A stretch of DNA of 64,000 bases from positions 1 through 64,000 of IMG/VR virus record IMGVR_UViG_3300013093_000043, one strand, 5' to 3'. Origin of the DNA: a virus. Positions 1 through 64,000 of the stretch are shown here, piece after piece (the first letter of the stretch is position 1; each line of letters opens with the position of its first letter). Position numbers and translations under genes: made by a program. The notes beneath the pieces were generated by a model. The model was given only the letters and a program-made list of their open reading frames with translations, had not been told where the DNA came from and searched no databases.

Positions 1-440
1 AACATGTACTTTCCTCGTAGCCGAGGAATGCGTCGATGGTCATCACCACAGAGCCAAGGAGCGATAACCACATCACCACTACTAAACCAATCATTACAAA
101 TTTGTACGTTTGAGAGATGCTTTGCCCATTCGACACTCTGCACATCACGCTTATCCCTATAATAGAGATCATGGTTGCCAGGAATAAAATAAACACGAGA
201 AAAATTAGCATTCAAATGCTCCAGTGCTTGTAGGCTATAGCCCAAAGTAAGTATATTGATACTGGCCCTATTATTGTGCCAATCTCCGAGAAATAGTGCA
301 GTCTCGCACCCCTCTTCTCGTGCTTTGGTAGTTGCCCATTTCACAAAGTTCAAACAGTCCTCGTTGTGTTGAGTGCTGTTTGACTTTAGGCCAAAATGTA
401 TATCGGTGAATAGTGCGGCTTTTTTAAATAGATTCGTCAT
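1..440 (-). CDS. 47: gp47-like recombination nuclease subunit (SbcD/Mre11 type), partial
   Basis: The N-terminal 146 codons of a calcineurin-like metallophosphoesterase, cut by the left window edge. Visible metal-binding motifs are TDIHFG (D13, H15), LGDWHNN (D53, H55) and PGNHDLYY (N89, H90, D91), the pattern of the SbcD/Mre11/T4 gp47 family. In T4, gp47 pairs with the gp46 ATPase and resects DNA ends for recombination-dependent replication. The ATG at 438-440 was read directly from the reverse strand and overlaps the end of the upstream gene by 17 nt, so the two are probably cotranscribed. The lower-strand position next to a gp55-like gene fits T4-like gene order. A different Mre11-like phosphoesterase cannot be excluded because the C-terminal part lies outside the window. 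Confidence 0.8.
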   Translation of the reverse strand, partial: MTNLFKKAALFTDIHFGLKSNSTQHNEDCLNFVKWATTKAREEGCETALFLGDWHNNRASINILTLGYSLQALEHLNANFSRVYFIPGNHDLYYRDKRDVQSVEWAKHLSNVQICNDWFSSGDVVIAPWLCGDDHRRIPRLRGKYM

Positions 441-1305
441 TAAATAATAATTTTTTTAAGTCCAATGTATTTTTGGGAAATACATTAAGATTATAACACT
501 TTAAGTCTAGTTTATGCAAGTCTCTAAGTTTCATCTGGATAATTGCTTCATCAACTATTGTCAATTGACCCCACTCATAATCTTCTTCATCCAATACACT
601 GTTGACAATTTTTGTTATTAGTGCATCTTTATCTTTGTGTTTTTGCAAGATAACCCATTTTTCATACACTTCATTAAAATCGAACTGTTTGATTGGCAAA
701 CTTGCAAACTTTAATATAGATTTTATTGTGTTTTCAAAATCTGAGAATAACATTTCGATATTGAACTTATAAAGATTTGGATGTGTAAAATTCATAATTG
801 AATCTAATTCAATCTCAGATAGGTGTTGTGGATATATGTACAATGATAAAAACTCCCTAACCTCCCAGATGGACATTTCCGAAATTTTTTCTTTGCCCCA
901 ATATAACAAATTTTTTGCTAACATGGATTCGTTATGACTTAACCATCCATCGGCAAACACTTTTTCAAATTTATTATTGATATTTAATGCAAACGAATCT
1001 TGGTCGAAGTATGGCATTATTACACGATTGCCATTGGACAGAAGTTCTGTTAAATTTTTTGATACTGATTCAATTTCTAAAATTTTCGGATGCAATCTTA
1101 CAATATCATAAACATCTTGCGAATTTAAGTAGTCCCTCCATCCTTGAATGCCGTTCAAAACCTTGCCGTCAAAGTTGTGGGAGTTTCCTGATGCAGTAAA
1201 TGGCAGTTTGATTTTGATTTCGCTAGAAAAATACCTCATGCACCATTCAATGAAACTGCCGTAACTCCCGCTATTATAACAAATTACAATAGTATTACTC
1301 TTCAT
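424..1305 (-). CDS. Unrecognised protein, paralogue of the 59267-60304 gene
   Basis: Function not recognised. The roughly 293-residue protein opens with a hydrophobic strand and a Ser/Gly loop (IVICYNSGSYGSFIEW), which recalls the phosphate loop of sulfotransferase-like or P-loop folds but is not diagnostic. A second gene in the window (59267-60304) shows the same layout: an early FV/IEW motif, a central S(I/V)W(E/D)(V/L)RE motif, and a C-terminal FPKNTLDLKKLL versus FPNNTQELHKLL match. The two are therefore paralogues. I chose the ATG at 1305, whose 11-nt overlap with the end of the gp55-like gene is typical here; a GTG at 1329 is an alternative. It sits between two replication/transcription genes as an inserted accessory gene. 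Confidence 0.7.
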   Translation of the reverse strand: MKSNTIVICYNSGSYGSFIEWCMRYFSSEIKIKLPFTASGNSHNFDGKVLNGIQGWRDYLNSQDVYDIVRLHPKILEIESVSKNLTELLSNGNRVIMPYFDQDSFALNINNKFEKVFADGWLSHNESMLAKNLLYWGKEKISEMSIWEVREFLSLYIYPQHLSEIELDSIMNFTHPNLYKFNIEMLFSDFENTIKSILKFASLPIKQFDFNEVYEKWVILQKHKDKDALITKIVNSVLDEEDYEWGQLTIVDEAIIQMKLRDLHKLDLKCYNLNVFPKNTLDLKKLLFNDESI

Positions 1306-2170
1306 ACCCAGCATCGCCTGAGTAACCACCGCTCATGCCCTGACGAGTATAACTCGGGTTCAGTCCATTCATTTCCAGTATGTCATCGCGTATATTTTGA
1401 TTGCGTTTTTCTACATTTAGGATTCGAGTAAAACTATTGGTGACTGCAGCAGTATAGTAAGCAAACGGATTGCTGGACTTGGATTCGTCAAACTTCAAGC
1501 CAATATAGCTTAATTGTAACAGTGCTTGACTACGCATTTCGTCATTGTAAGTATAGCCACGCCAGTTGCTGCGAGTGGCGTATCGTTCGCACAATTTCAT
1601 GAACATATGAGCCAATTTGTTAGTCATTCTACCGTGTGTGGGCGAATACTCGCCGGGATTCAATCCGCCTTTCCAATGACTCTTGCCAACCAGTATGGGA
1701 TTGCCTTCGGCATCTACTTTATAGTGCACAAAGGGCGGGAAGTTTACCTTGACGTATTTGGTGTGTGTCAAATCATCTTCGTCGTATTCGGTCAGCAACG
1801 GGTCTTCGTCGTCGTCAATTTCCAGTGCTGCCATGCGAGCTTTTTTGGTTTTGGCCCCGTCGACCGGAATATGATCCCAGGTCATGACTCGGAATACCAC
1901 ATCGGTGTCGGGAATGTCTTTGAGTTTGATTTCAAATTCGTCCAATTTACGCTTGGTTCCGTCGGCAGTGGCTGCTTCGTGTGCCAATTTGGCTAGTCGT
2001 TCGGCACGATTTTGCCGTGCTTCCTTGATTTTCTTTTTGTTTATTTTTGTAACGCTTTCTAGGATCATGTCATAATCGGCGTCGGCAGGATTGTCAAAAT
2101 AGCAATAGCTTGTTTTGCTTTTGTGAATCTCTTTGAGTATGTCTTTGTTGTTTAAGTAGTTGTGTCGCAC
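1295..2170 (-). CDS. 55: gp55-like late-transcription sigma factor
   Basis: A 291-residue protein whose C-terminal third matches the T4 gp55 family: YNDEMRSQALLQLSYIGLKF followed by NPFAYYTAAVTNSFTRILN, the helical region related to sigma region 2. In T4, gp55 directs host RNA polymerase to late promoters (TATAAATA) together with gp33 and the gp45 clamp. T4 gp55 has 185 residues, so this protein carries an extra N-terminal and central segment rich in charged residues, including an acidic run near residues 118-132. The start is GTG at 2170 with AAAGGA and GAGG upstream. Late-type promoters at 7957 and 8363 are its likely targets. I see no obvious hydrophobic clamp-binding motif at the C-terminus, which ends SGDAGYEE. 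Confidence 0.85.
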   Translation of the reverse strand: MRHNYLNNKDILKEIHKSKTSYCYFDNPADADYDMILESVTKINKKKIKEARQNRAERLAKLAHEAATADGTKRKLDEFEIKLKDIPDTDVVFRVMTWDHIPVDGAKTKKARMAALEIDDDEDPLLTEYDEDDLTHTKYVKVNFPPFVHYKVDAEGNPILVGKSHWKGGLNPGEYSPTHGRMTNKLAHMFMKLCERYATRSNWRGYTYNDEMRSQALLQLSYIGLKFDESKSSNPFAYYTAAVTNSFTRILNVEKRNQNIRDDILEMNGLNPSYTRQGMSGGYSGDAGYEE

Positions 2171-2186
2171 CCTCTATTCCTTTAAA

Positions 2187-2202
2187 GTTAGCGTATACTA
2201 AC
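2187..2202. promoter_or_regulatory. Inverted repeat overlapping the gp55 promoter region
   Basis: GTTAG and CTAAC arms are separated by 6 nt, forming a short perfect inverted repeat in the divergent intergenic region. It covers the proposed -10 hexamer of the gp55 gene, so it could be an operator. It may also be chance. Confidence 0.3.
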
Positions 2203-2224
2203 ATATTTATCAAGACCCTGTCAA
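2195..2224 (-). promoter_or_regulatory. Candidate sigma70-type promoter for the gp55/gp47 operon
   Basis: On the reverse strand a perfect TTGACA (2219-2224) lies 18 nt upstream of TAGTAT (2195-2200, a 4/6 match to TATAAT). It precedes the GTG start at 2170 by a short leader containing AAAGGA. The rest of this roughly 110-nt intergenic region holds only the leader of the plus-strand gene, with AAAGTGGA before the ATG at 2282 and a weak late-like TAAATA near 2256. Confidence 0.4.
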
Positions 2225-2281
2225 CCTTTTAAAACATAGCATATTATGGAGTTGGTAAATAACATATAAAGTGGAATATCT

Positions 2282-3292
2282 ATGCCAGTATTATCAAATT
2301 CAGTTTTGCCCGGAGCAACCGGTTCGGGCTCGGTACTAAGCCAAATTGGCACGGCCGTGGGGTCAAGCCTCTTGGGCGGAGTTGGATTAAATCTAGCCAG
2401 TACTCGAAAAAACGTTGCCGACATGTTCAGCTACAGTCAAAACACCACTGGACCGGCACCGATTTATTTTTACCCCCAAGCAGCCAGTGATTGGCGAGTG
2501 CGATTGAGTCTGGCCCCAAATTCCAGTTATTTTTACAACGATCCCAACAACAGTTTGTTGAGTCCGTTGCGTACCGAATCAGGATCGGGAGTGAACGGTG
2601 TTGCATCGGCAATTAACAACATCGTCAACGGCAGTTCGGGGCAGACTGGTGCAACTAGAATTGGTGTGGTATTTCCCTATACCCCGCAAATTCAAGTGCA
2701 ACACACCGCCACGTACCAGCCACAAAAGCTAACACACAACAACTATACCTCGTACTTTTACGAAAACAGCAGTGTTGAACCCATCAGTATATCCGGTGAG
2801 TTTACAGTACAAAACATAAACGAAGGACAGTATCTATTGGCAGCCATTTACTTTTTTAGAAGTTGTACCAAGATGTTTGCTGGACTTGATCCCGAGGCCG
2901 GCAATCCGCCCCCGTTGTTGTACTTGAACGGATACGGGCAATACTATTTGCCCAACGTGCCCTGTGTGCTTACCAGCTTTAGTCATACCATGCCGTCCGA
3001 TGTTGATTACATGGACATACCTGAACCAGCAGCAACCAATTATGGTAACAGCTATAACCCGCAATTTACTGCCTATAGAAACAACAGTACACGTTTGCCC
3101 ACCAGTAGCACAATCAGTCTAACCGTACAACCAGTTTACAGTAGACTGGCACAGAGTCAAGGATTCAGTTTGGAAGATTTTGCTCGTGGTGCATTGATTA
3201 ATCCGGTAGGAGCCGGCTTGCCAGCCACTGCTATGGGTGCAAGTCAAAATGCCAGTTATGCCAGTAACTTCAAGAATGGTGGATTCCTATAA
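2282..3292 (+). CDS. Baseplate/tail-tube-associated structural protein (possible gp48/gp54 role)
   Basis: A 336-residue protein at the head of the late baseplate run, one base overlapping the gp53-like gene. The N-terminal 50 residues are Gly/Ser/Ala rich. The core (about 130-260) is beta-rich, with segments such as YTPQIQVQHTATYQPQKL and ISISGEFTVQNINEGQYLLA, and contains a conserved-looking FFRSCTKMFAG stretch. This is compatible with tube-initiator or baseplate tube proteins of contractile tails, and T4-like phages often have gp48 or gp54 near gp53. I rely mainly on position, so the specific gp48/gp54 identity is inference. AAAGTGGA lies a few bases before the ATG. Confidence 0.6.
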   Translation: MPVLSNSVLPGATGSGSVLSQIGTAVGSSLLGGVGLNLASTRKNVADMFSYSQNTTGPAPIYFYPQAASDWRVRLSLAPNSSYFYNDPNNSLLSPLRTESGSGVNGVASAINNIVNGSSGQTGATRIGVVFPYTPQIQVQHTATYQPQKLTHNNYTSYFYENSSVEPISISGEFTVQNINEGQYLLAAIYFFRSCTKMFAGLDPEAGNPPPLLYLNGYGQYYLPNVPCVLTSFSHTMPSDVDYMDIPEPAATNYGNSYNPQFTAYRNNSTRLPTSSTISLTVQPVYSRLAQSQGFSLEDFARGALINPVGAGLPATAMGASQNASYASNFKNGGFL

Positions 3293-3597
3293 TGGCTACG
3301 GCAAACTATTCAACTACTAGTCCGTACTACAACACTCAGTATTGGGGTCAGTTCTTAGATGTTTGGCGAGGAAAAACCATAGCCGCAGCAGCAACAGATG
3401 CTATATATCAAATAGATGCACCCTACAATCAACGGCCCGATATACTGGCATACGACATGTACAAAGACAGCAATCTATGGTGGGTATTTGCAGTACGCAA
3501 TCCCGATATTCTACTAGATCCCTTGATGGATTTTAGAACCGGGGTGATTATTTTTGTTCCCACATTGACCACAGTTAAATCTTCTTTGAATCTATAA
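3292..3597 (+). CDS. 53: Baseplate wedge protein, gp53-like
   Basis: A 101-residue protein recognisable as the T4 gp53 baseplate wedge family. The core reads RPDILAYDMYKDSNLWWVFA, followed by RNPDILLDPLMDF and a terminal IIFVP strand, the usual gp53 signature of an LY/WW helix then a DP..DF loop. In T4, gp53 joins adjacent wedge subunits around the hub. Its ATG shares its first base with the preceding stop codon (TAATG), and the next gene starts 3 nt after its stop, so the genes are translated as a run. The length is shorter than T4 gp53 (196 residues) but normal for marine T4-like versions. Confidence 0.8.
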   Translation: MATANYSTTSPYYNTQYWGQFLDVWRGKTIAAAATDAIYQIDAPYNQRPDILAYDMYKDSNLWWVFAVRNPDILLDPLMDFRTGVIIFVPTLTTVKSSLNL

Positions 3598-3600
3598 AAT

Positions 3601-5730
3601 ATGGCTACCCCAACATTACCTGAAGTGGTCGTTACCGGAGTCAAAATACCAGTAACATCCGAAGTAGTTCCCAATCCCATGCATCAATATGCCTCGTGGA
3701 GCTACACATGGACTCTTTGGTGGCTGGACCTTAACGATTACAATCAGCTCATGACTGCCGGCACAGTGGAAAGTGCCAACAGTTGGAATCCCACAGTGGG
3801 ACTTAGTTATGTAATCGCTGAAGATGCCAGTCTCTATCCCGACCGTAGATTGCCCGGAGTGCCCTATGACTATATCATTGACAGTGTGGAATTTGAAACA
3901 CTAGTCACTCCCAATACTCGTACCAAGAGTTCAAATCTAATAGAGGGAACGATGGTTATTCAAGAACCATACGGAATTAGTTTTGTTGATGTTTTGGTCA
4001 AAGCCGGCTATAGTCTCAATCCAGGGCAACAACAAAATTATCTACTACGTCCCTACATGTTAGAGTGCAATTTTGTCGGCTACGACGACAATGGCAATGC
4101 CGTTCCGCAAACCGAAACTGCTGTATATAGAAAACGTTTTCCTATTAGGATATTAGGCATAGATATTGAAGCCGGAACAAAAGGTACCGAATACAAAGTG
4201 AGCTATTGTGCTGCCGGGCATATAGCACATTTTGACGAGTTGGGTAAAATGCCCATAGATATCAGTGTCACTGCCGGCACTGTCAATGAATTTTTTACAC
4301 AATTCGCAAAAAAATTAAACAATTATTGGCAAACATTGGCCATATATGGCGGAACCGGAAGCAACGGATTTCGAGTACAATATCCCGATTCATATGAATT
4401 TGTACTCGATCCCAGCATTGGTTCAGGCAATATAGTGGATCAAACTCAATTGAGTCTGCAAGATGCAAACACTGCCGGTATTGACATGGACTTTACCAAG
4501 CAAACATTTAAAATTAGTCGAGGCACTCCCATTATCAATGTCATTGAAGGCATAATGGCACACAGTGATTATTTTATTAATTTACAAGGAGTAGGGTCTA
4601 CCAGTACCGGATCGGGCAGCACACAAAATCAAACCACAATCTTTAATATTTTCAAAACTCAAGTAAAAACTCAATACAAGGCTCCGGTGGGCAGTGGATC
4701 AACTTCGTCGGGAAGTGAAGCTGCATTTGACACCTACAGAAATTGTTACCCGCAGGCTGTAACTTATTATATTCATCAATACCCCACCTGGGACGGCAAA
4801 GATCCCAACATGCCGTTGTTTGCCGACAGTGCCGACTACACGTTAAAAAGATATAATTATCTTTACACCGGACACAATGTTGATGTTATTGATTTTAAAT
4901 TGAATTTTAACACAACGTTTTATACTCAAGTCATGGCCTACACTGATTTGGTGGCTGGTGTAACTCCGTCAAAAAGCACACTGAACAACTCGTTGCAACA
5001 GTCAATCAATATTCCGTTATTGGGATTGGGCACCATTGGCGGCTTGATCCCGGCAGTGGCGGCGGCTCAAGAAAATAACCCAACGCCGTTGCGATATAGA
5101 ATCATAAACAACAATCCCAATTGGAGTACTGGTTACAATCGCGAAACACGTCCAGCAGCAGTGGCCGCTGCACAAGTGATCAATTCAACTTACACCGATT
5201 CTCAAGGCGACATGGTCAGTTTAGAGATGCGTATTGTGGGCGATCCTACTCTGATAAAACAAGACGACTGGTATTACGGTCCCGATCCCACAGCCGAAGG
5301 CGACTACAACAAGTGGAACTCGATGAGCCAGAGCGATTTTATTGCAACCTACGGACATGCTAGAACCGACACCGGCGAAGTCGTGGTGCGGGTCAATGTC
5401 AATACTGTATACGATCTTGACGCTGATGTACCTGGATTGAATCAAGGACTGATGTTTCCCGATCCCAGCCTGGGCACTGCATCACTGTTTAGTGGCCAAT
5501 ACAAAATCAGCACAGTAAAAAGCGAGTTTAAAAACGGAGTATTTGAACAAACTTTAAATTTATATCGTTATGTCAACGACAGTATAAATGCAGCATTCAG
5601 ACAGTCGCAAAATAATCAACGCGAAATTACGCCTACCACACCTTCTGCTATCACTCCCAGCACCGGCGGAACAGTGGGACAGGTGCAATCAAATCAAACC
5701 AGTGTCAACGGTACTACAGCAAGACAATAG
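3601..5730 (+). CDS. Baseplate hub protein (gp27/gp44-type)
   Basis: A 709-residue virion protein between gp53 and the spike gene, the expected position of the central hub protein that forms the trimeric ring under the tube. Visible features are a beta-rich N-terminal half, a segment DISVTAGTVNEFFTQFAKKL near 220-240, a GTPIINVIEGIMAHSDYFI helix near 300, and a C-terminal strand pair YKISTVKSEFKNGVFEQTLN typical of gp27/gpD-like hub domains. That C-terminal pattern, in which a strand reports on how the value was generated and ends in an LNLYRY stretch, recurs in phage hub proteins. The last 35 residues are low-complexity Thr/Gln. It is much longer than T4 gp27 (391 residues). The hub role is inferred from pattern and synteny. 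Confidence 0.6.
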   Translation: MATPTLPEVVVTGVKIPVTSEVVPNPMHQYASWSYTWTLWWLDLNDYNQLMTAGTVESANSWNPTVGLSYVIAEDASLYPDRRLPGVPYDYIIDSVEFETLVTPNTRTKSSNLIEGTMVIQEPYGISFVDVLVKAGYSLNPGQQQNYLLRPYMLECNFVGYDDNGNAVPQTETAVYRKRFPIRILGIDIEAGTKGTEYKVSYCAAGHIAHFDELGKMPIDISVTAGTVNEFFTQFAKKLNNYWQTLAIYGGTGSNGFRVQYPDSYEFVLDPSIGSGNIVDQTQLSLQDANTAGIDMDFTKQTFKISRGTPIINVIEGIMAHSDYFINLQGVGSTSTGSGSTQNQTTIFNIFKTQVKTQYKAPVGSGSTSSGSEAAFDTYRNCYPQAVTYYIHQYPTWDGKDPNMPLFADSADYTLKRYNYLYTGHNVDVIDFKLNFNTTFYTQVMAYTDLVAGVTPSKSTLNNSLQQSINIPLLGLGTIGGLIPAVAAAQENNPTPLRYRIINNNPNWSTGYNRETRPAAVAAAQVINSTYTDSQGDMVSLEMRIVGDPTLIKQDDWYYGPDPTAEGDYNKWNSMSQSDFIATYGHARTDTGEVVVRVNVNTVYDLDADVPGLNQGLMFPDPSLGTASLFSGQYKISTVKSEFKNGVFEQTLNLYRYVNDSINAAFRQSQNNQREITPTTPSAITPSTGGTVGQVQSNQTSVNGTTARQ

Positions 5731-5743
5731 GAAATAATCAATT

Positions 5744-7324
5744 ATGGCAACAAGCGATTCTCAAAAAACTGGTACTGATGTTACAGCACAAGCCACCAGC
5801 AAAGGTGGCGGACAAACTATCGATCCCGGTCCCTATATCGGAATAGTTCGTGGCTATGTTGAAGGTACTAGAATGGGACAACTCAAAGTAGAAATTCCTG
5901 AGTTACAAGGAAAATTCAATCCCGGCGATCAAGGACTCGACACCGACGATTTCCCCACAGTAACCTACGCCAGTCCGTTTTTTGGACAAACATACGGCAC
6001 CGATACCGGGGCAGCACCCAATTCGCCGGCCACAGCCGGACAAAGTTACGGCATGTGGTTTGTTCCACCTGACATAGGCACACAAGTGCTAGTTACGTTT
6101 GTTGGCGGCCAAAAAAATCGCGGCTATTGGTTTGGATGTGTTGTGAATACTCCCAGTCATCACATGGTGCCGGCCATTGGACGACACATTGGTGGAGCTG
6201 CAAATACTCTTAATCCTGCAGACTCGTTGAATCCCTATATCAACAGCTCGAGCGTGTTGCCAGTAGTCGAAGCCGATAGCTCAGACCCCACACTGTGGTC
6301 GTCGACCGGCATTGCCGGTGCCGGCAGATATCCACACGAATATCAAACCATGATCTTGGCTAGTCAGGGTCTGGACCAAGATCCCATCCGCGGTGCAATC
6401 AGTTCCAGTAGCAGCAGAGAAGTTCCCAGCAATGTGTACGGAATCAGCACCCCGGGCAGAAAAGCCACAAAAACAGATCAAGTGCCAATTGATCCACAGG
6501 CGGTGTTATATCGCAAGGGCGGACATACATTTGTCATGGATGATGGTGCAGCCGGAGACGATGTAAACCCGGCTGGCACAGATCAGCTGATACGATTACG
6601 CACCAGCGGCGGGCATCAAATTCTCATGAACGACACTGAAAATATTTTGTATATTGCCAGTGCCAGCGGAGAACACTGGATCGAATTAAGTGCCAACGGA
6701 TCATTGAATATCTACGCAGCAGCCGGATTCAATGTGCGATCCGAGGGAGTAATGAATTTGTGCAGCGACAGTGCAATTATTATGGATGCTCCGCAAATTG
6801 TAATGAATGCAGCAAAGGCAATTGCTTTGACTACTCAAGGTACGTTTTCGACCAGTGCTGCTACTGCTGCATCAATAACTGCCGGCGGGTCTGCGAGCCT
6901 AAGCGGTGCAACTGCATCGGTCAAAGGCACGGCATTGGCCAGTCTGAGCGGCGGATTTACCAATATCAGCGGGGGACTAATCAATATCAGCGGGGGACTG
7001 GGAGCAGCTGCACTGGGAGCAGCAACCAGTTTGCTTGGAAAAGGTCCCGGCTATGCCAAAACACAATCTACATTGGTACCGTCCTACAACGGAACCAATT
7101 GGGTGGCCAATAACAAAGCACTACAGACAATTTGCACTGTGACCCCGGGGCACGAACCCTGGGACCGCAATCAAACTCCGGGATCGGCTCCCAGTACCGC
7201 AGCGGCTTCTGTAGTAGCAGCCGGAATCAATACCACAGTGGCTGCAGGTACTGCATCGTCAACTGGTACTACAACTACACCTACAACTACACCGGCTGAT
7301 GTGGCTCCAGGAGGATCACCTTAA
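5744..7324 (+). CDS. Baseplate spike, gp5-like OB-fold and beta-helix, no lysozyme domain
   Basis: A 526-residue cell-puncturing spike protein. Residues about 29-130 form a gp5/VgrG-type OB-fold beginning GPYIGIVRGYVEGTRMGQLK, with the family's PPDIGTQVLVTFVGG and GYWFGCV strands. Residues about 260-400 hold a gp5C-like region (GHTFVMDDG, IRLRTSGGHQILMNDTE, ASGEHWIELSANGSLNIYA), the repeat pattern of the triple-stranded beta-helix needle. The C-terminal 130 residues are Ala/Ser/Thr rich, with a duplicated NISGGL stretch. T4 gp5 has a lysozyme domain between OB-fold and needle; none is present here. The neighbouring 7327-7962 gene may supply that activity. The start lies 13 nt after the hub gene. 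Confidence 0.8.
   Translation: MATSDSQKTGTDVTAQATSKGGGQTIDPGPYIGIVRGYVEGTRMGQLKVEIPELQGKFNPGDQGLDTDDFPTVTYASPFFGQTYGTDTGAAPNSPATAGQSYGMWFVPPDIGTQVLVTFVGGQKNRGYWFGCVVNTPSHHMVPAIGRHIGGAANTLNPADSLNPYINSSSVLPVVEADSSDPTLWSSTGIAGAGRYPHEYQTMILASQGLDQDPIRGAISSSSSREVPSNVYGISTPGRKATKTDQVPIDPQAVLYRKGGHTFVMDDGAAGDDVNPAGTDQLIRLRTSGGHQILMNDTENILYIASASGEHWIELSANGSLNIYAAAGFNVRSEGVMNLCSDSAIIMDAPQIVMNAAKAIALTTQGTFSTSAATAASITAGGSASLSGATASVKGTALASLSGGFTNISGGLINISGGLGAAALGAATSLLGKGPGYAKTQSTLVPSYNGTNWVANNKALQTICTVTPGHEPWDRNQTPGSAPSTAAASVVAAGINTTVAAGTASSTGTTTTPTTTPADVAPGGSP
6962..7000 (+). repeat. Short tandem repeat in the spike gene
   Basis: Two adjacent copies of a roughly 18-nt unit ending ATATCAGCGGGGGACT, encoding repeated NISGGL residues in the C-terminal part of the spike. 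It may mark a variable number of beta-solenoid turns. Confidence 0.6.
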
Positions 7325-7326
7325 TC

Positions 7327-7962
7327 ATGAGTACCTCGTTTGGAATATTATCGGCCCAAGGACAAGCAATTGAAAATCAATTACCCATACTATGGCTCAG
7401 CAAGCCGGGCATACCGGCAACTCCGCCAAGCTGGGCTAATATTGCAATACTGACCTCGACTCAAGTGCAAAATCTACAAGCCGAAATCAGTTACGATCAA
7501 AGCGGATGGAATTACAACAAAATTGGAGCCAATAATCAATTGGGGGCATATCAGATCAGCACACAAAATCTAGAAACCTATGGTTTATTGGCCGCTGGCA
7601 GTAATGCTGTTTACGGCAACGATTGCGTCAATTATCGCAACTGTTGGCAACAGGTTGTGGTACGTAACAACACAAATTCGTATGCAAACTATCTGTATAA
7701 CATACAAAGTTTGTCGGGATTTTTAACCAATACTGTGGCACAAGATCATTTGGCTTTTCAAATCATATACGATTTGTATAACAATCTAGTGCAGGCCGGG
7801 GCCATAGTCGGTACAGATTCTGCAGAAACTGCAGCCGGCATGATCTACGTAGGGTGGAATTTGGGCATCAGCGGTGCATTTGATTGGCGATACTCCAATA
7901 TCGGCAACGGGGCAAACTATTACAACAGTGGTAGATATGCCATCGCGGTTTTAAGCCAATAA
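7327..7962 (+). CDS. Baseplate-associated protein with a transglycosylase/lysozyme-like core
   Basis: A 211-residue protein between the spike and gp25 genes. Residues about 50-85 (AEISYDQSGWNYNKIGANNQ, then LGAYQISTQNLETYGL) resemble the catalytic-core pattern of lytic transglycosylase-like virion proteins: a Glu, then an S.W.Y turn, then G.LG.YQ and a helix. The second half is helical with aromatic residues. Since the spike lacks the lysozyme domain of T4 gp5, this gene is a reasonable candidate for the tail-borne peptidoglycan-cutting activity. The catalytic Glu would be in the AEISY segment, but I cannot prove activity from sequence. No signal peptide is seen, consistent with a virion component. 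Confidence 0.5.
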   Translation: MSTSFGILSAQGQAIENQLPILWLSKPGIPATPPSWANIAILTSTQVQNLQAEISYDQSGWNYNKIGANNQLGAYQISTQNLETYGLLAAGSNAVYGNDCVNYRNCWQQVVVRNNTNSYANYLYNIQSLSGFLTNTVAQDHLAFQIIYDLYNNLVQAGAIVGTDSAETAAGMIYVGWNLGISGAFDWRYSNIGNGANYYNSGRYAIAVLSQ

Positions 7963-7967
7963 ATACT
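7957..7967 (+). promoter_or_regulatory. T4-late-type promoter before gp25-like gene
   Basis: CAATAAATACT, close to the T4 late consensus TATAAATA, overlaps the stop codon of the preceding gene (TAA at 7960-7962) and lies 2 nt before the ATG at 7970. The same 11-mer occurs exactly at 8363-8373. With normal T4 late spacing the transcript would start almost at the ATG. Confidence 0.45.
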
Positions 7968-7969
7968 GT

Positions 7970-8344
7970 ATGGCCACATACAAAGGATTCAGCACACTAA
8001 ACAGTCCCAAGAAGTTTACCTTGACTGATTTTCAACTTGCCAAACAAGATTTGATCAATTATTTCAGTATTCGTAAAGGACAAAAACTAATGCAACCAAA
8101 TTTTGGAACCATAATTTGGGATATGTTGTTTGAACCCTTGGACGATACTACCAGACAACTTATTCAGCAGGATATAACACGAATAGTGGGATACGATCCG
8201 AGACTGAAAGTGGGTCAAGTGGCAATTACTCAACAAGATACGGGATTTCTAATTCAATTGACCTTGAGTTATGTGAATACCAATCAAGTCAGCACTCTCG
8301 AACTCAACTTCAACCAAAACAGTCAAACTTTGACAACCAATTAA
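7970..8344 (+). CDS. 25: Baseplate wedge protein, gp25-like
   Basis: A 124-residue member of the gp25/GPW family, the small wedge component common to contractile tails and related injection machines. The diagnostic stretch is IRKGQKLMQPNFGTIIWDML followed by FEPLDDTTRQLIQQDI, where family members show a conserved G(T/E)....G..L...LFEP pattern, and a C-terminal antiparallel strand pair ends VSTLELNF. In T4, gp25 binds gp6 and gp53 at the wedge core and helps start sheath assembly. Its length equals that of T4 gp25 (132) within a few residues. It is preceded by a late-type promoter and followed by 46 nt containing a second one. Confidence 0.85.
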   Translation: MATYKGFSTLNSPKKFTLTDFQLAKQDLINYFSIRKGQKLMQPNFGTIIWDMLFEPLDDTTRQLIQQDITRIVGYDPRLKVGQVAITQQDTGFLIQLTLSYVNTNQVSTLELNFNQNSQTLTTN

Positions 8345-8362
8345 CTACCCATATTATTATTG

Positions 8363-8373
8363 CAATAAATACT
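8363..8373 (+). promoter_or_regulatory. T4-late-type promoter before gp6-like gene
   Basis: CAATAAATACT, identical to the copy at 7957-7967, in a true 46-nt intergenic gap. The expected start site is near 8377, followed by AGGTAAG as a ribosome-binding site and the ATG at 8391. This is the cleanest late promoter in the window. Confidence 0.6.
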
Positions 8374-8390
8374 AGATATAGGTAAGAAAT

Positions 8391-11300
8391 ATGGCTCAAA
8401 CAACACGTCAAACCAGTCTGCTTGTTCAGCAAGATTGGACTAAAATTTATCAAACGTTTACCAACGCGGACTTTACCAGTTACGATTTTGAAACAATTCG
8501 TAACACCATGATAAATTATATCAAGACTTATTATCCCGAAACATTCAATGACTTTATTGAAAGCAGTGAATTTATTGCTATCATTGACATGATCAGCTTC
8601 TTGGGACAGAGTCTTGCATTTAGAACCGACTTAAATGCACGTGAAAATTTCATTGATACTGCACAACGCCGTGACAGCATATTGAAATTGGCACGTATGT
8701 TGAGCTACAATCCCAATAGAAACAATTCGGCCAGTGGCCTGTTGAAATTTGACAGTATTAGAACCACTCAAGCCATAGTCGACAGTAACGGTGTCAACTT
8801 GTCAAATGCCACAATCAATTGGAACGATTTGACCAATGACAATTGGCTAGAACAATTTACCACCATATTGAATGCAGCATTGGTTTCTAGCGAAAGTGTA
8901 GGCAAGCCAGGAAACAGTCAAGAAATAAACGGCATACAAACCAGCGAATACACAGTAAACTTGGCAACAAACGTGTTGCCAATAGCCAAGTTCACATCCA
9001 CAGTCAATGGCGTATCAACTCCGTTTGAAGCAGTCAGTGCCACCAGCGTGGGACAAAATTATATCTACGAAGACGACCCAACAAAAATTGGTGAGTTCAA
9101 TATTCTTTATCGCAACGACAACAACGGCAATGGCAGCAACGACACCGGATTTTTTATCTATTTCAAACAAGGTGCACTGAATGCCACATCGTTTACGATT
9201 CAAAATGCAGTGCCAAACAATTATGTTCCGGTGGCAACAAACAATATCACAACCGGCGATCAGTGGTTGTATGCCACCAACGTCAACGGGGGACCAACAA
9301 CCAAGTGGACTCAAGTGCCAGCACTGCCCGGAATCAATGTTATCTACAATAACGAAACAGATAAAAATTTATATCAAATCAATACCCTTACCAACGATCA
9401 AATCAATTTGGTGTTTGGAGATGGCAGTTTTAGTAATATTCCGCAAGGATCGTTTGTGTTTTACTATCGCACTGCCAACGGATTGACCTACAATATAAGC
9501 CCCAACGACCTGGCATCAGTTTCAATACCGTTGGTGTATGTGAGTGCAAATAACACTCTAGAAACTTTGACCATAACCGCCAGTTTAAAATACACAGTGA
9601 CCAATGCCAATGCTGCTCCCAGCTTGAGCAGTATCAAGAGCAGTGCTCCGCAACAGTACTACACACAAAATCGCATGATCACTGGCGAAGATTACAATAT
9701 CTTTCCGCAAACTACATTTTCTAGCATACAAAAAATCAAGGCAGTCAATCGCTCGAGTAGCGGTGTAAGTTTATATCTAGATGCGTTGGATCCTACTGGC
9801 AGCTACAGTACAACCAATATATTTGCCGACGACGGAGTACTAACTGCAAATAATACAACAAGTTCTACATCGTTTAGTTTTTTAACCACTAACGATATCT
9901 ACAATGCCATTTACAATCAAATCATCCCGATAATTAGTTCTACAGAAATGCAGAATTATTACTATGCAACATATCCTAGATATTTGGCCCCAAATGCAAA
10001 CATACAAGTTAGTCAGTATTCGGTGTCAACGTCAAGCAGCACCGGCTATTTGCAAATATTGGGCAACACACAACAAGTGGGAGCAGGAGTAAGCGGCAAT
10101 TTGCAATATGTAACAACTGGTGCAAGTTTGCAGTTTACTGCCAACGGAGTAACCAGTTACGCCAGCGTTTCTAACGTAGTTGCAAACAACGATATCAACA
10201 CTCCCAGTCTGGTGTCGTTTGGCACAGTGGTTCCCAGTGGATCCTTACTAGATACTATTATACCAAGTTATAAAACCACGCTGACCACATCAGTTATCAA
10301 TCAAATCATCACGTATATACAAACCAAAGTCAATTTTGGATTGTACTACGATCAAGTCAATCAAATTTGGGCAGTTATTTCGCCCTCGGCCATTGGTACC
10401 AGTACCAATTGGTTGATACTGTTTACTTACAATCAAGGACTCTACACAGTAACCTACAAAGAGATGAAATACACTTTTGGCAGTGCTGGTGGAACTAACT
10501 TTTATTTCGATCCTGCAGTACGAGTCTACAACAGTACCACAGGAACCACAATCACCGATTCGATAAAGGTATTGAGCATCAATACACAACCCAATGCAAA
10601 TGTGTCCCTGGGGCAAGATGTAACATATCAAATATACAATACAATTACTGCCAGTGATGGCTACGTGGATGACACACAGGTTGCTGTCACCTTCCCCGAT
10701 ACTCAAGTACAAGGCATCCCCGACAATCCCGACTTGTTTTTTACAGTAAACGGCAACGTGCCAGCAACCGGCAATTCTACTGTGAGAAGCAACTTGTATT
10801 TTCAATACAAACACAATACTCCGGCACGTAATCGAATTGATCCTACTCCGGTGAACATAATTGATTTATATATTCTAACATCTTCGTATTCGACTGCGTA
10901 CATCAATTGGTTGCAAGATACCACTGGCAAAGTTGTTGAACCTGATTTACCTACTGCCAGCAGTTTAGAAATAGAATACAACGGGTTAGACAATTACAAA
11001 GCTATCAGCGACAGCATTGTGTATAACCCAGCACAATTCAAACCATTGTTTGGTTCCAAAGCGGATCCGACCCTGCAAGCCAATTTCCAAGTGGTAAAAA
11101 ATCCTGCGGTGTCGATTACCGACAACGAAATAAAAACACAAGTAATTGCAACAATTAACAACTACTTTGATGTTAACAATTGGAACTTTGGCGATACTTT
11201 TTACTTTAGTGAACTAGCAGCCTACTTGCACACCACTCTAGCTCCAAATATTTCCAGTATTGTTATTGTTCCGGCAAGTACAAATCTAGTGTTTGGAAAT

Positions 11301-11429
11301 TATTTTCAAATTAACAGCGAACCTTGGGAAATAATAACATCGGCAGCAACAGTGAATAATATACAAATTGTAAGTGCTGTAACAGCAGCACATTTAAATC
11401 TTGGTAATAACCTAGTAGGAACATATTAA
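8391..11429 (+). CDS. 6: Baseplate wedge protein, gp6-like
   Basis: A 1012-residue protein of the T4 gp6/gpJ baseplate family, which forms the wedge ring encircling the hub. The N-terminus is characteristic: LVQQDWTKIYQTFTNADFTS, then IRNTMINYIKTYYPETFNDF and FLGQSLAFRTDLNARENFID, followed by the AQRRDSILKLARMLSYNP helix. A central segment TGEDYNIFP and the C-terminal helical region NNYFDVNNWNFGDTFYFSEL also match gp6 homologues. T4 gp6 is 660 residues; the extra length lies mostly in Ser/Thr/Asn-rich beta inserts at about 480-850. A late-type promoter and ribosome-binding site sit directly upstream. The stop codon overlaps the next start (TAATG). Confidence 0.85.
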   Translation: MAQTTRQTSLLVQQDWTKIYQTFTNADFTSYDFETIRNTMINYIKTYYPETFNDFIESSEFIAIIDMISFLGQSLAFRTDLNARENFIDTAQRRDSILKLARMLSYNPNRNNSASGLLKFDSIRTTQAIVDSNGVNLSNATINWNDLTNDNWLEQFTTILNAALVSSESVGKPGNSQEINGIQTSEYTVNLATNVLPIAKFTSTVNGVSTPFEAVSATSVGQNYIYEDDPTKIGEFNILYRNDNNGNGSNDTGFFIYFKQGALNATSFTIQNAVPNNYVPVATNNITTGDQWLYATNVNGGPTTKWTQVPALPGINVIYNNETDKNLYQINTLTNDQINLVFGDGSFSNIPQGSFVFYYRTANGLTYNISPNDLASVSIPLVYVSANNTLETLTITASLKYTVTNANAAPSLSSIKSSAPQQYYTQNRMITGEDYNIFPQTTFSSIQKIKAVNRSSSGVSLYLDALDPTGSYSTTNIFADDGVLTANNTTSSTSFSFLTTNDIYNAIYNQIIPIISSTEMQNYYYATYPRYLAPNANIQVSQYSVSTSSSTGYLQILGNTQQVGAGVSGNLQYVTTGASLQFTANGVTSYASVSNVVANNDINTPSLVSFGTVVPSGSLLDTIIPSYKTTLTTSVINQIITYIQTKVNFGLYYDQVNQIWAVISPSAIGTSTNWLILFTYNQGLYTVTYKEMKYTFGSAGGTNFYFDPAVRVYNSTTGTTITDSIKVLSINTQPNANVSLGQDVTYQIYNTITASDGYVDDTQVAVTFPDTQVQGIPDNPDLFFTVNGNVPATGNSTVRSNLYFQYKHNTPARNRIDPTPVNIIDLYILTSSYSTAYINWLQDTTGKVVEPDLPTASSLEIEYNGLDNYKAISDSIVYNPAQFKPLFGSKADPTLQANFQVVKNPAVSITDNEIKTQVIATINNYFDVNNWNFGDTFYFSELAAYLHTTLAPNISSIVIVPASTNLVFGNYFQINSEPWEIITSAATVNNIQIVSAVTAAHLNLGNNLVGTY

Positions 11430-14400
11430 TGAGCACCAATCCTAGCACTAATTTTTTACCATCAGTATTTCAGAGTCCAACAAATCGCAAATTCTTTGGT
11501 GCAACGCTTGATCAATTGATCGAGGACGCACAAAACATACCGTTGTTTGGTTATATTGGTCGAACTTTTAGTCCTACATATAAACAAACAGATAACTATG
11601 TGCCCGAGTATACTACACAACGACAACACTATCAACTGGAGCCCAGTGTAATAGTTCGAGACGCCGACGGAAATATACAATTAACCAGCGGATACATTGA
11701 TTTATTAAACAGTATTGCCAACAACAACGGATACGCAAACAATCATCAAAGATTGTTTAGCTCACAGGCATACAGTTATGACGGACATTTTGATTACGAT
11801 AAGTTTGTAAACTATTACAATTATTACTGGTTACCTGAAGGACCATTAGACAACAACGGAAATCCCACGTCAGTGCCGGTATATGCCAATCAAACTTCGT
11901 ATCAGGCCAACTATACTGTTACAAGAAACACCAACGTCAATGGATATGAATTTAGCGGAGTAGGAAATCATCCCAACTTGCAATTGACATTGGCACGTGG
12001 AGGAACTTACACGTTCCAAGTCAATCAAGGTACCAATAACTTTTGGATACAAACTGAACCTGGAGTATCGGGAGTAAACCCCAATATAGCCACAGTATCT
12101 ACTAGACAAGTATTTGGAGTAAAGAACAATGGCACCAGTTCGGGCACAGTTACTTTTCAAGTACCATTGGCAACCGCACAAAACTTTTATGCCGAGATGC
12201 CAATTCCGGCCGGGGCACAAGTTGATGCAGCAATTGGATTTCATTATACCGATATTCAAAACCAGTTACTGAGCGTGTTCTTGGCAAACTTCCCCACTGG
12301 ACTGGACGGAATCACAAGCCAATTAAACGGAAAAACATTTGTTTTTATCAATAACGATTCAGATGCAAGTTATTGGACAACACCGTCACTGCCGGCAGCA
12401 ATCACCAGCACAATTACTACTGCTCCGGGCAGTGTGATTCCGGCCGCGACAAGAACCAACGTGTGGAAAATAGCCTTGGTTCCGACCGGAACTGGAGATT
12501 CGGTAATACAAATATCACCAACGGTAGCAGTAGCACCACTCAACAAGGTGTTTGTGCAATCGGGGATTACCTATGCCAGCAACGAGTTTTGGTTGAACAA
12601 CAACTATCTATATTCCTTGGTGCCGGCTATTACTGCCAATTTGGACACATTGTACTACCAAGACGGAAGCAATCCTGATTTTTATGGTGTTATTAAATTA
12701 GTAAACAACAACAATAGCACCATTGATGTGGACAAGGATATATTGGGGTCAATTGGATATACCAGTCCCAACGGAGTAATTTTTACCAACGGACTTAAAA
12801 TTACATTTGATTCCTTGGTCACTCCCAGTACCTATGCCAACAATACCTATTATGTTGAAGGAGTTGGAACTTCAATTGCACTAGTAGAAGCAAATAGTTT
12901 AACTGTGCCCGAAGCTTATAGCGTAGACATTGCTACCAGTCCCGACTATATAACAATAAATCGTGCAAGCCAAGATCTAAATCCCTGGAGTAGATACAAT
13001 CGTTGGTTCCACAAAGATGTTATCACTGCCACTGCCAATTACCTTGGTATAACGGCCAATTACGGCCCGTCAATTGTGGGACGCCGCCCCATTATTGAAT
13101 TTGAACCCAACTTGCAATTGTTCAATTTTGGTAATCAAATTCTTTCGGGAATTGACATAGTGAGCTTTGACAGTACCGATGCTTTTGTCACCATTGAAGG
13201 GCAAACTACTGCAACTGTAGATGGACAAGTACTGACCCATGGACAAACAATTATATTCACAAATGATTACGACACAAATGTAACCAATCAAGTTTATCAA
13301 GTACAAATAGAAAATATTCTAAGTAGAAATTATATCACCCTTGTCAACACCGGGGTCACTGTTGTTGAAGGCATGGTGGTTACTCCAACAGCCGGTGCCC
13401 ATCGCGGTATAACCTATCACTATACCGGCACTGCCTGGACCACAAGTCAAAACAAAACCGAAGTAATTCAACCGCCACGATTCGACATTGTTGACACCAA
13501 TGGTTACAGTTTTAGCGATGCCACAGTATATCCAGGCACAACATTTGCAGGAACATATTTCTTTGGTTATTCGGGCTACGGAACCAGCAGCAGTACCAAT
13601 GACAACATTTTGGGATTTCCGTTAGCTTATCAAAATTTCAACAACATTGGCGACATAGTTTTTTCCAATTATTACGATACCGACACTTTCACCGATGCGT
13701 CGGGAACTGTGTTGATCAACACCGGCTACTTGGCCAAAAACTACAACGGCTCGGTAACAAAGTTAAACAATTGGACAAAGAATATAGATCCAACCGAACA
13801 ATATCAATTGTTCACAAAATTCTATGACGGTCATGTAATAACCGTAAACGGAGCACAAAAAGCATTTGTGCAACTTGATGTTTTGCCAGCTGCACAAAAG
13901 ACCGTTCCCTATTTAAAAGTATACCTAAATAATGCCATACTGACTCCTACTGTAGATTATCAACAGACAAAAGTTGGTATCTACAACGTGGTTGTGCTAA
14001 CAACATTACCAAATATCAATGACAAAATTGATGTATTGGTGTTTAACCAACGGTCAGTCAGCCGCACTGGATTTTATCAAGTGCCTGACAATTTGAATCT
14101 AAATCCACTTAATCAAAATTTCAATTCGATCACACTGGGACAACTGCGTACACACTACAACAAGTTAATAGAAAATACCAGCACAAATTCAATTCCGGTA
14201 CAGGATAATTATCTAAAACAACAAGGTGGTGTCATAGTACAACACCAAGCTCCGGCGATATATGCAATGACATTTTTAAATGATCCCGTTGCAAATTTTG
14301 TTGATGGTATTACACTGGCCAAAAAAGAATACGCAAAATTTAAGAATAAATTTTTATCGCTTTGCAATTCATTAACAACACTGGACTATAACGATCCAAT

Positions 14401-17400
14401 CACTGGAGTTGATACAATATTGCAGAGCATTAATGCTATCAAGAACAGCACGTTTCCTTGGTACTACAGTGACATGGTGCCACAGGGCAGTGTTTATACC
14501 GCAATAGATTATACTGTAGTTAACGCAAGACAAACCAACTACGAGATAAATTCCATATTCAACAATGCAGAACTAAGCAATCGAGCAGTGTTGGTTTGGG
14601 TAAATGGTGTACAACGCACTGTTGGGGTCGATTATACTTTTAGTCAAACTGTTCCAGCAATAGTATTTTCTCTTTCGTTAAATGTTGGTGACACCATTCT
14701 AATTAGAGATTATGCAAATACCGATGGAAACTATATTCCTGAAACTCCAACCAAGTTGGGACTGTATCCTAAATTTACTCCCAGCATTTATCTAGACACA
14801 ACTTATCAAACTCCGATCAACGTGATACAAGGTCACGATGGAAGTATTACACCGGCATTTGGAGATTTTCGAGATCAATACATACTAGAACTAGAGCTTA
14901 GAATATACAACAATATCAAGGCCGATTACAGTAAAAATCAAATTGATTTGGCTACAGTATTTCCCGGACGTTTTAGACAAACCGACTATTCATTGACAGA
15001 ATTCGATAAAATTCTTGGACAAAGTTTTTTAAGTTGGGCCGGAGCCAACAAACTGGATTATACATCAAACAGTTATTTTAACTCCAACAATCCCTGGACC
15101 TGGAACTACAGCAAGTTTCCCGATGTTGTAACTGGTGCATTTTTACAAGGCAGTTGGCGGGCCATTTACAATTACTGGTTCGACACCGATACTCCCAACT
15201 TGACTCCTTGGAGAATGTTGGGCTTCGGCAGCATGCCCAGCTGGTGGACCACACGATATGGTGCAGCTCCCTACACTGGTGGAAACACACTGTTGTGGTC
15301 GGATCTATCTCAAGGCTATATTTGGAACGATGGCAACCCCTATATTGACAGTGGGTTTGCTAGACCAGGACTGTTGAATTTTATTCCAGTCGACAATTCG
15401 GGCAACTTATTGTCGCCAGCCGACATTCCGTTGTTTAGAAATACCAACTCTAGCAATGCATCTGACGCATTTATCTTGGGGCAACAAGGTCCAGTCGAAA
15501 CTGCTTGGAGACGCAGCAGCGATTATCCATACGGAGTACAATTGGCATTGGCAGTTGCTAAGCCTGCGTTGTATTTTAGCACACAATTAGATACTAGTAC
15601 TTTTTATACCAATCCCGTGACCGGGCAATTTAGCGATAGCAGTAATAGAAAAATAGCTCCTGGTCTTCTGAAAATAAATGGAGATGCTACCAGCGGTACA
15701 GTAAAACGGGCCAGCGGATATTTGAATTGGATTGGCGACAATATCAAAAACTTGGGCATGGATCCAGTAACAACATTGACTGAATATTTTTCTAATTTAT
15801 CTGTGCAACTGAGTTACAAAGTTGGTGGATTTACCAGTCACGATCTGTTGACAGTGAACGTAGAGCAAACCTCGCCCAATTCCACTAACTCGAGCGTGGT
15901 TGTTCCAACAAACAATTGGGGTGTGTACTTAAACAAGTCAACACCGATTCAAAATGCCGAGTACAGTGCTGTTGTGGTCACAAAGACTGCAAAAGGATAT
16001 TCGGTATCGGGCTATAGCCCAACCAATCCGTTCTTTACCATAATACCCAGTGTCAACAACAACGATAGCGAAACCATCACAGTAAATTCAACATCGGTCA
16101 CAGTGTTCAATACACCGTCCAAGTTCTTGCATTCGGTTCCGTACGGAACCGAGTATACTCTTCAACAGACTGCGGACTTTTTGGTCAGCTATCAACGATA
16201 TCTAGAACAAACAGGATTTATATTTAATACGTTCAGTACCGATCTTGGGGCCAATCAAGATTTCAAATTGAGTGTGAAAGAATTAATTTATTGGGCACAA
16301 CAGGGATGGGAAGCCGGTACTGTTATTGTGCTTAATCCTGTGGCAAATCTTTTGAAAATTGATTCTTTACAATCGGTCGTGGACGAAGTTACCAACGTGG
16401 CCAATGGCAATAAGTTATTGGATCAAAATTTCTTGCCTATTAAAAATAACAATTTTGATATACAACGACTCCAAGGTCCTGGGTTGGCCAACGAGTTTGT
16501 TGTAAGCACCATTGACGGAACTGGTATTGCTTATGCAAAATTGAACCTAGTGCAATTTGAACATGTGTTGGTATTTGACAATGTAGACGACTTTGGCGAC
16601 ATAATCTATATTCCCGAATCGGGAACAAGACAATACCGATTGAAATTGTCGGGATCTAAAACAGGAAACTGGAACGGTGCACTGAGTGCTCCCGGTTATG
16701 TTTACAGTAGTCCTATTATAGATACTTGGAAGTCCGGCACCGATTACCGCACCGGTGACATTGTGAAACACAATAATTTTTATTATACAGCAACACAAGA
16801 TATTCCAGCAGCTCAAATCTTCAACGGAATACTGTGGACTCAAATTCAACAGTCTAGTATTCAAACCGGACTACTACCCGGCCTAGGGCACAACGCACAA
16901 AAATTTGTCAACATCTACGACGTAGACAAACCGCCATTGGAAGAAGATCTACAGTTATACAGTGCCGGACTAATAGGATTCAGAGAACGACAATATTTGA
17001 CCGATCTTGGATTATCGATTCCAACACAGACAAAATTCTACCAAGGATTCATCAAACAAAAAGGTTCAATGAATTCGGTAACAGCACTGACAAAAGCCAA
17101 CTTTGATAACGTGCAAGGCAATGTCAGTGTATACGAAGAATGGGCGTTGCAAGTTGGACGTTATGGCGGAGTAAACTCAAATAACTTCAAAGAATTTATT
17201 CTAGACCAAAGTATTTTTACCACTAACCCGTGTGCATTTGTACTGACAAATACATTCAGTACCGGTAATATCATTGCCAACTTGACATTGGCAAATATTT
17301 ATAATTCCAGTAATTTGTCAAGTACATCAACTGCAATCTACAACAATCGCGTTACAAATAGATTCAACACTGATTTGCCCGATGTGGGATACGTCAATTT

Positions 17401-20400
17401 ACAAGATGTAGATATTACCGTATTTGATATCAATGCCTATACCGGGTCAGTTGCCGACATTGCAGTTGGGGATAAAATTTGGGTAGCAAAAAATTATCTT
17501 GGTGTTTGGGATATTTTGCGTGCAGGATCCACTGATCTCGTGGTAGAAAAAATAACCTATACCCTAGACACCTATGCCACTGTGGCACTCAATAATTCGC
17601 ATTCGTTCAAGGCCGGCGACTTGTTTGTGTTAAAGAATTTTGGACACAATCTAGACAACATATACCAAATTGTTCGAGTACCCAACTCAACCAGCTTAGT
17701 AATCAGCATTACCAATCAAGCAGTGCTCAAACCCTTGATCAGAGTTTTGTCGTACTCGGGTTCGGGCGTTGTGTACAGTTTGTTTTCGGCAAAATATGCC
17801 AACACAACTGATTTAATATCGGCAACAGTGCCAGTACACGGATGGATAAACAACGACCATGTGTGGATAGATTCGGCCACCGCATTGGGATGGGGTGTAT
17901 ATACATTTAACAGTCCTTGGGCCAGCAATGCCGTGATAAAATCTACAGCACTGTCAGGCAACGTGGCAAACAACAACTACGGTTCTAGTGTACGTGTAAA
18001 TTCTGTAACCGGAAATGTTTATATCGGCAATCCTGGTGCAAAACAAGTACAAGTGCTATCAAGTTCGTATGCATTTAATCAAATTATTGCCAACGTCGAT
18101 GCCGGCTTTGGCTCCAGTATTGATGTTGGCGGTAATGTAATTGTTATCTCGGCCAGCAACAATGTACAAATTTATCAAACCGCAGGCAATACTGTCAGTT
18201 ATGTACAAAAACTCACAGGAACAAACAATTTTGGCAACAGTATTGCACTCAGCGGAGATCAGCATTGGTTGTATGTTGGTACTCCAGGATCAAATACTGC
18301 CAATGTTTACTATACCGCAAATACCGCAGTATCAAATATTGTTTATTCTTACATAACAACCATCTCGGGATCCGGTGGTAATTTTGCACAGGCATTGAAA
18401 ACAAACCTTGATGGATCAAAATTGTTTGTCGGGGCTCCGCTGGCCACTAACGGAAATACACAAGCAGGCAATGTTTATGTGTATACTCGAACTGGAAATG
18501 CTTTTGCACTCACACAAACAATAACCAGCCAACACAACAATCAAGGTGCACAATTTGGTACAAGTCTAACCGTTGATGCTCTTGGCGGCAATTTGTTTGT
18601 GGGCGTTCCCGGATCAACTGCCAGCGGATTCCAAAATGGCGTGGTCGAGCGTTGGACAAATGTCAGCGGCACTTATGTAAGAAATCAAGTTATTGCACAC
18701 CCCTACACCGACAACGGCACAACATTTGGATCAAGTATTAGTGTAACTGGAGACAGCGAGATTTTGGCTGTGGGAAGCAGCAACAGTCCCTCAGAAGAAC
18801 ACACCACATTTGACAAAACTGCATTAACAATTGATGCCAATACAACTAGATTTGTCGAATACATCAACGGTAGCGGTGTAGTTTACATGTTTGAACCCGT
18901 TGTCAACGGTGCAGTAGCTAATGATCTCGGGCAGTATTTGTTTTCGCAAGAACTAGAAACTTCATTGAGTTCGGGCGATAAATTTGGATTTGCAGTAGAT
19001 TCTACTAGATCTGCGATTGCAGTTGGTGCTCCGGGCTCGTTGAACAATGCCGGAGCAGCCTATACATTTGTGAACGAAAACAATTCAACTGCTTGGAATT
19101 TGACAAGACAACAAACTCCGCAAGTGGATATAAACAGTATCAGTAGAACATTCTTGTACAACAAAACCAACAACAATATCCTATCGGCACTGGATTTTAT
19201 TGATCCCGCAAAAGGCAAGGTACTCAGTGTATTTGATCGCGATATAGATTTCAAATTGGAAACTGATCCAGCAAGATACAATCAAGGTACAGGAACAATT
19301 TATACTGACCTACATTGGGGACCAAAACAAGTTGGCAGTATTTGGTGGGATATAAGTACGGTTCGAGCCATTGACTACGAACAAGACACATTGATTTATA
19401 GACTCAACAACTGGGGAACCTTCTTTCCGGGCAGCAGCATCGATGTATACCAATGGATAGAAAGCACTGTGCTACCTAGTCAGTACAGTGCAAACGGCGG
19501 AGTCGGCACACCCAAAGATGTTTCAAATGCATCGTATAGCACTTACGGATATGTGACCGAATCGGGTGCTGTGCATTTAAAATATTACTATTGGGTCAAA
19601 GGTCTTGACACTATTTCTACAAACACCGGAAAAGCAAACAGTGTTCTAAGTATTGCTGCCGGAATAGAAAATCCGCAGGCTCAAGGCATACCTTATGCTA
19701 CCATACTGCGTGATGATGCAATAGCATTATACAACATCACTGGACAATTGGTTGGCCAAAGTACGGTGTTGCAGTTGGGCAGTCAAGATCAAGATGCAAG
19801 ATTGATACACAACGAATACGCCTTGGTACAAGAGCACAACCCCAAGAGCACAATTCCAGCATCAATACTACTGAAAATGATTGACAGTTTGTCGGGAATT
19901 GACGCATTTGGAAACGCAGTGCCCGATGTTGCGTTGATTCCAAGTCAGCGTTACGGAGTCGGTAATAGACCTATTCAGACCATGTTTATCAACCAAACAC
20001 TGGCATTGAACAATTATTTTTCTCTAGTCAATCAATATTTGCAAGCATACCCAGTGGTAGAACGTAAATCATTGACCTTGCTCAACAGTCAAGAGAGTAT
20101 TCCAACCAGCGATTCGGGTCAATATTCCATGACCGTTGACACCATTGAAGAATTAGGTTATATCAACACCGCTGGACTCGGCACAGGATATCGAGTATTG
20201 GTGTTGAATGATAGTACACAAAATACCAAATGGGCAATTTATTCGTTATTGAATACTGGAAAATTCAGTAGCACACCGGTTCTGGTGCAAAGTTATAAAA
20301 CTAGCCTGTACTGGAATTATACCAATTGGTACGACAGCAGTTATGATCCAACAAGCAATCCCGATATCACAGTGGCAAACTTGTTGGAATTGGGCAAATT

Positions 20401-23400
20401 GACCCTAAAGGCAAATACTTATATCAAGGTTTTGAACAACGGAAATGATAATTTTGTTGTGTACTACATTGATAGTAATTTAAACAAAAATCTAGTGGGC
20501 ATAGAAAACGGCACAATTCAAATCAGTACCGGCACAATACCGGCCAAAGAACTAAGACAAATACTGTTGGCCATGCAGGAAAATATATTCATTGACGACT
20601 TGTCCAATGAATATAATACAATTTTCTTTGCCATGATCAATTATGTATTGACCGAGCAAAAGAATTTGGATTGGGTATTCAAAACCAGTTTTATAAGTGC
20701 AACACAAGCGATTCGCAAACTACAAGAGTTTCCAATTTATACTCCAGACAATCAAAGTTTTTACTTGGAGTATATCAACGAAGTTAAACCGTATCGCACC
20801 ATTGTTCGAGAATTTGTTGCTGATTATATCGGAAATGACACGTATGCTAGCGATGTAACCGATTTTGATTTACCGCCATACTGGGATGCCACATTGGGCG
20901 TTTATCGCAGCCCAACAGGATCACAAAGTTATGACTCGACAATTTGGCAAAGTGGAGTATACAGTCAATGGTACAACAACTACTCGTACGGAGTAGTGGA
21001 TGTCTTAATTGGCACTCCTGGTCAAGGATTTTTGTTTGCTCCGCAAGTAACCATTGCGGGAGGTGGCGGTAGTGGTGCTACTGCAATAGCAAACTTAAAT
21101 GCCACAGGCGGAATTGCTAGTATTACTGTATTGACTTCGGGTCAAGGTTATACCTCCGAGCCAACTATTATTATCAATGGCACTGGCAGTGGAGCAATTG
21201 CATACCCAGTATTGCGAAATATATTTACTGGTGACAATACCGGACACAATCTTGTACGCAGTATATCTACCACAATGCGATTTGATCGTGTAGACTACAC
21301 CAACAGCAATACATTTGTATTTTGGAACACGATTACCAGTGCCAATGTTGGCGAATTTATCCCCAGCGGAACAATTGTTGTCAACAACGGCAGTCTATAT
21401 CAATTGACTGCCAATTACACAGTCTATAGCAATTTGGCATTCCCTGCCAACTATACCACAATCACATCATCAGACTTTAATACTGCCAATGATAGAATTG
21501 TGGCATTTAACGGCAATATTGATCTAAGTCTGTCGCAATCGGGCATATCATATCCCGGTGTCATTGTTGACGGTAACACATTCCTGGGCAATGTTTACGA
21601 TACAACAATTCAAAGCAGCTATAGCGACAGTCTCGGTGTAAATCCCGGGGACATCGTGATAGACGGCGGTGCCTACTACGATACATTCAATAGCCATGCA
21701 CCCGAGGAACTGATTCCAGGGCGTGTTTTTGACAGTACCAACATTGAAGTATTTGACATAAGCGGTATAAGTTTTAGAATTTTTGACGACATGAATCAAA
21801 ATCACAACTTTTATCGAATAGGACAAAGCCAAACCACACTGAGTCAAGACCTGTTATTGACCGATCAATTCATACATGTAGTTGACGCTAGTAAATTGCC
21901 ACAACCCGACATTGTTTCAGCAACACCGGGTGTGGTATTTGTTAACGGCGAAAAAATAACTTACTACAGAAATTTTGCTTTTGAAACACCAACTGCTTGG
22001 ACACCCAACACAGTAATTGCCACATCAAGCGTGGTGTCGTACAGTAACGTGTTGTATTTGACCACTGGAAATGTTTATGCAGGTTATTTTGCAAATATCA
22101 CATCAAATGTTGTATCAATAACTGCAAATACTCTTGGACAAATACGTCGAGCCGTTGACGGAACTTCGCCAGGTTCGTTGACTATTCAACCGTGGCAACA
22201 GTTTACAAATTATCCAGTGGGATCGTATATTGCCTATTCGGGCAACACCTACGTGACAACGGGAAATACCTATGCATACAATGTGTCTTGGAGCCCAAAT
22301 AACTCTAGCCTAACAACCAATAGCTATTTCTATTATTCGGGAAATGTGTACACAGCCACTGGAAATGTTTATGGTAGTACATTTGCTGGAATAAAAGCCA
22401 ACACTGCTTTTGTATCCACTGGCACCAACTCGGGATTTGCAAGTATTCAGGCCAATTTGACATTTAAATTTACCGGAACCGAATCAGTACGTCACTTGAA
22501 AGGCCAATTTGTAGTGGATGCTAGCCAAGCTCAAGTTATTCCTGGCACTGCTACGAGCAACATACAACTTCGTTACTCTAACACATACTCTACCACAAGC
22601 ACAGTAAGCTATGCGTTAAATTTGGTAACACCAGTAAGTGCCAATATTGGAGATATTTTGACTCAAGTCAAAACAATTACCACTGCTTGGACTGCAAATA
22701 CAGCATTCAATGTGGGAACATTGTTGACCGATAATTCTACTGGAAATGTGTACACATATCAAACCACTGGCAATGTTTATGGAAGTTATTTTGCAAATAT
22801 CACAGCCAATGTAATTTATTTGTTTACAGGAAATACAGCCAACACAGTTACAATGCGATCATTGCAGACAGTGACAAATTCAAATGTGGTTCCAGTTATT
22901 ATATTGTCGGGTGCAATTCAAAACTTGCCCGAAGTATTTGATGGATCATTGGGATTTGATGCTAATGGCGATGACAGTGCCTATATCATTGTTTCTAGTT
23001 CGGCCCCGTCAACAAGACCAAATGTAATTATTCCGCTTTGGACTGCAAACACTTCGTTTACAATTCAGAGCACAATTCAATACAACAGCAATGTTTATAC
23101 AGTGCTGGGCAATGTTTACGCACCCTATTTTGCCAATATATCATCGCAGTCAAATAATAGCAGCAACATCATACTGTCGTCAAACGCAAACGTGTTCTTG
23201 AACGGACCAGTATCAAATTACACCAGCCCGGGTGCTAGTCTGCAGGTTAACGATCAATGGCTTGATACCGTAAACGATTTAGTTTATTACTGGACCGGGT
23301 CGGCCTGGGCAGTATACACTCCGCCAATCACAGGAGCAGGATTTGATAATACATCAAGTCCGTTATACATTAACAATAACGTCACTTCAAGCTATATAGT

Positions 23401-23590
23401 GAACACACGCATACTTGGCGAAGTAAACAGCAGTGGACAAATTACAGTTCCGGCTGGCACTTACTTGACTCACGGTAATGTATGGTACAGCCAAGGAGTC
23501 GCTACTCCATCAAATGGTGCCGCATTGTATCAGCAGACCACAGCACAAGCTGTATTCTTGAAAGCTTCACCTGGAGGGTACGCACCATGA
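11429..23590 (+). CDS. Giant baseplate/tail structural protein (gp7 position), with beta-propeller
   Basis: A single open frame of 4053 residues, the largest gene here. The N-terminus (FLPSVFQSPTNRKFFGATLD; QTDNYVPEYTTQRQHYQLEP) resembles large virion proteins that occupy the gp7 place after gp6 in aquatic T4-like phages. Residues about 2176-2555 carry seven FG-GAP-like motifs (YGSSV, FGSSI, FGNSI, FAQAL, FGTSL, FGSSI, FGFAV), spaced as in a seven-bladed beta-propeller. Residues about 1763-1800 (TWKSGTDYRTGDIVKHNNFY) look like a small carbohydrate-binding module. Around 3190-3260 are Gly-rich GQGY...P.I repeats. From about 3535 to 3900 there are repeated GNVY..YFANI units. T4 gp7 has 1032 residues, so most of this protein is added material, probably surface-exposed and receptor-facing. 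Its ATG overlaps the gp6 stop. Confidence 0.7.
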   Translation: MSTNPSTNFLPSVFQSPTNRKFFGATLDQLIEDAQNIPLFGYIGRTFSPTYKQTDNYVPEYTTQRQHYQLEPSVIVRDADGNIQLTSGYIDLLNSIANNNGYANNHQRLFSSQAYSYDGHFDYDKFVNYYNYYWLPEGPLDNNGNPTSVPVYANQTSYQANYTVTRNTNVNGYEFSGVGNHPNLQLTLARGGTYTFQVNQGTNNFWIQTEPGVSGVNPNIATVSTRQVFGVKNNGTSSGTVTFQVPLATAQNFYAEMPIPAGAQVDAAIGFHYTDIQNQLLSVFLANFPTGLDGITSQLNGKTFVFINNDSDASYWTTPSLPAAITSTITTAPGSVIPAATRTNVWKIALVPTGTGDSVIQISPTVAVAPLNKVFVQSGITYASNEFWLNNNYLYSLVPAITANLDTLYYQDGSNPDFYGVIKLVNNNNSTIDVDKDILGSIGYTSPNGVIFTNGLKITFDSLVTPSTYANNTYYVEGVGTSIALVEANSLTVPEAYSVDIATSPDYITINRASQDLNPWSRYNRWFHKDVITATANYLGITANYGPSIVGRRPIIEFEPNLQLFNFGNQILSGIDIVSFDSTDAFVTIEGQTTATVDGQVLTHGQTIIFTNDYDTNVTNQVYQVQIENILSRNYITLVNTGVTVVEGMVVTPTAGAHRGITYHYTGTAWTTSQNKTEVIQPPRFDIVDTNGYSFSDATVYPGTTFAGTYFFGYSGYGTSSSTNDNILGFPLAYQNFNNIGDIVFSNYYDTDTFTDASGTVLINTGYLAKNYNGSVTKLNNWTKNIDPTEQYQLFTKFYDGHVITVNGAQKAFVQLDVLPAAQKTVPYLKVYLNNAILTPTVDYQQTKVGIYNVVVLTTLPNINDKIDVLVFNQRSVSRTGFYQVPDNLNLNPLNQNFNSITLGQLRTHYNKLIENTSTNSIPVQDNYLKQQGGVIVQHQAPAIYAMTFLNDPVANFVDGITLAKKEYAKFKNKFLSLCNSLTTLDYNDPITGVDTILQSINAIKNSTFPWYYSDMVPQGSVYTAIDYTVVNARQTNYEINSIFNNAELSNRAVLVWVNGVQRTVGVDYTFSQTVPAIVFSLSLNVGDTILIRDYANTDGNYIPETPTKLGLYPKFTPSIYLDTTYQTPINVIQGHDGSITPAFGDFRDQYILELELRIYNNIKADYSKNQIDLATVFPGRFRQTDYSLTEFDKILGQSFLSWAGANKLDYTSNSYFNSNNPWTWNYSKFPDVVTGAFLQGSWRAIYNYWFDTDTPNLTPWRMLGFGSMPSWWTTRYGAAPYTGGNTLLWSDLSQGYIWNDGNPYIDSGFARPGLLNFIPVDNSGNLLSPADIPLFRNTNSSNASDAFILGQQGPVETAWRRSSDYPYGVQLALAVAKPALYFSTQLDTSTFYTNPVTGQFSDSSNRKIAPGLLKINGDATSGTVKRASGYLNWIGDNIKNLGMDPVTTLTEYFSNLSVQLSYKVGGFTSHDLLTVNVEQTSPNSTNSSVVVPTNNWGVYLNKSTPIQNAEYSAVVVTKTAKGYSVSGYSPTNPFFTIIPSVNNNDSETITVNSTSVTVFNTPSKFLHSVPYGTEYTLQQTADFLVSYQRYLEQTGFIFNTFSTDLGANQDFKLSVKELIYWAQQGWEAGTVIVLNPVANLLKIDSLQSVVDEVTNVANGNKLLDQNFLPIKNNNFDIQRLQGPGLANEFVVSTIDGTGIAYAKLNLVQFEHVLVFDNVDDFGDIIYIPESGTRQYRLKLSGSKTGNWNGALSAPGYVYSSPIIDTWKSGTDYRTGDIVKHNNFYYTATQDIPAAQIFNGILWTQIQQSSIQTGLLPGLGHNAQKFVNIYDVDKPPLEEDLQLYSAGLIGFRERQYLTDLGLSIPTQTKFYQGFIKQKGSMNSVTALTKANFDNVQGNVSVYEEWALQVGRYGGVNSNNFKEFILDQSIFTTNPCAFVLTNTFSTGNIIANLTLANIYNSSNLSSTSTAIYNNRVTNRFNTDLPDVGYVNLQDVDITVFDINAYTGSVADIAVGDKIWVAKNYLGVWDILRAGSTDLVVEKITYTLDTYATVALNNSHSFKAGDLFVLKNFGHNLDNIYQIVRVPNSTSLVISITNQAVLKPLIRVLSYSGSGVVYSLFSAKYANTTDLISATVPVHGWINNDHVWIDSATALGWGVYTFNSPWASNAVIKSTALSGNVANNNYGSSVRVNSVTGNVYIGNPGAKQVQVLSSSYAFNQIIANVDAGFGSSIDVGGNVIVISASNNVQIYQTAGNTVSYVQKLTGTNNFGNSIALSGDQHWLYVGTPGSNTANVYYTANTAVSNIVYSYITTISGSGGNFAQALKTNLDGSKLFVGAPLATNGNTQAGNVYVYTRTGNAFALTQTITSQHNNQGAQFGTSLTVDALGGNLFVGVPGSTASGFQNGVVERWTNVSGTYVRNQVIAHPYTDNGTTFGSSISVTGDSEILAVGSSNSPSEEHTTFDKTALTIDANTTRFVEYINGSGVVYMFEPVVNGAVANDLGQYLFSQELETSLSSGDKFGFAVDSTRSAIAVGAPGSLNNAGAAYTFVNENNSTAWNLTRQQTPQVDINSISRTFLYNKTNNNILSALDFIDPAKGKVLSVFDRDIDFKLETDPARYNQGTGTIYTDLHWGPKQVGSIWWDISTVRAIDYEQDTLIYRLNNWGTFFPGSSIDVYQWIESTVLPSQYSANGGVGTPKDVSNASYSTYGYVTESGAVHLKYYYWVKGLDTISTNTGKANSVLSIAAGIENPQAQGIPYATILRDDAIALYNITGQLVGQSTVLQLGSQDQDARLIHNEYALVQEHNPKSTIPASILLKMIDSLSGIDAFGNAVPDVALIPSQRYGVGNRPIQTMFINQTLALNNYFSLVNQYLQAYPVVERKSLTLLNSQESIPTSDSGQYSMTVDTIEELGYINTAGLGTGYRVLVLNDSTQNTKWAIYSLLNTGKFSSTPVLVQSYKTSLYWNYTNWYDSSYDPTSNPDITVANLLELGKLTLKANTYIKVLNNGNDNFVVYYIDSNLNKNLVGIENGTIQISTGTIPAKELRQILLAMQENIFIDDLSNEYNTIFFAMINYVLTEQKNLDWVFKTSFISATQAIRKLQEFPIYTPDNQSFYLEYINEVKPYRTIVREFVADYIGNDTYASDVTDFDLPPYWDATLGVYRSPTGSQSYDSTIWQSGVYSQWYNNYSYGVVDVLIGTPGQGFLFAPQVTIAGGGGSGATAIANLNATGGIASITVLTSGQGYTSEPTIIINGTGSGAIAYPVLRNIFTGDNTGHNLVRSISTTMRFDRVDYTNSNTFVFWNTITSANVGEFIPSGTIVVNNGSLYQLTANYTVYSNLAFPANYTTITSSDFNTANDRIVAFNGNIDLSLSQSGISYPGVIVDGNTFLGNVYDTTIQSSYSDSLGVNPGDIVIDGGAYYDTFNSHAPEELIPGRVFDSTNIEVFDISGISFRIFDDMNQNHNFYRIGQSQTTLSQDLLLTDQFIHVVDASKLPQPDIVSATPGVVFVNGEKITYYRNFAFETPTAWTPNTVIATSSVVSYSNVLYLTTGNVYAGYFANITSNVVSITANTLGQIRRAVDGTSPGSLTIQPWQQFTNYPVGSYIAYSGNTYVTTGNTYAYNVSWSPNNSSLTTNSYFYYSGNVYTATGNVYGSTFAGIKANTAFVSTGTNSGFASIQANLTFKFTGTESVRHLKGQFVVDASQAQVIPGTATSNIQLRYSNTYSTTSTVSYALNLVTPVSANIGDILTQVKTITTAWTANTAFNVGTLLTDNSTGNVYTYQTTGNVYGSYFANITANVIYLFTGNTANTVTMRSLQTVTNSNVVPVIILSGAIQNLPEVFDGSLGFDANGDDSAYIIVSSSAPSTRPNVIIPLWTANTSFTIQSTIQYNSNVYTVLGNVYAPYFANISSQSNNSSNIILSSNANVFLNGPVSNYTSPGASLQVNDQWLDTVNDLVYYWTGSAWAVYTPPITGAGFDNTSSPLYINNNVTSSYIVNTRILGEVNSSGQITVPAGTYLTHGNVWYSQGVATPSNGAALYQQTTAQAVFLKASPGGYAP
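17958..19100 (+). other. Seven FG-GAP-like repeats (predicted beta-propeller) inside the giant protein
   Basis: The translated segment contains seven repeats with an F/Y-G-x-(S/A) turn followed by a strand ending in VG.PG- or VGAP-like residues. The motifs are YGSSVRV, FGSSIDV, FGNSIAL, FAQALKT, FGTSLTV, FGSSISV and FGFAVDS. Integrin-alpha-type FG-GAP repeats fold as seven-bladed propellers, and finding exactly seven supports one closed domain. The ligand is unknown; a receptor- or glycan-binding role is inference. Confidence 0.65.
22040..23140 (+). repeat. Degenerate protein repeats in the C-terminal part of the giant protein
   Basis: At least four copies of a unit of the form (T)GNVY(A/G)xxFANI occur: TGNVYAGYFANIT, TGNVYGSTFAGIKAN, TGNVYGSYFANIT and LGNVYAPYFANIS. 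Most are preceded by a W(T/S)xN(T/S)xF...G/S...Y segment and a short strand. A related GNTYVTTGNTYAYNVSW segment lies among them. The repeats look like small beta modules built by internal duplication. Confidence 0.6.
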
Positions 23591-24294
23591 TAAATAACAT
23601 TAATCCCGTAACTACTCAATTGAAATCGGACACAAACAAGGAAAAAACAGTGGAAAACAAGCAAAAAAGACCCAATGAATCTGCCGGAATTTCGGTGCAA
23701 GGGCATATCAAGATATTTGATCCAGAAACCAAAGAAGTTTTTATTGACAAAAACAATGCCATTCACTATGAAAATTTCTCTGTGGCTTTAGCAAACAGTA
23801 TTGCCAACAAGAGCGAAAACTTCATATACGAAATGGATTTTGGCAACGGCGGAACCAGTGTAGATCCTACCGGAATTATTACCTATTTGCCAACCAACAC
23901 AACCGGGCAAAACGCCAACTTGTACAATCCCACATACAGCAAGATTGTGGACAATACCTCAATTGCCAATCCCGATCCAGTGAACAATTACATGAGTGCC
24001 ACTCACATTCCGGGCACAGTGTATACCGATATCTTGGTAAGTTGCTTGTTGGATTACGGCGAGCCTAATGGACAACAACTATTTGACAACAGTACCAATT
24101 TGAATGGCGAGTATGTGTTTGATGAATTGGGACTTAGAGGAAAAAGCAGTGATGGCACAGTGGGCCTGTTATCAACTGGATTATTGCTGACACATGTGAT
24201 ATTTCACCCGGTGCAAAAAGCTCTGAACCGATTGATTCAAATTGATTATACTGTGCGTATTCAAACTTTAACTAATTTAAGTACTCAAGGATAA
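23587..24294 (+). CDS. Tail/baseplate structural protein (post-wedge, gp8 position)
   Basis: A 235-residue protein directly after the giant gene. The ATG at 23587 overlaps its TGA by 4 nt (ATGA), so I prefer it to an upstream start that would add 35 unlikely residues. The N-terminal 40 residues are charged and disordered-looking. The core begins GHIKIFDPETKEVFIDKNNA and continues IHYENFSVALANSIAN and FIYEMDFGNGGTSVDP. Related proteins with an NAIHYEN motif followed by FGNGG occur among contractile-tailed phage structural genes, but I do not know a defined role. The C-terminus is two strands ending in VRIQTLTNLS. The position before the fibres suggests a baseplate-periphery or fibre-attachment function. 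Confidence 0.6.
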   Translation: MINNINPVTTQLKSDTNKEKTVENKQKRPNESAGISVQGHIKIFDPETKEVFIDKNNAIHYENFSVALANSIANKSENFIYEMDFGNGGTSVDPTGIITYLPTNTTGQNANLYNPTYSKIVDNTSIANPDPVNNYMSATHIPGTVYTDILVSCLLDYGEPNGQQLFDNSTNLNGEYVFDELGLRGKSSDGTVGLLSTGLLLTHVIFHPVQKALNRLIQIDYTVRIQTLTNLSTQG

Positions 24295-24298
24295 TATT

Positions 24299-25894
24299 AT
24301 GAGTTACACAATAAACACCACCAGCGGCAATGTTCTAGTAACATTGTTGGATGGAACCATTGATTCCAGCACGGGCTTAACCTTGATCGGTCGCAATTAT
24401 CCCAGTTACGGACTGTTGCAAAATGACAATTTTGTGCGATTGTTGGAAAATTTTTCTGATTCAATCCCCCCAACCCAGCACAGTGCACTGAATCCATTAA
24501 CCGGAATGTTATGGTATGATTCCGGCAATGCAACAATAAAATCATATGATAGCATAAATTGGAATCCTGTTAGCGGACGACTTGCATCGGGAGTAGATCC
24601 AAAAACTTTAGGCAATATAACTATACATACAGGTGATCAATGGTGGGATATTACTAACCAGCAACTAAACTCATGGAATGGTACTAGTTGGCAATTGATT
24701 GGTCCAGCATACACTGCCTCACAAGGCAAAACTGGGTCTTTGGTAGAATTAGTAACAGCCACAAACTCCAATGTGTACACAGTGGTCAACACATACACCA
24801 ATGGAAATTTAGTCAGCGTTACCAGTGCCAACAGTTTCACGCCAACCGGTACTTTATATTCGGGAATTGCCACAATACGACCTGGAGTTAATTTACCTTC
24901 AACAAATCAATTTAGCGGAAATGCCACAAACAGCTTTGCACTGGGCGGGGTGGCTGCTGCAAATTACGCCAGAACCGATATTGCATCCGCTTTTGCACAA
25001 AGTGTTTCGGTTGGCGGTACTCTAACATTGACCAACGGAATTATTTCGTACTCGGCCGGCACGCTCACTTTGCAAAACACAAATCTAAATGGCAATATTG
25101 CAGTTGTCACTAATACCGGCACAAATACCAATGTACTAAATGTAAACGGCAGTACAGGACTAGTTACAGTAGCCGGAGATCCCACAAACAATTTGGGAGT
25201 TGCCACAAAACAATATGTTGACAATTCCACTTCGAATATCAACTCCGCGGTAGCAGCTCAAATATCTACCATCAACGGAAATGTAGGGCAATTAAGAGCC
25301 GATTACTTTGCCAATATTGCTTCGGTACAGTCGGCAATAAACAGCAACGTAAACACCTTGCAGTCACAGACCATTGCCAATACCAATATGTTAATTGCCG
25401 AGTTGGCATCTAACGTGACAACGTTTTCAGCCAACATTGCAAGTTTAAATGCCAATCTTGGCACAGTGATCTACACCGATTTGCCACTGTTAGCCCCTTT
25501 AGCAAGCCCGTCGTTTACTGGAACACCAACAGCACCTACTCCAGCTGGTGGAGATAACAGTGGAAATATTGCCACTACTGCATTTGCGGCCAACATTTAT
25601 ACAACATTGTACAACGGATATCTAGGGGCAGTAAGTCAAGAAGTAACCAATAGAAATTCGGCTATAGCAACAGCTGTCACAGGCCTGGCACCAAATGCCA
25701 GTCCGCACTTGACCGGAACACCAACAGCTCCCACACCTACCACTGGTGATTCATCTACATCCATAGCTACAACAGCATTTGTGGCCACTGCAATTACAAA
25801 TGCAACTGTAACTTTCCCGCACATTACCTACGGAACTACTCCGCCGCAGAACGGTCAAGGCAACAATGGCGATTATTACTTTCAATACGTATAA
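24299..25894 (+). CDS. Tail fibre 1
   Basis: A 531-residue fibre. Residues 1-140 form a module shared with the fibres at 27605 and 30345: an opening SYTINTTSG strand, a YGLLQNDNFVRLLENFSD helix, and two WWD-type repeats (MLWYDSGNATIKSYD; WWDITNQQLNSWNGTSW). This module probably anchors all three fibres to the same baseplate site. The middle is a Asn/Thr-rich coiled or triple-beta shaft. The C-terminal 130 residues contain two copies of the common fibre repeat SFTGTPTAPTPxxGDxSxxIATTAF, found in many phage and prophage tail fibres. AAGGATAATATT, overlapping the preceding stop, provides the ribosome-binding site. Confidence 0.75.
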   Translation: MSYTINTTSGNVLVTLLDGTIDSSTGLTLIGRNYPSYGLLQNDNFVRLLENFSDSIPPTQHSALNPLTGMLWYDSGNATIKSYDSINWNPVSGRLASGVDPKTLGNITIHTGDQWWDITNQQLNSWNGTSWQLIGPAYTASQGKTGSLVELVTATNSNVYTVVNTYTNGNLVSVTSANSFTPTGTLYSGIATIRPGVNLPSTNQFSGNATNSFALGGVAAANYARTDIASAFAQSVSVGGTLTLTNGIISYSAGTLTLQNTNLNGNIAVVTNTGTNTNVLNVNGSTGLVTVAGDPTNNLGVATKQYVDNSTSNINSAVAAQISTINGNVGQLRADYFANIASVQSAINSNVNTLQSQTIANTNMLIAELASNVTTFSANIASLNANLGTVIYTDLPLLAPLASPSFTGTPTAPTPAGGDNSGNIATTAFAANIYTTLYNGYLGAVSQEVTNRNSAIATAVTGLAPNASPHLTGTPTAPTPTTGDSSTSIATTAFVATAITNATVTFPHITYGTTPPQNGQGNNGDYYFQYV

Positions 25895-25897
25895 ATT

Positions 25898-26866
25898 ATG
25901 ACAATGTATGTTAATCAGGGCGGCACTTGGCGAACAATAGCCCAGCCCAAAGTAAAAGTAGGCGGCACTTGGCGAACCATCGTTGGCGGTTGGGTTAATG
26001 TAAACGGAACTTGGCGAAGATATTATCCAGGAACAGTAGAAGCCACCATTTTAGTAGTTGGTGGTGGTGGCGGGGGTGGTATTGGAGCCGGAGACGAAGG
26101 TGGCGGCGGAGGCGGAGGCGGAGGTGTGGTATTGGTTAACAATGTTATATTGGACGCTACTCAAACCTATGCCGTTACTGTGGGTGCTGGCGGCCCGGTT
26201 GGATCCAATGGCAAAGACTCGTCGTTTAGCGGTAGTTTTTCTGCACCGCCGGGTACAAGTCTTGGAGCAACTGCTTCATACAGCAATGCAGTTATACCGC
26301 CCAGTGACAATATTTCAGATACCTGTTTCCCGGCCGGGTCTCAAGTGCTAATGGCCGATTTAACTTGGAAAAATATTGAATCAGTACAAGTTGGCGAGCT
26401 GATGTATAGTGTCGATGGTCCTGCAGAATGCGTTAAAGAATATGTAACTACTCTGGGCAACAGACGCATGATAACTTTTGCTGACCAAAGTATATTTTGG
26501 AGCGAAGAACATGCATTTTGGACTAGAGAAAATGATCGTGATTGGTGGTGGAGTTACAATGCCGACAGATGGCGTGGGGAAGTCGAGCGGGGTGTGATCG
26601 GTGGCTTACTGGATAACAACAGTATTAGAACTGGAGAAATTGAACAAGAGTATGCACACGTCAATGGCTGGCGTAGACAAAAAAGTCAAGTTGCTGTGGG
26701 CATGTACTCTGAAAACTTTCCGTTGTATGTGCCACTAACCAACGGGGAACCCATTGTGGTCAATGGCTATCTTGTTGGTGCCGGAGTCAACGAGCATGCA
26801 TTTGATTACACCAAGATTGATTGGGATAAAATTATAGCCCAATACAAAAACATGGAGACTGTGTAA
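25898..26866 (+). CDS. Glycine-rich adhesin N-part ending in a Hint (autoprocessing) domain
   Basis: A 322-residue protein in three parts. Residues 5-45 contain three short repeats around GGTWRT/NGTWRR. Residues 50-135 are a glycine-rich segment (runs of Gly) of the kind used in phage adhesins. From about Cys142 a Hint domain follows: CFPAGSQVLMADLTWKNIES at its N-terminus, VQVGELMYS next, then ITFADQSIFWSEEHAFWT with the block-B-type His near 204, and VVNGYLVGAGVNEHAFDY near the end. The usual intein C-terminal His-Asn plus nucleophile is absent, so classic protein splicing is not expected; N-terminal thioester cleavage or transfer, as in Hedgehog-like Hint proteins, is possible. The stop overlaps the next ATG (TAATG). 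Confidence 0.7.
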   Translation: MTMYVNQGGTWRTIAQPKVKVGGTWRTIVGGWVNVNGTWRRYYPGTVEATILVVGGGGGGGIGAGDEGGGGGGGGGVVLVNNVILDATQTYAVTVGAGGPVGSNGKDSSFSGSFSAPPGTSLGATASYSNAVIPPSDNISDTCFPAGSQVLMADLTWKNIESVQVGELMYSVDGPAECVKEYVTTLGNRRMITFADQSIFWSEEHAFWTRENDRDWWWSYNADRWRGEVERGVIGGLLDNNSIRTGEIEQEYAHVNGWRRQKSQVAVGMYSENFPLYVPLTNGEPIVVNGYLVGAGVNEHAFDYTKIDWDKIIAQYKNMETV

Positions 26867-27291
26867 TGCCGTTTACTATTAACCCATTGGTTGCACCGGG
26901 AACAGTGATAAATGCCATTGGCGGCGGTGCTGGCGGGGCAAGTAATCTAAGTAGCCAAATTTTTGGCAATGGCAATTACGGAGCACCGGGCGGAAGTGGC
27001 GGAGGCGGATCAGGCCCGGGGCAGTATTATCCCGGCGGACCAGGGGTACCAGGCCAGGGCAATGACGGTGCCGGTGGCCCGCACGAAGCACCTGGTGGTG
27101 GCGGAGGCGGAGCTTCGGGAAAAGCTGGATCTGCTGGAGATTATACTTCGGGTGGACCGGGAGTGACTTTACTGGGATATGCAGTAGGTGGTGGTGGTGG
27201 CGGAGGCCCCAAATATGGATCGGGCGGCGGCTTGCCTGGTGGTGGTGGCGGAGGCGGGTATGCCCCAACACCTACTGACAATGGCGATTAG
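26866..27291 (+). CDS. Glycine-rich adhesin segment
   Basis: A 141-residue protein, over one third glycine, starting on the last base of the preceding stop codon. It begins PFTINPLVAPGTVINAIGGG and continues with Gly runs separated by Pro/Ala/Ser turns, as in polyglycine-helix adhesins such as the T-even gp38 tip. The composition continues smoothly from the glycine-rich part of the upstream protein, as if the Hint domain and a stop/start had been inserted into one adhesin gene. It ends at a TAG (27289-27291), and nine further in-frame codons of similar composition (SGPGGDGID) follow before a TAA. It may therefore be slightly truncated. Confidence 0.6.
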   Translation: MPFTINPLVAPGTVINAIGGGAGGASNLSSQIFGNGNYGAPGGSGGGGSGPGQYYPGGPGVPGQGNDGAGGPHEAPGGGGGGASGKAGSAGDYTSGGPGVTLLGYAVGGGGGGGPKYGSGGGLPGGGGGGGYAPTPTDNGD

Positions 27292-27347
27292 TCTGGTCCC
27301 GGTGGAGACGGTATAGATTAATACAACAAGCATCAAGGGAAAATATT

Positions 27348-27569
27348 GTGGCAACTTATGATAAAAACGGACAGAACGGAACTGGGGGCGGTGGAGCTGG
27401 ATCCAGCTCGTGGAGTCAGTCGGGCGGAAGTGGCGGTTGCGGCATTGTGGTAGTGCAATATAAAGCTCCTGTTCCGTATTTTGTTGGCGGGCAAATAACC
27501 TCAGACGGAACCACAGTGACTCATGTGTTCAATTCGGCCGGAAACTTTTCGCTGAGCCCGTTGTCGTAG
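27348..27569 (+). CDS. Glycine-rich adhesin C-terminal segment
   Basis: A 73-residue protein starting with GTG at 27348, with AAGGGA seven bases upstream. It has a Gly/Ser-rich start, then GCGIVVVQYKAP and a C-terminal strand pair (GGQITSDGTTVTHVFNSAGN) of the type that closes glycine-rich phage tail tips. It looks like the natural C-terminal end of the adhesin whose earlier parts lie at 25898-27291, now in a third reading frame. It may be expressed separately or be a remnant. No frameshift joining it to the previous gene is evident, because the intervening frame does not encode glycine-rich sequence. Confidence 0.5.
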   Translation: MATYDKNGQNGTGGGGAGSSSWSQSGGSGGCGIVVVQYKAPVPYFVGGQITSDGTTVTHVFNSAGNFSLSPLS

Positions 27570-27604
27570 CATTTTGGATAAGTATAGTATAAAGAGAACG
27601 AAAC

Positions 27605-29356
27605 ATGCCTTATACAGTAACAGCAAGCGATGGTGCAATTAATATCACAATACCCGACGGTACTGCAGATACTACCAGCACCAATTTAACTCTGCCCGGA
27701 CCCAACTATGTTGGATACGGACTACAACTCAACGAAAATCTATTGGATTTATTGACCAATTTTGCATCAAATTCGGCACCAATTGGCAATAACGTTGAAG
27801 GACAACTTTGGTTTAATAAAACCAATCAAACCCTGAATGTATTTGCCAATGTTGGTACACAAAATCAATTCATCACAGTGTCGGGAATTATAGTTGATAC
27901 CAATCAGCCGGTAATTGGGCAACCGGGTAATATGTGGTACAACCCAAATACCAATCAAATTTTTATGTACTCTAATGGTACATACAATCTGATAGCCCCG
28001 TTATACACTACACAACAAGGGCCTAGCGGGGCAATACCGGCACAGATTGGTGATCTAAATGTACTCAATGCCACACACAATGTAATCAAGTTAGAATACG
28101 GCGGAACTGTTATTGCAACCATTAGCTCGGACAATTCGTTTCAGCCTACACCGGCCATCACTGGATTCCCATATATCAATCAAGGTATTACGATTAACAA
28201 TACACTGACTGCGACCAAATTAAATTCTAATTTGACCGGTAATGTAATAGGAAATTTAACCGGCAATGTCACTGGCAACGTGATTGGAACCACATTGGTG
28301 GGCAGTTTAACTGGAAATGTACAAGCAACTTCGGGAACTATAACCACCTTGATTAGTTCTAATTTGACTGCCACTAGCGGCAATGTAACTGGATTGGTCA
28401 ATTTAAGTGCCACAAATTTGACCGCTACCAATGCTACAACCACTACACAAGTGTCTACTAACTTTAGCACCAGTAATATATTGGTAACTGGCGGAAGTAT
28501 GGCTGGATTATCTACAGTATCGGCAACAACAACGGCAACAACAAATTTAGTCACAGGAAATGCACAAATCACTGGGGGTGCAATATCAGCAACTCCAATA
28601 TCAGGCAGTACCGGATCGTTTACAACTCAAGTGTCTACTAATTTCAGCAGCGGCAATGTGTTGATCACGGGCGGACATATCAACTCGGTATCCAATATAA
28701 CAACCACAACAGGAACCGTAACAAATCTAATCAGCAGCAATGCACAAATCACTGGGGGTGCAATATCAGCAACCCCAATATCAGGCAGCACTGGAGTGTT
28801 CACAATTGCCAACATATCGCTTTTAGGGGCAGGCACAATACAAGCAGCCACTATTGGCAATGTGGGTACATTGTTAACAGGAACATTACAAACTGCGTCG
28901 CAAACCAACATAACTGCGTTGGGCAATATTACAACTGGTATTTGGAGTGCAACCACAGTGGGCACCACACATGGTGGAACTGGACTAAACTCGTTTACTT
29001 CTGGCGGTGCGGTTTATGCCACAAGTACATCGGCACTCGCTACTGGCACACTGCCGCCAACTGCAGGCGGAACTGGAGTAGCAACATTATCGGGAGTGGT
29101 ATACGCCAATGGTACTAGTGCGTTTACAGCAGCCACTGGAACACAAATAGCAACAGCCATTGGATCTGCAGCAGTAGTAAATGCCAACAATGCAGTGGTA
29201 GCAGCCAATGCTTCGGCAGTGTCTACAACTAATTTTACTATGTATCAATCGGGTAGCAAGTTGTACTTTGCTTATAATGGCGTTCCCATAGCATCATTGG
29301 ATTCAAGCGGACATTTTACTGCGGCCAATGATATTTCGGCTTTTACAACACCATAA
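27605..29356 (+). CDS. Tail fibre 2
   Basis: A 583-residue fibre with the same N-terminal module as the fibres at 24299 and 30345 (PYTVTASDG opening; YGLQLNENLLDLLTNFASN helix; QLWFNKTNQTLNVF and NMWYNPNTNQIFMYSNG repeats). The shaft is built from short Asn/Thr/Gly strands with GNV/GNL turns and includes two adjacent near-identical 60-residue repeats. The C-terminal part contains THGGTGLNSFTSGGAVYATS and PPTAGGTGVATLSG motifs common in fibre proteins and ends with a beta segment likely to form the tip. It was probably diversified by internal duplication. GAGAACG precedes the ATG after a 35-nt gap. Confidence 0.75.
   Translation: MPYTVTASDGAINITIPDGTADTTSTNLTLPGPNYVGYGLQLNENLLDLLTNFASNSAPIGNNVEGQLWFNKTNQTLNVFANVGTQNQFITVSGIIVDTNQPVIGQPGNMWYNPNTNQIFMYSNGTYNLIAPLYTTQQGPSGAIPAQIGDLNVLNATHNVIKLEYGGTVIATISSDNSFQPTPAITGFPYINQGITINNTLTATKLNSNLTGNVIGNLTGNVTGNVIGTTLVGSLTGNVQATSGTITTLISSNLTATSGNVTGLVNLSATNLTATNATTTTQVSTNFSTSNILVTGGSMAGLSTVSATTTATTNLVTGNAQITGGAISATPISGSTGSFTTQVSTNFSSGNVLITGGHINSVSNITTTTGTVTNLISSNAQITGGAISATPISGSTGVFTIANISLLGAGTIQAATIGNVGTLLTGTLQTASQTNITALGNITTGIWSATTVGTTHGGTGLNSFTSGGAVYATSTSALATGTLPPTAGGTGVATLSGVVYANGTSAFTAATGTQIATAIGSAAVVNANNAVVAANASAVSTTNFTMYQSGSKLYFAYNGVPIASLDSSGHFTAANDISAFTTP
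28441..28800 (+). repeat. Two tandem 180-bp repeats in tail fibre 2
   Basis: 28441-28620 and 28621-28800 align end to end at exactly 180 bp. The conserved parts include CAAGTGTCTACTAA near each start and a nearly identical 50-bp stretch beginning TGCACAAATCACTGGGGGTG at 28561 and 28741. Protein repeats are (T)QVSTNFS...NAQITGGAISATPISGSTG. Confidence 0.8.
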
Positions 29357-29357
29357 T

Positions 29358-30296
29358 ATGACTCTACCCAGCACTGGATCAATATCAATTTCCCAAGCCG
29401 ATGTAGAAACTTTACAAACGCCTACTACCAGTATCAGCATGAATAACAGTTTGATTAGGTTTTTGGCCAATCACCAAACTGCAAATTCGGCTATATCTAT
29501 GTCGCAATTGTATGGATCAAGTTATGTGGTTGCTGCCGGAGCATTGTTTACAACTGTTGGCAGTTATCTGTATCAATTGCCAAGAACTTCGGGCCCAACT
29601 ATCAAAATAGTATCCATAGGTGGAGGTGGCGGTGGTGGCGGAGGCTCGGCACGAACTGCTCACAATCCGCGAGGACCTGGTGGCGGTGGTGGAAGCGGTG
29701 AAATTACCCTTGCTACAGTGACAGTGACTCCGGGGCAGTATATCTGGATCACTGTGGGCAGCGGCGGGACCGGCGGAGGTGCATGCGACGGGCATTACAG
29801 TCCGGGAACGTCTGGCGGAACTGGCAGCTACAGTGGAGTAAGTATAAACAATCCAGCATCTTCCTTTTCGTTGACAGCTGCGGCCTGGATCAGTCTAGCT
29901 TTTGGCGGCCTGGGCGGAGATCAGGGATACGATGTACCATTTGGTGCTGTATGCTATGGCGGTGCAGCCGGATCGGGCGGTGTAGGAACTGATATTGCCA
30001 GCTATGCTCAAGCCGGAGGAAATGCACAATACGGGGTAACATCAGGTGGTGGCACCGGTGGGCAAGGATTCAATATAACCACTACTGTGGGAACTGAACC
30101 TACATATTCTGTAGGATCATCGGGATCGGGCGGAGTGGGCAACGATCCTGGAGGATCAACTTATGCCACTACCGGAACAACATACGGTGCCGGGGGCGGA
30201 GGTGGCGGAACCAATAACGAATTTGCCGGCGAAGGCCCGGGAATTAACGGAGCTCCGGGATCACAGGGTGCAGTATTTGTATGGTGGGGATACTAA
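29358..30296 (+). CDS. Glycine-rich tail-tip/adhesin protein
   Basis: A 312-residue protein. I chose the ATG at 29358, directly after the preceding TAA, over an upstream start inside tail fibre 2. The N-terminal 60 residues (TLPSTGSISISQADVETLQT; a LIRFLANHQ helix; AISMSQLYGSS) are typical of a small attachment domain found at the front of phage tail proteins. The remaining 240 residues are glycine-rich (IKIVSIGGGGGGGG; GAGGGGGGTNNEFAGEG) and end in GAVFVWWGY, a closing strand like those of other Gly-rich tail proteins. It probably forms a host-binding tip made of packed polyglycine helices. It is distinct from the adhesin at 25898 because it is intact and lacks a Hint domain. Confidence 0.65.
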   Translation: MTLPSTGSISISQADVETLQTPTTSISMNNSLIRFLANHQTANSAISMSQLYGSSYVVAAGALFTTVGSYLYQLPRTSGPTIKIVSIGGGGGGGGGSARTAHNPRGPGGGGGSGEITLATVTVTPGQYIWITVGSGGTGGGACDGHYSPGTSGGTGSYSGVSINNPASSFSLTAAAWISLAFGGLGGDQGYDVPFGAVCYGGAAGSGGVGTDIASYAQAGGNAQYGVTSGGGTGGQGFNITTTVGTEPTYSVGSSGSGGVGNDPGGSTYATTGTTYGAGGGGGGTNNEFAGEGPGINGAPGSQGAVFVWWGY

Positions 30297-30344
30297 GCCG
30301 TAAACAACACTAAATATACTAATATAGCGATCAAAGGAATTTAA

Positions 30345-31526
30345 ATGGCATACACTATTAATCTAACCAACGGAGCAACATTGATTCCTGGCGGATTATC
30401 TGACGGTACCGTCGACACAACACATACAAGTTTGGTATTGATTGGTAAAGATTTTGCCAACTACGGTACTTACCTAAACGATAACTTTGTACATTTATTA
30501 GAAAATTTTGCAAATAACTCGAGCCCGGCCAATCCGCTTAAAGGTCAACTGTGGTGGGATACCACAAACAACGTATTAAAAGTCTATTCAGGCACAAGTT
30601 GGAAAATATCAACCGGTGCTACCAGTGCTCCTTTTGCAAGTCCGCCAACTGATTTGAGTCTACTGGGCGGCGATTTGTGGTTTGACACTACAAATAATCA
30701 GTTAAAAGTATATTCGGGCAGCAGTTGGATTACAGTAGGCCCTGCAGCTACTACTGCAACAGGTAATACTGGAGCATTTCCGGCCTTGATGACTGATACT
30801 TCTAGCGGAGTACACATTGTAATACAATTATTATTCAGCAATTCGTTGTATGCCGTAATATCAAAAGACACTTTTTCAACTTCACTGTCGGGTTTTAGTC
30901 CGACAATTGTGGCTGGTATAAATTTTAGCACCACAGCCAGTCCAAGTTGGGCTTTGAGTACGCAATCTCAAAGTGCAACAAATTTGACATTGGCACAACG
31001 CGACAGTGGCGGAGGATTGACTGCCAGTACTTTTTATGCCACAACCGGCATACTGCCAACAGCCAATGCCACAGTTAATTTGGGCAGTACCACTGCTTGG
31101 TTTAACAATGTTTATGGTACAAGTTTACATGCTCAATATGCCGATTTGGCCGAACGGTTTGAAGCAGATGTAGAATACGAAGCCGGGACTGTGGTAGAAT
31201 TAGGCGGGCCAGCCGAAATTACCGCGGTTGGTTCAGAATTAAGCGAAGATGTATTTGGAGTCATAAGTACTAATGCAGGCTATTTAATGAATTCTCGAGC
31301 CGGCAACAACAAAACACATCCCCCTGTAGCTGTTCAAGGCCGAGTTCCTGTTAAAGTAACCGGAAAAGTACGCAAAGGCGATCGTTTAGTCAGTGCCGGA
31401 AATGGTTTAGCTAGAGCAGGTAAACGGTCCGAGCTGACAGCTTGGAATGTTATTGGTCGCAGTCTAGAAGATAAAACAACAGTGGGTGAGGGAATTGTCG
31501 AAGCCGCAGTTAAGATGAACAGTTAA
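30345..31526 (+). CDS. Tail fibre 3 with C-terminal YADLAE-type domain
   Basis: A 393-residue fibre with the shared N-terminal module (AYTINLTNG; NFVHLLENFANNSSP; QLWWDTTNNVLKVYSGTSW and LWFDTTNNQLKVYSGSSW). After a short shaft comes a C-terminal domain starting near residue 262: HAQYADLAERFEADVEYEAG, then VFGVISTNAGYLMN, VAVQGRVPVKVTGKVRKGDR and a final helix-strand. This domain is widespread in phage fibre/structural proteins and resembles intramolecular chaperone or autocleavage domains (peptidase G2-like), but I am not certain of that assignment. The upstream 48-nt gap holds a weak late-like ACTAAATATACT and a good AAAGGA ribosome-binding site. Confidence 0.7.
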   Translation: MAYTINLTNGATLIPGGLSDGTVDTTHTSLVLIGKDFANYGTYLNDNFVHLLENFANNSSPANPLKGQLWWDTTNNVLKVYSGTSWKISTGATSAPFASPPTDLSLLGGDLWFDTTNNQLKVYSGSSWITVGPAATTATGNTGAFPALMTDTSSGVHIVIQLLFSNSLYAVISKDTFSTSLSGFSPTIVAGINFSTTASPSWALSTQSQSATNLTLAQRDSGGGLTASTFYATTGILPTANATVNLGSTTAWFNNVYGTSLHAQYADLAERFEADVEYEAGTVVELGGPAEITAVGSELSEDVFGVISTNAGYLMNSRAGNNKTHPPVAVQGRVPVKVTGKVRKGDRLVSAGNGLARAGKRSELTAWNVIGRSLEDKTTVGEGIVEAAVKMNS

Positions 31527-31540
31527 GGATATAACACAAA

Positions 31541-32530
31541 ATGGCATACAGTTCAGGTGGCTTGATAGCAGCATCGGATTACAACGGATTTGTGGGCTCA
31601 AGCCCTAGTGCCGTTAGCAATACAATCAATACAGTTTGGGCCACCGGAAGTGGTGCTTGGGGCTACGGACAAACTGCTCTGTCACAGGTAAGCAGCAGCG
31701 GATTGGTCACTGCAACTCAATGGGCCAGTGCCATTAACACGCTAAACAGTATTCAAACACATCAAACCGGTAGTGGTACAGGACTTACAGCTCCCACTAC
31801 TGGAAGCCTAGCTACATATTTGGGATCGTTTAGTTCAAGCATTAACTCTGCCTATGGCAATGCACTAGTATTTGCTTCTCAAGGAACCACAGTAACCAAT
31901 GCCAATATTGCAGCGTCAGACGTTGCAGCCAATACAGCCAGCCCGGTATCGTATACTGTGACACGTACTGCAACCTTTGCCAGTGCTGACCAAGCAAGAT
32001 ATTTCTTCAACGCCGGCGGGCAATTGAATTATACCATTGCTGGAGTAACCAACAATGACGGAACTAGTCGTAGTGGAGACCTGGTAACTTTACTAGCAAC
32101 CAACCTTAAAGGCATAACAGCATTTAGAGCCAACACCAATGGTGGAAGAACTGGCTCGGGTGGTACAGTAAATACCAATACCACCAATATTGGCTACTAT
32201 GGACTTACTACTAGCAATGTTACTATACAACAAATCACTAGCACTACCAGTGGATATACTAGCGATTATGCAAACGTACAAGTTAAAACCAATGGTGTGC
32301 AAGGAACCAACAACGACAACGGGTCGGTCGTTACATTTTATCTAAATGTGTACAGTGCCAGTCGTCCCACATTGCCAGCAGCACCTCCTGCAGGACCAGG
32401 CGGTACTCCGGGAATTAGTAATACTGTAGTAAATGATACTATAAATGTTACCATACAACATCACATTGATATTGTTTATCCGGAAACAACCAATTTAAGC
32501 AACGTGTGGGGTGCAGTTACAATAGCATAA
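31541..32530 (+). CDS. Tail structural protein, copy 1 of a tandem pair
   Basis: A 329-residue protein closely related to the next gene. Shared parts are the start (MAYxxGGLI(A/E)ASDYN.F), GYGQTALSxVSSxGLV(T/S)A(T/S)QW, a TRTATF..ADQARYFFN.GGQLN core, and the end (H.(I)D(I/V)VYPETTNLSN.WG.VTIA). It is Asn/Thr/Ser rich and beta-predicted, lacks a signal peptide, and follows the fibre genes. It was probably a virion protein, perhaps part of the fibre assembly or a decoration exposed to host surfaces. The exact role is not recognised. AAGGATATAA precedes the ATG. Copy 1 carries a longer insert with a Pro/Ala-rich stretch (PTLPAAPPAGPGG) near residue 283. Confidence 0.6.
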   Translation: MAYSSGGLIAASDYNGFVGSSPSAVSNTINTVWATGSGAWGYGQTALSQVSSSGLVTATQWASAINTLNSIQTHQTGSGTGLTAPTTGSLATYLGSFSSSINSAYGNALVFASQGTTVTNANIAASDVAANTASPVSYTVTRTATFASADQARYFFNAGGQLNYTIAGVTNNDGTSRSGDLVTLLATNLKGITAFRANTNGGRTGSGGTVNTNTTNIGYYGLTTSNVTIQQITSTTSGYTSDYANVQVKTNGVQGTNNDNGSVVTFYLNVYSASRPTLPAAPPAGPGGTPGISNTVVNDTINVTIQHHIDIVYPETTNLSNVWGAVTIA

Positions 32531-32540
32531 GAGAATATAA

Positions 32541-33461
32541 ATGGCTTATAATCAGGGTGGATTAATCGAAGCCAGTGACTACAATAATTTTTTAAATGGG
32601 TCAAATCAATTAAATAGTATTTGGAGCACTGGAACTGGCAGTACCGGGTACGGTCAAACCGCTTTGAGTGCAGTGAGCTCGACTGGATTGGTTAGTGCTA
32701 GCCAATGGTCCAGTTTGATCAACACATTAAACAGTATTTCGGTACATCAAAGCGGTGTTGGATCGGGAATAAGTTCGGTTACTTCGGGCGGTACCATATA
32801 CTATCTCTCGGCATTGAGCAGTAGTATCAACACAGTTTATACCAATAGATTAACAAAAGCCACTCAAGGCACTACCACAACCGGATCAGTGTTCAGCCCA
32901 AACTACACTGTATCCAGTACGACCGCAGCACAAACCTGGAGCTTTACTCGCACTGCAACATTTGGCAATGCCGACCAAGCCCGATACTTTTTTAACTGTG
33001 GCGGACAACTGAATTTTGTCACTACCAGTGTAACCAACAACGATTCCAGTGTTCGTAGTGCCGATTGGGTAACATTGATTGGTACCAATTTCAACAGCCT
33101 CCCGGCAATAAACTACAACTCCAATGGCGGACGCAGTGGTATTGGTGGAACTGTTAATACTGCTGTTACCAATTTGGGATATTATGGACTGACAACTAGC
33201 AATGTGACCATTAGCAAAATAACAACATTATCGCCAACCTACACTGGAGACTATGTTGTAATGTCGTTGGGATCCAACGGCACACAAGGCACACATGGCG
33301 ATACTGGATCGGTTATTTACATGAATTTTACAGTATTTTCAGCTTCGACGGCTTCGGCATTTAACGAAAGTATAAATGTTACATGGAATCACAGAATCGA
33401 CGTAGTCTATCCAGAAACCACCAACTTGTCAAATAGTTGGGGCACAGTCACAATAGCATAA
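32541..33461 (+). CDS. Tail structural protein, copy 2 of a tandem pair
   Basis: A 306-residue paralogue of 31541-32530, starting 10 nt after it. The same ordered motifs are visible (GGLIEASDYNNF, GYGQTALSAVSSTG, TFGNADQARYFFNCGGQLNF, INVTWNHRIDVVYPETTNLS), with divergence concentrated in the middle. A tandem duplication followed by divergence is the simplest explanation, as often seen in host-range regions. It is the last gene of the late structural block; the next gene has its own sigma70-type promoter. No terminator hairpin is obvious in the 44 nt that follow. Confidence 0.6.
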   Translation: MAYNQGGLIEASDYNNFLNGSNQLNSIWSTGTGSTGYGQTALSAVSSTGLVSASQWSSLINTLNSISVHQSGVGSGISSVTSGGTIYYLSALSSSINTVYTNRLTKATQGTTTTGSVFSPNYTVSSTTAAQTWSFTRTATFGNADQARYFFNCGGQLNFVTTSVTNNDSSVRSADWVTLIGTNFNSLPAINYNSNGGRSGIGGTVNTAVTNLGYYGLTTSNVTISKITTLSPTYTGDYVVMSLGSNGTQGTHGDTGSVIYMNFTVFSASTASAFNESINVTWNHRIDVVYPETTNLSNSWGTVTIA

Positions 33462-33470
33462 CCAAACTCA

Positions 33471-33499
33471 TTGACATCAACACTGTAGCATGTTATACT
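33471..33499 (+). promoter_or_regulatory. Strong sigma70-type promoter for the accessory block
   Basis: TTGACA (33471-33476), a 17-nt spacer and TATACT (33494-33499) make a near-consensus host-type promoter, in a 44-nt intergenic gap. The start codon at 33506 begins 7 nt after the -10 box, so the transcript would begin at or next to the ATG (leaderless). No Shine-Dalgarno sequence precedes that ATG. It marks the switch from late structural genes to accessory genes that are probably expressed early. Confidence 0.65.
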
Positions 33500-33505
33500 G
33501 TGTAG

Positions 33506-33835
33506 ATGGACTTAGACACACTCAAATCATACATCACAGTAGCCACAGACTATCAAGTTAACAAACGCATACTCCGCGAGAAAATCCAAACCGATTTGCA
33601 TTTTGCCTACAATGGCGGCTTGTTCAAAGCCACTCCCGAATTGATTTTGTTTGCAAATGCATGGCCTCGTACTCAAGACTTGTATTTGGAAGACACATAT
33701 CAAAATCCCATACACATTCCCGATCCTGAATCGTTTGCTGAACAATGCAAAGAATGTTATTCTAAAGTGATGAACCGTTGGCATCAACAACATGACGAAC
33801 TCAAAAAAATTAGAAAAATCCACTTCAACCGCTAG
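33506..33835 (+). CDS. Small conserved-looking protein, unknown function
   Basis: A 109-residue protein, first gene after the sigma70-type promoter. It is helical with a basic C-terminus (NRWHQQHDELKKIRKIHF), and the middle reads FAYNGGLFKATPELILFANA, then IHIPDPESF. Small proteins of this build, with a YNGGLF.(A/V)TPEL core and a C-terminal helix, occur in aquatic T4-like phages without known function. The gene would be translated from a leaderless or near-leaderless transcript. It overlaps the next gene by 44 nt, so the two are probably co-expressed. Confidence 0.6.
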   Translation: MDLDTLKSYITVATDYQVNKRILREKIQTDLHFAYNGGLFKATPELILFANAWPRTQDLYLEDTYQNPIHIPDPESFAEQCKECYSKVMNRWHQQHDELKKIRKIHFNR

Positions 33836-34610
33836 AGGTGTTGTTGTATTTGCATTTAACACCGAGACTGTTGACTATGTAAAGATTGCAGATCAAACCA
33901 GTCAATTGGCCGGCCACTACATGGATTTGCCCGTCACACTAATAACTGATCATGATGCAGATCCCAAGTTTAGATACGACAATATCATAACAATAGATAA
34001 ACAAGGAGATAATTTTAGAGATGGAAGCGTACAATGGAGAAATCGTGGACGACATTGGGCATACGCTCTCACGCCCTATGAAGATACTATATTGCTTGAT
34101 TGCGACTATTTGGTGCTTGATTCCAGTCTCGATCGTTTATTTGATACAGACTTTGACTACAAACTAATGCACCATAACACAAATTATGCGGGTGCAGTAT
34201 ATGAACGCATGGGCGAGACTAGCTTACCGTTTATCTGGGCCACAGTGATACTATTTCGCAAATCTAAAAAATCTGAATTGTTATTCGATCTAGTGGGAAA
34301 GATACAACGCAATTACGATTATTACCGAGCATTGTATAACATTCGTGAAGGTAATTATAGAAACGATTATGCGTTTGCTATTGCTAACACGATCTTAAAC
34401 GGATACAACTTGAATGAAGATCAGGGCATTCCGTGGCCTATGTTTACTATTGAAGAAACGATTGATCAAGTATTGTATGACGACAATTTTTTATATGTTT
34501 ATAGTGAAGGTGCAGGGAGAATAGTGCCAAGACAAAACACACACATCATGGACAAACAATATCTACAAAGTCCGGACTTTGAACAATTGGTAAATGGATT
34601 AATGGTATGA
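33792..34610 (+). CDS. GT-A-like glycosyltransferase
   Basis: A 272-residue protein with a GT-A/GT8-like layout. It has an N-terminal Rossmann strand (GVVVFAFNTETVDYVKIADQ), VTLITDHDAD, and a DxD-type metal site DCDYLVLD at 103-110, after the TPYEDTILL strand that precedes DxD in this fold. It then has a FIWATVILFRKS acceptor-side strand. The enzyme likely transfers a sugar from a nucleotide donor, but donor and acceptor are unknown. It belongs with the next gene, a shorter relative in which the site reads LESDLLFT. The start overlaps the preceding gene by 44 nt, and no better downstream start is present. Confidence 0.6.
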   Translation: MTNSKKLEKSTSTARGVVVFAFNTETVDYVKIADQTSQLAGHYMDLPVTLITDHDADPKFRYDNIITIDKQGDNFRDGSVQWRNRGRHWAYALTPYEDTILLDCDYLVLDSSLDRLFDTDFDYKLMHHNTNYAGAVYERMGETSLPFIWATVILFRKSKKSELLFDLVGKIQRNYDYYRALYNIREGNYRNDYAFAIANTILNGYNLNEDQGIPWPMFTIEETIDQVLYDDNFLYVYSEGAGRIVPRQNTHIMDKQYLQSPDFEQLVNGLMV

Positions 34611-35446
34611 GTCAACATCAAGAACAACAGGGTTTTGTAACCTTTGCAATTAACACGCCCGAAGTTGACTACGGACGATTGGCATATCTTCAATGCTTGA
34701 ATGTTAAAGCCACGCAACAAGAGAACCGTTATGCGGTTATTGCGGATGAAGCAACATACAATTCATTTAACAAAAAACAACTCAACGCATTTGATTATGT
34801 TATCAGACTGCCTGAGGGATTTGAACAAAATCCCTTTGTTGCAGAACCTTATGTGTTCTCGCTTACTCCGTTTAAAGAAACTATTAAACTAGAAAGTGAT
34901 TTATTGTTTACCCGCAGTATAGATCACTGGTGGACTGCATTTAGACTTCGTGATGTTTGTTTAGGTAATGGTGCCAAAAATGTTATGGACACACCCAGTG
35001 CGGTTAGAAAATACAGACAACTATTTGATGCAAATCAATTACCTGATGTTTATACAGGCTTGATGTATTTTAGATACACGCAAACTGCCAAACAATTTTT
35101 TGAACTTGCTAGGTTTGTATTTCAGGAATGGGATTTTATTAAAACTTATCTTGAAGGTGTAGACCTAGAACTAAAGCCCACAACCGATGTTGTGTATGCA
35201 TTGGCGGCATTGATTTTGGGCGAAGAAGCAGTCTTGATGCCTAGTATGGATTTTATAAACTTCGTACACATGAAGTCGGGCTTCAATGGATGGAGCGATG
35301 CACGTAGTTGGCTAGAGACTGTGATGCACGAGCGTGATGGTGATATTATACGCATTAACAACTTAAATCAATACGATCCGGTTCACTATCATGACAAAAC
35401 ATACGCCACACAGGAACTAATAGAATACTATGAATCAAAAGCCTAA
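34607..35446 (+). CDS. GT-A-like glycosyltransferase paralogue with altered DxD site
   Basis: A 279-residue protein related to the preceding gene: the start GFVTFAINTPEVDYGRLAYL parallels VVVFAFNTETVDYVKIA, and SLTPFKETIKLESDLLFT parallels ALTPYEDTILLDCDYLVL. Here the DxD position reads ESD, so metal binding may differ. Further on are TGLMYFRYTQTA and a helical C-terminal half ending in DPVHYHDKTYATQ. It starts on an ATG overlapping the previous stop (ATGGTATGA). It may be a glycosyltransferase of different specificity or a non-catalytic partner of its neighbour. Tandem duplication is likely. Confidence 0.55.
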   Translation: MSQHQEQQGFVTFAINTPEVDYGRLAYLQCLNVKATQQENRYAVIADEATYNSFNKKQLNAFDYVIRLPEGFEQNPFVAEPYVFSLTPFKETIKLESDLLFTRSIDHWWTAFRLRDVCLGNGAKNVMDTPSAVRKYRQLFDANQLPDVYTGLMYFRYTQTAKQFFELARFVFQEWDFIKTYLEGVDLELKPTTDVVYALAALILGEEAVLMPSMDFINFVHMKSGFNGWSDARSWLETVMHERDGDIIRINNLNQYDPVHYHDKTYATQELIEYYESKA

Positions 35447-36164
35447 AATTTTTATTGGTGGAGATAGCTGGGGTTGCGGCGAATGGATAGGGCATAAAGT
35501 GACTCATCGTGGACTAGAACAATATTTTTTAGATGTAGGATATACTGTTATAAATTCATCTAGACCGAGCAGCTCAAATATACAATCAATTATACGTTTA
35601 GATGAATCCCTCAAAATTTTCAATAATGATATTATTCTGTGGATACAAACAGATCCTATCAGGGACGTAAGTATAGATAAAAGTCAAGCTCTAGATGTAC
35701 ATAAATTAAGAGATGGTATTGAAAAGTTTGGAGGATTTGTAAAATTTATGGAGTTTTTGCTTCATGAAAATTATAAAAAATTAAATGATATTGCAAAAGA
35801 AAACAATACTGTTATACATTTAATTGGCGGAATGACAAATGTGATGGAAAATATTGCTAGTGATTTTAAAAATTTAAATGTAGTAGTACAATCGTGGCAT
35901 CATCTACTGGTAGGTAACATCCCGCAATATTCCGAATGGTACAAGGAATTATATTTGGGAATTTTAAGTAAGAATATAAATGAATTTTCTTTACAGTTAT
36001 ACGAATGGAAAACAAAATCTAAATTGGTCAACGAATTATACACAATAACAAAAAAATGGGATCAGTTCCAATCATTGGAGAATATATATCCAGACCGAGC
36101 ACATCCAAGTAGACACGGCCATAAAAAACTTTTTGATTATATCATAAATGAATTAAAACTATGA
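35430..36164 (+). CDS. SGNH/GDSL hydrolase-like protein A
   Basis: A 244-residue protein with an N-terminal GGDSWGCGEW block I (nucleophile Ser near residue 13) and a C-terminal YPDRAHPSRHGHKKL block V supplying Asp and His. These are the two ends of the SGNH catalytic triad. Family members remove or transfer acyl groups on sugars and lipids. It is the first of four SGNH-like proteins in the block, next to glycosyltransferase genes, so acylation or deacylation of a glycan is plausible. It overlaps its neighbours by 17 and 4 nt. Codon use is more AT-rich than in the late genes. Confidence 0.6.
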   Translation: MNQKPKIFIGGDSWGCGEWIGHKVTHRGLEQYFLDVGYTVINSSRPSSSNIQSIIRLDESLKIFNNDIILWIQTDPIRDVSIDKSQALDVHKLRDGIEKFGGFVKFMEFLLHENYKKLNDIAKENNTVIHLIGGMTNVMENIASDFKNLNVVVQSWHHLLVGNIPQYSEWYKELYLGILSKNINEFSLQLYEWKTKSKLVNELYTITKKWDQFQSLENIYPDRAHPSRHGHKKLFDYIINELKL

Positions 36165-36505
36165 GTAAAGATTTTTGGCACGAAGTTGAAAGTTTAATCA
36201 AACCCGTACCCAAATTGGAATTAGAGTATAGGCTATATTATGACGAAGAAGGTAATATTGTTTCTTGTTCCATGACAGATCATCCCAAAAGCGGTGAATA
36301 TATTGTTGTGACCCGACAAGAATATGATACATACTTTACATATCAAGTTATTCGTGGACGATTAGTAAAAATCGAACAAGATGCCAAGTATCGTGTGCAA
36401 TTGGAAAAGAGTAATAAGGGATTTCAAGTAGTACGCGGACATGCCGGACTCGTAATAGAAGATGAAGAATATAACGACACAGAATACTATGAAAGAACCA
36501 ATTAA
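36161..36505 (+). CDS. Small hypothetical protein
   Basis: A 114-residue protein not recognised. It is rich in charged and aromatic residues and predicted mainly beta in the middle: LEYRLYYDEEGNIVSCSMTD, then EYIVVTRQEYDTYFTYQVIR, with an acidic C-terminus (EDEEYNDTEYYERTN). The pattern of a short strand, a DEEGNI turn and a V.RQEYDTY segment suggests a small soluble beta protein. It sits between two SGNH-like genes and overlaps both (4 and 17 nt), so it is translated with them and may be an accessory to one of them. Confidence 0.6.
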   Translation: MSKDFWHEVESLIKPVPKLELEYRLYYDEEGNIVSCSMTDHPKSGEYIVVTRQEYDTYFTYQVIRGRLVKIEQDAKYRVQLEKSNKGFQVVRGHAGLVIEDEEYNDTEYYERTN

Positions 36506-37193
36506 CTTACTGGTAAATGGTGCCAGTTTTAGTCGAGGCCCAACTGCCTGGCCTTATCATCTTGACGGTGTCAATTTGACCAATTTGGCCTGTGCCGCTG
36601 CAGGTAATACCTATATTCATGACACCACTATTTCAGAATTGGCCAATAGAAAATATGATTTTGTTGCAATTATGTGGACTGAGCCGGCGAGAACTGATAT
36701 AAAAGTCTCAAACATAAATGTATTTAATACGTCAACTTATACCAGCAAGTATCAATCAACAAAAAACGATTGGCAAGGAAAAATAATTTATCCCGTTAAC
36801 GATCAAGACTATGTTGAAAAAAATTGGGTGTTTGGTTGCGGATATATCAATAAAGAATCAGAGTTATTAAAAACCAAATTATTTGACCAGTTATACCGTT
36901 ACCAGTCAATTGAACAACTAGTTGAAAAATCCTTGATACATATGATTTCTTTGCAAGGTATATTGAAGTCAATAAATATACCGTATTTGTTTATGTATGA
37001 TAACGATTATTCTGGTGACTTTCAAAAGTTTTCGGCATTGTATAATGTTCTGGATCAAGCCAATATCTACATCACCAATAACATATATGCTATAACAAAA
37101 CAAAACAACTGGTACGACGAGGACAAACATCATCCCGGCCCAGAAGCACACAAAAAATGGGCTGAATTAATTAATCCTTTTATAACAAAATGA
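36489..37193 (+). CDS. SGNH/GDSL hydrolase-like protein B
   Basis: A 234-residue protein. I chose the ATG at 36489 because it gives an immediate beta strand and the catalytic loop INLLVNGASFSRGPTAWP, in which GAS replaces GDS. The C-terminal block DEDKHHPGPEAHKKW keeps the Asp and His. An FVAIMWTEPARTDI segment corresponds to the central strand and oxyanion region of this fold, also seen in the two relatives near 50 kb (VVTSWTFPGRYEF, VVCGWTELSRLDI). It is likely an esterase or acyltransferase-type SGNH protein, though the altered first block lowers certainty. It overlaps the previous gene by 17 nt and the next by 4 nt. Confidence 0.55.
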   Translation: MKEPINLLVNGASFSRGPTAWPYHLDGVNLTNLACAAAGNTYIHDTTISELANRKYDFVAIMWTEPARTDIKVSNINVFNTSTYTSKYQSTKNDWQGKIIYPVNDQDYVEKNWVFGCGYINKESELLKTKLFDQLYRYQSIEQLVEKSLIHMISLQGILKSINIPYLFMYDNDYSGDFQKFSALYNVLDQANIYITNNIYAITKQNNWYDEDKHHPGPEAHKKWAELINPFITK

Positions 37194-38089
37194 CACAAGA
37201 TTTGATTGACATAGCCGATTTAGATGTAGTATTTTTAACATACGACGAACCACGACGAGAAGAATTTTGGATACAGATTCAAAACATGGTGCCTTGGGCA
37301 ACAAGAGTGGACGGTGTAAAAGGAAGTGATGCAGCTCACAAAGCAGCTGCTGATGCCAGCACTACTGATCGTTTCGTGCTCATTGATGGCGACAATATTC
37401 CCGACGCTAGTTTCTTCAACTTACAGTTGGATTCACGAATCAATGCTCGTGGGGTATTTCGTTATCGTGCTAGGAATAATATTAATGGCTTGATGTACGG
37501 CAACGGCGGATTGAGCATTTGGCACAAAGACTTTGTGTACAACATGCGGACACACGAGAATACAGATGGCTCAGATGCAACTGCTGTGGAGTTTTGTTTC
37601 CACCCGGACTATTGGGCTATGCATGACTGCTATAGCACCACATACCCTGATGCCACCGCATTCCAAGCATGGCGAGCCGGCTTTCGTGAAGGTGTTAAAA
37701 TGTGTTTGGACCGTGGTGCCAAGCCCTCAATCTCGGAGTTTAAAACTCGTGTAGTCGGTCGCAACATGGATAACCTAAGCATATGGCACAACGTGGGTGC
37801 TGACAATGAGATGGGCATTTGGGCCATGGCCGGTGCTAGACAAGGCACATATAATACAATGCTCTCGGACTGGGATTATCGAGAGGTGCAGGACTTTGCG
37901 ATGTTAAAAGACTATTGGGAAGAGACGGTGCAACATTTCAATCCGGTAAACTTTTTCCATAATTATCGAGAAGAATTAACACAACGTTTGGGCCTGCCCA
38001 TGGTTGATTTAGATGCTGAACAAAGTAGATTCTTTAAGCATCATTACAAAAGTAATTTTCGAAACACAGGACCCATGGTACGAGAATGA
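37190..38089 (+). CDS. GT-A-like protein with IDGDN motif
   Basis: A 299-residue protein with an N-terminal LDVVFLTYDEPRREEFW strand-helix, then TRVDGVKGSDAAHKAAADAS and a DxD-type site LIDGDNIPD (Asp66, Asp68), all ordered as in GT-A glycosyltransferases. A following RYRARNNINGLMYGNGGLSI segment is matched by FNARNPVNGLEYGHQGVIAY in the C-terminal domain of the 1075-residue protein at 54933. The match continues through FREGVKMCLDRGA / FREVIKLKHFDA and MAGARQGT / LAGARDAV. The two therefore share one domain family, although the larger protein reads AVFAKIEVD where this one has the DGD motif. Donor and acceptor are unknown. Confidence 0.6.
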   Translation: MTQDLIDIADLDVVFLTYDEPRREEFWIQIQNMVPWATRVDGVKGSDAAHKAAADASTTDRFVLIDGDNIPDASFFNLQLDSRINARGVFRYRARNNINGLMYGNGGLSIWHKDFVYNMRTHENTDGSDATAVEFCFHPDYWAMHDCYSTTYPDATAFQAWRAGFREGVKMCLDRGAKPSISEFKTRVVGRNMDNLSIWHNVGADNEMGIWAMAGARQGTYNTMLSDWDYREVQDFAMLKDYWEETVQHFNPVNFFHNYREELTQRLGLPMVDLDAEQSRFFKHHYKSNFRNTGPMVRE

Positions 38090-38610
38090 TCAAAGAAGTA
38101 AAATTAAATTACGACTTATCGGTATTTTTAAATGCCGATTACACCCAACACGAAGGTAGTTGTATCAAACATCAGGTATACGAATTGACCGATGTGCACG
38201 AAAAGTTTGGCGGGTTCCCTAAAACCTATAAGTATGATAATACTCTTATAAATCAATTATGGTGGGATAGCACACAAGTCGATTTTAAAGACATTGGCAA
38301 CCAATTGGGCATGGAAGTAATTACAGTAAGCAGTATTTTACAACCTCCAGGATGTGTTATACCCTTGCACAGAGACACCTTTTTTCAAATTAACCAACGC
38401 TATCCCGATCGCAAAGAATTAAAAGTACGTGCCAACATTTATCTTGAAGATTGGAAAACAGGTCATTTTTTACAATATGATGACATTGTGATATCAAATT
38501 GGCAAGCCGGTACTGGATACTTGTGGGACAGTAGTGTGTTACACCTAGGTGCTAATGCCGGAATGGAGGACAAATACACATTGCAAGTGTCGGGATTTTA
38601 TCATGAATAA
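38086..38610 (+). CDS. 2-oxoglutarate/Fe(II) oxygenase-like protein (Asp/Asn hydroxylase type)
   Basis: A 174-residue cupin-like protein with an HxD iron site (VIPLHRDTFFQIN, His95 and Asp97) and a distal His153 in VLHLGANAGMEDKYTLQVSG, a stretch typical of the last two strands in aspartyl/asparaginyl beta-hydroxylase-like oxygenases. KVRANIYLEDW provides the substrate-side strand. It could hydroxylate a small molecule, sugar nucleotide or protein. It lies immediately before the acyltransferase and ANL ligase genes with an 8-nt overlap, suggesting shared expression and possibly a shared pathway. Confidence 0.65.
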   Translation: MIKEVKLNYDLSVFLNADYTQHEGSCIKHQVYELTDVHEKFGGFPKTYKYDNTLINQLWWDSTQVDFKDIGNQLGMEVITVSSILQPPGCVIPLHRDTFFQINQRYPDRKELKVRANIYLEDWKTGHFLQYDDIVISNWQAGTGYLWDSSVLHLGANAGMEDKYTLQVSGFYHE

Positions 38611-39250
38611 CACTAATTTGGATTTTCGATTACTACATGATTCGGGCAAGATTTTGTGTTTTGTCGGGCACTCGTATGGCAATTTTACACTGTTTAACTA
38701 TTTTCAACCAACAAGGCCCTGCGAAATATATCGTATCGAAGAAATAGAAAACAATTCCAGTGATTGGTTTGATGCCAGACAGTTTATATCGGTATCGGCC
38801 GATATTGCATTGAAACGACGCATTGTTGACTCGTTACAAAAACACAATCCCGATTATTTCAGCGTTGTGGCTGCTCGATGCCATATTGGATTCAATGTCG
38901 AGATCGGACGCGGAACGTATATCAGTGATTTCAATACCTTGTTGGACAACACTGTGGTAGGCAACTATGTGGTAATAACACACTACGTGTCCTTGAGCCA
39001 CGAAGTCAAGATTGGAGATTATTGCCATATTGGCCCAAGTGCGTATTTGTTGTTTACCAACTTGGGAGCAGGATCGTATGTTGCAGCCAAATCAAATTTT
39101 TTAGGAAAAACCAAATCACCAATCACAACTGCTGACCATTGCAATTACTTGATTGGATCAACAGTGACAAAAAATATAACAGCGACTGGAACTTACCACA
39201 ACAATAGGCATTTGAATTCCAATTCAAGCCTAAACACCAAGATAGATTGA
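38603..39250 (+). CDS. Hexapeptide-repeat acyltransferase (left-handed beta-helix)
   Basis: A 215-residue protein with an N-terminal Rossmann-like part (ILCFVGHSYGNFTLFNYF) and a C-terminal left-handed beta-helix made of hexapeptide turns: IGRGTYISDFNTLLDNTVVG, YVVITHYVSLSHEVKIGDYC, then HIGPSAYL. This two-domain plan resembles sugar O/N-acyltransferases of the PglD/NeuD type, which acylate amino- or hydroxy-sugars using acyl-CoA. A candidate catalytic His is in the SLSHEVKIGD turn. The gene is 1 nt from the ANL ligase, which could supply the acyl group. The ATG at 38603 is preferred to an upstream one that would overlap the oxygenase gene by about 60 nt. Confidence 0.7.
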   Translation: MNNTNLDFRLLHDSGKILCFVGHSYGNFTLFNYFQPTRPCEIYRIEEIENNSSDWFDARQFISVSADIALKRRIVDSLQKHNPDYFSVVAARCHIGFNVEIGRGTYISDFNTLLDNTVVGNYVVITHYVSLSHEVKIGDYCHIGPSAYLLFTNLGAGSYVAAKSNFLGKTKSPITTADHCNYLIGSTVTKNITATGTYHNNRHLNSNSSLNTKID

Positions 39251-39251
39251 T

Positions 39252-40340
39252 ATGAAACGAGCCGTTATTTGCGTGGAGAATCCACAAGACTATATTTCTA
39301 AAATAACTGATTACAGTCAAATGATAATAAATCCCTTGGCCAATGCCGATAGGAATCAGTACCTTCTGGACCATTCGGATTGGAGTTTGCTTATCACTGA
39401 TCAAGGCGAGCAATATCGCAACGGCGGCGATTACGATGAAGCTGTTTTTTTGTATACTTCGGGAACCACTGGCGACAGTAAATTTTACAGCTTTACACAA
39501 AGCCAATTGGATATAGTAATTGACAATGTGATATCCGAATACAATTTGACTGCAAATGATATCTATGCCTCGCTTATGCCACTGTGGCATCCATACGGGC
39601 AAACTTTTTATCGAGTGGCCAAAAAAGTCAATTGCGAAGTACATCATTACTCGATTAAAAACTGGAGTGAAAGTCCCAAATGCAATCCAACATTTATTGC
39701 ATCTGCTCCGGTTTTTCTAAAAACATTGGCCAAATTTGATTTTACCAATTTGGATTTTATTATTTCGGCCGGCGGAGCATTTGCAAACATAAATGAATAC
39801 AACGAGTTCAAGAACAAATTCAACTCGATCATTTTGGAATCATATGGATTGACCGAATCGTTGGGACATTGTTTTACAAATCCACGTTATGGCGAACATA
39901 GATATGGCACAATAGGATTACCGTTTGGCCTAGAAGCCAAGATAGATCAAGACAATCATCTACATCTACATGGACCGGCCTGTGCCATGCCCGGCTGGTT
40001 TGATACCGGGGATCTAGCACAACAAGACGACAAGGGCTACTACAAACTGTTGGGTAGAAGTGACGATATAATACGAACAAAGGGAGTAAATATAAATCCT
40101 TTAAGTATCGAGAAACAACTGCGAGAAAATATTCCGGGACTAGTAGAATGTGCAATATTTGGAACTGATCGTATAAACTGTGTGTATGTGGGTGACGCGA
40201 CACCGGATCAAATACAGAAATTTTTACTTGGACTTGGCTCGCATTGTCGAGCAAAAAACATAGTAAAAATGGATGCACTGCCGTTGAATGTTTCGGGAAA
40301 AATTTCAAGGTACTACCTAAACAATTTATTTAAATCATGA
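39252..40340 (+). CDS. ANL-superfamily acyl-AMP ligase (AMP-binding), short form
   Basis: A 362-residue adenylate-forming enzyme with the core motifs in order: YTSGTTGDSK (68-77, phosphate-binding loop), ESYGLTES (near 198), WFDTGDL (near 250), GRSDDIIRTKGVNINP (from 268, hinge) and the C-terminal catalytic Lys in VSGKISR (Lys350). It activates a carboxylic acid with ATP, either for CoA or carrier loading or for direct transfer. It is about 150 residues shorter than typical acyl-CoA synthetases (500-550), missing most of the N-terminal subdomain, as in short ANL enzymes. ANL ligases are unusual in phages. The adjacent acyltransferase is its obvious partner. No carrier protein gene was found nearby. 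Confidence 0.8.
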   Translation: MKRAVICVENPQDYISKITDYSQMIINPLANADRNQYLLDHSDWSLLITDQGEQYRNGGDYDEAVFLYTSGTTGDSKFYSFTQSQLDIVIDNVISEYNLTANDIYASLMPLWHPYGQTFYRVAKKVNCEVHHYSIKNWSESPKCNPTFIASAPVFLKTLAKFDFTNLDFIISAGGAFANINEYNEFKNKFNSIILESYGLTESLGHCFTNPRYGEHRYGTIGLPFGLEAKIDQDNHLHLHGPACAMPGWFDTGDLAQQDDKGYYKLLGRSDDIIRTKGVNINPLSIEKQLRENIPGLVECAIFGTDRINCVYVGDATPDQIQKFLLGLGSHCRAKNIVKMDALPLNVSGKISRYYLNNLFKS

Positions 40341-41353
40341 TAAAATTAGAATCACGAGACGGTCAAATTTGGAATCTTGAAAGCAAAGTAGTTGAAATTA
40401 TCAATGAAGCAATTGCCACAAAAGGCAGTATTGTAATTGATTTCAACTACGAGGGGCCTTGCCTGCGTTCTTGTGGATTTTATCAATTACTAGACAGTGT
40501 AACAAAAACTTTCAATGTTGATAAATCGAGATTTGTAATACAGACTTGTAATGTGGAAGAATGTCATGATGAATATAAAATATTGATCAAAGATAATATT
40601 TGGCTAATTGAAGCCAAAAAATTTAGTAATGTGTTGGCACAGTCAAAAAATCCCGATTTAAAAACAGTAGGTTGTTTTATTGGAAAAACCAATTGGGCTA
40701 GATTGATATTGGTCGCCTGGCTTGATCTTAATTACCACAAGCAATCGTTATTGACCTGTCATCACAACAACAATGGCGAGATGCATCGTTCAGCACTACA
40801 GTTATCAGAGATAATGAATCGCAGTGCCGATGACATTGATGCAGCCACAAAATTTTTAAAAACTTGTCCTAGAACTCTTGAAAAATACGAAAAAAATTCT
40901 GATTTTTTACAAAATTATAATTATTCAACAAGTACAAAATATCAAGGAAGTTTAACCACAATGAGTTCATTGACTTTTGGATTTTCAAAAGTCTATTCAG
41001 ACATATTTTGTGAATTGGTATGTGAAACTTATTACAGTGGATTGACCTTCTTCCCCACAGAAAAAACATTTAAGCCCATTATACAACTGACACCATTTAT
41101 TGTGTTTGGTCCGCAAGGCCATTTGTCCAATTTGCAAAGATGCGGATTTAGAACATTTGGCAATTACTGGGACGAAAGTTACGATGATTTTGCTGGAATA
41201 GATAGAATAGACAAAATCAAAAAGATAATATCAACATTGTGTATGCAAACTCAAACACAATTACAAGACATGTATCATGACATGATGCCGATACTACAAC
41301 ACAATCAAAATAGATTATCAAAAATCACTCCCGGGGAATTAAAACTTGGATAA
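40337..41353 (+). CDS. TEKTFKP-family protein 1 (glycosyltransferase-like)
   Basis: A 338-residue protein, one of four in the window sharing a C-terminal block: a V(C/A)ET strand, FFPTEKTFKPIIQLTPFIVF, a GF(R/K/A)TF turn and a (F/W)DESYD motif (near residue 280 here), followed by a helical tail. The block order of Glu, a Thr-Glu-Lys loop, then PF..(F/V)G is reminiscent of the nucleotide-binding half of GT-B glycosyltransferases (for example the TEK loop of fucosyltransferases), but the similarity is only motif-deep. The N-terminal half differs between members. It overlaps the ANL ligase by 4 nt and the first radical SAM gene by 8 nt. Confidence 0.5.
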   Translation: MIKLESRDGQIWNLESKVVEIINEAIATKGSIVIDFNYEGPCLRSCGFYQLLDSVTKTFNVDKSRFVIQTCNVEECHDEYKILIKDNIWLIEAKKFSNVLAQSKNPDLKTVGCFIGKTNWARLILVAWLDLNYHKQSLLTCHHNNNGEMHRSALQLSEIMNRSADDIDAATKFLKTCPRTLEKYEKNSDFLQNYNYSTSTKYQGSLTTMSSLTFGFSKVYSDIFCELVCETYYSGLTFFPTEKTFKPIIQLTPFIVFGPQGHLSNLQRCGFRTFGNYWDESYDDFAGIDRIDKIKKIISTLCMQTQTQLQDMYHDMMPILQHNQNRLSKITPGELKLG

Positions 41354-42734
41354 AAGTAACTTCATGGCCAATGCCGAATGGATGCGGGACAATCTTGGAC
41401 CCGCACTCTGCTTGGCCAAATGGAAACAAGTAAGCCTACACTTGCCCACCGGACTCAACAACAGTTGTTATCATCCGCCACTGCACGCTATTGCCGCAGA
41501 TCAATTAAAAGATAATCCCGGAGCATTGCATAACACCGATCACAAGAAAGCTCAACGTGTTATTATGTTAAAGAATGAAAAACCCACAGAGTGTAGTTAT
41601 TGTTGGAATATTGAACAACATGGACAATTGAGTGATAGGCATTATCGTTCAGGCGAACCCTGGGCCGCAGAAGATTACGACGCTATAGTAAATAGTACTG
41701 GAAAGGAAGACGATGTCGTACCAAGTTATGTTGAAGTTAATTTTAATCATGCCTGTAATCTTGCTTGCAGCTATTGCAGCCCTCAATTTTCTAGTACCTG
41801 GCAAGCGGAAGTTGATCGATGGGGAGGATATCCTACTAGCACTATTCATAACGACCCTAGTCACTTTGTTGGTAGAAACCGCCCTATACCTGCCAGCCAT
41901 GACAACCCATATGTAACTGCATTTTGGGAATGGTGGCCTACGCTATACCCTAAACTAAAACATTTTAGAATGACTGGTGGCGAGCCACTCATGGATAAAA
42001 ACACATACAAAGTATTTGATTATGTGTTGGCCATACCCAAACCCGATTTGCATCTAAATGTCACTAGCAACTTTAGTGTAGAACCTGCACTATTTGACAA
42101 GTATTTGGGATATGTCAAGCAGTTATGCAACACACAAATAGAACATTTTATGCAGTTTGTGAGTTTAGATTCGGGAAATCCCGAACATGCTGAATATATT
42201 AGACATGGTTTAAATTTTCGAAGAATGGAATGGAATGTTAATTCATTCTTACATGAAATCCCATACCGCAATAGTCTTACGTTTATTATTACAATGAACA
42301 ATCTCAGTGTATTGGGACTACAACAACAATTGGAGTGGATCCTGGCACTACGCAAGTCGTACAGTACCACATACCAACGTGTTTGGTTCGACACTCCACT
42401 GTTGCGTAAACCCGAATGGCAAAGTTTACAAATACTTCCTCCTGTATACATTGCAATGTTAGAACGTGTGGCCGACTGGATGGAACTAAATTTAGAAACG
42501 GCCGAAGATCCATTTCATGGATTCAAAGACTACGAAGTGCAACGTATGCGTCGGGATATAGATTGGATGAGGGAAGGTAGCAAATTGGATCCTGATTATG
42601 TTAAACTACAACGTGCCGACTTTTATAGATTCTTTAACGAACACGACAAACGCCGCAAAACCGATTTCATAGAAACATTTCCGCAGATGCGAGAATTTTG
42701 GAACGAATGCGAATACCATGCCAAAAATCAATAA
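41346..42734 (+). CDS. Radical SAM protein 1, N-terminal twitch-like cysteine region
   Basis: A 462-residue radical SAM protein. The cluster motif CNLACSYC (Cys137, 141, 144) follows a FNHA strand. FRMTGGEPLM supplies the GGE SAM-amine motif, with a downstream QFVSLDSGNPEHAEYIRHGL segment. Upstream of the core, residues 18-100 hold SCYHPPLHA and ECSYCWNIEQHG cysteines, a twitch/SPASM-like auxiliary cluster region placed at the N-terminus instead of the usual C-terminus. It is closest to the next gene, both having a SC(Y/H)HP form. The start may be TTG at 41346 or ATG at 41364. The substrate is unknown. Confidence 0.8.
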   Translation: MDKSNFMANAEWMRDNLGPALCLAKWKQVSLHLPTGLNNSCYHPPLHAIAADQLKDNPGALHNTDHKKAQRVIMLKNEKPTECSYCWNIEQHGQLSDRHYRSGEPWAAEDYDAIVNSTGKEDDVVPSYVEVNFNHACNLACSYCSPQFSSTWQAEVDRWGGYPTSTIHNDPSHFVGRNRPIPASHDNPYVTAFWEWWPTLYPKLKHFRMTGGEPLMDKNTYKVFDYVLAIPKPDLHLNVTSNFSVEPALFDKYLGYVKQLCNTQIEHFMQFVSLDSGNPEHAEYIRHGLNFRRMEWNVNSFLHEIPYRNSLTFIITMNNLSVLGLQQQLEWILALRKSYSTTYQRVWFDTPLLRKPEWQSLQILPPVYIAMLERVADWMELNLETAEDPFHGFKDYEVQRMRRDIDWMREGSKLDPDYVKLQRADFYRFFNEHDKRRKTDFIETFPQMREFWNECEYHAKNQ

Positions 42735-44097
42735 CGAAACAGACTCACAGTACAAGCGTCGAGTAATTGACATCAAGTCCAAATCATTCTGCGGGGCAAA
42801 ATGGTACAATGCCACTATATGGTTAGGCTCGGGGCAAACCACAAGTTGTCATCATCCCTTACCGCATCAAGTCAGTGTCGAGGCAGTGACTGCCAATCCC
42901 AAAGCCTTACACAATACTCCAGAAAAGAAACACCAACGTGAGCAAATGCAACGCGGCGAGCGTCCTAGTGGTTGTGAATACTGCTGGAAGATTGAAGATA
43001 TGCATAAAGACACCGTTGGAGATGTTGCCGAGCCCATCAGTGACCGAGTATACAAAACAGTAATTTATTCAGACAAGGACTTAGATCGAGCATACCGAAC
43101 ACCTGCTGACCAAGACGTGGACCTACAAACTTTGGAAATCGCATTCGACCGAACTTGTCAGTTTGCTTGTTCTTATTGTAACCCTGCTTTTAGTAGCACT
43201 TGGGTTAAAGACATTAAACAACATGGTGCCTACACCAACTTGGTTAGTGACGGCAGGAACCATTTTACCCATACCCATAATAGTAGTCAACTTTATAAAT
43301 TCGGTGAGACTAATCCGTATGTGGAAGCGTTCCACAAGTGGTGGGAATCAAACCTCCATAGAACCCTAAAAGAACTACGCATTACAGGTGGCGAACCTTT
43401 AATGAGTGCAGAGACTTGGCGGTTGATTGAATGGTTTAAGACCAACCGAGGCAAGAGTAAGACACGACTTGCCATTAACAGCAACTTGGGCACAGATGTA
43501 GATGTGGATAGATTGCTTGCAGCCATTGATGGTGTTGAAGTAGATTTATATACCAGCAACGAAGCACTAGGGGCACAAGCTGAATACATACGTGATGGTT
43601 TAGTGTGGCAGGATTGGTGCAACAACGTAGAAAAGTTATTGCAAAGTCAAAAGTTCCGCGGCATTCATGTTATGTGTACAATTAATTTATTGTGTTTAGA
43701 TAGCTTGCCTGAATTCCTAGATGTCGTAATGAATTGGAAATTGGAATACGGAAAAGATGCAATTAACTTTTCGCTAAATATATTACGCTTTCCAAGTTTT
43801 CAATCACTAACCATTCTCCCTAGCGACATTAGACAAAGTTATGCCGGTAACCTATATGCATTCAGCAATAGATGGGGACGCGGCACCCACTTTGATTTGT
43901 TTCACGAGTTTGAACAAAATCAGCTAGACCGACTACTTGATTATATTGATGTGGTACAAAAACCACACGAGGAAGCCATGTCACAACAGATACTACAACG
44001 TGACTTTAAAAACTTTTATATGCAATATGATCAACGCCGAGGCAAAGACTTTGCCAAAACATTCCCTGCACTGGCCGACTGGTACAATAAACTATAA
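42718..44097 (+). CDS. Radical SAM protein 2, N-terminal twitch-like cysteine region
   Basis: A 459-residue paralogue of radical SAM protein 1. CQFACSYC carries the iron-sulfur cysteines (Cys147, 151, 154), and RITGGEPLMS the SAM motif. The N-terminal region contains CGAKWYNATIW, TSCHHPLPHQ and GCEYCWKIED cysteines. Shared features with protein 1 include LHNT..KK..R..M in the N-terminal region, AEYIRDGL, FP.L/F..W at the end, and similar length, so the two probably arose by duplication. It overlaps protein 1 by 17 nt and touches protein 3. As a SPASM/twitch-type enzyme it could modify a peptide or a sugar, but no precursor peptide gene was found beside it. Confidence 0.8.
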   Translation: MPKINNETDSQYKRRVIDIKSKSFCGAKWYNATIWLGSGQTTSCHHPLPHQVSVEAVTANPKALHNTPEKKHQREQMQRGERPSGCEYCWKIEDMHKDTVGDVAEPISDRVYKTVIYSDKDLDRAYRTPADQDVDLQTLEIAFDRTCQFACSYCNPAFSSTWVKDIKQHGAYTNLVSDGRNHFTHTHNSSQLYKFGETNPYVEAFHKWWESNLHRTLKELRITGGEPLMSAETWRLIEWFKTNRGKSKTRLAINSNLGTDVDVDRLLAAIDGVEVDLYTSNEALGAQAEYIRDGLVWQDWCNNVEKLLQSQKFRGIHVMCTINLLCLDSLPEFLDVVMNWKLEYGKDAINFSLNILRFPSFQSLTILPSDIRQSYAGNLYAFSNRWGRGTHFDLFHEFEQNQLDRLLDYIDVVQKPHEEAMSQQILQRDFKNFYMQYDQRRGKDFAKTFPALADWYNKL

Positions 44098-45407
44098 TGA
44101 AAAAACACTACAAGTATAACGACCGCAATCCGATATATCCGTCAGCAACTCCCCTTACTGAAGAAGAGTTGGTCCTGGTTACTGAAAGCGAAACATTTTG
44201 TATTATCCCTTGGATTCACATGCACGGATTTCCCGATGGTAGAGCTTACCCTTGTTGTTTAAGCGACTATTGGCATCCCATCGGCGACTTCCGCAAAAAC
44301 ACTATGGAAGAGATTTGGAATCAAGAGCCGATTCGAAACATGCGCAAGAACATGTTGGAGGGCAAGAAGTGCAAAGAATGCACCAAGTGCTACGAGATAG
44401 AAGACAATGGCATGTTCAGTATGCGTAACAGTTTTTCTCGAGACTTTGGACATCATGTTACTTTGGTTAAAGATACCAAGCCTGATGGAACATATGAAGA
44501 TTTCAAAATACGCTATTATGATGTGCGTTTTTCTAACATGTGCAATTTTAGATGCAGAATGTGCGGACCAGTGTTTAGCAGCAATTGGTACAACGATCAT
44601 GTAAAAATGTATGGCAAAAAGCCTGACGTACTAGGACGTCCAATGGAACGTATTGAGTATGCTGGTAGACACAAATACGACATGTGGGAACAACTAGAGC
44701 AACACATTCCCTATCTTGACCAAGTGTATTTTGCCGGTGGCGAGCCATTGATCATGGAAGAGCACTACATGATACTGAAAGAGCTGGTGCGCCGTGAACT
44801 GTTTCATGTACGTTTAATTTACAACACAAATTTCAGTGAGGTGTTGTACAAAGATCAAGACGTAATGGAAATGTGGAAACTGTTCAAGGTTGTTTCGGTT
44901 GGAGCAAGTTTAGACGACAACTATGCACGTGGCGAATACATACGTAAGGGACAGGATTGGAAACAAACTGTAACAAATAGAGAACGTATGCTAAAGATTT
45001 GTCCCAACGTAGACTTTTATGTTAGTAGTACTGTAATGTTATACAATGTGGGACACATACCCGAGTTTCACAGAGAATGGGTAGACTTGGGCTTGGTAAG
45101 ACCCCAGGACTGGAACATAAACTTATGCCAAAGTCCCGAACATGATCGTGCCGATGTGTTACCGCGTTACTACAAAGACATTGCAATTGAAAAAATTCAA
45201 CGTCATTTGGAATGGCTTGAGCCACTAGACAAATTGACTCGTGCCACCAACGGATACAAAGGTATCATTACATTTTTGAATCAAACAGATAACAGTCATC
45301 AACTTGGTGAGTTTTTTCGAGCCAATGATGCCATGGATCAAGTGCGTGATGAAAAGTTTGAAACAGTATTTCCCGAATATAAGGACCTAAGAAGCCATGT
45401 TACCTGA
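44097..45407 (+). CDS. Radical SAM protein 3, N-terminal twitch-like cysteine region
   Basis: A 436-residue radical SAM protein with CNFRCRMC (Cys149, 153, 156), preceded by YYDVRFSNM. AGGEPLIMEEHY contains the SAM-binding GGE. Its N-terminus differs from proteins 1 and 2: FCIIPWIHMHGFPDGRAYPC ends in a Cys pair, followed by TMEEIWNQEPIRNMRKNMLE and CKECTKCYEIEDNG. This PW.H..P.G..(P)CC...C..CY..E layout is the twitch/SPASM cluster motif normally found after the radical SAM core. It groups with proteins 4 and 5. Its start shares bases with the preceding stop (TAATG), and it overlaps protein 4 by 11 nt. Confidence 0.8.
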   Translation: MKKHYKYNDRNPIYPSATPLTEEELVLVTESETFCIIPWIHMHGFPDGRAYPCCLSDYWHPIGDFRKNTMEEIWNQEPIRNMRKNMLEGKKCKECTKCYEIEDNGMFSMRNSFSRDFGHHVTLVKDTKPDGTYEDFKIRYYDVRFSNMCNFRCRMCGPVFSSNWYNDHVKMYGKKPDVLGRPMERIEYAGRHKYDMWEQLEQHIPYLDQVYFAGGEPLIMEEHYMILKELVRRELFHVRLIYNTNFSEVLYKDQDVMEMWKLFKVVSVGASLDDNYARGEYIRKGQDWKQTVTNRERMLKICPNVDFYVSSTVMLYNVGHIPEFHREWVDLGLVRPQDWNINLCQSPEHDRADVLPRYYKDIAIEKIQRHLEWLEPLDKLTRATNGYKGIITFLNQTDNSHQLGEFFRANDAMDQVRDEKFETVFPEYKDLRSHVT

Positions 45408-46608
45408 AACAATTTGTATGCTACCTTGGGTCAGTATAGAAGCAAGTCCAATGGGCACAACCCGTCCCTGTTGTTTGGCACAAGAAGAAATTACTGACAC
45501 TCACGGTAACAAAATAGATTTACGTACAAGTACACTACAAGACGCATACAAAAGCGAATACATGCAAGACTTGCGTAGACAATTTCGTGCAGGCAAACGA
45601 CCCAACACTTGCAGAATGTGTTGGGAAGAAGAAGCCGCAGGCAGAGATAGCAAGCGTATACACAGCCGTGTACGTCTTAAAGAATTATATCCACAAGTTG
45701 ATTGGCAGAATGATACTCCGGATCAACTGTGGTTTATAGATTTAAAACTGGGCAACATCTGTAATTTAAAATGTCGTATATGCGGATCATGGAGTAGTAG
45801 CAAGTGGGCCGCAGAAGAAATGGATTACTTGCCTGCAGGAGCAGACAAGAAAAAGCACGTTGCATATACTTGGTTAAAAGCCGGTAAGTGGCCCGAAGAA
45901 TCGCCAGACTTTTGGGAGAACCTTAAAGCACTGTTACCCAACATACGATACTTTGAGTTTACTGGCGGTGAGCCTTGGTTGATACAAGAACATTTTGATC
46001 TACTACAATACGCAGTGGATCAAGGTTACAGTCGAAACATCGATATACACTACAATACCAATGCCACACAAACACCATTACCTCATGTGCCTATGTGGGC
46101 AAATTTTGGACGTGTGGATATTGCATTTAGTATCGACAATGTAGGCAAGAGATTTGAATATGAACGTTACGGTGCCAATTGGGCAGAAGCTAACGGTAAT
46201 ATTGACCGAACACATTTTGCCAAAAAAGACATGTGCCCCAATATCACAACACAGTTATGCTTTACCATCAACATACAAAATGTCTACTACCTAGATGAAT
46301 TGTTGGCATGGGCCGACACAAAAGGTTTTGGTAGCGTATATTTTAATATGTTGCAAAGTCCCGAACGCATGAACATACAACGCATGACACCGCAAGCACA
46401 AGAGTTGGTATTGAACAAATTAAAAACACATTTTTGGACCAGCACCAAGTACCAACAAGAAATTGATAATGTTATTCGCTTTATTGAAAACGGCACAGGT
46501 AGTGACGGCACCGAGTTTGTAAAAAATATGAAACAAACAGATGCGTACCGTAAACAAAACTTTCTAGATACACATCCTGAAATAGCCAGGGCAATGGGTT
46601 ATGAGTAA
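45397..46608 (+). CDS. Radical SAM protein 4, N-terminal twitch-like cysteine region
   Basis: A 403-residue protein. The N-terminal auxiliary region reads ICMLPWVSIEASPMGTTRPC (with a second Cys next), then TCRMCWEEEAAGRDSKR. The core has CNLKCRIC (Cys122, 126, 129), FEFTGGEPWLIQEHF and SIDNVGKRFEYERYGANW. It shares the PW..I/H...P.G..PCC layout with proteins 3 and 5. The conserved Trp-Glu-Glu-x-x-Gly after the Cys pair is repeated in the group. The C-terminus DTHPEIARAMGYE has no further cysteines, so no C-terminal SPASM domain is present. It overlaps the next gene by 8 nt. The reaction is unknown. Confidence 0.8.
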   Translation: MLPETICMLPWVSIEASPMGTTRPCCLAQEEITDTHGNKIDLRTSTLQDAYKSEYMQDLRRQFRAGKRPNTCRMCWEEEAAGRDSKRIHSRVRLKELYPQVDWQNDTPDQLWFIDLKLGNICNLKCRICGSWSSSKWAAEEMDYLPAGADKKKHVAYTWLKAGKWPEESPDFWENLKALLPNIRYFEFTGGEPWLIQEHFDLLQYAVDQGYSRNIDIHYNTNATQTPLPHVPMWANFGRVDIAFSIDNVGKRFEYERYGANWAEANGNIDRTHFAKKDMCPNITTQLCFTINIQNVYYLDELLAWADTKGFGSVYFNMLQSPERMNIQRMTPQAQELVLNKLKTHFWTSTKYQQEIDNVIRFIENGTGSDGTEFVKNMKQTDAYRKQNFLDTHPEIARAMGYE

Positions 46609-47506
46609 GATTGTATTGATAACTCATCCCACTGATTTAACATCATTTAATGCCACATATTTAGAACCAATACTTGATAAGTATTTTACAGTTGTATATT
46701 ATGATCGAGATTTGAAATATCCTAAATCATCTGTAGCAATAGTAGGCAAGACAAATAACAATTGGTATACGAAATTAAATACTAAAATTGCGATTGTTAA
46801 CTTATGGGAAAAAGATAAACAACGTACTAACTTTCCCTGTTTCAACATCGCAAACAAGAATTGGTTTTGGTACAACGAATCACTGTGGTATAAAAAGAAT
46901 GGATACGATTTGTATATACCAAACAAACAATATACCCATACTGCATTCATGCAAATGCGTTTACAAAAACCCAATAGAGATAAATTGTTAAATAAATTAC
47001 AACCATATTTAGATAATATGATCTATAGTTATGTTGCCAAAGGAATTTATTTACCCAAAGACCTACCGCACGATTTAGATACGTTAACCGGTAATTTTCA
47101 ACGAAACTTTAACCCATTATGGTACGACAATACTTATTATAGCATTGTTGCAGAAACTCATATCGACGACACTACGATATTTCCCACTGAAAAAACGTTT
47201 AAACCTATAGCATTTTTACATCCATTTATGATACTAGGACAATTTAAAATTTTATCTTATATTAAAAGTTTAGGATTTGCAACATTTGATAACTTGTTTG
47301 ACGAATCTTATGATAATGTAAAAAATTATAATTTAAGAATAGATAATATAGTAGAGAATGTTAAAAACTTTATTTTAGAATCATATAGTAAAGAAACAGT
47401 AGATAAATTAAATCATAATAAAGAATTATTTTTTAATCAAAAAATAGTCGAGCAAAGAATAGTCAATGAAATAATAAATCCCTTAATAGAATATGCAGAA
47501 ACCTAA
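46601..47506 (+). CDS. TEKTFKP-family protein 2 (glycosyltransferase-like)
   Basis: A 301-residue protein inserted between radical SAM genes 4 and 5. It carries the family block VAETHIDDTTIFPTEKTFKP, then FLHPFMILG, LGFATFDNLFDESYDN, with a helical tail ending NEIINPLIEYAET. The N-terminal half (KIVLITHPTDLTSFNATYLE; YFTVVYYDRDLKYP) looks like a Rossmann-type domain, consistent with a two-domain GT-B fold. The nucleotide composition is notably AT-rich compared with its neighbours, suggesting separate acquisition. It overlaps both flanking genes. The glycosyltransferase assignment is inferred from layout and genomic context only. Confidence 0.5.
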   Translation: MSKIVLITHPTDLTSFNATYLEPILDKYFTVVYYDRDLKYPKSSVAIVGKTNNNWYTKLNTKIAIVNLWEKDKQRTNFPCFNIANKNWFWYNESLWYKKNGYDLYIPNKQYTHTAFMQMRLQKPNRDKLLNKLQPYLDNMIYSYVAKGIYLPKDLPHDLDTLTGNFQRNFNPLWYDNTYYSIVAETHIDDTTIFPTEKTFKPIAFLHPFMILGQFKILSYIKSLGFATFDNLFDESYDNVKNYNLRIDNIVENVKNFILESYSKETVDKLNHNKELFFNQKIVEQRIVNEIINPLIEYAET

Positions 47507-48815
47507 TACCTTGTGTATGGCACCGTGGACACACACGTACCTAAGTCCACAAACAGAACGACGTATGTGTTGTGCGTCGCGAGAGCCCGCACAGAATTTT
47601 GAACAGTATATTGATACGGAATCTGGCACCGGACGATATATACCCGTCACACTAGACGAACATTGGAACAGTGATCATATGCGTTCAGTCAGACGCAGGA
47701 TGATAGCAGGAGAGACACTCCCCGAGTGCGAAGTATGTAATGATCGACTGTTGAATACCTCGGTTTACCGCAGTTATTTTAATCAACTGTTTGGTGATAA
47801 GTACAATGAAGCAATTGCTTCCACAGATGAAACAGGTCGCACTAGCATGAAACCTGTAAGCTGGGACTATCGGTTCAGCAATCTCTGTAATTTTAAATGC
47901 CGTATGTGTGGCGATATGTTAAGCAGTGCTTGGGAAACCGAGCAACGCACACACCGCATGATCGACTACACCAATCCCAAGAACAATTGGATGCGACCTG
48001 AAGTCAAAAAACAAATTGAACAATTCCAAGCGACTCAAATTGAACAAGAGTTTAGCGACGCAGTAGAAGAACATAGGGTTGAGGAAGTCTACTGGGTAGG
48101 TGGCGAACCGTTGATGTACGAACAACACTGGAGGTACATGCAACGCATAGTTGAATTAGGAGACGGTCCACGTGTTTATGCTAGATATAATACTAATCTT
48201 TCCCGTGTTAATTATCGTGGCATTGATTTGTATACGGACATTTTGGCAAACTTGCGTGACTGGCAAATTTGTGCCTCGCTCGATGGAACAGGAGCAATTG
48301 GCGAATATATTAGAACAGGCCTTGAGTACAATCGGTGGCTTGAGAACTTCCGTAGAGGAACTGAGATTGCAACTAATGCTAGACAGATGCGAATCGATTT
48401 CACACTCACGTTGCCAGGAATGTTTGAATGTGGGCGAGTGCAAGCTCTTGGAAAAGAACTTGGTGCGGAAATCCTTGCCAAAGTAATTTTTAGTTTTAGC
48501 CCGGACATAGTTATGAGCCCGTTAGCACTACCCCGGGAGTTATTACATTCTTGGATAGATGAAATATTGGGTGACACCCCAGGGGGTATTAACCATATAC
48601 CTGATAACAGTCCCTTACGAGACATACTAGTCCAGCTAAAAACTAGACAGACATTTGAGGAACAATGGCCTGACACTTATCAAAGTGGGCTAATAAAGGG
48701 CAAACAACGTATACTAGAGCTTGAAAAAATTCGAAAAGACGTGTATACTATGAGAGACATACTCGCGGAACGTCCACAAGTATTAAAATGGTGGGATAGC
48801 ATTGAAACAAGTTAA
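47493..48815 (+). CDS. Radical SAM protein 5, N-terminal twitch-like cysteine region
   Basis: A 440-residue protein completing the array. The N-terminal region has LCMAPWTHTYLSPQTERRMC followed by a second Cys, then LPECEVCNDRL. The core has CNFKCRMC (Cys132, 136, 139), VYWVGGEPLMYEQHWR and ICASLDGTGAIGEYIRTGLE. The YRFSNLCNF context matches protein 3 (VRFSNMCNF). Residues 170-205 contain an insert (EQFQATQIEQEFSDAVEEHR) between the cluster motif and GGEP. The C-terminus is helical. It overlaps the gene before by 14 nt and the gene after by 14 nt. As for the others, chemistry and substrate cannot be read from sequence. Confidence 0.8.
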   Translation: MQKPNTLCMAPWTHTYLSPQTERRMCCASREPAQNFEQYIDTESGTGRYIPVTLDEHWNSDHMRSVRRRMIAGETLPECEVCNDRLLNTSVYRSYFNQLFGDKYNEAIASTDETGRTSMKPVSWDYRFSNLCNFKCRMCGDMLSSAWETEQRTHRMIDYTNPKNNWMRPEVKKQIEQFQATQIEQEFSDAVEEHRVEEVYWVGGEPLMYEQHWRYMQRIVELGDGPRVYARYNTNLSRVNYRGIDLYTDILANLRDWQICASLDGTGAIGEYIRTGLEYNRWLENFRRGTEIATNARQMRIDFTLTLPGMFECGRVQALGKELGAEILAKVIFSFSPDIVMSPLALPRELLHSWIDEILGDTPGGINHIPDNSPLRDILVQLKTRQTFEEQWPDTYQSGLIKGKQRILELEKIRKDVYTMRDILAERPQVLKWWDSIETS

Positions 48816-49869
48816 AGTCGTATTACGCAATCCGTTAAACAAACGAGATCAAATTGATTACACAATAGATGTAAACGATTCGCCTATGGGCGAGTTATGG
48901 TTCTCTGCATTGCAGGACTTATTGCGTAACAACAATTACTTAGAGAAGAACTTTTGTTTTCTTGGCTTCCCTGATAGTGCAAGAAACTTAGACTTTATAT
49001 GCAAAGAGTTAAATTGGGCAACGAATAAAATCAATAAATTCTTTGGACAAGAATATTGGATACCTGAAGTATATTTGCCCAGTACTATGCGTACAGGATT
49101 TGACCCCAATCAAGAGGTAATGAATAGGCTACATAATCACTTTGAACATTTACAAGGAACTGTGTGGGAGTTAAGTGATTATTACCGACGTGCAGACTAT
49201 GAAACAAAATTTGCAATACGACAACTAAACAATTTATGTCACGAAGCAGAAAGTTTAATGTTAAGTCAACGCAAACAAGCAACACAACCTGAATGGGTAC
49301 GACCCAGTCAAATAACAACTTTTTTAAACGCACCTAGGATAGATTTCCCCAATGAACATAAAACTTCTTTTGACGAAACTAGATACGATAGACGATTCGG
49401 GGAAGTCTACCTCCATTGGACGCAGATTGGTAAAACGCTTTATGAAGTCTATCGTGATGAGCATGGAGTGGATATCGATAGTGCTACTTGTGATGCTATT
49501 ACTCATTTACGCTATTATAGTGGAGAGTTTGATATTGAGTGGGCACAAGATGTTATCTTTAATGGACCGCATCCGTGGCACACACGAGAAATGACTGGAT
49601 TTAGAGAGTGGTTGCATCGTAACGGATTTGATACCGAAAATACCGAATACAATTATGGATATCACGCTGTCGGGCAAGTGGAATTACAAAAAAGTTTTGG
49701 AACTACTGACTTTAAAAAAGTTTGGCCCATACTGTCTAAGTACCTTGATATTGTAAGTATAGAAGCAGGAGATGCACAGGCAGTATACGATTATACCTGG
49801 ACCGACACAGATTATTATCAACAACAAATTGAACGAATGAGACCGGGATATGATTTTAGCAGCCGGTGA
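48802..49869 (+). CDS. Hypothetical protein, possibly associated with the radical SAM array
   Basis: A 355-residue protein not recognised. It starts at TTG (48802), overlapping the radical SAM gene before it. It has a short N-terminal beta hairpin (QVKVVLRNPLNKRDQIDYTI), a predominantly helical middle with NHFEHLQGTVWELSDYYRRA near 108-127, and a His-rich C-terminal half (GEVYLHWTQIGKTLYEVYRD; THLRYYSGEFDIEW; YGYHAVGQVELQKSFG). Several His, Asp and Glu residues could bind metal, but no known motif is evident. The overlap with flanking genes suggests it acts in the same process, perhaps as a substrate-handling partner. Confidence 0.55.
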   Translation: MKQVKVVLRNPLNKRDQIDYTIDVNDSPMGELWFSALQDLLRNNNYLEKNFCFLGFPDSARNLDFICKELNWATNKINKFFGQEYWIPEVYLPSTMRTGFDPNQEVMNRLHNHFEHLQGTVWELSDYYRRADYETKFAIRQLNNLCHEAESLMLSQRKQATQPEWVRPSQITTFLNAPRIDFPNEHKTSFDETRYDRRFGEVYLHWTQIGKTLYEVYRDEHGVDIDSATCDAITHLRYYSGEFDIEWAQDVIFNGPHPWHTREMTGFREWLHRNGFDTENTEYNYGYHAVGQVELQKSFGTTDFKKVWPILSKYLDIVSIEAGDAQAVYDYTWTDTDYYQQQIERMRPGYDFSSR

Positions 49870-50647
49870 CAGTTTTGTTTATGGCAGCGAGTTGGCTGAT
49901 GTTACATCAATCGTTCCTAGTAAAAATACATTTACTGCATTATTAGGTGCTACCGAAACGGTCGCCTGGCCCGGATATGGCAATGACAGTATAGCACGTA
50001 CTGTTATTGAACGATGCGAACAAGGCGATGTCACAGGAGTCGTAACAAGTTGGACTTTTCCGGGCCGATACGAATTTAGATTCAACTACAATACTTATCA
50101 ACGCAAAAGTCCGTGGTACACAATCAATTCCTGGACCAGCAATCTCGACATTGAAAATATCAAAAAAGAATTTTTTAATCAAGACGAAAAAACATCAAAA
50201 CATCTATTGGATAATGCATTGCGAGCAAAAAATTTAGGTATCAATGATTTTGCACGAGTGTTTTACCAACATGTGGGCAATAGCGAGTATTGGGAAATAT
50301 ACAGTAGCCTTAAAGAAATTGTTTATTTGCAAAACTATCTAAAACTAAAATCAATTCCGTATATGTTTACTTGTGCCGATACTTACATGTTTTATCACAA
50401 CACCGAAATTGATGCTACTCTTAAAAGTTTATTTGGTCAAATTGATTTCGACAAATGGTATTTTTTCCCAGAAGGTGCAGAATGGGAAACAACTACCCCG
50501 AGAGGTTTTTACCAATGGGCAGTAGAGAATAAATACCCAATGGGAGCCATGCATCCACTGGAACCGGCTCACCTAGCTGCTGCCGAACTAATGAAGGAAA
50601 AATTCAATGAACTGGTTAAAAAGTCTATACAACCGAGCGGTGCTTGA
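49850..50647 (+). CDS. SGNH-like protein C, altered triad
   Basis: A 265-residue protein starting MILAAGDSFVYGSEL, the GDSF block I of SGNH hydrolases, with a VVTSWTFPGRYEFRFNYNTY strand near residue 64 corresponding to the central part of the fold. The C-terminal block reads GAMHPLEPAHLAAAELM, where the usual Asp of the D..H pair is absent. Either another acidic residue supplies the charge or the protein is a Ser-His type. It overlaps the previous gene by 20 nt. A 33-codon gene in another frame overlaps its last 41 nt. It is closely related to protein D at 50705. Confidence 0.55.
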   Translation: MILAAGDSFVYGSELADVTSIVPSKNTFTALLGATETVAWPGYGNDSIARTVIERCEQGDVTGVVTSWTFPGRYEFRFNYNTYQRKSPWYTINSWTSNLDIENIKKEFFNQDEKTSKHLLDNALRAKNLGINDFARVFYQHVGNSEYWEIYSSLKEIVYLQNYLKLKSIPYMFTCADTYMFYHNTEIDATLKSLFGQIDFDKWYFFPEGAEWETTTPRGFYQWAVENKYPMGAMHPLEPAHLAAAELMKEKFNELVKKSIQPSGA

Positions 50648-50708
50648 AATACGCTACCGAAAAAAATTACGCGAACTACGCAAACGAGATCCATTTATTT
50701 ACAAATGA
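50607..50708 (+). CDS. Overlapping micro-protein of 33 residues
   Basis: An ATG-to-TGA frame of 33 codons between the two SGNH-like genes. It starts inside the end of protein C (41-nt overlap) and ends on the start of protein D (ATGA overlap). The translation begins MNWLKSLYNRAVLEI and continues RYRKKLRELRKRDPFIYK. It would form one highly basic amphipathic helix. The end-to-start ATGA coupling and the fact that it fills an otherwise odd 57-nt gap support a real gene. Similar tiny basic helices are common among small phage host-takeover or membrane-surface proteins, but no function is assigned. Confidence 0.5.
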   Translation: MNWLKSLYNRAVLEIRYRKKLRELRKRDPFIYK

Positions 50709-51391
50709 TATTGACTCTAGGCGATAGTTTTACTTATGGGTCCGAGTTGGCTGACCGTCCCATGAACTACTCTGTGACTACACATTTACCTCCCAGCAGT
50801 TTTGCTTGGCCCGTCTTGTTAGCAAAAAAATTAAATACAACGGTTGATAACTTGGCATTGCCCGGGGCCAGTAACGCTAGAACATTTAGGTTGGCGATGT
50901 CAACAACAGTAAAGAAAAAATATGATATTGTGGTTTGTGGGTGGACTGAATTATCACGACTTGACATCCAGTATCAGGACACAGATTTTCCGGTCACAAT
51001 CAATTCGGGAAAATGGTTTAAAAATGAGTTACCTTGGATTGACGATTACTATAGATTAAGTTATAATGAAAAGCATGCAGCCGAAACATGGTTGTCGCAA
51101 TTGGTGGCATTACAGGATTTTTTTAAATACAACGGTCAAAGATACTTGTTTTTGAGTATGCAAGGGTATGGTATACTGCCAGGATTTCTTGGGACAGACA
51201 CAATAGAAAACTTTGTAGAATTAGAAAAACGAATTGATCGACAATACTATCTCAATTGGCCCAACGGCGGCATGGTAGATTGGATGGCAGATTGTCCAAA
51301 AGGTCCTGGCGGACATCCGCTAGAACTAGGGCACGAACGAATAGCAGATAAAATTTATGAACATATTAGGAGTCTCGGCTGGCTTTCATGA
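50705..51391 (+). CDS. SGNH-like protein D, altered triad
   Basis: A 228-residue protein beginning MILTLGDSFTYGSELADRP, almost the same block I as protein C, with LALPGASNARTFRLAMS matching the G.SN block II and VVCGWTELSRLDIQY the block III strand. The C-terminal block is GPGGHPLELGHERIADKI; His is present, but the usual upstream Asp is Gly. The pattern suggests a distinct SGNH subfamily shared with protein C. It overlaps the carbamoyltransferase gene by 35 nt. It may remove or add acyl groups on the same glycan modified by the neighbouring carbamoyltransferase. Confidence 0.6.
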   Translation: MILTLGDSFTYGSELADRPMNYSVTTHLPPSSFAWPVLLAKKLNTTVDNLALPGASNARTFRLAMSTTVKKKYDIVVCGWTELSRLDIQYQDTDFPVTINSGKWFKNELPWIDDYYRLSYNEKHAAETWLSQLVALQDFFKYNGQRYLFLSMQGYGILPGFLGTDTIENFVELEKRIDRQYYLNWPNGGMVDWMADCPKGPGGHPLELGHERIADKIYEHIRSLGWLS

Positions 51392-52850
51392 TGCCGCAGT
51401 AACATTATTATCACCTGCGGGTGAGATATTGTTTGCCGCACACAGTGAAAGATACAGCAAAATTAAAAACGATCCCAACATACATTCGGAAATGGTATGG
51501 GATTTGGTCAACGCTGAGAATTGTTTCGGGCTTGATACCATTGCCTATTACGAACGTCCCTTGTATAAACAAGCACGGCAGTGGTATTCGGGACAGGGTA
51601 TTGAATGGAACAAATTAATCGCACGTAAAATATTACGAGATCAAATACGAATATTTGATTTCTCCAGTGTACCAGTTAAGAGTTATAATCACCATTTAAG
51701 CCATGCGGCAGCAGGATTTCAAACAAGTCCATTTGATCGTGCTACAGTGGTTGTTATTGATGCTATAGGTGAATGGGATACTATCAGCATCTGGGGCGCA
51801 GAATACAACGGCCGAGGTGAAGCAACTTACAAACGCTTATGGGGACAACGGTATCCGCATAGCATAGGATTGTTTTATAGCGCAATGACACAACGTTGTG
51901 GCCTAAAACCCAACGAAGAAGAATATATTACAATGGGCATGAGTGCGTATGGTACTAATGTGTTTGATGACTTGGTACAAACTGCAGTAATTGAAAACGA
52001 GTGGGAAATTAGATTAAAGCAAAATTTACACTTGGGCTTTACTGAAGACTTTTTTAAGGAAGCTGGTGTAGAGGAAATGGCACGCAGTGCACAAAACGTA
52101 GCCGAGATATTGATATTGAATGTTATGTATCGTGCCAAGAAGTTAGGCTGGAGTAATAACTTATGCTACATGGGCGGAGTCGCACTTAACTGTAGTGCCA
52201 ATAGACACATAGGAGCTTATTTTGATAATGTATGGATTATGCCAAATCCTGGCGATGCTGGTAGCAGTCTTGGTGCTGCGGCACTTGCGTATAAAAAACG
52301 TGTTAATTGGCGCGATGCTTTTCTTGGCCATGATATACCTGGTGCCTATCCTGTTAACGACGTACTTGATCACTTACTTAGTGATAAGATTGTTGGTGTG
52401 GCTAGTGGTCGCGCAGAATTCGGACCTAGAGCCCTGGGAAATAGAAGCCTACTCGCGGATCCGAGAGGAAGTGAAATCAAGGACCAAGTAAATGAAATCA
52501 AACGCAGACAAAAATTTAGACCTTTTGCGCCGGTTATTCTTGAAGAATATGCCCCGGAGTATTTTGACATGCCTCGGGGCTTTGCTACTAGCCCTTACAT
52601 GCAGTCAGTGGCTCATTGCCGCCATCCCGATCTATTTCCTGCTATTGTACATCACGATGGAACAAGTCGAGTACAAACCGTTGGACGAGACGGATCGGGA
52701 ATAAGAGAACTACTAGAAAAATGGTTTGTTATGACCGGATGCCCTATGTTGCTTAACACAAGTCTAAACATACGTGGCGAACCCATGGTAAACGATCGTA
52801 CAGATGCAGATCGTTTTGAACAACTATATGGTGTACGGGTGTGTTCATGA
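51357..52850 (+). CDS. NodU/CmcH-family O-carbamoyltransferase
   Basis: A 497-residue enzyme of the NodU/CmcH/TobZ family, which forms carbamoyl-adenylate from carbamoyl phosphate and ATP and moves the carbamoyl group to a hydroxyl of a sugar or other metabolite. The N-terminal Kae1-like domain shows MNILGVSAGFHDAAVTLLSP, the metal-binding NHHLSHAAAGF (near 111) and VVVIDAIGEW. NEEEYITMGMSAYG and GGVALNCSANR follow. The C-terminal YrdC-like part has GRAEFGPRALGNRSLLADPR (from 351) and FAPVILEE. The length is slightly below typical (about 550-600). It starts 35 nt inside the SGNH-D gene. A sugar hydroxyl is a likely acceptor in this context. Confidence 0.85.
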   Translation: MNILGVSAGFHDAAVTLLSPAGEILFAAHSERYSKIKNDPNIHSEMVWDLVNAENCFGLDTIAYYERPLYKQARQWYSGQGIEWNKLIARKILRDQIRIFDFSSVPVKSYNHHLSHAAAGFQTSPFDRATVVVIDAIGEWDTISIWGAEYNGRGEATYKRLWGQRYPHSIGLFYSAMTQRCGLKPNEEEYITMGMSAYGTNVFDDLVQTAVIENEWEIRLKQNLHLGFTEDFFKEAGVEEMARSAQNVAEILILNVMYRAKKLGWSNNLCYMGGVALNCSANRHIGAYFDNVWIMPNPGDAGSSLGAAALAYKKRVNWRDAFLGHDIPGAYPVNDVLDHLLSDKIVGVASGRAEFGPRALGNRSLLADPRGSEIKDQVNEIKRRQKFRPFAPVILEEYAPEYFDMPRGFATSPYMQSVAHCRHPDLFPAIVHHDGTSRVQTVGRDGSGIRELLEKWFVMTGCPMLLNTSLNIRGEPMVNDRTDADRFEQLYGVRVCS

Positions 52851-53401
52851 ATGTAAATGCCACTGTACAATTTGCCAACAACGCTAGGTTATTTTTAATA
52901 GATAATTTTTTTAGCGAGGAACTAAACAATCAAGTGTTTGGTACTTTTATGTCGTACAACGACACTAATACCAATTGGGGCAACACTACAAATTTTGAAC
53001 ACAAACCTGGACGGAAGGTATATACTGGATCCGTCGGCAACATAGATGCTTATGTACAAACACCTGCGGTATTGGATCAAATTCGCACACTATTAGGTAA
53101 ACCGGTAAAATATCTAAGTTCAAGTATGTGGGTAGACCTTCCGGGATATACAATTTCACCACATTACGATATTGATGCTTTTGAACATGCTGTACAAATA
53201 TACATGACCGATCCTTCAAAAAATTTTGAAATGATGGGAACCGCATTTTATTTAAATAACAAACAACTGATGTTTGAAATACCTTATAGAAGAAACTCGG
53301 GCTATCTAATAGACACTGCTCAAAGTATACTACACGGACTACATCATTCAATACCGCCGGGATTTTTACGATATAGTGTTTACATGAGATTTCGAACATG
53401 A
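52847..53401 (+). CDS. 2-oxoglutarate/Fe(II) oxygenase-like protein 2
   Basis: A 184-residue protein. The ATG at 52847 forms an ATGA overlap with the carbamoyltransferase stop; a GTG two codons earlier is an alternative. Iron-site residues are visible as PHYDID (His106, Asp108) and a distal His in HGLHHSIPPGFLRYSVYMRF, with Arg175 as the 2-oxoglutarate anchor. The N-terminal LFLIDNFFSEELNNQVF segment is typical of prolyl-hydroxylase-like oxygenases. It could hydroxylate a peptide residue, lipid or sugar. It is only distantly similar to the oxygenase-like protein at 38086. It overlaps the next gene by 4 nt. Confidence 0.65.
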   Translation: MNVNATVQFANNARLFLIDNFFSEELNNQVFGTFMSYNDTNTNWGNTTNFEHKPGRKVYTGSVGNIDAYVQTPAVLDQIRTLLGKPVKYLSSSMWVDLPGYTISPHYDIDAFEHAVQIYMTDPSKNFEMMGTAFYLNNKQLMFEIPYRRNSGYLIDTAQSILHGLHHSIPPGFLRYSVYMRFRT

Positions 53402-53865
53402 GAGTATTAATAATGGGCTTACCGGGTGCAGGTAAAACCACATTGGCATCGGCATTAAAGCCCGCATTGGAAGTTGCGGGCTATACAGTGGCTTGGTTCA
53501 ATGCCGATGCGTTGCGAGCACAACACAATGACTGGGACTTTAGTGGTGCTGGTAGAATGCGTCAAGCCGAGCGTATGCGTGAAGCAGCCGACGGTGAAGT
53601 TTGTGATTTTGTCATATGCGACTTTGTTTGTCCGTTATTGACAATGAGATTTGTATTTGCACCGCATTTTGTTGTGTGGGTAGACACTATAAAGGAAGGC
53701 AGATTTGAAAGTACAAACCAAATATTCAATCCACCCAAGTCATGGGATGTTAGGGTTGACTCTCAAGATACTGAGCAGTGGCTTCCTGTAATCCTGGAAC
53801 GGTTGGTTTCTGCTCGCAAACGTCTCGTAGTCCAAGAACTAACTCATTCCAACAACGATCAATAA
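53398..53865 (+). CDS. P-loop kinase resembling adenylylsulfate (APS) kinase
   Basis: A 155-residue P-loop kinase with GLPGAGKTTLASAL (residues 7-20) and VAWFNADALR, then DFSGAGRMRQAERM, the layout of APS kinase (P-loop, a (L)D.D..R strand, and F...R..(N)..R). The C-terminal WDVRVDSQDTE matches the usual DVR.DTQ.. end of APS kinases. Such enzymes make PAPS, the sulfate donor, but small phage versions may phosphorylate other substrates. Its last 116 nt overlap, on the opposite strand, the end of the 53750-54934 gene. It would complete the plus-strand accessory operon. Confidence 0.65.
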   Translation: MRVLIMGLPGAGKTTLASALKPALEVAGYTVAWFNADALRAQHNDWDFSGAGRMRQAERMREAADGEVCDFVICDFVCPLLTMRFVFAPHFVVWVDTIKEGRFESTNQIFNPPKSWDVRVDSQDTEQWLPVILERLVSARKRLVVQELTHSNNDQ

Positions 53866-54934
53866 AATTTTGACTATAAAATAAGTTGTAATTATAGTCT
53901 AGCACACCCTGCATTTCTTGTAGAGTAAATTCCAAATCCTTTTCACTTAGCGTACAAATCCTTTCCAATACTTCGCCTACCGCCTGCATACGTGCAACAG
54001 GATCTTCAATCGTATCGTAACTCTCATCCCACCAATAATCAAAAGTTTGAAATCCGTAACTACGCAAATACTCTAGGTTATGTGCAGGGCCTACTAGTAT
54101 AAATGGCATGCGGCTCACAATGGGTTTAAATATCTTTTCGGTTAAATGACATTTACGTTCCCAATAACAAGTTTCGGTTACAACATATACAAAACTTTCT
54201 TGAGATTCGGCAACTGCACTCAACGCAAAACTATTATTGGGAATCAAGTGCTGGTCTTTAAAATCGATACGTAAAGGTAATTGTATTTTATTGATATTGC
54301 TGATTGCTTTATCTGCCACTTCTTTGCTAATTAATCGTTCATCAACTGCTGACAATAAATTTTCTGCGTAGTTCTTTTGGTTGTCGGGACAAACATCACC
54401 GTAACTGACATGGCCTTGATCCAGTATGTTACACTCGATTAACTCGCTGATAAATAAACTACGATACACCCGTCGGTTGCTGGTCAATCTATTAAACGTG
54501 ATGTATTTTTTCTTTAGTTTTCTTGTTGCAGGATTGACCAATCTTGAATCATATTCGATCCCTCGAAACCAATCGTGAGCAGCAAACACATGATGAAAAT
54601 AATACACAACTGGCCATCCGTATCTTTGTTGAATCAATTCTAGAGGATCGCTGTTCTTTTCGGTAGTAACCAGTATGAACGGACCTTGACAATTGTCTCT
54701 AACGTAATCTAGTAGTTTGAAATTGTATTCACCCAAAATTGGTTCTTGATCGTAACAGATAAACATTGGTCCATCTACTACATCTTTGTCGGTATGCCCG
54801 ATGTCATCGGCAATACGTTCAAGATTTTCTGGTTGAGTTGCTCCGTAAGGCAGTAGATAAAGTAGTCTGCGATATGTTACAATAGTGCTTAAATAATGAA
54901 AGATGTTTTCGTAATGACTGTGAATATTATACAT
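53750..54934 (-). CDS. TEKTFKP-family protein 3 (glycosyltransferase-like)
   Basis: A 394-residue member of the four-protein family. The block is VVTETCYWERKCHLTEKIFK, then SRMPFILVGPAHNLEYLRSY, GFQTFDYWWDESYD and a helical tail. An additional KKKYITFNRLTSNRRVYRSL segment (near residue 150) parallels the LNNRASPHRQSLYY region of family member 4. Its start codon overlaps head to head with that of the 54933-58160 gene, and its 3' end overlaps the APS-kinase-like gene by 116 nt on the opposite strand. It may be a GT-B-like glycosyltransferase, again only by layout. Confidence 0.55.
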   Translation of the reverse strand: MYNIHSHYENIFHYLSTIVTYRRLLYLLPYGATQPENLERIADDIGHTDKDVVDGPMFICYDQEPILGEYNFKLLDYVRDNCQGPFILVTTEKNSDPLELIQQRYGWPVVYYFHHVFAAHDWFRGIEYDSRLVNPATRKLKKKYITFNRLTSNRRVYRSLFISELIECNILDQGHVSYGDVCPDNQKNYAENLLSAVDERLISKEVADKAISNINKIQLPLRIDFKDQHLIPNNSFALSAVAESQESFVYVVTETCYWERKCHLTEKIFKPIVSRMPFILVGPAHNLEYLRSYGFQTFDYWWDESYDTIEDPVARMQAVGEVLERICTLSEKDLEFTLQEMQGVLDYNYNLFYSQNFIDRCWNELVLGLRDVCEQKPTVPGLQEATAQYLESQP

Positions 54935-57900
54935 GTTTGATGTGTTTTACAAAGGGCCCAAGCCCAATTTGTTTGCTTTTGAAAAACCTGCAACGAGTTT
55001 GGAGGATGCAGCACGTCAGAGTCGAACCAAGTACTACTGGTTTATTTATGGACTCAATGATTACAGTAGTTTTGATTTTGATTATGTTCCGGTTCCGTGG
55101 CAAAGCGAGTATATACACACCTGGCCCAATCAATGGCAACCGGATGGAGAAGTGTATCTAGCCAAACGAACCAACAGTGGACAACCGCATTATCATGAAC
55201 AAATCGTTCGCAGACTGGGAGTAAAAGAGTATTGGCATATTCCGGACTATATAGATCCTGAGACTGTAGATACTACTTGGTGTCCAGATCCACTGGAACC
55301 CGCTTACATATACCATTTCCCCAGTCAACATCAAAGTTGTAGCGGAGTTACTTATACTGTCCCGGGAGCAACCGAAGTAAAATTAGTAGATGCATTTGTT
55401 GTCAAGGCACTGCCCAATCCCGCTAGATTTGGGCACAATATTGCAGTAACTGACTTTGATTACAGTTGGCATCCTAACGTGCTAGATCCTGCATACACTT
55501 ATGTGTTTGGCAATCAATGGAATCCGGCTACTCTAGAAGCCACTGTGGTATATCATGTAGATGGGGCAACCGAAATCAAGTACATGGAACCAATTGCCAC
55601 AGTAGCGTCTGATATGACCAATTGGGAATCGCTAGATGACATTGAGGAATTTGATTACAGTTGGAGGCCCAATCCCACAGAACCTGCTTACATTTATGTA
55701 TTTGGCAATCAATGGCTAACGCCCGAGCAACGTCCGGCATTAAAATATGTTGTTCCCGGTGCTACTGAGATAAAATACATGGACATGCCCAAGGCCACCA
55801 GAACCAGCAAGCCCGAACTGTTTGTAACACATTACGACTGCGAGTTTGATTATAGTTGGGAACCTGACCCTGGGTCACCGGCGTATAACTATGTATTTGG
55901 TAATCAATGGTATCCGGGCGAACAAATGCCCACAGTAGAATATAGGATGTCGGGAGCAACAGAAACAAAATTTGTTGATGTACCGGCACGACTATTACCA
56001 ACAACTCTTAATTGGCAAACTCGAATTGACTGTGAGTTTGATTATAGTTGGTGTCCCGATCCCGGAGACCCCGCCTACATCTATGTATTTGGTAATCAAC
56101 ATTGGCCTGCAATAAAAATGCCCACAGTTGAATATCATGTACCGGGTGCTACAGAATATAAATTTTTAGATTATCCCGTGGCAAAATTATTGCCAAATCT
56201 TGATGCTTGGCAAGTACCTGAAGAAATCGATGCTGACAACATTGACTACAGTTGGGTGCCCGATCCCGGAGAGCCTGCTTACATATATCACTTTGGAACA
56301 GACTATCAACAAAGCATTGGATTGACTTATACCGTGCCCGGAGCAACAGAATTAAAGTTTTGGGGCGACATACCTCGAGTCAAGCGAGAACAAACTGCGG
56401 TAAAAGCACTAGAGATATTCTTTATTGATCGCGGCAATGCCAAGAGCCTGGTACGTTACGAAATACTACAAGCACTTTACGAAAATGTAGTCAAGGTTCG
56501 TTATGCAAACAGCCTGTTTGAAACCATACAAAGATGTGTGACTCGTGCACAAGGCAATCGGTTTTGGGTCATTAGCAGCGAATACAATTACAACGACTTT
56601 GATTTTTATTGGCACGCCGAACCCTGGCAAAGTTATATGACGCATGTGTTCCCGAGTCAACATAACAAGTGGAGCGATACATTTTTAATAAACCGATGGG
56701 AATTTGAACGCCATGCAAAATGGGCCACCGGCCTAGAACAGTTTCCCAATTTAAACTTTGTTCAAGATCAAATGGTTAACCGGACCGAAGCCACTGCGGA
56801 CATTTACTACGTAGACCATGCCAATCCCGAAAGCAATGATAATTACAACTATCTTAAAGTAGAAGTGGGAGAAGTAATACGCACACGTTTTGCGGGCGAG
56901 TATTTGGACGTATTAAAACGTATTGTGAACACGGCAGAAACAGAATATGTTTGGGTGGTTAGCAGTTTATGTCGGTACAACTATTTTGATTTTACTTGGG
57001 AACCTGAACCTTGGCAACGCGAAATGATACACTGCTTTGCCAATTACGGAGAACAACGTGGGGACACATTTTATATACACGTAGAATCATTTAAACGGCA
57101 AATGATTGAACTTGAATTATTGGATTGGTTTAACGTTATCAACTATGTCAGCACTAACACAGTCAGCAGGTATCCTACCCCAATACACTACTACGAAGGT
57201 GACGATTTAATCACCGAAATTAAAAACTATGATTTTAAAACTCCTTACGTGACATTTACAAATCAACAAGACCTAAGTTTGTTTTTAACAAACTGTTTGT
57301 GGAGCGAAAAGGATCGCACAGTAGTACGAGCAACTAGGTCGGGGGCAACTTGTATAGTACCCCGAGATATTAAACGATATTTACGAACACAAATATACGA
57401 CTATCCCTATTTGGACAAACATCACTACATAAACGAGTACTACAATAATAGTCTATTTCCCGGAATAGATATAGTTTACATCAGTAACGGCGAACCCGAT
57501 GAGGAAAAGTGGTACGACACACTATGCTATGTGTCTAATAACACCGGTAGTGAAGTAAAATGGATACGTGGAGTCAATGGCAGAACTGCTGCTTACCAAG
57601 CAGCTGCCAGGGCAAGTACTACCCCGTGGTTCTTTGCGGTGTTTGCCAAAATAGAAGTTGATGTTCATTTCCCCTGGCGAGATTGGATGCCGGACTATTG
57701 GCAAGAACCCAAGCACTATATCTTTAATGCACGTAATCCGGTTAATGGGTTAGAGTACGGCCACCAGGGTGTAATAGCATACAACCGACGACTAGTCCTT
57801 GAAAATAACTCACCTGGGATAGACTTTACACTATCACAACCGCACGAATCGGTGCCGATATTGTCAGGCGTGGCACATTTTAATCAGGATCCTTGGATGA

Positions 57901-58160
57901 CGTGGCGTACTGCATTTAGAGAAGTAATAAAGTTAAAGCACTTTGATGCAACGGCACCTACACTAGAAAACAGTCATAGACTTGACGTATGGTGCACACA
58001 GGCCAAGGGAAAGTACAGTGATTACTGTCTAGCAGGGGCCCGTGACGCAGTTGCTTATTATGAAGAGGTAAATGGAGATTACGAGCTACTCAAATTGAGC
58101 TTTGAGTGGGATTGGTTACGAACAAGATTTGAAGCAGTTAAACTTCGTTATGGGATTTAA
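54933..58160 (+). CDS. Large repeat protein with C-terminal GT-A-like domain
   Basis: A 1075-residue protein. Residues about 113-500 hold six tandem repeats of roughly 65 residues, each with (F)DYSW.P.P..PAY.Y.FG.Q(W/H) followed by a strand pair with PGATE(I/L/Y)K(Y/F). Three longer related units, at about 20-60, 530-600 and 660-740, share FDF.W...PWQ..(Y/M)(I/T)H.F. These recur with a (Y/F)WV(I/V)SS strand. The C-terminal 240 residues (DIVYISNGEPDEEKWYDTLC; GVNGRTAAYQAAARAST; FNARNPVNGLEYGHQGVIAY; FREVIKLKHFDA) are homologous to the GT-A-like protein at 37190. The repeats may bind glycan or organise a multi-enzyme surface. Start codon at 54933 overlaps the divergent gene's start. Confidence 0.55.
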   Translation: MFDVFYKGPKPNLFAFEKPATSLEDAARQSRTKYYWFIYGLNDYSSFDFDYVPVPWQSEYIHTWPNQWQPDGEVYLAKRTNSGQPHYHEQIVRRLGVKEYWHIPDYIDPETVDTTWCPDPLEPAYIYHFPSQHQSCSGVTYTVPGATEVKLVDAFVVKALPNPARFGHNIAVTDFDYSWHPNVLDPAYTYVFGNQWNPATLEATVVYHVDGATEIKYMEPIATVASDMTNWESLDDIEEFDYSWRPNPTEPAYIYVFGNQWLTPEQRPALKYVVPGATEIKYMDMPKATRTSKPELFVTHYDCEFDYSWEPDPGSPAYNYVFGNQWYPGEQMPTVEYRMSGATETKFVDVPARLLPTTLNWQTRIDCEFDYSWCPDPGDPAYIYVFGNQHWPAIKMPTVEYHVPGATEYKFLDYPVAKLLPNLDAWQVPEEIDADNIDYSWVPDPGEPAYIYHFGTDYQQSIGLTYTVPGATELKFWGDIPRVKREQTAVKALEIFFIDRGNAKSLVRYEILQALYENVVKVRYANSLFETIQRCVTRAQGNRFWVISSEYNYNDFDFYWHAEPWQSYMTHVFPSQHNKWSDTFLINRWEFERHAKWATGLEQFPNLNFVQDQMVNRTEATADIYYVDHANPESNDNYNYLKVEVGEVIRTRFAGEYLDVLKRIVNTAETEYVWVVSSLCRYNYFDFTWEPEPWQREMIHCFANYGEQRGDTFYIHVESFKRQMIELELLDWFNVINYVSTNTVSRYPTPIHYYEGDDLITEIKNYDFKTPYVTFTNQQDLSLFLTNCLWSEKDRTVVRATRSGATCIVPRDIKRYLRTQIYDYPYLDKHHYINEYYNNSLFPGIDIVYISNGEPDEEKWYDTLCYVSNNTGSEVKWIRGVNGRTAAYQAAARASTTPWFFAVFAKIEVDVHFPWRDWMPDYWQEPKHYIFNARNPVNGLEYGHQGVIAYNRRLVLENNSPGIDFTLSQPHESVPILSGVAHFNQDPWMTWRTAFREVIKLKHFDATAPTLENSHRLDVWCTQAKGKYSDYCLAGARDAVAYYEEVNGDYELLKLSFEWDWLRTRFEAVKLRYGI
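55270..56350 (+). repeat. Tandem ~65-residue protein repeats
   Basis: Six repeats encoding DYSW-x-P-(D/N)-P...PAY-x-Y-x-FG-x-Q start near 55273 (TTWCPDPLEPAY), 55452, 55645, 55842, 56034 and 56240, spaced about 180-210 bp. DNA similarity is moderate, so the duplications are not recent. Codons for GATE(I/Y/L)K are conserved in each. Confidence 0.75.
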
Positions 58161-59263
58161 CGAAAGTACTCTCGAATAGTTCTAACTATCTTTTCAACTT
58201 CACTGTCATAAAGTTCGGGATAGATTGGCAGTGATAAACATTCTCTGGTAAACTTTTCCGCTTCCCAATTGTTCGCGTCTGGAGCAAAACTACGGCCCAC
58301 AAACTCCTCGTACAATGTACGAGTATAGGTCATTTTTGATTCAATATCGTTGTAGTCTAGGTGTTTCTTTAACTGTATTCTATTGGGCACACGGACCACA
58401 TACTTGCTCCAAGCATGAACTGCACCCGGAGTGGCAACAGGTACTTCTACATATTCTTGTAGCTCACGTGTATAATATTCAGCAATTTCGCTACGACGTG
58501 CTTGCCATTTATCAAAGTGCTTGAGTTTCATGGCCATAACGGCACAATCTACTTCGCTCATTTTACTGTTAATGCCTGGCATTTCATGTCCGGTATGTTT
58601 GCCATTATCGCGTAAATTTTTAACCAGCTCATATACCAATATATCATCAGTCAGTATCATACCACCCGACCCAAAATTGTTTAGATTCTTTGTAGGATCA
58701 AAACTCAGCACACTGATGTCGCCCATCTTGCCTGAAGGAACTCCATTGAAACTGGCTCCAAAACTCTGTGCAGCATCTTCAACAACACGTACTTGATCAC
58801 TGCCAAAGAATTGAGTCATTATTTTAAATCTATCCCAATCTACAGTATTACCAAAAAGGTTAACATACATTACAGTTTGGATCTCGGACCCCATTGCTTG
58901 ATCAGCCAGTCCCAAATCTATTAACCCGTTTGAGTCTACGTCACAGATTTTTAAATTTGCATACTTAGATAGTACTGCCGAGTTCATGGTGGCAATATAG
59001 CTAACTGCAGGTATTAAAAGACCGGGTTTTTCACTGGAAACTAACGAATTTAATGCAAAAACCAATCCGGTAGTGGCACTATTTACTGCAACGGCATAAT
59101 TGCGATTTAACCGATGAGCTATTTCAAGTTCAAATTTCACAGTGTATTCCCCGTCCAAAACTCGTCCGGTACTTAATACAGTGTCGGTTATATCCAAGAC
59201 TTTGCGTTTTAAATTTTGGTATTGGCGATTAACGCCATACATTTTTATAGTTTTTGTTGACAT
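58157..59263 (-). CDS. DegT/DnrJ/EryC1/StrS-family sugar aminotransferase
   Basis: A 368-residue PLP-dependent aminotransferase of the DegT family, which makes amino sugars from nucleotide-linked keto sugars. Visible features are the N-terminal GVNRQYQNLKR segment with TGRVLDGEYTVKFE (a G....G..V..FE pattern), AVNSATTGLVFAL, the VEDAAQSFGASFNG motif (161-174) and the PLP-binding Lys192 in SFDPTKNLNNFGSGGM. Length is normal for the family (370-400). It is last in the minus-strand operon, convergent with the 1075-residue gene with a 4-nt overlap (TTAA). It likely acts after the epimerase in the same operon. Confidence 0.85.
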   Translation of the reverse strand: MSTKTIKMYGVNRQYQNLKRKVLDITDTVLSTGRVLDGEYTVKFELEIAHRLNRNYAVAVNSATTGLVFALNSLVSSEKPGLLIPAVSYIATMNSAVLSKYANLKICDVDSNGLIDLGLADQAMGSEIQTVMYVNLFGNTVDWDRFKIMTQFFGSDQVRVVEDAAQSFGASFNGVPSGKMGDISVLSFDPTKNLNNFGSGGMILTDDILVYELVKNLRDNGKHTGHEMPGINSKMSEVDCAVMAMKLKHFDKWQARRSEIAEYYTRELQEYVEVPVATPGAVHAWSKYVVRVPNRIQLKKHLDYNDIESKMTYTRTLYEEFVGRSFAPDANNWEAEKFTRECLSLPIYPELYDSEVEKIVRTIREYFR

Positions 59264-59266
59264 CGT

Positions 59267-60304
59267 TTATAATAGCCCATATATGTTTTCAACTTTGTGA
59301 TAAATGTTGGGCTCTAATAATTTATGCAATTCTTGTGTGTTATTGGGGAATTTTTCTATTCCATATGATTTAAAAGTTAATCCATACTTATAAATCATAA
59401 TGTGTTGAATTGCTGCTTCTTGTAATATATTTAAATTATACTCACTAAGATCAAAATAATAGTTATTGACAATTGATGTACATATATGCTCAAAATTCCA
59501 AGAAAACTTTAACGTATTGTGTTGTATTTTTTGCCACTCTTTATATATTGGCAACCACTTGATTAAACGATCTTTATCTATTTTTAAATTTAAATAATTG
59601 AAAATTTTATTCAATGCGTTTTCGCCATCATGCCAAATTTCTTGGCTATCTAATAATAGATGAGGTAAAGAAAAATCTATTTGTTCTTTAATGTTGTTGA
59701 ATGCGTATGGCCTGACGTTTAATGCATAAATTTCTCTAAGATCCCAGACCGACAAAGGAGTATATTCGTTTTTAAAAAATACATCAAAATAATCACAAAT
59801 TGACTCGTCAACAGATGTATATTTTTTAGTATTCAGCAATTGACGATCCAGTGCACGTACAGATAATTGATATACAGGGGAGGAACTTAAATTAAAATAA
59901 ATCAAAGCAAAATTATTTTCGTGACATAACCGCCAAATTTGTGCAAAATCTTGTCTTGTATGATTTGCTATAATATTATGATTTGATTCCTTTAAAGATT
60001 CGTCCAATGGAATAGATAATTCTCGAGCAGCTATATCCCAATGTAATTGTATAGGGTAAAGAGATAGCAGCTTGTGGCCTGATACGCCATTGAAGCTTTT
60101 GATGTAACTTGAAGTTTCTGCTTGACCACTAGGATGATTTTTTCGATGACCATGTGCATTGGTCTTGGACAAAGGATTAGATACTAACGGAACCCAATTG
60201 TTTTTAGCATAAAAATCATCTTGTTTTGCCAGCCAGTACACGCTCCAATCGACGAACGTACATCCAATTGCAACATCACTCATCAAACAAAATCGATTTG
60301 TCAT
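59267..60304 (-). CDS. Unrecognised protein, paralogue of the 424-1305 gene
   Basis: A 345-residue protein (ATG at 60304, ATGA overlap with the epimerase stop) related to the gene at 424-1305. Shared features are an early GCTFVDWSVYWL segment (versus GSFIEW), SVWDLREIYALNVRPYAF (versus SIWEVREFLSLYIYPQHL) and EAAIQHIMIYKYGL followed by FPNNTQELHKLL. This copy has an added His-rich segment NAHGHRKNHPSGQAE near residue 50 and is about 50 residues longer. Location between nucleotide-sugar genes suggests a transferase on the same product, for example a sulfotransferase-like enzyme, but no PAPS-binding motif is convincing. Confidence 0.6.
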   Translation of the reverse strand: MTNRFCLMSDVAIGCTFVDWSVYWLAKQDDFYAKNNWVPLVSNPLSKTNAHGHRKNHPSGQAETSSYIKSFNGVSGHKLLSLYPIQLHWDIAARELSIPLDESLKESNHNIIANHTRQDFAQIWRLCHENNFALIYFNLSSSPVYQLSVRALDRQLLNTKKYTSVDESICDYFDVFFKNEYTPLSVWDLREIYALNVRPYAFNNIKEQIDFSLPHLLLDSQEIWHDGENALNKIFNYLNLKIDKDRLIKWLPIYKEWQKIQHNTLKFSWNFEHICTSIVNNYYFDLSEYNLNILQEAAIQHIMIYKYGLTFKSYGIEKFPNNTQELHKLLEPNIYHKVENIYGLL

Positions 60305-61278
60305 TTTATTTGTGTACTCCAATATGCACTCTCTCGAAACCATTTGTGGTACCGTTTAAACCCTTCTTTGATGTTTATTTTAGGATCGTACCCGAGTTCC
60401 TCTCGGGCTTTATCTATATTTAATCTTCCACGACTAGGGAAATCGGGATCTTTGTCCTGTATGTCTATTTTGCCGCGGCCTGCAATTTTAATACATAATG
60501 CAGCAGCATCAAGTAGCGTAATTTGTTTACTAGCACACCGAGTCATATTGTATATGTTGCCATTGGCTTCTGGTTTGGTTGTTGCAAGTGCTATACCCAA
60601 TGCCACATCATCTACGTGTGTGAAGTCTAGTGATTCGTTTGCCCCACGTACTGTGATTGTTTGATCACGCATCGCTGCCAGCATAAACTTTGAAACAACT
60701 CTATCTTCCACGTCATATTCACCATATACAGCAGAGGGCCGTACAATAACATGATCAAAGCAGTTACGACGAGTATAGTCTTTGACAAGGTGTTCGCCCA
60801 TTAGTTTCATGATGCCATACTGCCCTGCAGGATTACAGTCAGCAGTTTCTCGAACACCATCCTGGAAGTTTCCGTAAACCATACTGCTACTGACATAAAC
60901 AAATTTGGGCACTTTGTAATTTTTTGTCAGTTCTAGTAGGTTCATTAGTGCCGGGCCCATAACATCTGCACCCACCAACGGATCACGGGCAAATACTTTT
61001 TGTCGGGGGAAACCGGCAAGGTGTATAACACAGTCCGCATCAAAAGAGAATGTTCGCACCACATCTTCCATTGCTTTATAGTCTCTAAGATCAATATGAT
61101 GTACACTGGCACGAATACGACTACGTCGTTGACTGTATAGATAACTTAATTCGTCTTTGTCCACAAAGCCATAGTCAGTGACACTGTCAATTATAATACA
61201 TTCGTGACCCATGGCTTCTAGATGTCTTACTACATTGTGTCCAATGAAGCCAGCACCGCCTGTTACTAAATACCGCAT
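60301..61278 (-). CDS. NAD-dependent nucleotide-sugar epimerase/dehydratase (extended SDR)
   Basis: A 325-residue extended short-chain dehydrogenase. The N-terminal VTGGAGFIGHN (7-13 GGAGFIG) binds NAD. IHLAGFPRQK, the FVYVSSSMVYG catalytic Ser region (130-132) and the YGIMK Tyr154/Lys158 pair follow, matching UDP-glucose 4-epimerase/GDP-mannose dehydratase relatives. VVRPSAVYGEYD and FTHVDDVALGI complete the substrate-binding part. It likely produces or interconverts a nucleotide sugar used by the aminotransferase in the same operon. The precise substrate is not resolvable from sequence. It overlaps the gene upstream by 13 nt and downstream by 4 nt. Confidence 0.85.
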   Translation of the reverse strand: MRYLVTGGAGFIGHNVVRHLEAMGHECIIIDSVTDYGFVDKDELSYLYSQRRSRIRASVHHIDLRDYKAMEDVVRTFSFDADCVIHLAGFPRQKVFARDPLVGADVMGPALMNLLELTKNYKVPKFVYVSSSMVYGNFQDGVRETADCNPAGQYGIMKLMGEHLVKDYTRRNCFDHVIVRPSAVYGEYDVEDRVVSKFMLAAMRDQTITVRGANESLDFTHVDDVALGIALATTKPEANGNIYNMTRCASKQITLLDAAALCIKIAGRGKIDIQDKDPDFPSRGRLNIDKAREELGYDPKINIKEGFKRYHKWFRESAYWSTQIK

Positions 61279-62369
61279 TCTAATAACCTTTCTTTAGATT
61301 TTACAATAGTTTTAATTTCTTCAAACAACTTGGGTTTGCGTTCATCAAACATTTTTGGTAATTCATTGTAAAAATGTTCATGGTTGTATTGTAATATTGG
61401 GTGCATGGCTGTGTACACTTTATTAATTTTTTCTATAGACCAATTACTGATCTCAAGTATTAAATGAAACATTGCCTCTAACCGTTGATTGCCAATTAGA
61501 TTGTCATAATCTTCATCCCAAAAATCACTGAATGTTTTAAATCCCAATTTTTTTAATAATTGTAAACCACCTTTATTTGAATCTAATATAAATGGTTGGA
61601 AAAAAGCGATTGGTTTAAACGTTTTTTCAGTTAGAAATGCATACTGTTCTGCAACATACGTTTCCATGACCACTGAACAAAAACTATCTGTATAATAATG
61701 TGGTTGGCCATAAGACCAATCATTACGATCAAACGTATCTCCATTGATTTTTATTGGGATATTTAAATTTAGTTCTTCTAAATTTAATTTTTTTAGATAC
61801 CACGGTACACCATCTGATGTGCAAGCATCAGATATATCTTTAAACGAATTAAAATCCGTTCTATGAAGTTCGCCTAAATAACTAAAATAAAATTTATCTT
61901 TCATTGAAAATTTTTCAAGAAAATAATATAAAGACTGTCTGTGTGGGCTAGCCCTATTATTGAGACTTAAAAAATGACATTTTTTTGGTGCGTTTAGATC
62001 AATATCTAATTTTCCTATGTGACTAGAATAATATGAATATAACAATGGTTCTTCTATTTCTGTATATTGATTTGTGTATTCTGTTTTAATGAAATCTGAA
62101 CATGGGTGTGGAGTTATAAATATATGATATTTTTTTACCTTACCAGTTTTGTCATATAAAAATTTCTCTAAACATAACAATTTGTCAAAAAATTCCCAAT
62201 TCACATATTCTCCCAAATAAAGATTAACAACTACTTTGCTTTCTATGTCTGGGGGTGCATATCTATCTGGCTCATTATAGATCTGAGATATACTTAAATT
62301 TTTGGAATCTACAAAGGTATCTAATCCGTCCAACAGTGTTGGTGCACTGCACCTTGGTAATGGATTCAT
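61266..62369 (-). CDS. TEKTFKP-family protein 4 (glycosyltransferase-like)
   Basis: A 367-residue family member between ThyA and the epimerase. Its block is VVMETYVAEQYAFLTEKTFK, then FFQPFILDSNKGGLQLLKKL, GFKTFSDFWDEDYD. A preceding LNNRASPHRQSLYYFLEKFS segment and a CHFLSLNNRA strand parallel family member 3. The N-terminal half includes VVNLYLGEYVNWEFFDKLLC and HIFITPHPCSDF. AT-rich composition compared with ThyA suggests different origins. The stop-start overlaps with both neighbours show cotranscription. GT-B-like glycosyltransferase is the best guess, unproven. Confidence 0.55.
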   Translation of the reverse strand: MNPLPRCSAPTLLDGLDTFVDSKNLSISQIYNEPDRYAPPDIESKVVVNLYLGEYVNWEFFDKLLCLEKFLYDKTGKVKKYHIFITPHPCSDFIKTEYTNQYTEIEEPLLYSYYSSHIGKLDIDLNAPKKCHFLSLNNRASPHRQSLYYFLEKFSMKDKFYFSYLGELHRTDFNSFKDISDACTSDGVPWYLKKLNLEELNLNIPIKINGDTFDRNDWSYGQPHYYTDSFCSVVMETYVAEQYAFLTEKTFKPIAFFQPFILDSNKGGLQLLKKLGFKTFSDFWDEDYDNLIGNQRLEAMFHLILEISNWSIEKINKVYTAMHPILQYNHEHFYNELPKMFDERKPKLFEEIKTIVKSKERLLECGI

Positions 62370-63259
62370 TATACTGCCATTTCTGCTTTTATGGCATCCA
62401 GTGATTGATAGCCAACCAATCTAATATCCGCCATAGTAAACTTGTCTATGTCTTTTACTTCGGGATTGAGCCATAGTTGTGGCGCAGGCAAGGGTTCACG
62501 TTTCAATTGTTCATTTACCTGCTGTATGTGATTAAGGTAAATGTGAGCATCACCGAGAACGTGAACAAACTCACCAATGGCTAAATTGCACACTTGAGCA
62601 ATCATATGCGTCAACAAGCTGTAGCTTGCCACATTAAATGGAACCCCTAAAAACATATCACAACTTCGTTGGTACATCTGGCAGGACAACTCATCCCTTC
62701 CACCAGGTACTGATCTTACACTAAACTGGGCCAACACATGACAGGGCGGCAGGGCCATGTCGTCTAACTCTCCGGGATTCCATGCAGTCAAGATGTGTCT
62801 ACGACTGTATGGATTGGTTTGAATGTCGTTGATCAGAGTGGCCAATTGGTCAACCACAACTGGTTCTCGTTCACTGCTGCTGATCCAGCGAGATCGATTG
62901 GTTTGCCATTGACGCCATTGTACTCCATATACTCTACCAAGGTCGCCCTCAAATCGGGCTCGCGGTCGCCAATAAGGTGCTTGGGCATTGGCAGTCCAAA
63001 TGGTGTCTTTTGGGGAGTTTTTATCCCCGTGTAAGATTTCCCGTAGGCGTCGTTCGTCCCCGGAACCTTCAATGAACCAAAGCAGTTCACTAACAATGGA
63101 TTTCCAAGCCAGTCGCTTGGTAGTAACTGCTGGAAAGCCTTGTCTTAGATCGTATCGTTGTTGTAATCCGAACAAGCTGATGGTGCCTGTGCCTGTTCGG
63201 TCTTGGTGTTTAGTACCCGATTCGAGTACTTGTTTTAGTGCGGATAAGTATTGCTTCAT
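62369..63259 (-). CDS. thyA: Thymidylate synthase ThyA
   Basis: A 296-residue dTMP synthase using methylenetetrahydrofolate. It has RTGTGTISLFG (folate/phosphate loop), FPAVTTKRLAWKSIVSELLW, DLGRVYGVQWRQW, the nucleophile Cys173 in LPPCHVLAQF, LSCQMYQRSCDMFLGVPFNV with Asn209 (dUMP specificity) and HVLGDAHIYLNH. The retained Asn argues for a true dUMP methylase rather than a dCMP hydroxymethylase. It follows DHFR in the same operon, as in many T4-like phages, and its product supports phage DNA synthesis. A TATAAT box lies 7 nt before the ATG. It has an insert of about 25 residues near 115-140 relative to the shortest bacterial enzymes. Confidence 0.95.
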   Translation of the reverse strand: MKQYLSALKQVLESGTKHQDRTGTGTISLFGLQQRYDLRQGFPAVTTKRLAWKSIVSELLWFIEGSGDERRLREILHGDKNSPKDTIWTANAQAPYWRPRARFEGDLGRVYGVQWRQWQTNRSRWISSSEREPVVVDQLATLINDIQTNPYSRRHILTAWNPGELDDMALPPCHVLAQFSVRSVPGGRDELSCQMYQRSCDMFLGVPFNVASYSLLTHMIAQVCNLAIGEFVHVLGDAHIYLNHIQQVNEQLKREPLPAPQLWLNPEVKDIDKFTMADIRLVGYQSLDAIKAEMAV

Positions 63260-63266
63260 ATTATGT

Positions 63267-63294
63267 ATTATACGTTAATTAATTGAAAAAGCAA
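63267..63294 (-). promoter_or_regulatory. Candidate sigma70-type promoter before thyA
   Basis: On the reverse strand TTGCTT (63289-63294), a 16-nt spacer and a perfect TATAAT (63267-63272) lie in the 49-nt gap between the DHFR and thyA genes. The thyA ATG follows 7 nt after the -10 box, so a transcript from here would be nearly leaderless. Confidence 0.45.
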
Positions 63295-63308
63295 TAATAC
63301 TGGTGATG

Positions 63309-63809
63309 TTATTTCGATCTTCTAAAGATTGATTCGTAAACAACAAAAGTACAGTTGTCTTCTGGTGCAGCACTTGCACTACGCATTAATCGTCCTGACA
63401 ACAATAATTTAAGATTAATTTTTGTGTCTGCACGATAAGAACCTTTGATATGTGTCAAGTATATTCTGTCATAGATACTTTCGCATTGTTCTAATACATC
63501 GGCCCCGCCAATAACCCAAATAGTTCGATCAGGATTGGCTTGCTCTAATTTTAGTATCTTGCTTACTATGTCGCCCTTAATTTGGTGTACACTATCTGCG
63601 ATCATTCTATTACTAACAACGTATACAGTACGATCCTTGAGTGTTTTGGGCATCTTGGGATCATCGTATGTGCGTCGACCCATAACAACAATGCCACCAG
63701 TAGTGAGATTTTTAAAATGTTTCAAGTCATTGGAATTATGAGGCCAAGGCAATGAGCCCTGAAGACCCAAGCCGCCGTACATGTCAGCAGCAAAGATTGC
63801 ATTTATCAT
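63309..63809 (-). CDS. Dihydrofolate reductase
   Basis: A 166-residue DHFR. It reduces dihydrofolate to tetrahydrofolate with NADPH, regenerating the cofactor consumed by the adjacent ThyA. Motifs are the AIFAADMYGGLGLQGSLPW start with Trp22, Asp28 in NSNDLKHFK (the catalytic acid), IVVMGRRTYD (NADPH phosphate-binding Arg region), RTVYVVSNR, TIWVIGGADVLEQ and a C-terminal YLTHIKGSYRADT strand. Length and order are normal for the family. Its ATG overlaps the stop of the upstream gene (ATGA). Not clearly distinguishable as folA or a T4 frd-type from this sequence, so no symbol is given. Confidence 0.9.
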   Translation of the reverse strand: MINAIFAADMYGGLGLQGSLPWPHNSNDLKHFKNLTTGGIVVMGRRTYDDPKMPKTLKDRTVYVVSNRMIADSVHQIKGDIVSKILKLEQANPDRTIWVIGGADVLEQCESIYDRIYLTHIKGSYRADTKINLKLLLSGRLMRSASAAPEDNCTFVVYESIFRRSK

Positions 63810-64000
63810 AGATTTTTTAGTAAGTTATCGGTAATGGGTTGTACAGTTTTGGCCACGTTGTCGATACTGATATGAAAATCCACATCGTCGATCACGTGAT
63901 CCAATGCTTTTAATTTTTCGTTAATGATGCGTTCAACAATTTCTGGTGCTGCACCTTCTTCGAGCATTTCGGCTATGTCAACATCAACACTGGTTCCGTC
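63806..64000 (-). CDS. Partial gene, unknown; C-terminal 64 residues
   Basis: Only the last 64 codons lie inside the window (the reading frame continues beyond 64000). The translation from the edge reads DGTSVDVDIAEMLEEGAAPE, then IVERIINEKLKALDHVIDDV and DFHISIDNVAKTVQPITDNL before LKNL and the stop. It is acidic and helical. The TGA overlaps the DHFR ATG by 4 nt, so it is part of the same operon. Not recognised. Confidence 0.55.
   Translation of the reverse strand, partial: DGTSVDVDIAEMLEEGAAPEIVERIINEKLKALDHVIDDVDFHISIDNVAKTVQPITDNLLKNL

Follow-up and report, generated by a model that had tools for sequence, protein, structure and literature searches.

Gene content of the locus

The window analysed here is a stretch of 64,000 nucleotides (positions 1 to 64,000 of the IMG/VR virus record IMGVR_UViG_3300013093_000043). 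From position 33506 onwards, it contains a module of some 20 genes that includes five paralogous radical-SAM enzymes in one order. A preliminary description had listed genes of this region as parts of a possible glycan or base modification pathway, and open reading frames and domain matches confirmed the listed genes at their positions.

The first module gene on the plus strand is a109 (33506..33835, 109 aa), which is conserved in a marine version of the module as well. It is followed by the paralogues GTa (33792..34610) and GTb (34607..35446), which appear glycosyltransferase-like. The next genes are SG1 (35430..36164; SGNH/GDSL-like and accessory by Pfam search and locus comparison), b114 (36161..36505; 114 aa, assigned to the freshwater clade by locus comparison), SG2 (36462..37193; accessory, and by homology a distant relative of the SGNH-like gene at 50705) and GTc (37190..38089), a core glycosyltransferase-like gene. 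Three accessory genes follow: Ox1 (38086..38610), the hexapeptide acetyl/acyltransferase HexT (38603..39250, with a start also given as 38549; PF00132, 2e-10) and a short AMP-binding adenylation enzyme (39252..40340; PF00501, 4e-19). FT1 (40337..41353) is a putative glycosyltransferase that belongs by homology to the TEKTFKPI family.

After FT1, the radical-SAM genes R1 to R5 lie in tandem between 41346 and 48815, with another TEKTFKPI gene, FT2 (46601..47506; family homology and locus comparison), between R4 and R5. Downstream are X355 (48802..49869), a core protein in freshwater phages, the near-core SGNH-like gene SG3 (49850..50647; homology and locus comparison) and SG4 (50705..51391; SGNH/DUF6071 by domain search); the SGNH-like genes have weak GDSL/DUF6071 matches. 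The core gene CARB (51357..52850) matches Carbam_trans_N (8e-40), Carbam_trans_C (4e-48) and PHROG 1601 (5e-93). It falls short of the cut-off of the NodU equivalog NF041651 (145 vs 1000 bits) and is thus filed only in the superfamily of NodU/TobZ-type O-carbamoyltransferases. Ox2 (52841..53401), an accessory gene, is followed by KIN (53398..53865), an APS-kinase-like P-loop kinase (APS_kinase match, 4e-8), FT3 on the minus strand (53750..54934; TEKTFKPI family by homology) and the core gene REP on the plus strand (54933..58160), which encodes variable W/Y-rich repeats of 65 aa and a C-terminal domain. In 37 of 44 pairs, FT3 and REP begin with overlapping start codons (CATG). The remaining genes lie on the minus strand: a DegT/PseC-like sugar aminotransferase (58157..59263; DegT, 2e-66), y358 (59267..60343; accessory by locus comparison and by homology a paralogue of the gene at 424-1329), the NAD-dependent nucleotide-sugar epimerase/dehydratase EPI (60301..61278; NAD epimerase, 1e-41) and FT4 (61266..62369), a putative glycosyltransferase of the TEKTFKPI family by homology.

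The glycosyltransferase and oxygenase assignments of the preliminary description held in part. For the C-terminus of REP, the structure model (pLDDT 91) indicates a GT-A glycosyltransferase fold, with Foldseek matches to ArnC and HddC (E 5e-4) and, in VIA, Z of 8-9.5 to cellulose, mannosyl and hyaluronan synthases (rmsd 4.1-5.6 over 177-227 residues). The assignment of GTc is suggested by its homology to the GT-A domain of REP. GTc keeps an invariant DGD motif (residues 66-68), whereas REP has no clear DxD at the equivalent place, and the PDB profile search gave no match for GTc. GTa, GTb and the TEKTFKPI family (40337, 46601, 53750 and 61266) are putative glycosyltransferases; neither Pfam nor PDB profiles matched any of them, and GTa had no match in PHROGs either. 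By motif (HxD...H in Ox1), Ox1 and Ox2 would resemble 2OG-Fe oxygenases; a Pfam search gave no match for either, and they are accessory genes only, present at >60% coverage in 1/80 and 6/80 loci, respectively.

Radical-SAM enzymes

R1 (41346..42734; 298 bits), R2 (42718..44097; 290 bits), R3 (44097..45407; 394 bits), R4 (45397..46608; 334 bits) and R5 (47493..48815; 288 bits), all on the plus strand, belong to the NCBIfam subfamily N_Twi_rSAM (NF033640, curated cut-off 170 bits) and cover nearly the whole model. The CX3CX2C motif is kept in all 369 orthologues of R1 to R5 (68/68 for R1 and 72/72 for R2), and 368 of the 369 contain at least four N-terminal cysteines (auxiliary-cluster cysteines). 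The five genes form five groups of single origin that are older than the split between marine and freshwater versions. R3 and R4 are fused in six loci. R5, the most conserved gene of the module, had only a weak radical-SAM-core match (viperin) among PDB profiles. In the literature, we found no known product for any radical-SAM enzyme of this subfamily and no report of the subfamily in phages or O-antigen loci.

SPASM/twitch enzymes modify peptides in peptide natural products. The radical-SAM set might accordingly modify a polypeptide, which could be X355, a fibre or some other partner, and the glycosyltransferases would then act on it. N-terminal SPASM matches in R3 and R4 and a weak similarity to peptide-maturing radical-SAM families are consistent with such a substrate, as are the position of X355 directly after R5 in nearly all freshwater loci and the cyclophilin-like arrangement suggested for it. 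The structure model of X355 (pLDDT 89) has no significant PDB match by Foldseek, and the PDB profile search gave none; in VIA, nearly all top rows are cyclophilins (Z about 8, rmsd 3.6 over 131 residues), which at this Z may be only a common arrangement. A structural homologue is present in Agrobacterium phage Atu_ph07, which profile search did not locate. The marine version of the module lacks X355, which thus cannot be the universal radical-SAM substrate. Furthermore, no conserved short precursor-like reading frame was recognised among the listed ORFs of at least 60-80 aa. Overall, we consider a polypeptide substrate improbable.

Conservation and origin of the module

The carriers of the module are a large group of uncultivated lake and sea phages from a jumbo-phage lineage. 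In all 75 IMG/VR loci with at least six genes of a seven-core-gene set, the order was the same as in the window. In an unbiased sample of contigs, picked by the baseplate gene alone, the module was present in all 14 of sufficient reach. The marine version shows ~40-55% identity, and the order of about nine core genes, which is the same across freshwater phages, is nearly preserved there. GTc was found in 62/80 loci (median identity 64%), CARB in 71/80 (median identity 65%) and KIN in about half. Where measurable, dN/dS was 0.04-0.23, which indicates purifying selection on the core. The five radical-SAM genes are the core of the module and not an ornament. A picture of the block as a loose collection over 25 kb is not supported; it is a conserved, fixed-order operon centred on radical-SAM enzymes.

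Accessory genes come and go between the 80 loci compared, and HexT, the AMP-binding enzyme (39252) and y358 (59267) had matches in none of them. FT2 is near-identical to a copy in another locus (L003), which points to a recent cassette transfer. Such turnover would fit the reading that auxiliary genes without any relation to each other have gathered by chance in a variable region; however, the preserved order, the unbiased presence, the purifying selection and the marine counterpart refute this for the core, and we give it practically no credence. The preliminary description had named an occurrence of the genes only as unrelated singletons in related phages as evidence against its proposal; these counts (75/75 and 14/14) reveal the opposite.

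The module set was not found in any laboratory phage of the collection searched, and it is absent from known jumbo phages with related baseplates. A cellular origin was rejected, as the only three matches of R5 in the genome collection are MAG contigs that carry phage fibre genes and are thus probably phage contamination.

Promoter and linkage to tail fibres

Upstream of a109 lies a sigma-70-like promoter (33471..33499, plus strand; TTGACA-N17-TATACT with TG before the -10) whose -10 element ends 6 nt before the ATG. A -10 matching at least 5/6 positions at this distance was found in 17 of 22 distinct upstream regions, compared to 1.25% of random positions. In many loci, the promoter is preceded by a terminator-like hairpin with a T-tract. 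T4-type late promoters (TATAAATA) were not enriched (2 observed vs 5.4 expected). Since the promoter is of the host type, expression of the module is probably early.

Two ATAAATACT sites lie before baseplate genes, an observation that is suggestive only.

A tail-fibre gene lies directly upstream of the module in all 16 loci with enough sequence, and tail-fibre genes precede the marine version too. This linkage would fit a pathway whose acceptor is the phage's own particle. Soluble enzymes in the cytoplasm would then attach the glycan to tail fibres or to further virion proteins, which could adjust adsorption or shield the particle. The neighbouring fibre proteins contain 27-31% Ser+Thr; however, fibres without glycans are commonly Ser/Thr-rich too. 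A precedent is the glycosylation of mycobacteriophage virions by phage enzymes (Freeman et al. 2023, cited in PMC12619734), a system with phage glycosyltransferases that may modify the particle. Against a virion acceptor, the module's own promoter and, often, the hairpin suggest that it is transcribed separately from the fibre operon. To our knowledge, no radical-SAM set has been reported for the mycobacteriophage system.

Comparison to known systems

The host recognition cluster of pelagimyophages likewise combines tail fibres and glycosyltransferases, in some phages with radical-SAM cassettes, and its authors proposed modification of the host O-chain (PMC7029224). In contrast to the fixed core order described here, that cluster is hypervariable and its radical-SAM genes come and go. 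The LPS clusters of the large cyanophages P-SSM2, S-SM2 and S-SSM7 (PMC3037559) resemble the module in their phage-borne sugar genes, and carbamoyltransferase genes occur in cyanophages, but these clusters were described near hli03 or phoH rather than behind tail fibres. We found no match in cyanophages for R3, R5, GTc, GTa, REP, X355 or FT4. Vibrio phages K566 and K567, of about 255 kb, carry several tandem radical-SAM genes as well, yet with an identity of only 22-25%; none of the other module genes was detected in them, and in K566 an NAD-salvage annotation is adjacent to the cluster. A moraphage paper was considered as a possible description of the same lineage and rejected: glycosyltransferases are among the core genes that it describes, but it mentions no radical-SAM genes.

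In bacteria, one locus (L220) contains a tandem N_Twi_rSAM array beside sugar enzymes and transferases inside an O-antigen export locus (WbsX, RmlC, RmlD, ABC-2 permease), and one of these copies forms a fusion with a Wzt ATPase. Further bacterial copies of the subfamily adjoin GT2-like and epimerase-like genes. Different from the phage module, this locus has an ABC exporter and rhamnose genes, few radical-SAM copies in a clade of their own and no carbamoyltransferase in the stretch read.

A probable glycan pathway and its possible acceptor

The GT-A fold, the nucleotide-sugar enzymes, the carbamoyltransferase and the radical-SAM relatives in an O-antigen export locus support the phage glycan-type pathway that the preliminary description had proposed. 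In the pathway that we infer, EPI and DegT would make some of the nucleotide sugars, from which soluble glycosyltransferases (REP and GTc, probably also GTa, GTb and the TEKTFKPI family) would assemble a glycan. CARB would O-carbamoylate it, R1 to R5 would catalyse five obligatory radical reactions on the sugars, e.g. oxidation or epimerisation, and the SGNH, hexapeptide and oxygenase accessories might add decorations that differ per phage.

DNA-modifying phages are known that have glycosyltransferases, carbamoyltransferases or radical-SAM enzymes, and the block might likewise hypermodify DNA bases. The window has one thymidylate synthase, which retains the dUMP-type Asn, and each of 16 larger contigs of relatives (131-329 kb) has no more than one PF00303 gene. 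Because no second thymidylate-synthase-like gene was found in any of them, hydroxymethylase-based modification is unsupported, in agreement with the doubt first expressed; furthermore, the linkage of the module is to tail fibres rather than to replication genes. DNA is an unlikely acceptor, and hypermodification of its bases by the block seems very unlikely.

As acceptor of the glycan we slightly favour the host's lipid-linked surface polysaccharide. This reading of the module as a dedicated operon that builds and modifies such a glycan is tentative, and we rate it somewhat below an even chance. An altered surface glycan would change the receptor for the neighbouring tail fibres and could prevent re-adsorption or superinfection. 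The position of the bacterial radical-SAM relatives in a polysaccharide export locus argues for the host surface and against the virion. Initiating glycosyl-phosphate transferases (PF02397, PF00953) were found in 0/16 large contigs of relatives, which may be incomplete (genome controls were positive in 9/14 and 12/14), and the module contains no convincing transmembrane protein. Delivery to the surface would thus depend wholly on host carriers. This lack of lipid-carrier enzymes and membrane proteins favours a virion acceptor, as does a core that stays nearly constant across lakes and sea while host surface glycans vary. A virion acceptor is a serious possibility, albeit a doubtful one.

Five N-twitch radical-SAM enzymes acting in sequence might even constitute an obligatory pathway of the lineage that leads to a glycan, or a glycosylated fibre protein, bearing a radical modification without chemical precedent, a proposal that we consider speculative and rather unlikely. 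If true, a radical-modified product would be part of every infection, a core function not known in any cultivated phage. Phage sugar genes are usually regarded as optional auxiliaries, whereas this module behaves as a core part of a widespread lineage. For N_Twi_rSAM, an uncharacterised enzyme subfamily, the module adds a context of surface-polysaccharide biosynthesis in phages and bacteria, and the remodelling of surface glycans by phage radical chemistry becomes testable.

Phage and gene content

The baseplate wedge protein encoded at 8391 shares 35–36% identity with its counterparts in jumbo phages such as Salmonella phage Munch, E. coli 121Q and Erwinia SNUABM phages. We thus conclude that the source of the window, which covers positions 1–64000 of a 67,680-base IMG/VR record, is a jumbo T4-like myophage. 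Region 1295–33461 carries the gene of a late sigma factor together with those of the baseplate hub and wedge proteins, of a virion protein of 4053 aa and of the tail fibres. Two ATAAATACT sites (7959 and 8365), each shortly 5' of baseplate genes, look like late promoters, at a count that is not above chance. At either window end lies one member of a paralogous pair (424–1329 and 59267–60343, both minus strand; 28% identity) of proteins without assigned function.

All the genes that the preliminary description had named for a possible glycan or base modification pathway were found in the window. Among these, five radical-SAM (rSAM) genes, R1–R5, are clustered on one strand (41346, 42718, 44097, 45397 and 47493). 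Their products each have a SPASM/twitch part at the N-terminus and score above the NCBIfam NF033640 ('twitch domain-containing radical SAM protein') cut-off. Pfam supports a carbamoyltransferase (CARB), a DegT aminotransferase, an epimerase (EPI), a hexapeptide transferase (HexT), an AMP-binding enzyme and an APS-kinase-like protein (KIN), and most remaining module proteins found no family match in Pfam and PHROGs. A hydropathy scan of the module revealed no convincing membrane protein, the sole above-threshold segment lying in the P-loop kinase KIN.

The REP protein (54933–58160, plus strand) starts with W/Y-rich repeats of about 65 residues (54933–56300; FDYSWxPxPxxPAYIYVFGNQW), whose copy number differs among phages. 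Its C-terminal 436 residues gave a good structure model (pLDDT 91) that resembles ArnC and HddC by Foldseek (E 5e-4) and cellulose synthase, PcManGT and hyaluronan synthase by VIA (Z 8–9.5; rmsd 4.1–5.6 over 177–227 residues). The modelled domain has a GT-A glycosyltransferase fold, and GTc is homologous to it. X355, a protein without assigned function, also gave a good model (pLDDT 89); it matches further uncharacterised phage proteins, one from Agrobacterium phage Atu_ph07, and its likeness to cyclophilins is weak.

Conservation of the module

We compared the best 80 loci of more than 600 IMG/VR matches to R5 (69–88% identity in the best segment). The order a109-GTa-GTb-b114-GTc-R1-R2-R3-R4-R5-X355-SG3-SG4-CARB-KIN-FT3-REP-DegT-EPI recurs across these loci (GT, glycosyltransferase-like; SG, SGNH-like; FT, TEKTFKPI family; a109 and b114, no assigned function), and the window's order is kept in all 75 loci that hold at least six of the seven core genes. 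HexT, the AMP-binding gene, the oxygenase-like Ox1 and Ox2, SG1, FT1 and FT2 are accessory and vary between loci. For an unbiased test, contigs were picked via a baseplate gene instead of the module and checked for R5, with their reach computed from contig coordinates. R5 was present in 14/14 contigs reaching far enough downstream; one shorter contig stops within the module and the remainder stop before it. Whole contigs carry 7–15 rSAM genes. For the genes that allowed an estimate, dN/dS relative to L003, the closest relative of the window, is 0.04–0.23.

R3 and R4 form a single reading frame of 846–852 aa in six loci (L047, L055, L031, L036, L045, L069), which suggests that they act jointly. 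The FT2 protein (46601–47506) is 100% identical to the L003 copy (dS 0.006), with its neighbours R4 and R5 at dS 0.57–0.87 and R3 strongly diverged. This indicates that cassettes have recently been exchanged within the fixed order.

Promoter and tail-fibre linkage

A tail-fibre gene lies directly 5' of the module in all 16 loci with sufficient upstream sequence. In the gap between them there is usually a sigma-70-like promoter as well as a hairpin with a T-tract behind it; the window's own gap has no clear hairpin, and its promoter is TTGACA-17-TATACT with an extended -10 (33471–33499). The -10 ends 6–7 nt 5' of the ATG in 17/22 distinct loci compared to 1.25% of random positions. From this arrangement, the module is probably a transcription unit of its own, read by an RNA polymerase of the host type, and its mRNA may lack a leader. 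Early promoters of T4 belong to the same type (PMC3037559), which by analogy makes early expression plausible.

Sigma-70-like promoters close to the a109 ATG also occur in L019, L021, L032, L033, L084, L085 and others. In L007, L009, L036, L055, L063 and L065 the promoter lies further 5', with an attenuator-like hairpin and T-tract between promoter and ATG. FT3 and REP are divergent and their start codons overlap as CATG (54932–54935; same in 37/44 loci), so that either gene must be transcribed from within the other's coding sequence.

Age and distribution

The module is old and phage-borne. In a search of 84,980 species genomes, R5 matched only three contigs (L084, L085 and L086), in MAGs labelled Ca. 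Pelagibacter, Betaproteobacteria TMED41 and Verrucomicrobia TMED56. All three have phage fibre genes and contain the module in near-identical order (R5 before R4), with rSAM genes at about 40–55% identity to the window's, and are therefore probably marine phage contigs misbinned into MAGs. In a maximum-likelihood tree, R1–R5 form five single-origin groups, each with freshwater and, where sampled, marine members; thus, the five-fold split is older than the freshwater/marine divergence.

No match to GTa, GTc, REP, X355 or FT4 was obtained in 50,697 records of cultivated phages, and R3 and R5 had only distant relatives there (22–25% identity), in Vibrio phages. Several distant tandem rSAM genes occur in one jumbo phage of the named-phage collection, Vibrio phage K566 (L083, 14965–21701), near an annotated nicotinamide phosphoribosyltransferase and PnuC; this phage is a possible candidate for a laboratory model.

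Pathway and acceptor

In bacteria the rSAM subfamily is rare: three samples of about 300–400 genomes each, overlapping in part, gave 3, 2 and 2 genomes above the cut-off, among them the two phage-contaminated MAGs. One bacterial locus (L220) has four tandem copies in an O-antigen-type context with WbsX, RmlC, RmlD and an ABC-2 permease; among the four, the one at 8579–11143 (minus strand) is fused to a Wzt-type O-antigen export ABC ATPase with a Wzt_C domain and is followed by the other three. In L221 and L232, the genes next to the single copy look GT2-like and epimerase-like from their sequence, and L233 is uninformative. By analogy, these neighbourhoods favour a sugar or polysaccharide as the rSAM substrate, which is guilt by association and not proof; that the set acts on a polypeptide seems improbable to us. 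The module is likely a glycan pathway.

The preliminary description had doubted base modification through a hydroxymethylase, and our results support this doubt: each of 16 contigs of 131–329 kb has at most one thymidylate-synthase-family gene. We consider DNA an unlikely acceptor. In 16 large contigs PF02397 and PF00953 were not found, which gives no support to a pathway for lipid-linked polysaccharide that is complete in itself. This lack of lipid-carrier enzymes, together with the tail-fibre linkage and the constant core, speaks for the virion as acceptor, a possibility that we regard with some doubt. We lean towards host surface polysaccharide, at slightly less than an even chance, because of the sigma-70 promoter, the bacterial O-antigen context and a published proposal of this kind for pelagimyophages (PMC7029224).

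Sugar-gene clusters beside phage tail fibres were already known and include occasional rSAM genes (PMC7029224), whereas here the rSAM genes form a fixed core of five enzymes. As far as our searches reach, this core and its near-universal presence across one lineage are new, as are the unnamed protein families that accompany it and the conserved promoter.

Follow-up and report, generated by a model that had tools for sequence, protein, structure and literature searches.

The window (the whole stretch analysed, positions 1 to 64,000 of the IMG/VR record IMGVR_UViG_3300013093_000043, a 67,680-base contig) encoded five N-terminal-twitch radical SAM proteins, R1 to R5, downstream of T4-like baseplate and tail-fibre genes (PHROG tail-fibre matches). 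R1 (41346..42734, +, 462 aa), R2 (42718..44097, +, 459 aa), R3 (44097..45407, +, 436 aa) and R4 (45397..46608, +, 403 aa) succeeded each other directly, and a 301-aa cargo gene of family f8 (46601..47506, +; motif TEKtfkpI..PF...GF.TF) stood between R4 and R5 (47493..48815, +, 440 aa). As the preliminary description had it, the five reading frames formed a tight overlapping row from 41346 to 48815. Internal overlaps, the 301-aa gene included, were of 17, 1, 11, 8 and 14 nt, and the ends of the stretch (41346 and 48815) overlapped the outer neighbours by 8 and 14 nt; R1 possibly starts at ATG 41364 instead of TTG 41346. The 301-aa gene had been labelled glycosyltransferase-like, a label that found no HMM or PDB-profile support (no Pfam, other HMM or PDB-profile match), and is glycosyltransferase-like at best. 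Its paralogues in the window were found at 40337-41353 and, on the minus strand, at 53750-54934 and 61266-62369.

All five proteins matched the NCBIfam family NF033640 (N_Twi_rSAM, "twitch domain-containing radical SAM protein") across nearly the full profile, with 298, 290, 394, 334 and 288 bits for R1 to R5 against a curated cut-off of 170 bits. The CxxxCxxC and GGE motifs claimed for each protein were confirmed (GGEP core; radical SAM Pfam domain in 5/5), and so were the auxiliary-cluster cysteines ahead of the core. The CxxxCxxC motif, the GG and the four N-terminal cysteines were 100% conserved in all five clades (251 class-assigned representatives), for instance N-terminal C22/C41/C83/C86 and core C137/C141/C144 in R1, and C35/C54/C95/C98 and C149/C153/C156 in R3. 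Pfam SPASM was found above its cut-off at the N-termini of R3 (47.9 bits, residues 35-98) and R4 (24.1 bits) and slightly under it on R5 (19.9), with no match in R1 or R2. Of the motifs proposed to divide the proteins into two subgroups, the PCC given for R3 to R5 needed correcting for R5, which reads RMCC; with SC in R1 and R2 versus CC in R3 to R5, the conserved N-terminal cysteines numbered four versus five.

The proposed twitch/SPASM-type nature of the N-terminal site was borne out by the near-full-length NF033640 matches, by the BFVD relatives of the R3 model and by alignment of the N-terminus of the family profile with the C-terminal twitch domain of BtrN (residues 182-259, E 7e-7). BtrN (2-deoxy-scyllo-inosamine dehydrogenase, PDB 4m7s/4m7t) has one auxiliary cluster in this homologous domain, which follows the core in BtrN and precedes it in R1 to R5; the likeness is one of domain homology and not a pointer to the same substrate. 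The N-terminal layout, put forward as a novelty, is already the defining feature of NF033640, a family to which, to our knowledge, no reaction has been assigned.

The AF2 model of R3 (pLDDT 93.5, pTM 0.90) matched radical SAM structures with a Foldseek probability of 1.00 and BFVD relatives with TM up to 0.93. No solved structure with the same architecture was found; CteB, a sactipeptide maturase, matched best among those solved, anSME and SuiB were also listed, and the nearest solved folds, all low in TM, belonged for the most part to enzymes acting on peptides or nucleotides.

R1 to R5 formed five distinct orthologue groups, each in 45 to 51 loci and mostly single-copy. Of the 33 non-redundant virus loci with the complete set, 32 showed the order R1-R2-R3-R4-R5, interrupted by other genes. 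New here are these distinct groups in a fixed order, as opposed to a recent tandem array; NF033640 itself is not split into such classes. The R2 clade, for example, had a support of 1.0, and its 54 sequences came from 51 loci. Each class had its own invariant residues (62 to 179 per class), R5 being the most conserved, with conservation of at least 93% across its clade at 179 positions. R3 and R4 were fused in one lineage (L046/L047), in reading frames of about 840 aa. The two subgroups proposed earlier were recovered by the tree, which separated R1 and R2 from R3 and R5 and placed R4, loosely, closer to the first pair. Recent tandem duplication was ruled out by the five separate clades, and separate unrelated acquisitions by the membership of all five in one family. 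R1 to R5 are old paralogues, each kept as its own orthologue group.

The set was embedded in a conserved string, with the order tail fibre, f4, f3, f2, f2, f7, f1, R1 to R5, f6, SGNH and NodU (f numbers denote gene families) and cargo genes interspersed. The string opened with tail-fibre/virion proteins f5 and f4 (30345..33461, +), assigned from the PHROG tail-fibre matches of f5 and the conserved order. The f2 pair (33792-34610 and 34607-35446, together 33792..35446, +), a family found in 67 loci, was weakly GT8/glycogenin-like, glycogenin being its top PDB profile match at E about 0.08. The conserved f1 (37190..38089, +), which preceded R1 by at most eight genes in 68 of 74 loci, looked GT-A-like by eye (DGDN motif) and had no Pfam or PDB-profile match. 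Cargo genes for a hexapeptide transferase (38549-39250, PF00132) and an AMP-binding ligase (39252-40340, PF00501) followed (38549..40340, +). The assignment of glycosyltransferases within the window is weak.

On the 3' side, R5 had a conserved partner, f6 (48802..49869, +, 355 aa), in 41 of 75 loci; its AF2 model (pLDDT 77.8, pTM 0.79) had no PDB match with E <1. Two f9 genes (49850-50647 and 50705-51391, the second with DUF6071/GDSL similarity) and a NodU-type carbamoyltransferase (51357-52850) came next (49850..52850, +; PF19547, PF02543, PF16861), with a DegT aminotransferase and an epimerase further downstream; f9 was found in 30 loci and f10 in 26. The region has the make-up of a T4-like host recognition cluster, with baseplate and tail-fibre genes upstream and variable cargo among conserved genes.

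The gathering of several radical SAM genes in one phage had been put forward as a novelty, but clusters of such genes in T4-like marine phages are already published. The available text of two reports describes 12 such genes in the T4-like TARA_ERS488813_N000010 (PMC5332604) and a pelagimyophage "host recognition cluster" in which radical SAM cassettes accompany tail fibres and GT8 genes (PMC7029224). These phages are likewise T4-like and aquatic with several radical SAM genes per genome, presented in that text as counts and cassettes, whereas the present data concern orthologue classes, a fixed order, an N-terminal twitch and bacterial counterparts.

Among cultured phages searched by tblastn, only K566 and K567 matched R1 and R3 (22-25% identity), and f1 and f2 had no match. 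The unrelated Vibrio phage K566 carried Pfam GT8 genes (E 8e-8 and 2.5e-12) between radical SAM genes of the same layout, one of whose products had an N-terminal SPASM match and three others clear profile matches. The K566 proteins fell outside the five clades, and three of the genes were adjacent but not in the R1-R5 order; three K566 rows were left out of the structure-model alignment. The 'MoaA/nifB/pqqE' proteins of KVP40 and phi-pp2 reached Foldseek TM of 0.58-0.74 to the R3 model.

Scanning genome contigs with R3 alone as query yielded no relative, whereas an alignment query did find relatives. One Bacteriovoracaceae chromosome contig (L108) held all five classes together between obg and lgt, without phage genes, which rules out a phage-specific set and makes the same set open to study outside uncultivated viruses. 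The cellular homologues found resembled R3 more than any other class, and their contexts were mixed (Pfam tally of 90 neighbours): a Paenibacillus homologue (L149) lay among ACP-like, ketoacyl-synthase and ligase genes, TPR was fused to twitch-radical SAM in Elusimicrobia, and a PqqD-like gene (E 4e-4, just under cut-off) stood beside an R2-type enzyme in one bacterium (L191). These mixed contexts speak against a saccharide substrate, as do the nearest solved folds and the immediate neighbours of the obg-lgt locus, among which no glycosyltransferase was recognised.

Because the same five classes recur in the same order in dozens of viruses and at least one bacterial chromosome, R1 to R5 probably act together on one shared product. 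Stepwise chemistry on one substrate, as suggested previously, is plausible in view of the fixed order, the class-specific invariant residues and the R3-R4 fusion. The GT8-like, hexapeptide transferase, carbamoyltransferase and SGNH neighbours, with the GT8 genes of K566, favour saccharide tailoring, of the host surface or of the virion. The argument is one of guilt by association, neither f1 nor f8 having a glycosyltransferase profile match and f2 matching at the marginal E-value given above.

Our tentative preference, held with slightly less than even confidence, is for an ordered set of N-terminal-twitch enzymes that T4-like aquatic phages keep in their tail-fibre/host-recognition region and that successively or in parallel tailors one saccharide or glycoconjugate. 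In the pathway that we infer, each protein would generate the 5'-deoxyadenosyl radical by cleaving SAM at a catalytic [4Fe-4S] cluster on CxxxCxxC. The four N-terminal cysteines would bind one auxiliary [4Fe-4S] cluster, which would hold the substrate or take its electrons in a BtrN-like manner. R1 to R5 would oxidise, epimerise or deoxygenate a saccharide built and decorated by the GT8-like transferases along with enzymes of the hexapeptide, carbamoyl and SGNH types, and the product would end on the host envelope, as a changed receptor, or on the virion fibres. If so, surface recognition would be altered by phage-borne radical chemistry, whether to keep out other phages or to decorate fibres. 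A bolder version, rather unlikely, makes R1 to R5 a dedicated multi-step radical pathway of many aquatic T4-like and jumbo phages and of predatory Bacteriovoracaceae, producing a glycan or glycoprotein modification undescribed in any organism that changes surface recognition. Whatever the substrate, five sub-classes are now defined within a large uncharacterised radical SAM family, and the conserved operon is a place to find it.

A serious rival to saccharide tailoring, though an unlikely one, is modification of a peptide or protein, either the tail fibres encoded just upstream, which would acquire cross-links or epimerised or oxidised residues, or a RiPP-like precursor from a distant gene. 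Tail-fibre genes open the same string, CteB, anSME and SuiB are among the solved matches, the Elusimicrobia fusions suggest protein docking, and a PqqD-like protein adjoins one R2-type gene; yet the f5-f1 tail-fibre string is absent from four loci (L093, L094, L099, L100) that carry the five classes. The earlier statement that no precursor gene lies nearby was upheld, if weakly informative: between 31.5 and 53.9 kb, neighbouring genes were at most 57 nt apart, so the string has no room for one. Those window proteins that were scanned with Pfam likewise showed no RRE/PqqD domain, and on these two counts a RiPP cluster in the window was rejected.

That the enzymes instead tailor a lipid or small molecule in acyl- or carrier-bound form (lipid A, a polyene-like or secondary metabolite) is improbable. 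The AMP-binding ligase, the Paenibacillus context and a fatty acid desaturase upstream of the L094 cluster are consistent with it, but the ligase is cargo outside the conserved string, and the surroundings of the phage set showed no recognisable ACP or ketoacyl synthase. Least probable is a diversified set of redundant copies performing the same reaction on variable substrates, a reading that accords with copy numbers of 3 to 19 radical SAM genes per virus record and with the insertion of extra low-scoring paralogues, but is opposed by the single-copy orthologue groups, their separate invariant residues and their fixed order.

The five consecutive radical SAM ORFs of the window (R1 to R5, 41346-48815) were borne out on re-check, with the same frames and overlaps of 1-17 nt, and all five encoded a radical SAM core. 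The preliminary description had also placed auxiliary-cluster cysteines ahead of the core and split the proteins into two subgroups, and both features held in a wider sample. An alignment of 251 class-assigned representatives showed 100% conservation, in each of the five classes, of the catalytic CxxxCxxC, of GG in the SAM motif and of four cysteines at the N-terminus (C35, C54, C95 and C98 in R3 numbering), which is far beyond chance. A fifth cysteine lay beside C54 (CC) in R3-R5, whereas R1 and R2 displayed SC(Y/H)HP at the same place.

All five proteins matched the NCBIfam family NF033640 (N_Twi_rSAM) with 288-394 bits (cut-off 170 bits) over nearly the whole profile, so the auxiliary-cluster-first, core-second order is already the defining feature of a named family. 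R3 and R4 had a Pfam SPASM match at their N-terminus, and the one in R5 fell slightly short of the cut-off. In a search against solved structures, the N-terminal part of the family profile aligned with BtrN's twitch domain (E 7e-7); the core matched viperin and further members of the radical SAM superfamily. AlphaFold gave a confident model for R3 (pLDDT 93.5, pTM 0.90); the model's Foldseek matches were radical SAM structures (CteB, viperin, anSME, BlsE, SuiB), all at TM 0.37 or less by query length, so no solved structure with the R3 architecture was found. Among predicted viral structures, this architecture was common to many uncharacterised phage proteins (TM up to 0.93), with KVP40 and phi-pp2 proteins at 0.58-0.74. 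The family and its N-terminal layout are already known from NCBIfam, and multi-copy occurrence in T4-like phages from two papers (PMC5332604, PMC7029224). A text search of the open-access literature retrieved no paper naming NF033640.

The window's proteins fell into five separate clades in a FastTree phylogeny of 274 radical SAM representatives from virus loci, each clade holding 47-54 members from 45-51 loci, mostly single-copy (support 1.0 for R2 and R5, 0.75 for R1, 0.64 for R4, 0.49 for R3). With cellular homologues included, IQ-TREE largely recovered the classes and grouped R1 with R2. By phylogeny, R1-R5 are thus five classes rather than five copies. Virus records carried 3 to 19 radical SAM copies, and class-specific profiles detected all five classes in 47 loci; after removal of near-duplicates, the order R1-R2-R3-R4-R5 was kept in 32 of 33. 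Two related contigs encoded R3 and R4 in frame as one polypeptide (L046:12713-15253, L047:14634-17159), which hints at physical association of the two. The fixed order, class-specific conservation and R3-R4 fusion argue, at the sequence level, for distinct roles in one pathway. No earlier description of five ordered orthologue classes, or of a bacterial five-class locus, was found in the accessible portion of the open-access literature.

In radical SAM enzymes, the CxxxCxxC cluster is the site where the 5'-deoxyadenosyl radical forms. Each R protein would generate it there, and its N-terminal auxiliary cluster would serve in substrate binding or electron transfer.

The source virus record spanned 67,680 bases, and its upstream genes matched T4-like baseplate and tail-fibre families. 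A 4053-aa ORF (11429-23590) lay among baseplate and tail genes, and a glycine-rich tail-fibre-like protein (25898-26866) displayed by eye a Hint/intein-type self-processing-like C-terminal half (CFPAGSQVLMADLTWKNIESVQVGE). R1-R5 belonged to a conserved string of neighbour families: f5 (tail-fibre) and f4 (30345-33461), f3 (some 110 aa), f2 (in most cases present twice; 33792-35446), a small gene (f7 or another in its place), f1 (37190-38089), R1 to R5 interspersed with variable cargo, f6 (48802-49869), the SGNH-type f9 (from 49850) and a NodU-type carbamoyltransferase. In 68 of 74 loci, f1 preceded R1 by no more than eight genes, and f6 was kept 3' of R5 in 41 loci; f6 gave no Pfam or PHROG match, nor a PDB fold match for its predicted model. 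Profile comparison with the PDB gave f2 a weak glycogenin resemblance (E about 0.08), and no profile supported f1 or f8 as glycosyltransferases. The f8 family, which has the motif TEKtfkpI..PF...GF.TF and is glycosyltransferase-like by eye, had four paralogues in the window (40337-41353, 46601-47506, and on the opposite strand 53750-54934 and 61266-62369) and no profile match. Clearer cargo comprised a hexapeptide transferase, an AMP-binding ligase and a carbamoyltransferase, with DegT aminotransferase and epimerase genes further on, on the opposite strand. Vibrio phage K566 had radical SAM genes of this family too, with Pfam GT8 genes lying between them.

These neighbour genes argue for a saccharide or glycoconjugate substrate; the main rival reading is that R1-R5 act on a peptide or protein. 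The saccharide or glycoconjugate reading agrees with a published account of a host recognition cluster in which GT8 genes occur together with radical SAM cassettes; its glycosyltransferases were read there as modifying the O-chain against coinfection (PMC7029224). The product may belong to the host envelope or the virion.

Outside phages, Bacteroidota, Bdellovibrionota, Elusimicrobiota and other groups had R3 relatives (29-49% identical). The top two (L101, L102), as well as L148, were phage-looking contigs in GTDB metagenome bins filed as Rickettsiales, Flavobacterium and Rhodobacteraceae. A Bacteriovoracaceae chromosome contig harbored all five classes between obg and lgt (L108:6040-18036; R2-R5-R4-R3-R4-x-R1-R2-x-R1, the last on the opposite strand), and no phage genes were found at this locus. 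R5 relatives were present in 8 of 129 genomes of its taxonomic class, and R5 and R4 were neighbours in L187 and L189. TPR-twitch-radical SAM fusions were numerous in Elusimicrobia: bin-0981 (G056; L116, L117, L120, L144) held at least 75 N_Twi radical SAM family matches in a 2.9 Mb genome, many of them TPR-SPASM-radical SAM fusions in tandem, 680-1100 aa long. These adjoined an ORF that by eye was asparagine-synthetase-like. Elsewhere, a PqqD-like gene lay beside an R2-type gene (L191), and a Paenibacillus homologue sat in an ACP/ketoacyl-synthase cluster. Given these mixed cellular contexts, the substrates of the family as a whole are probably of at least two kinds.

Phages and Bdellovibrionota may also share cargo. 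On an Oligoflexia chromosome contig, a second radical SAM type (L195:9034-10128), by eye like the phage cargo family f13, lay beside genes of the R4 type and a putative 2OG oxygenase.
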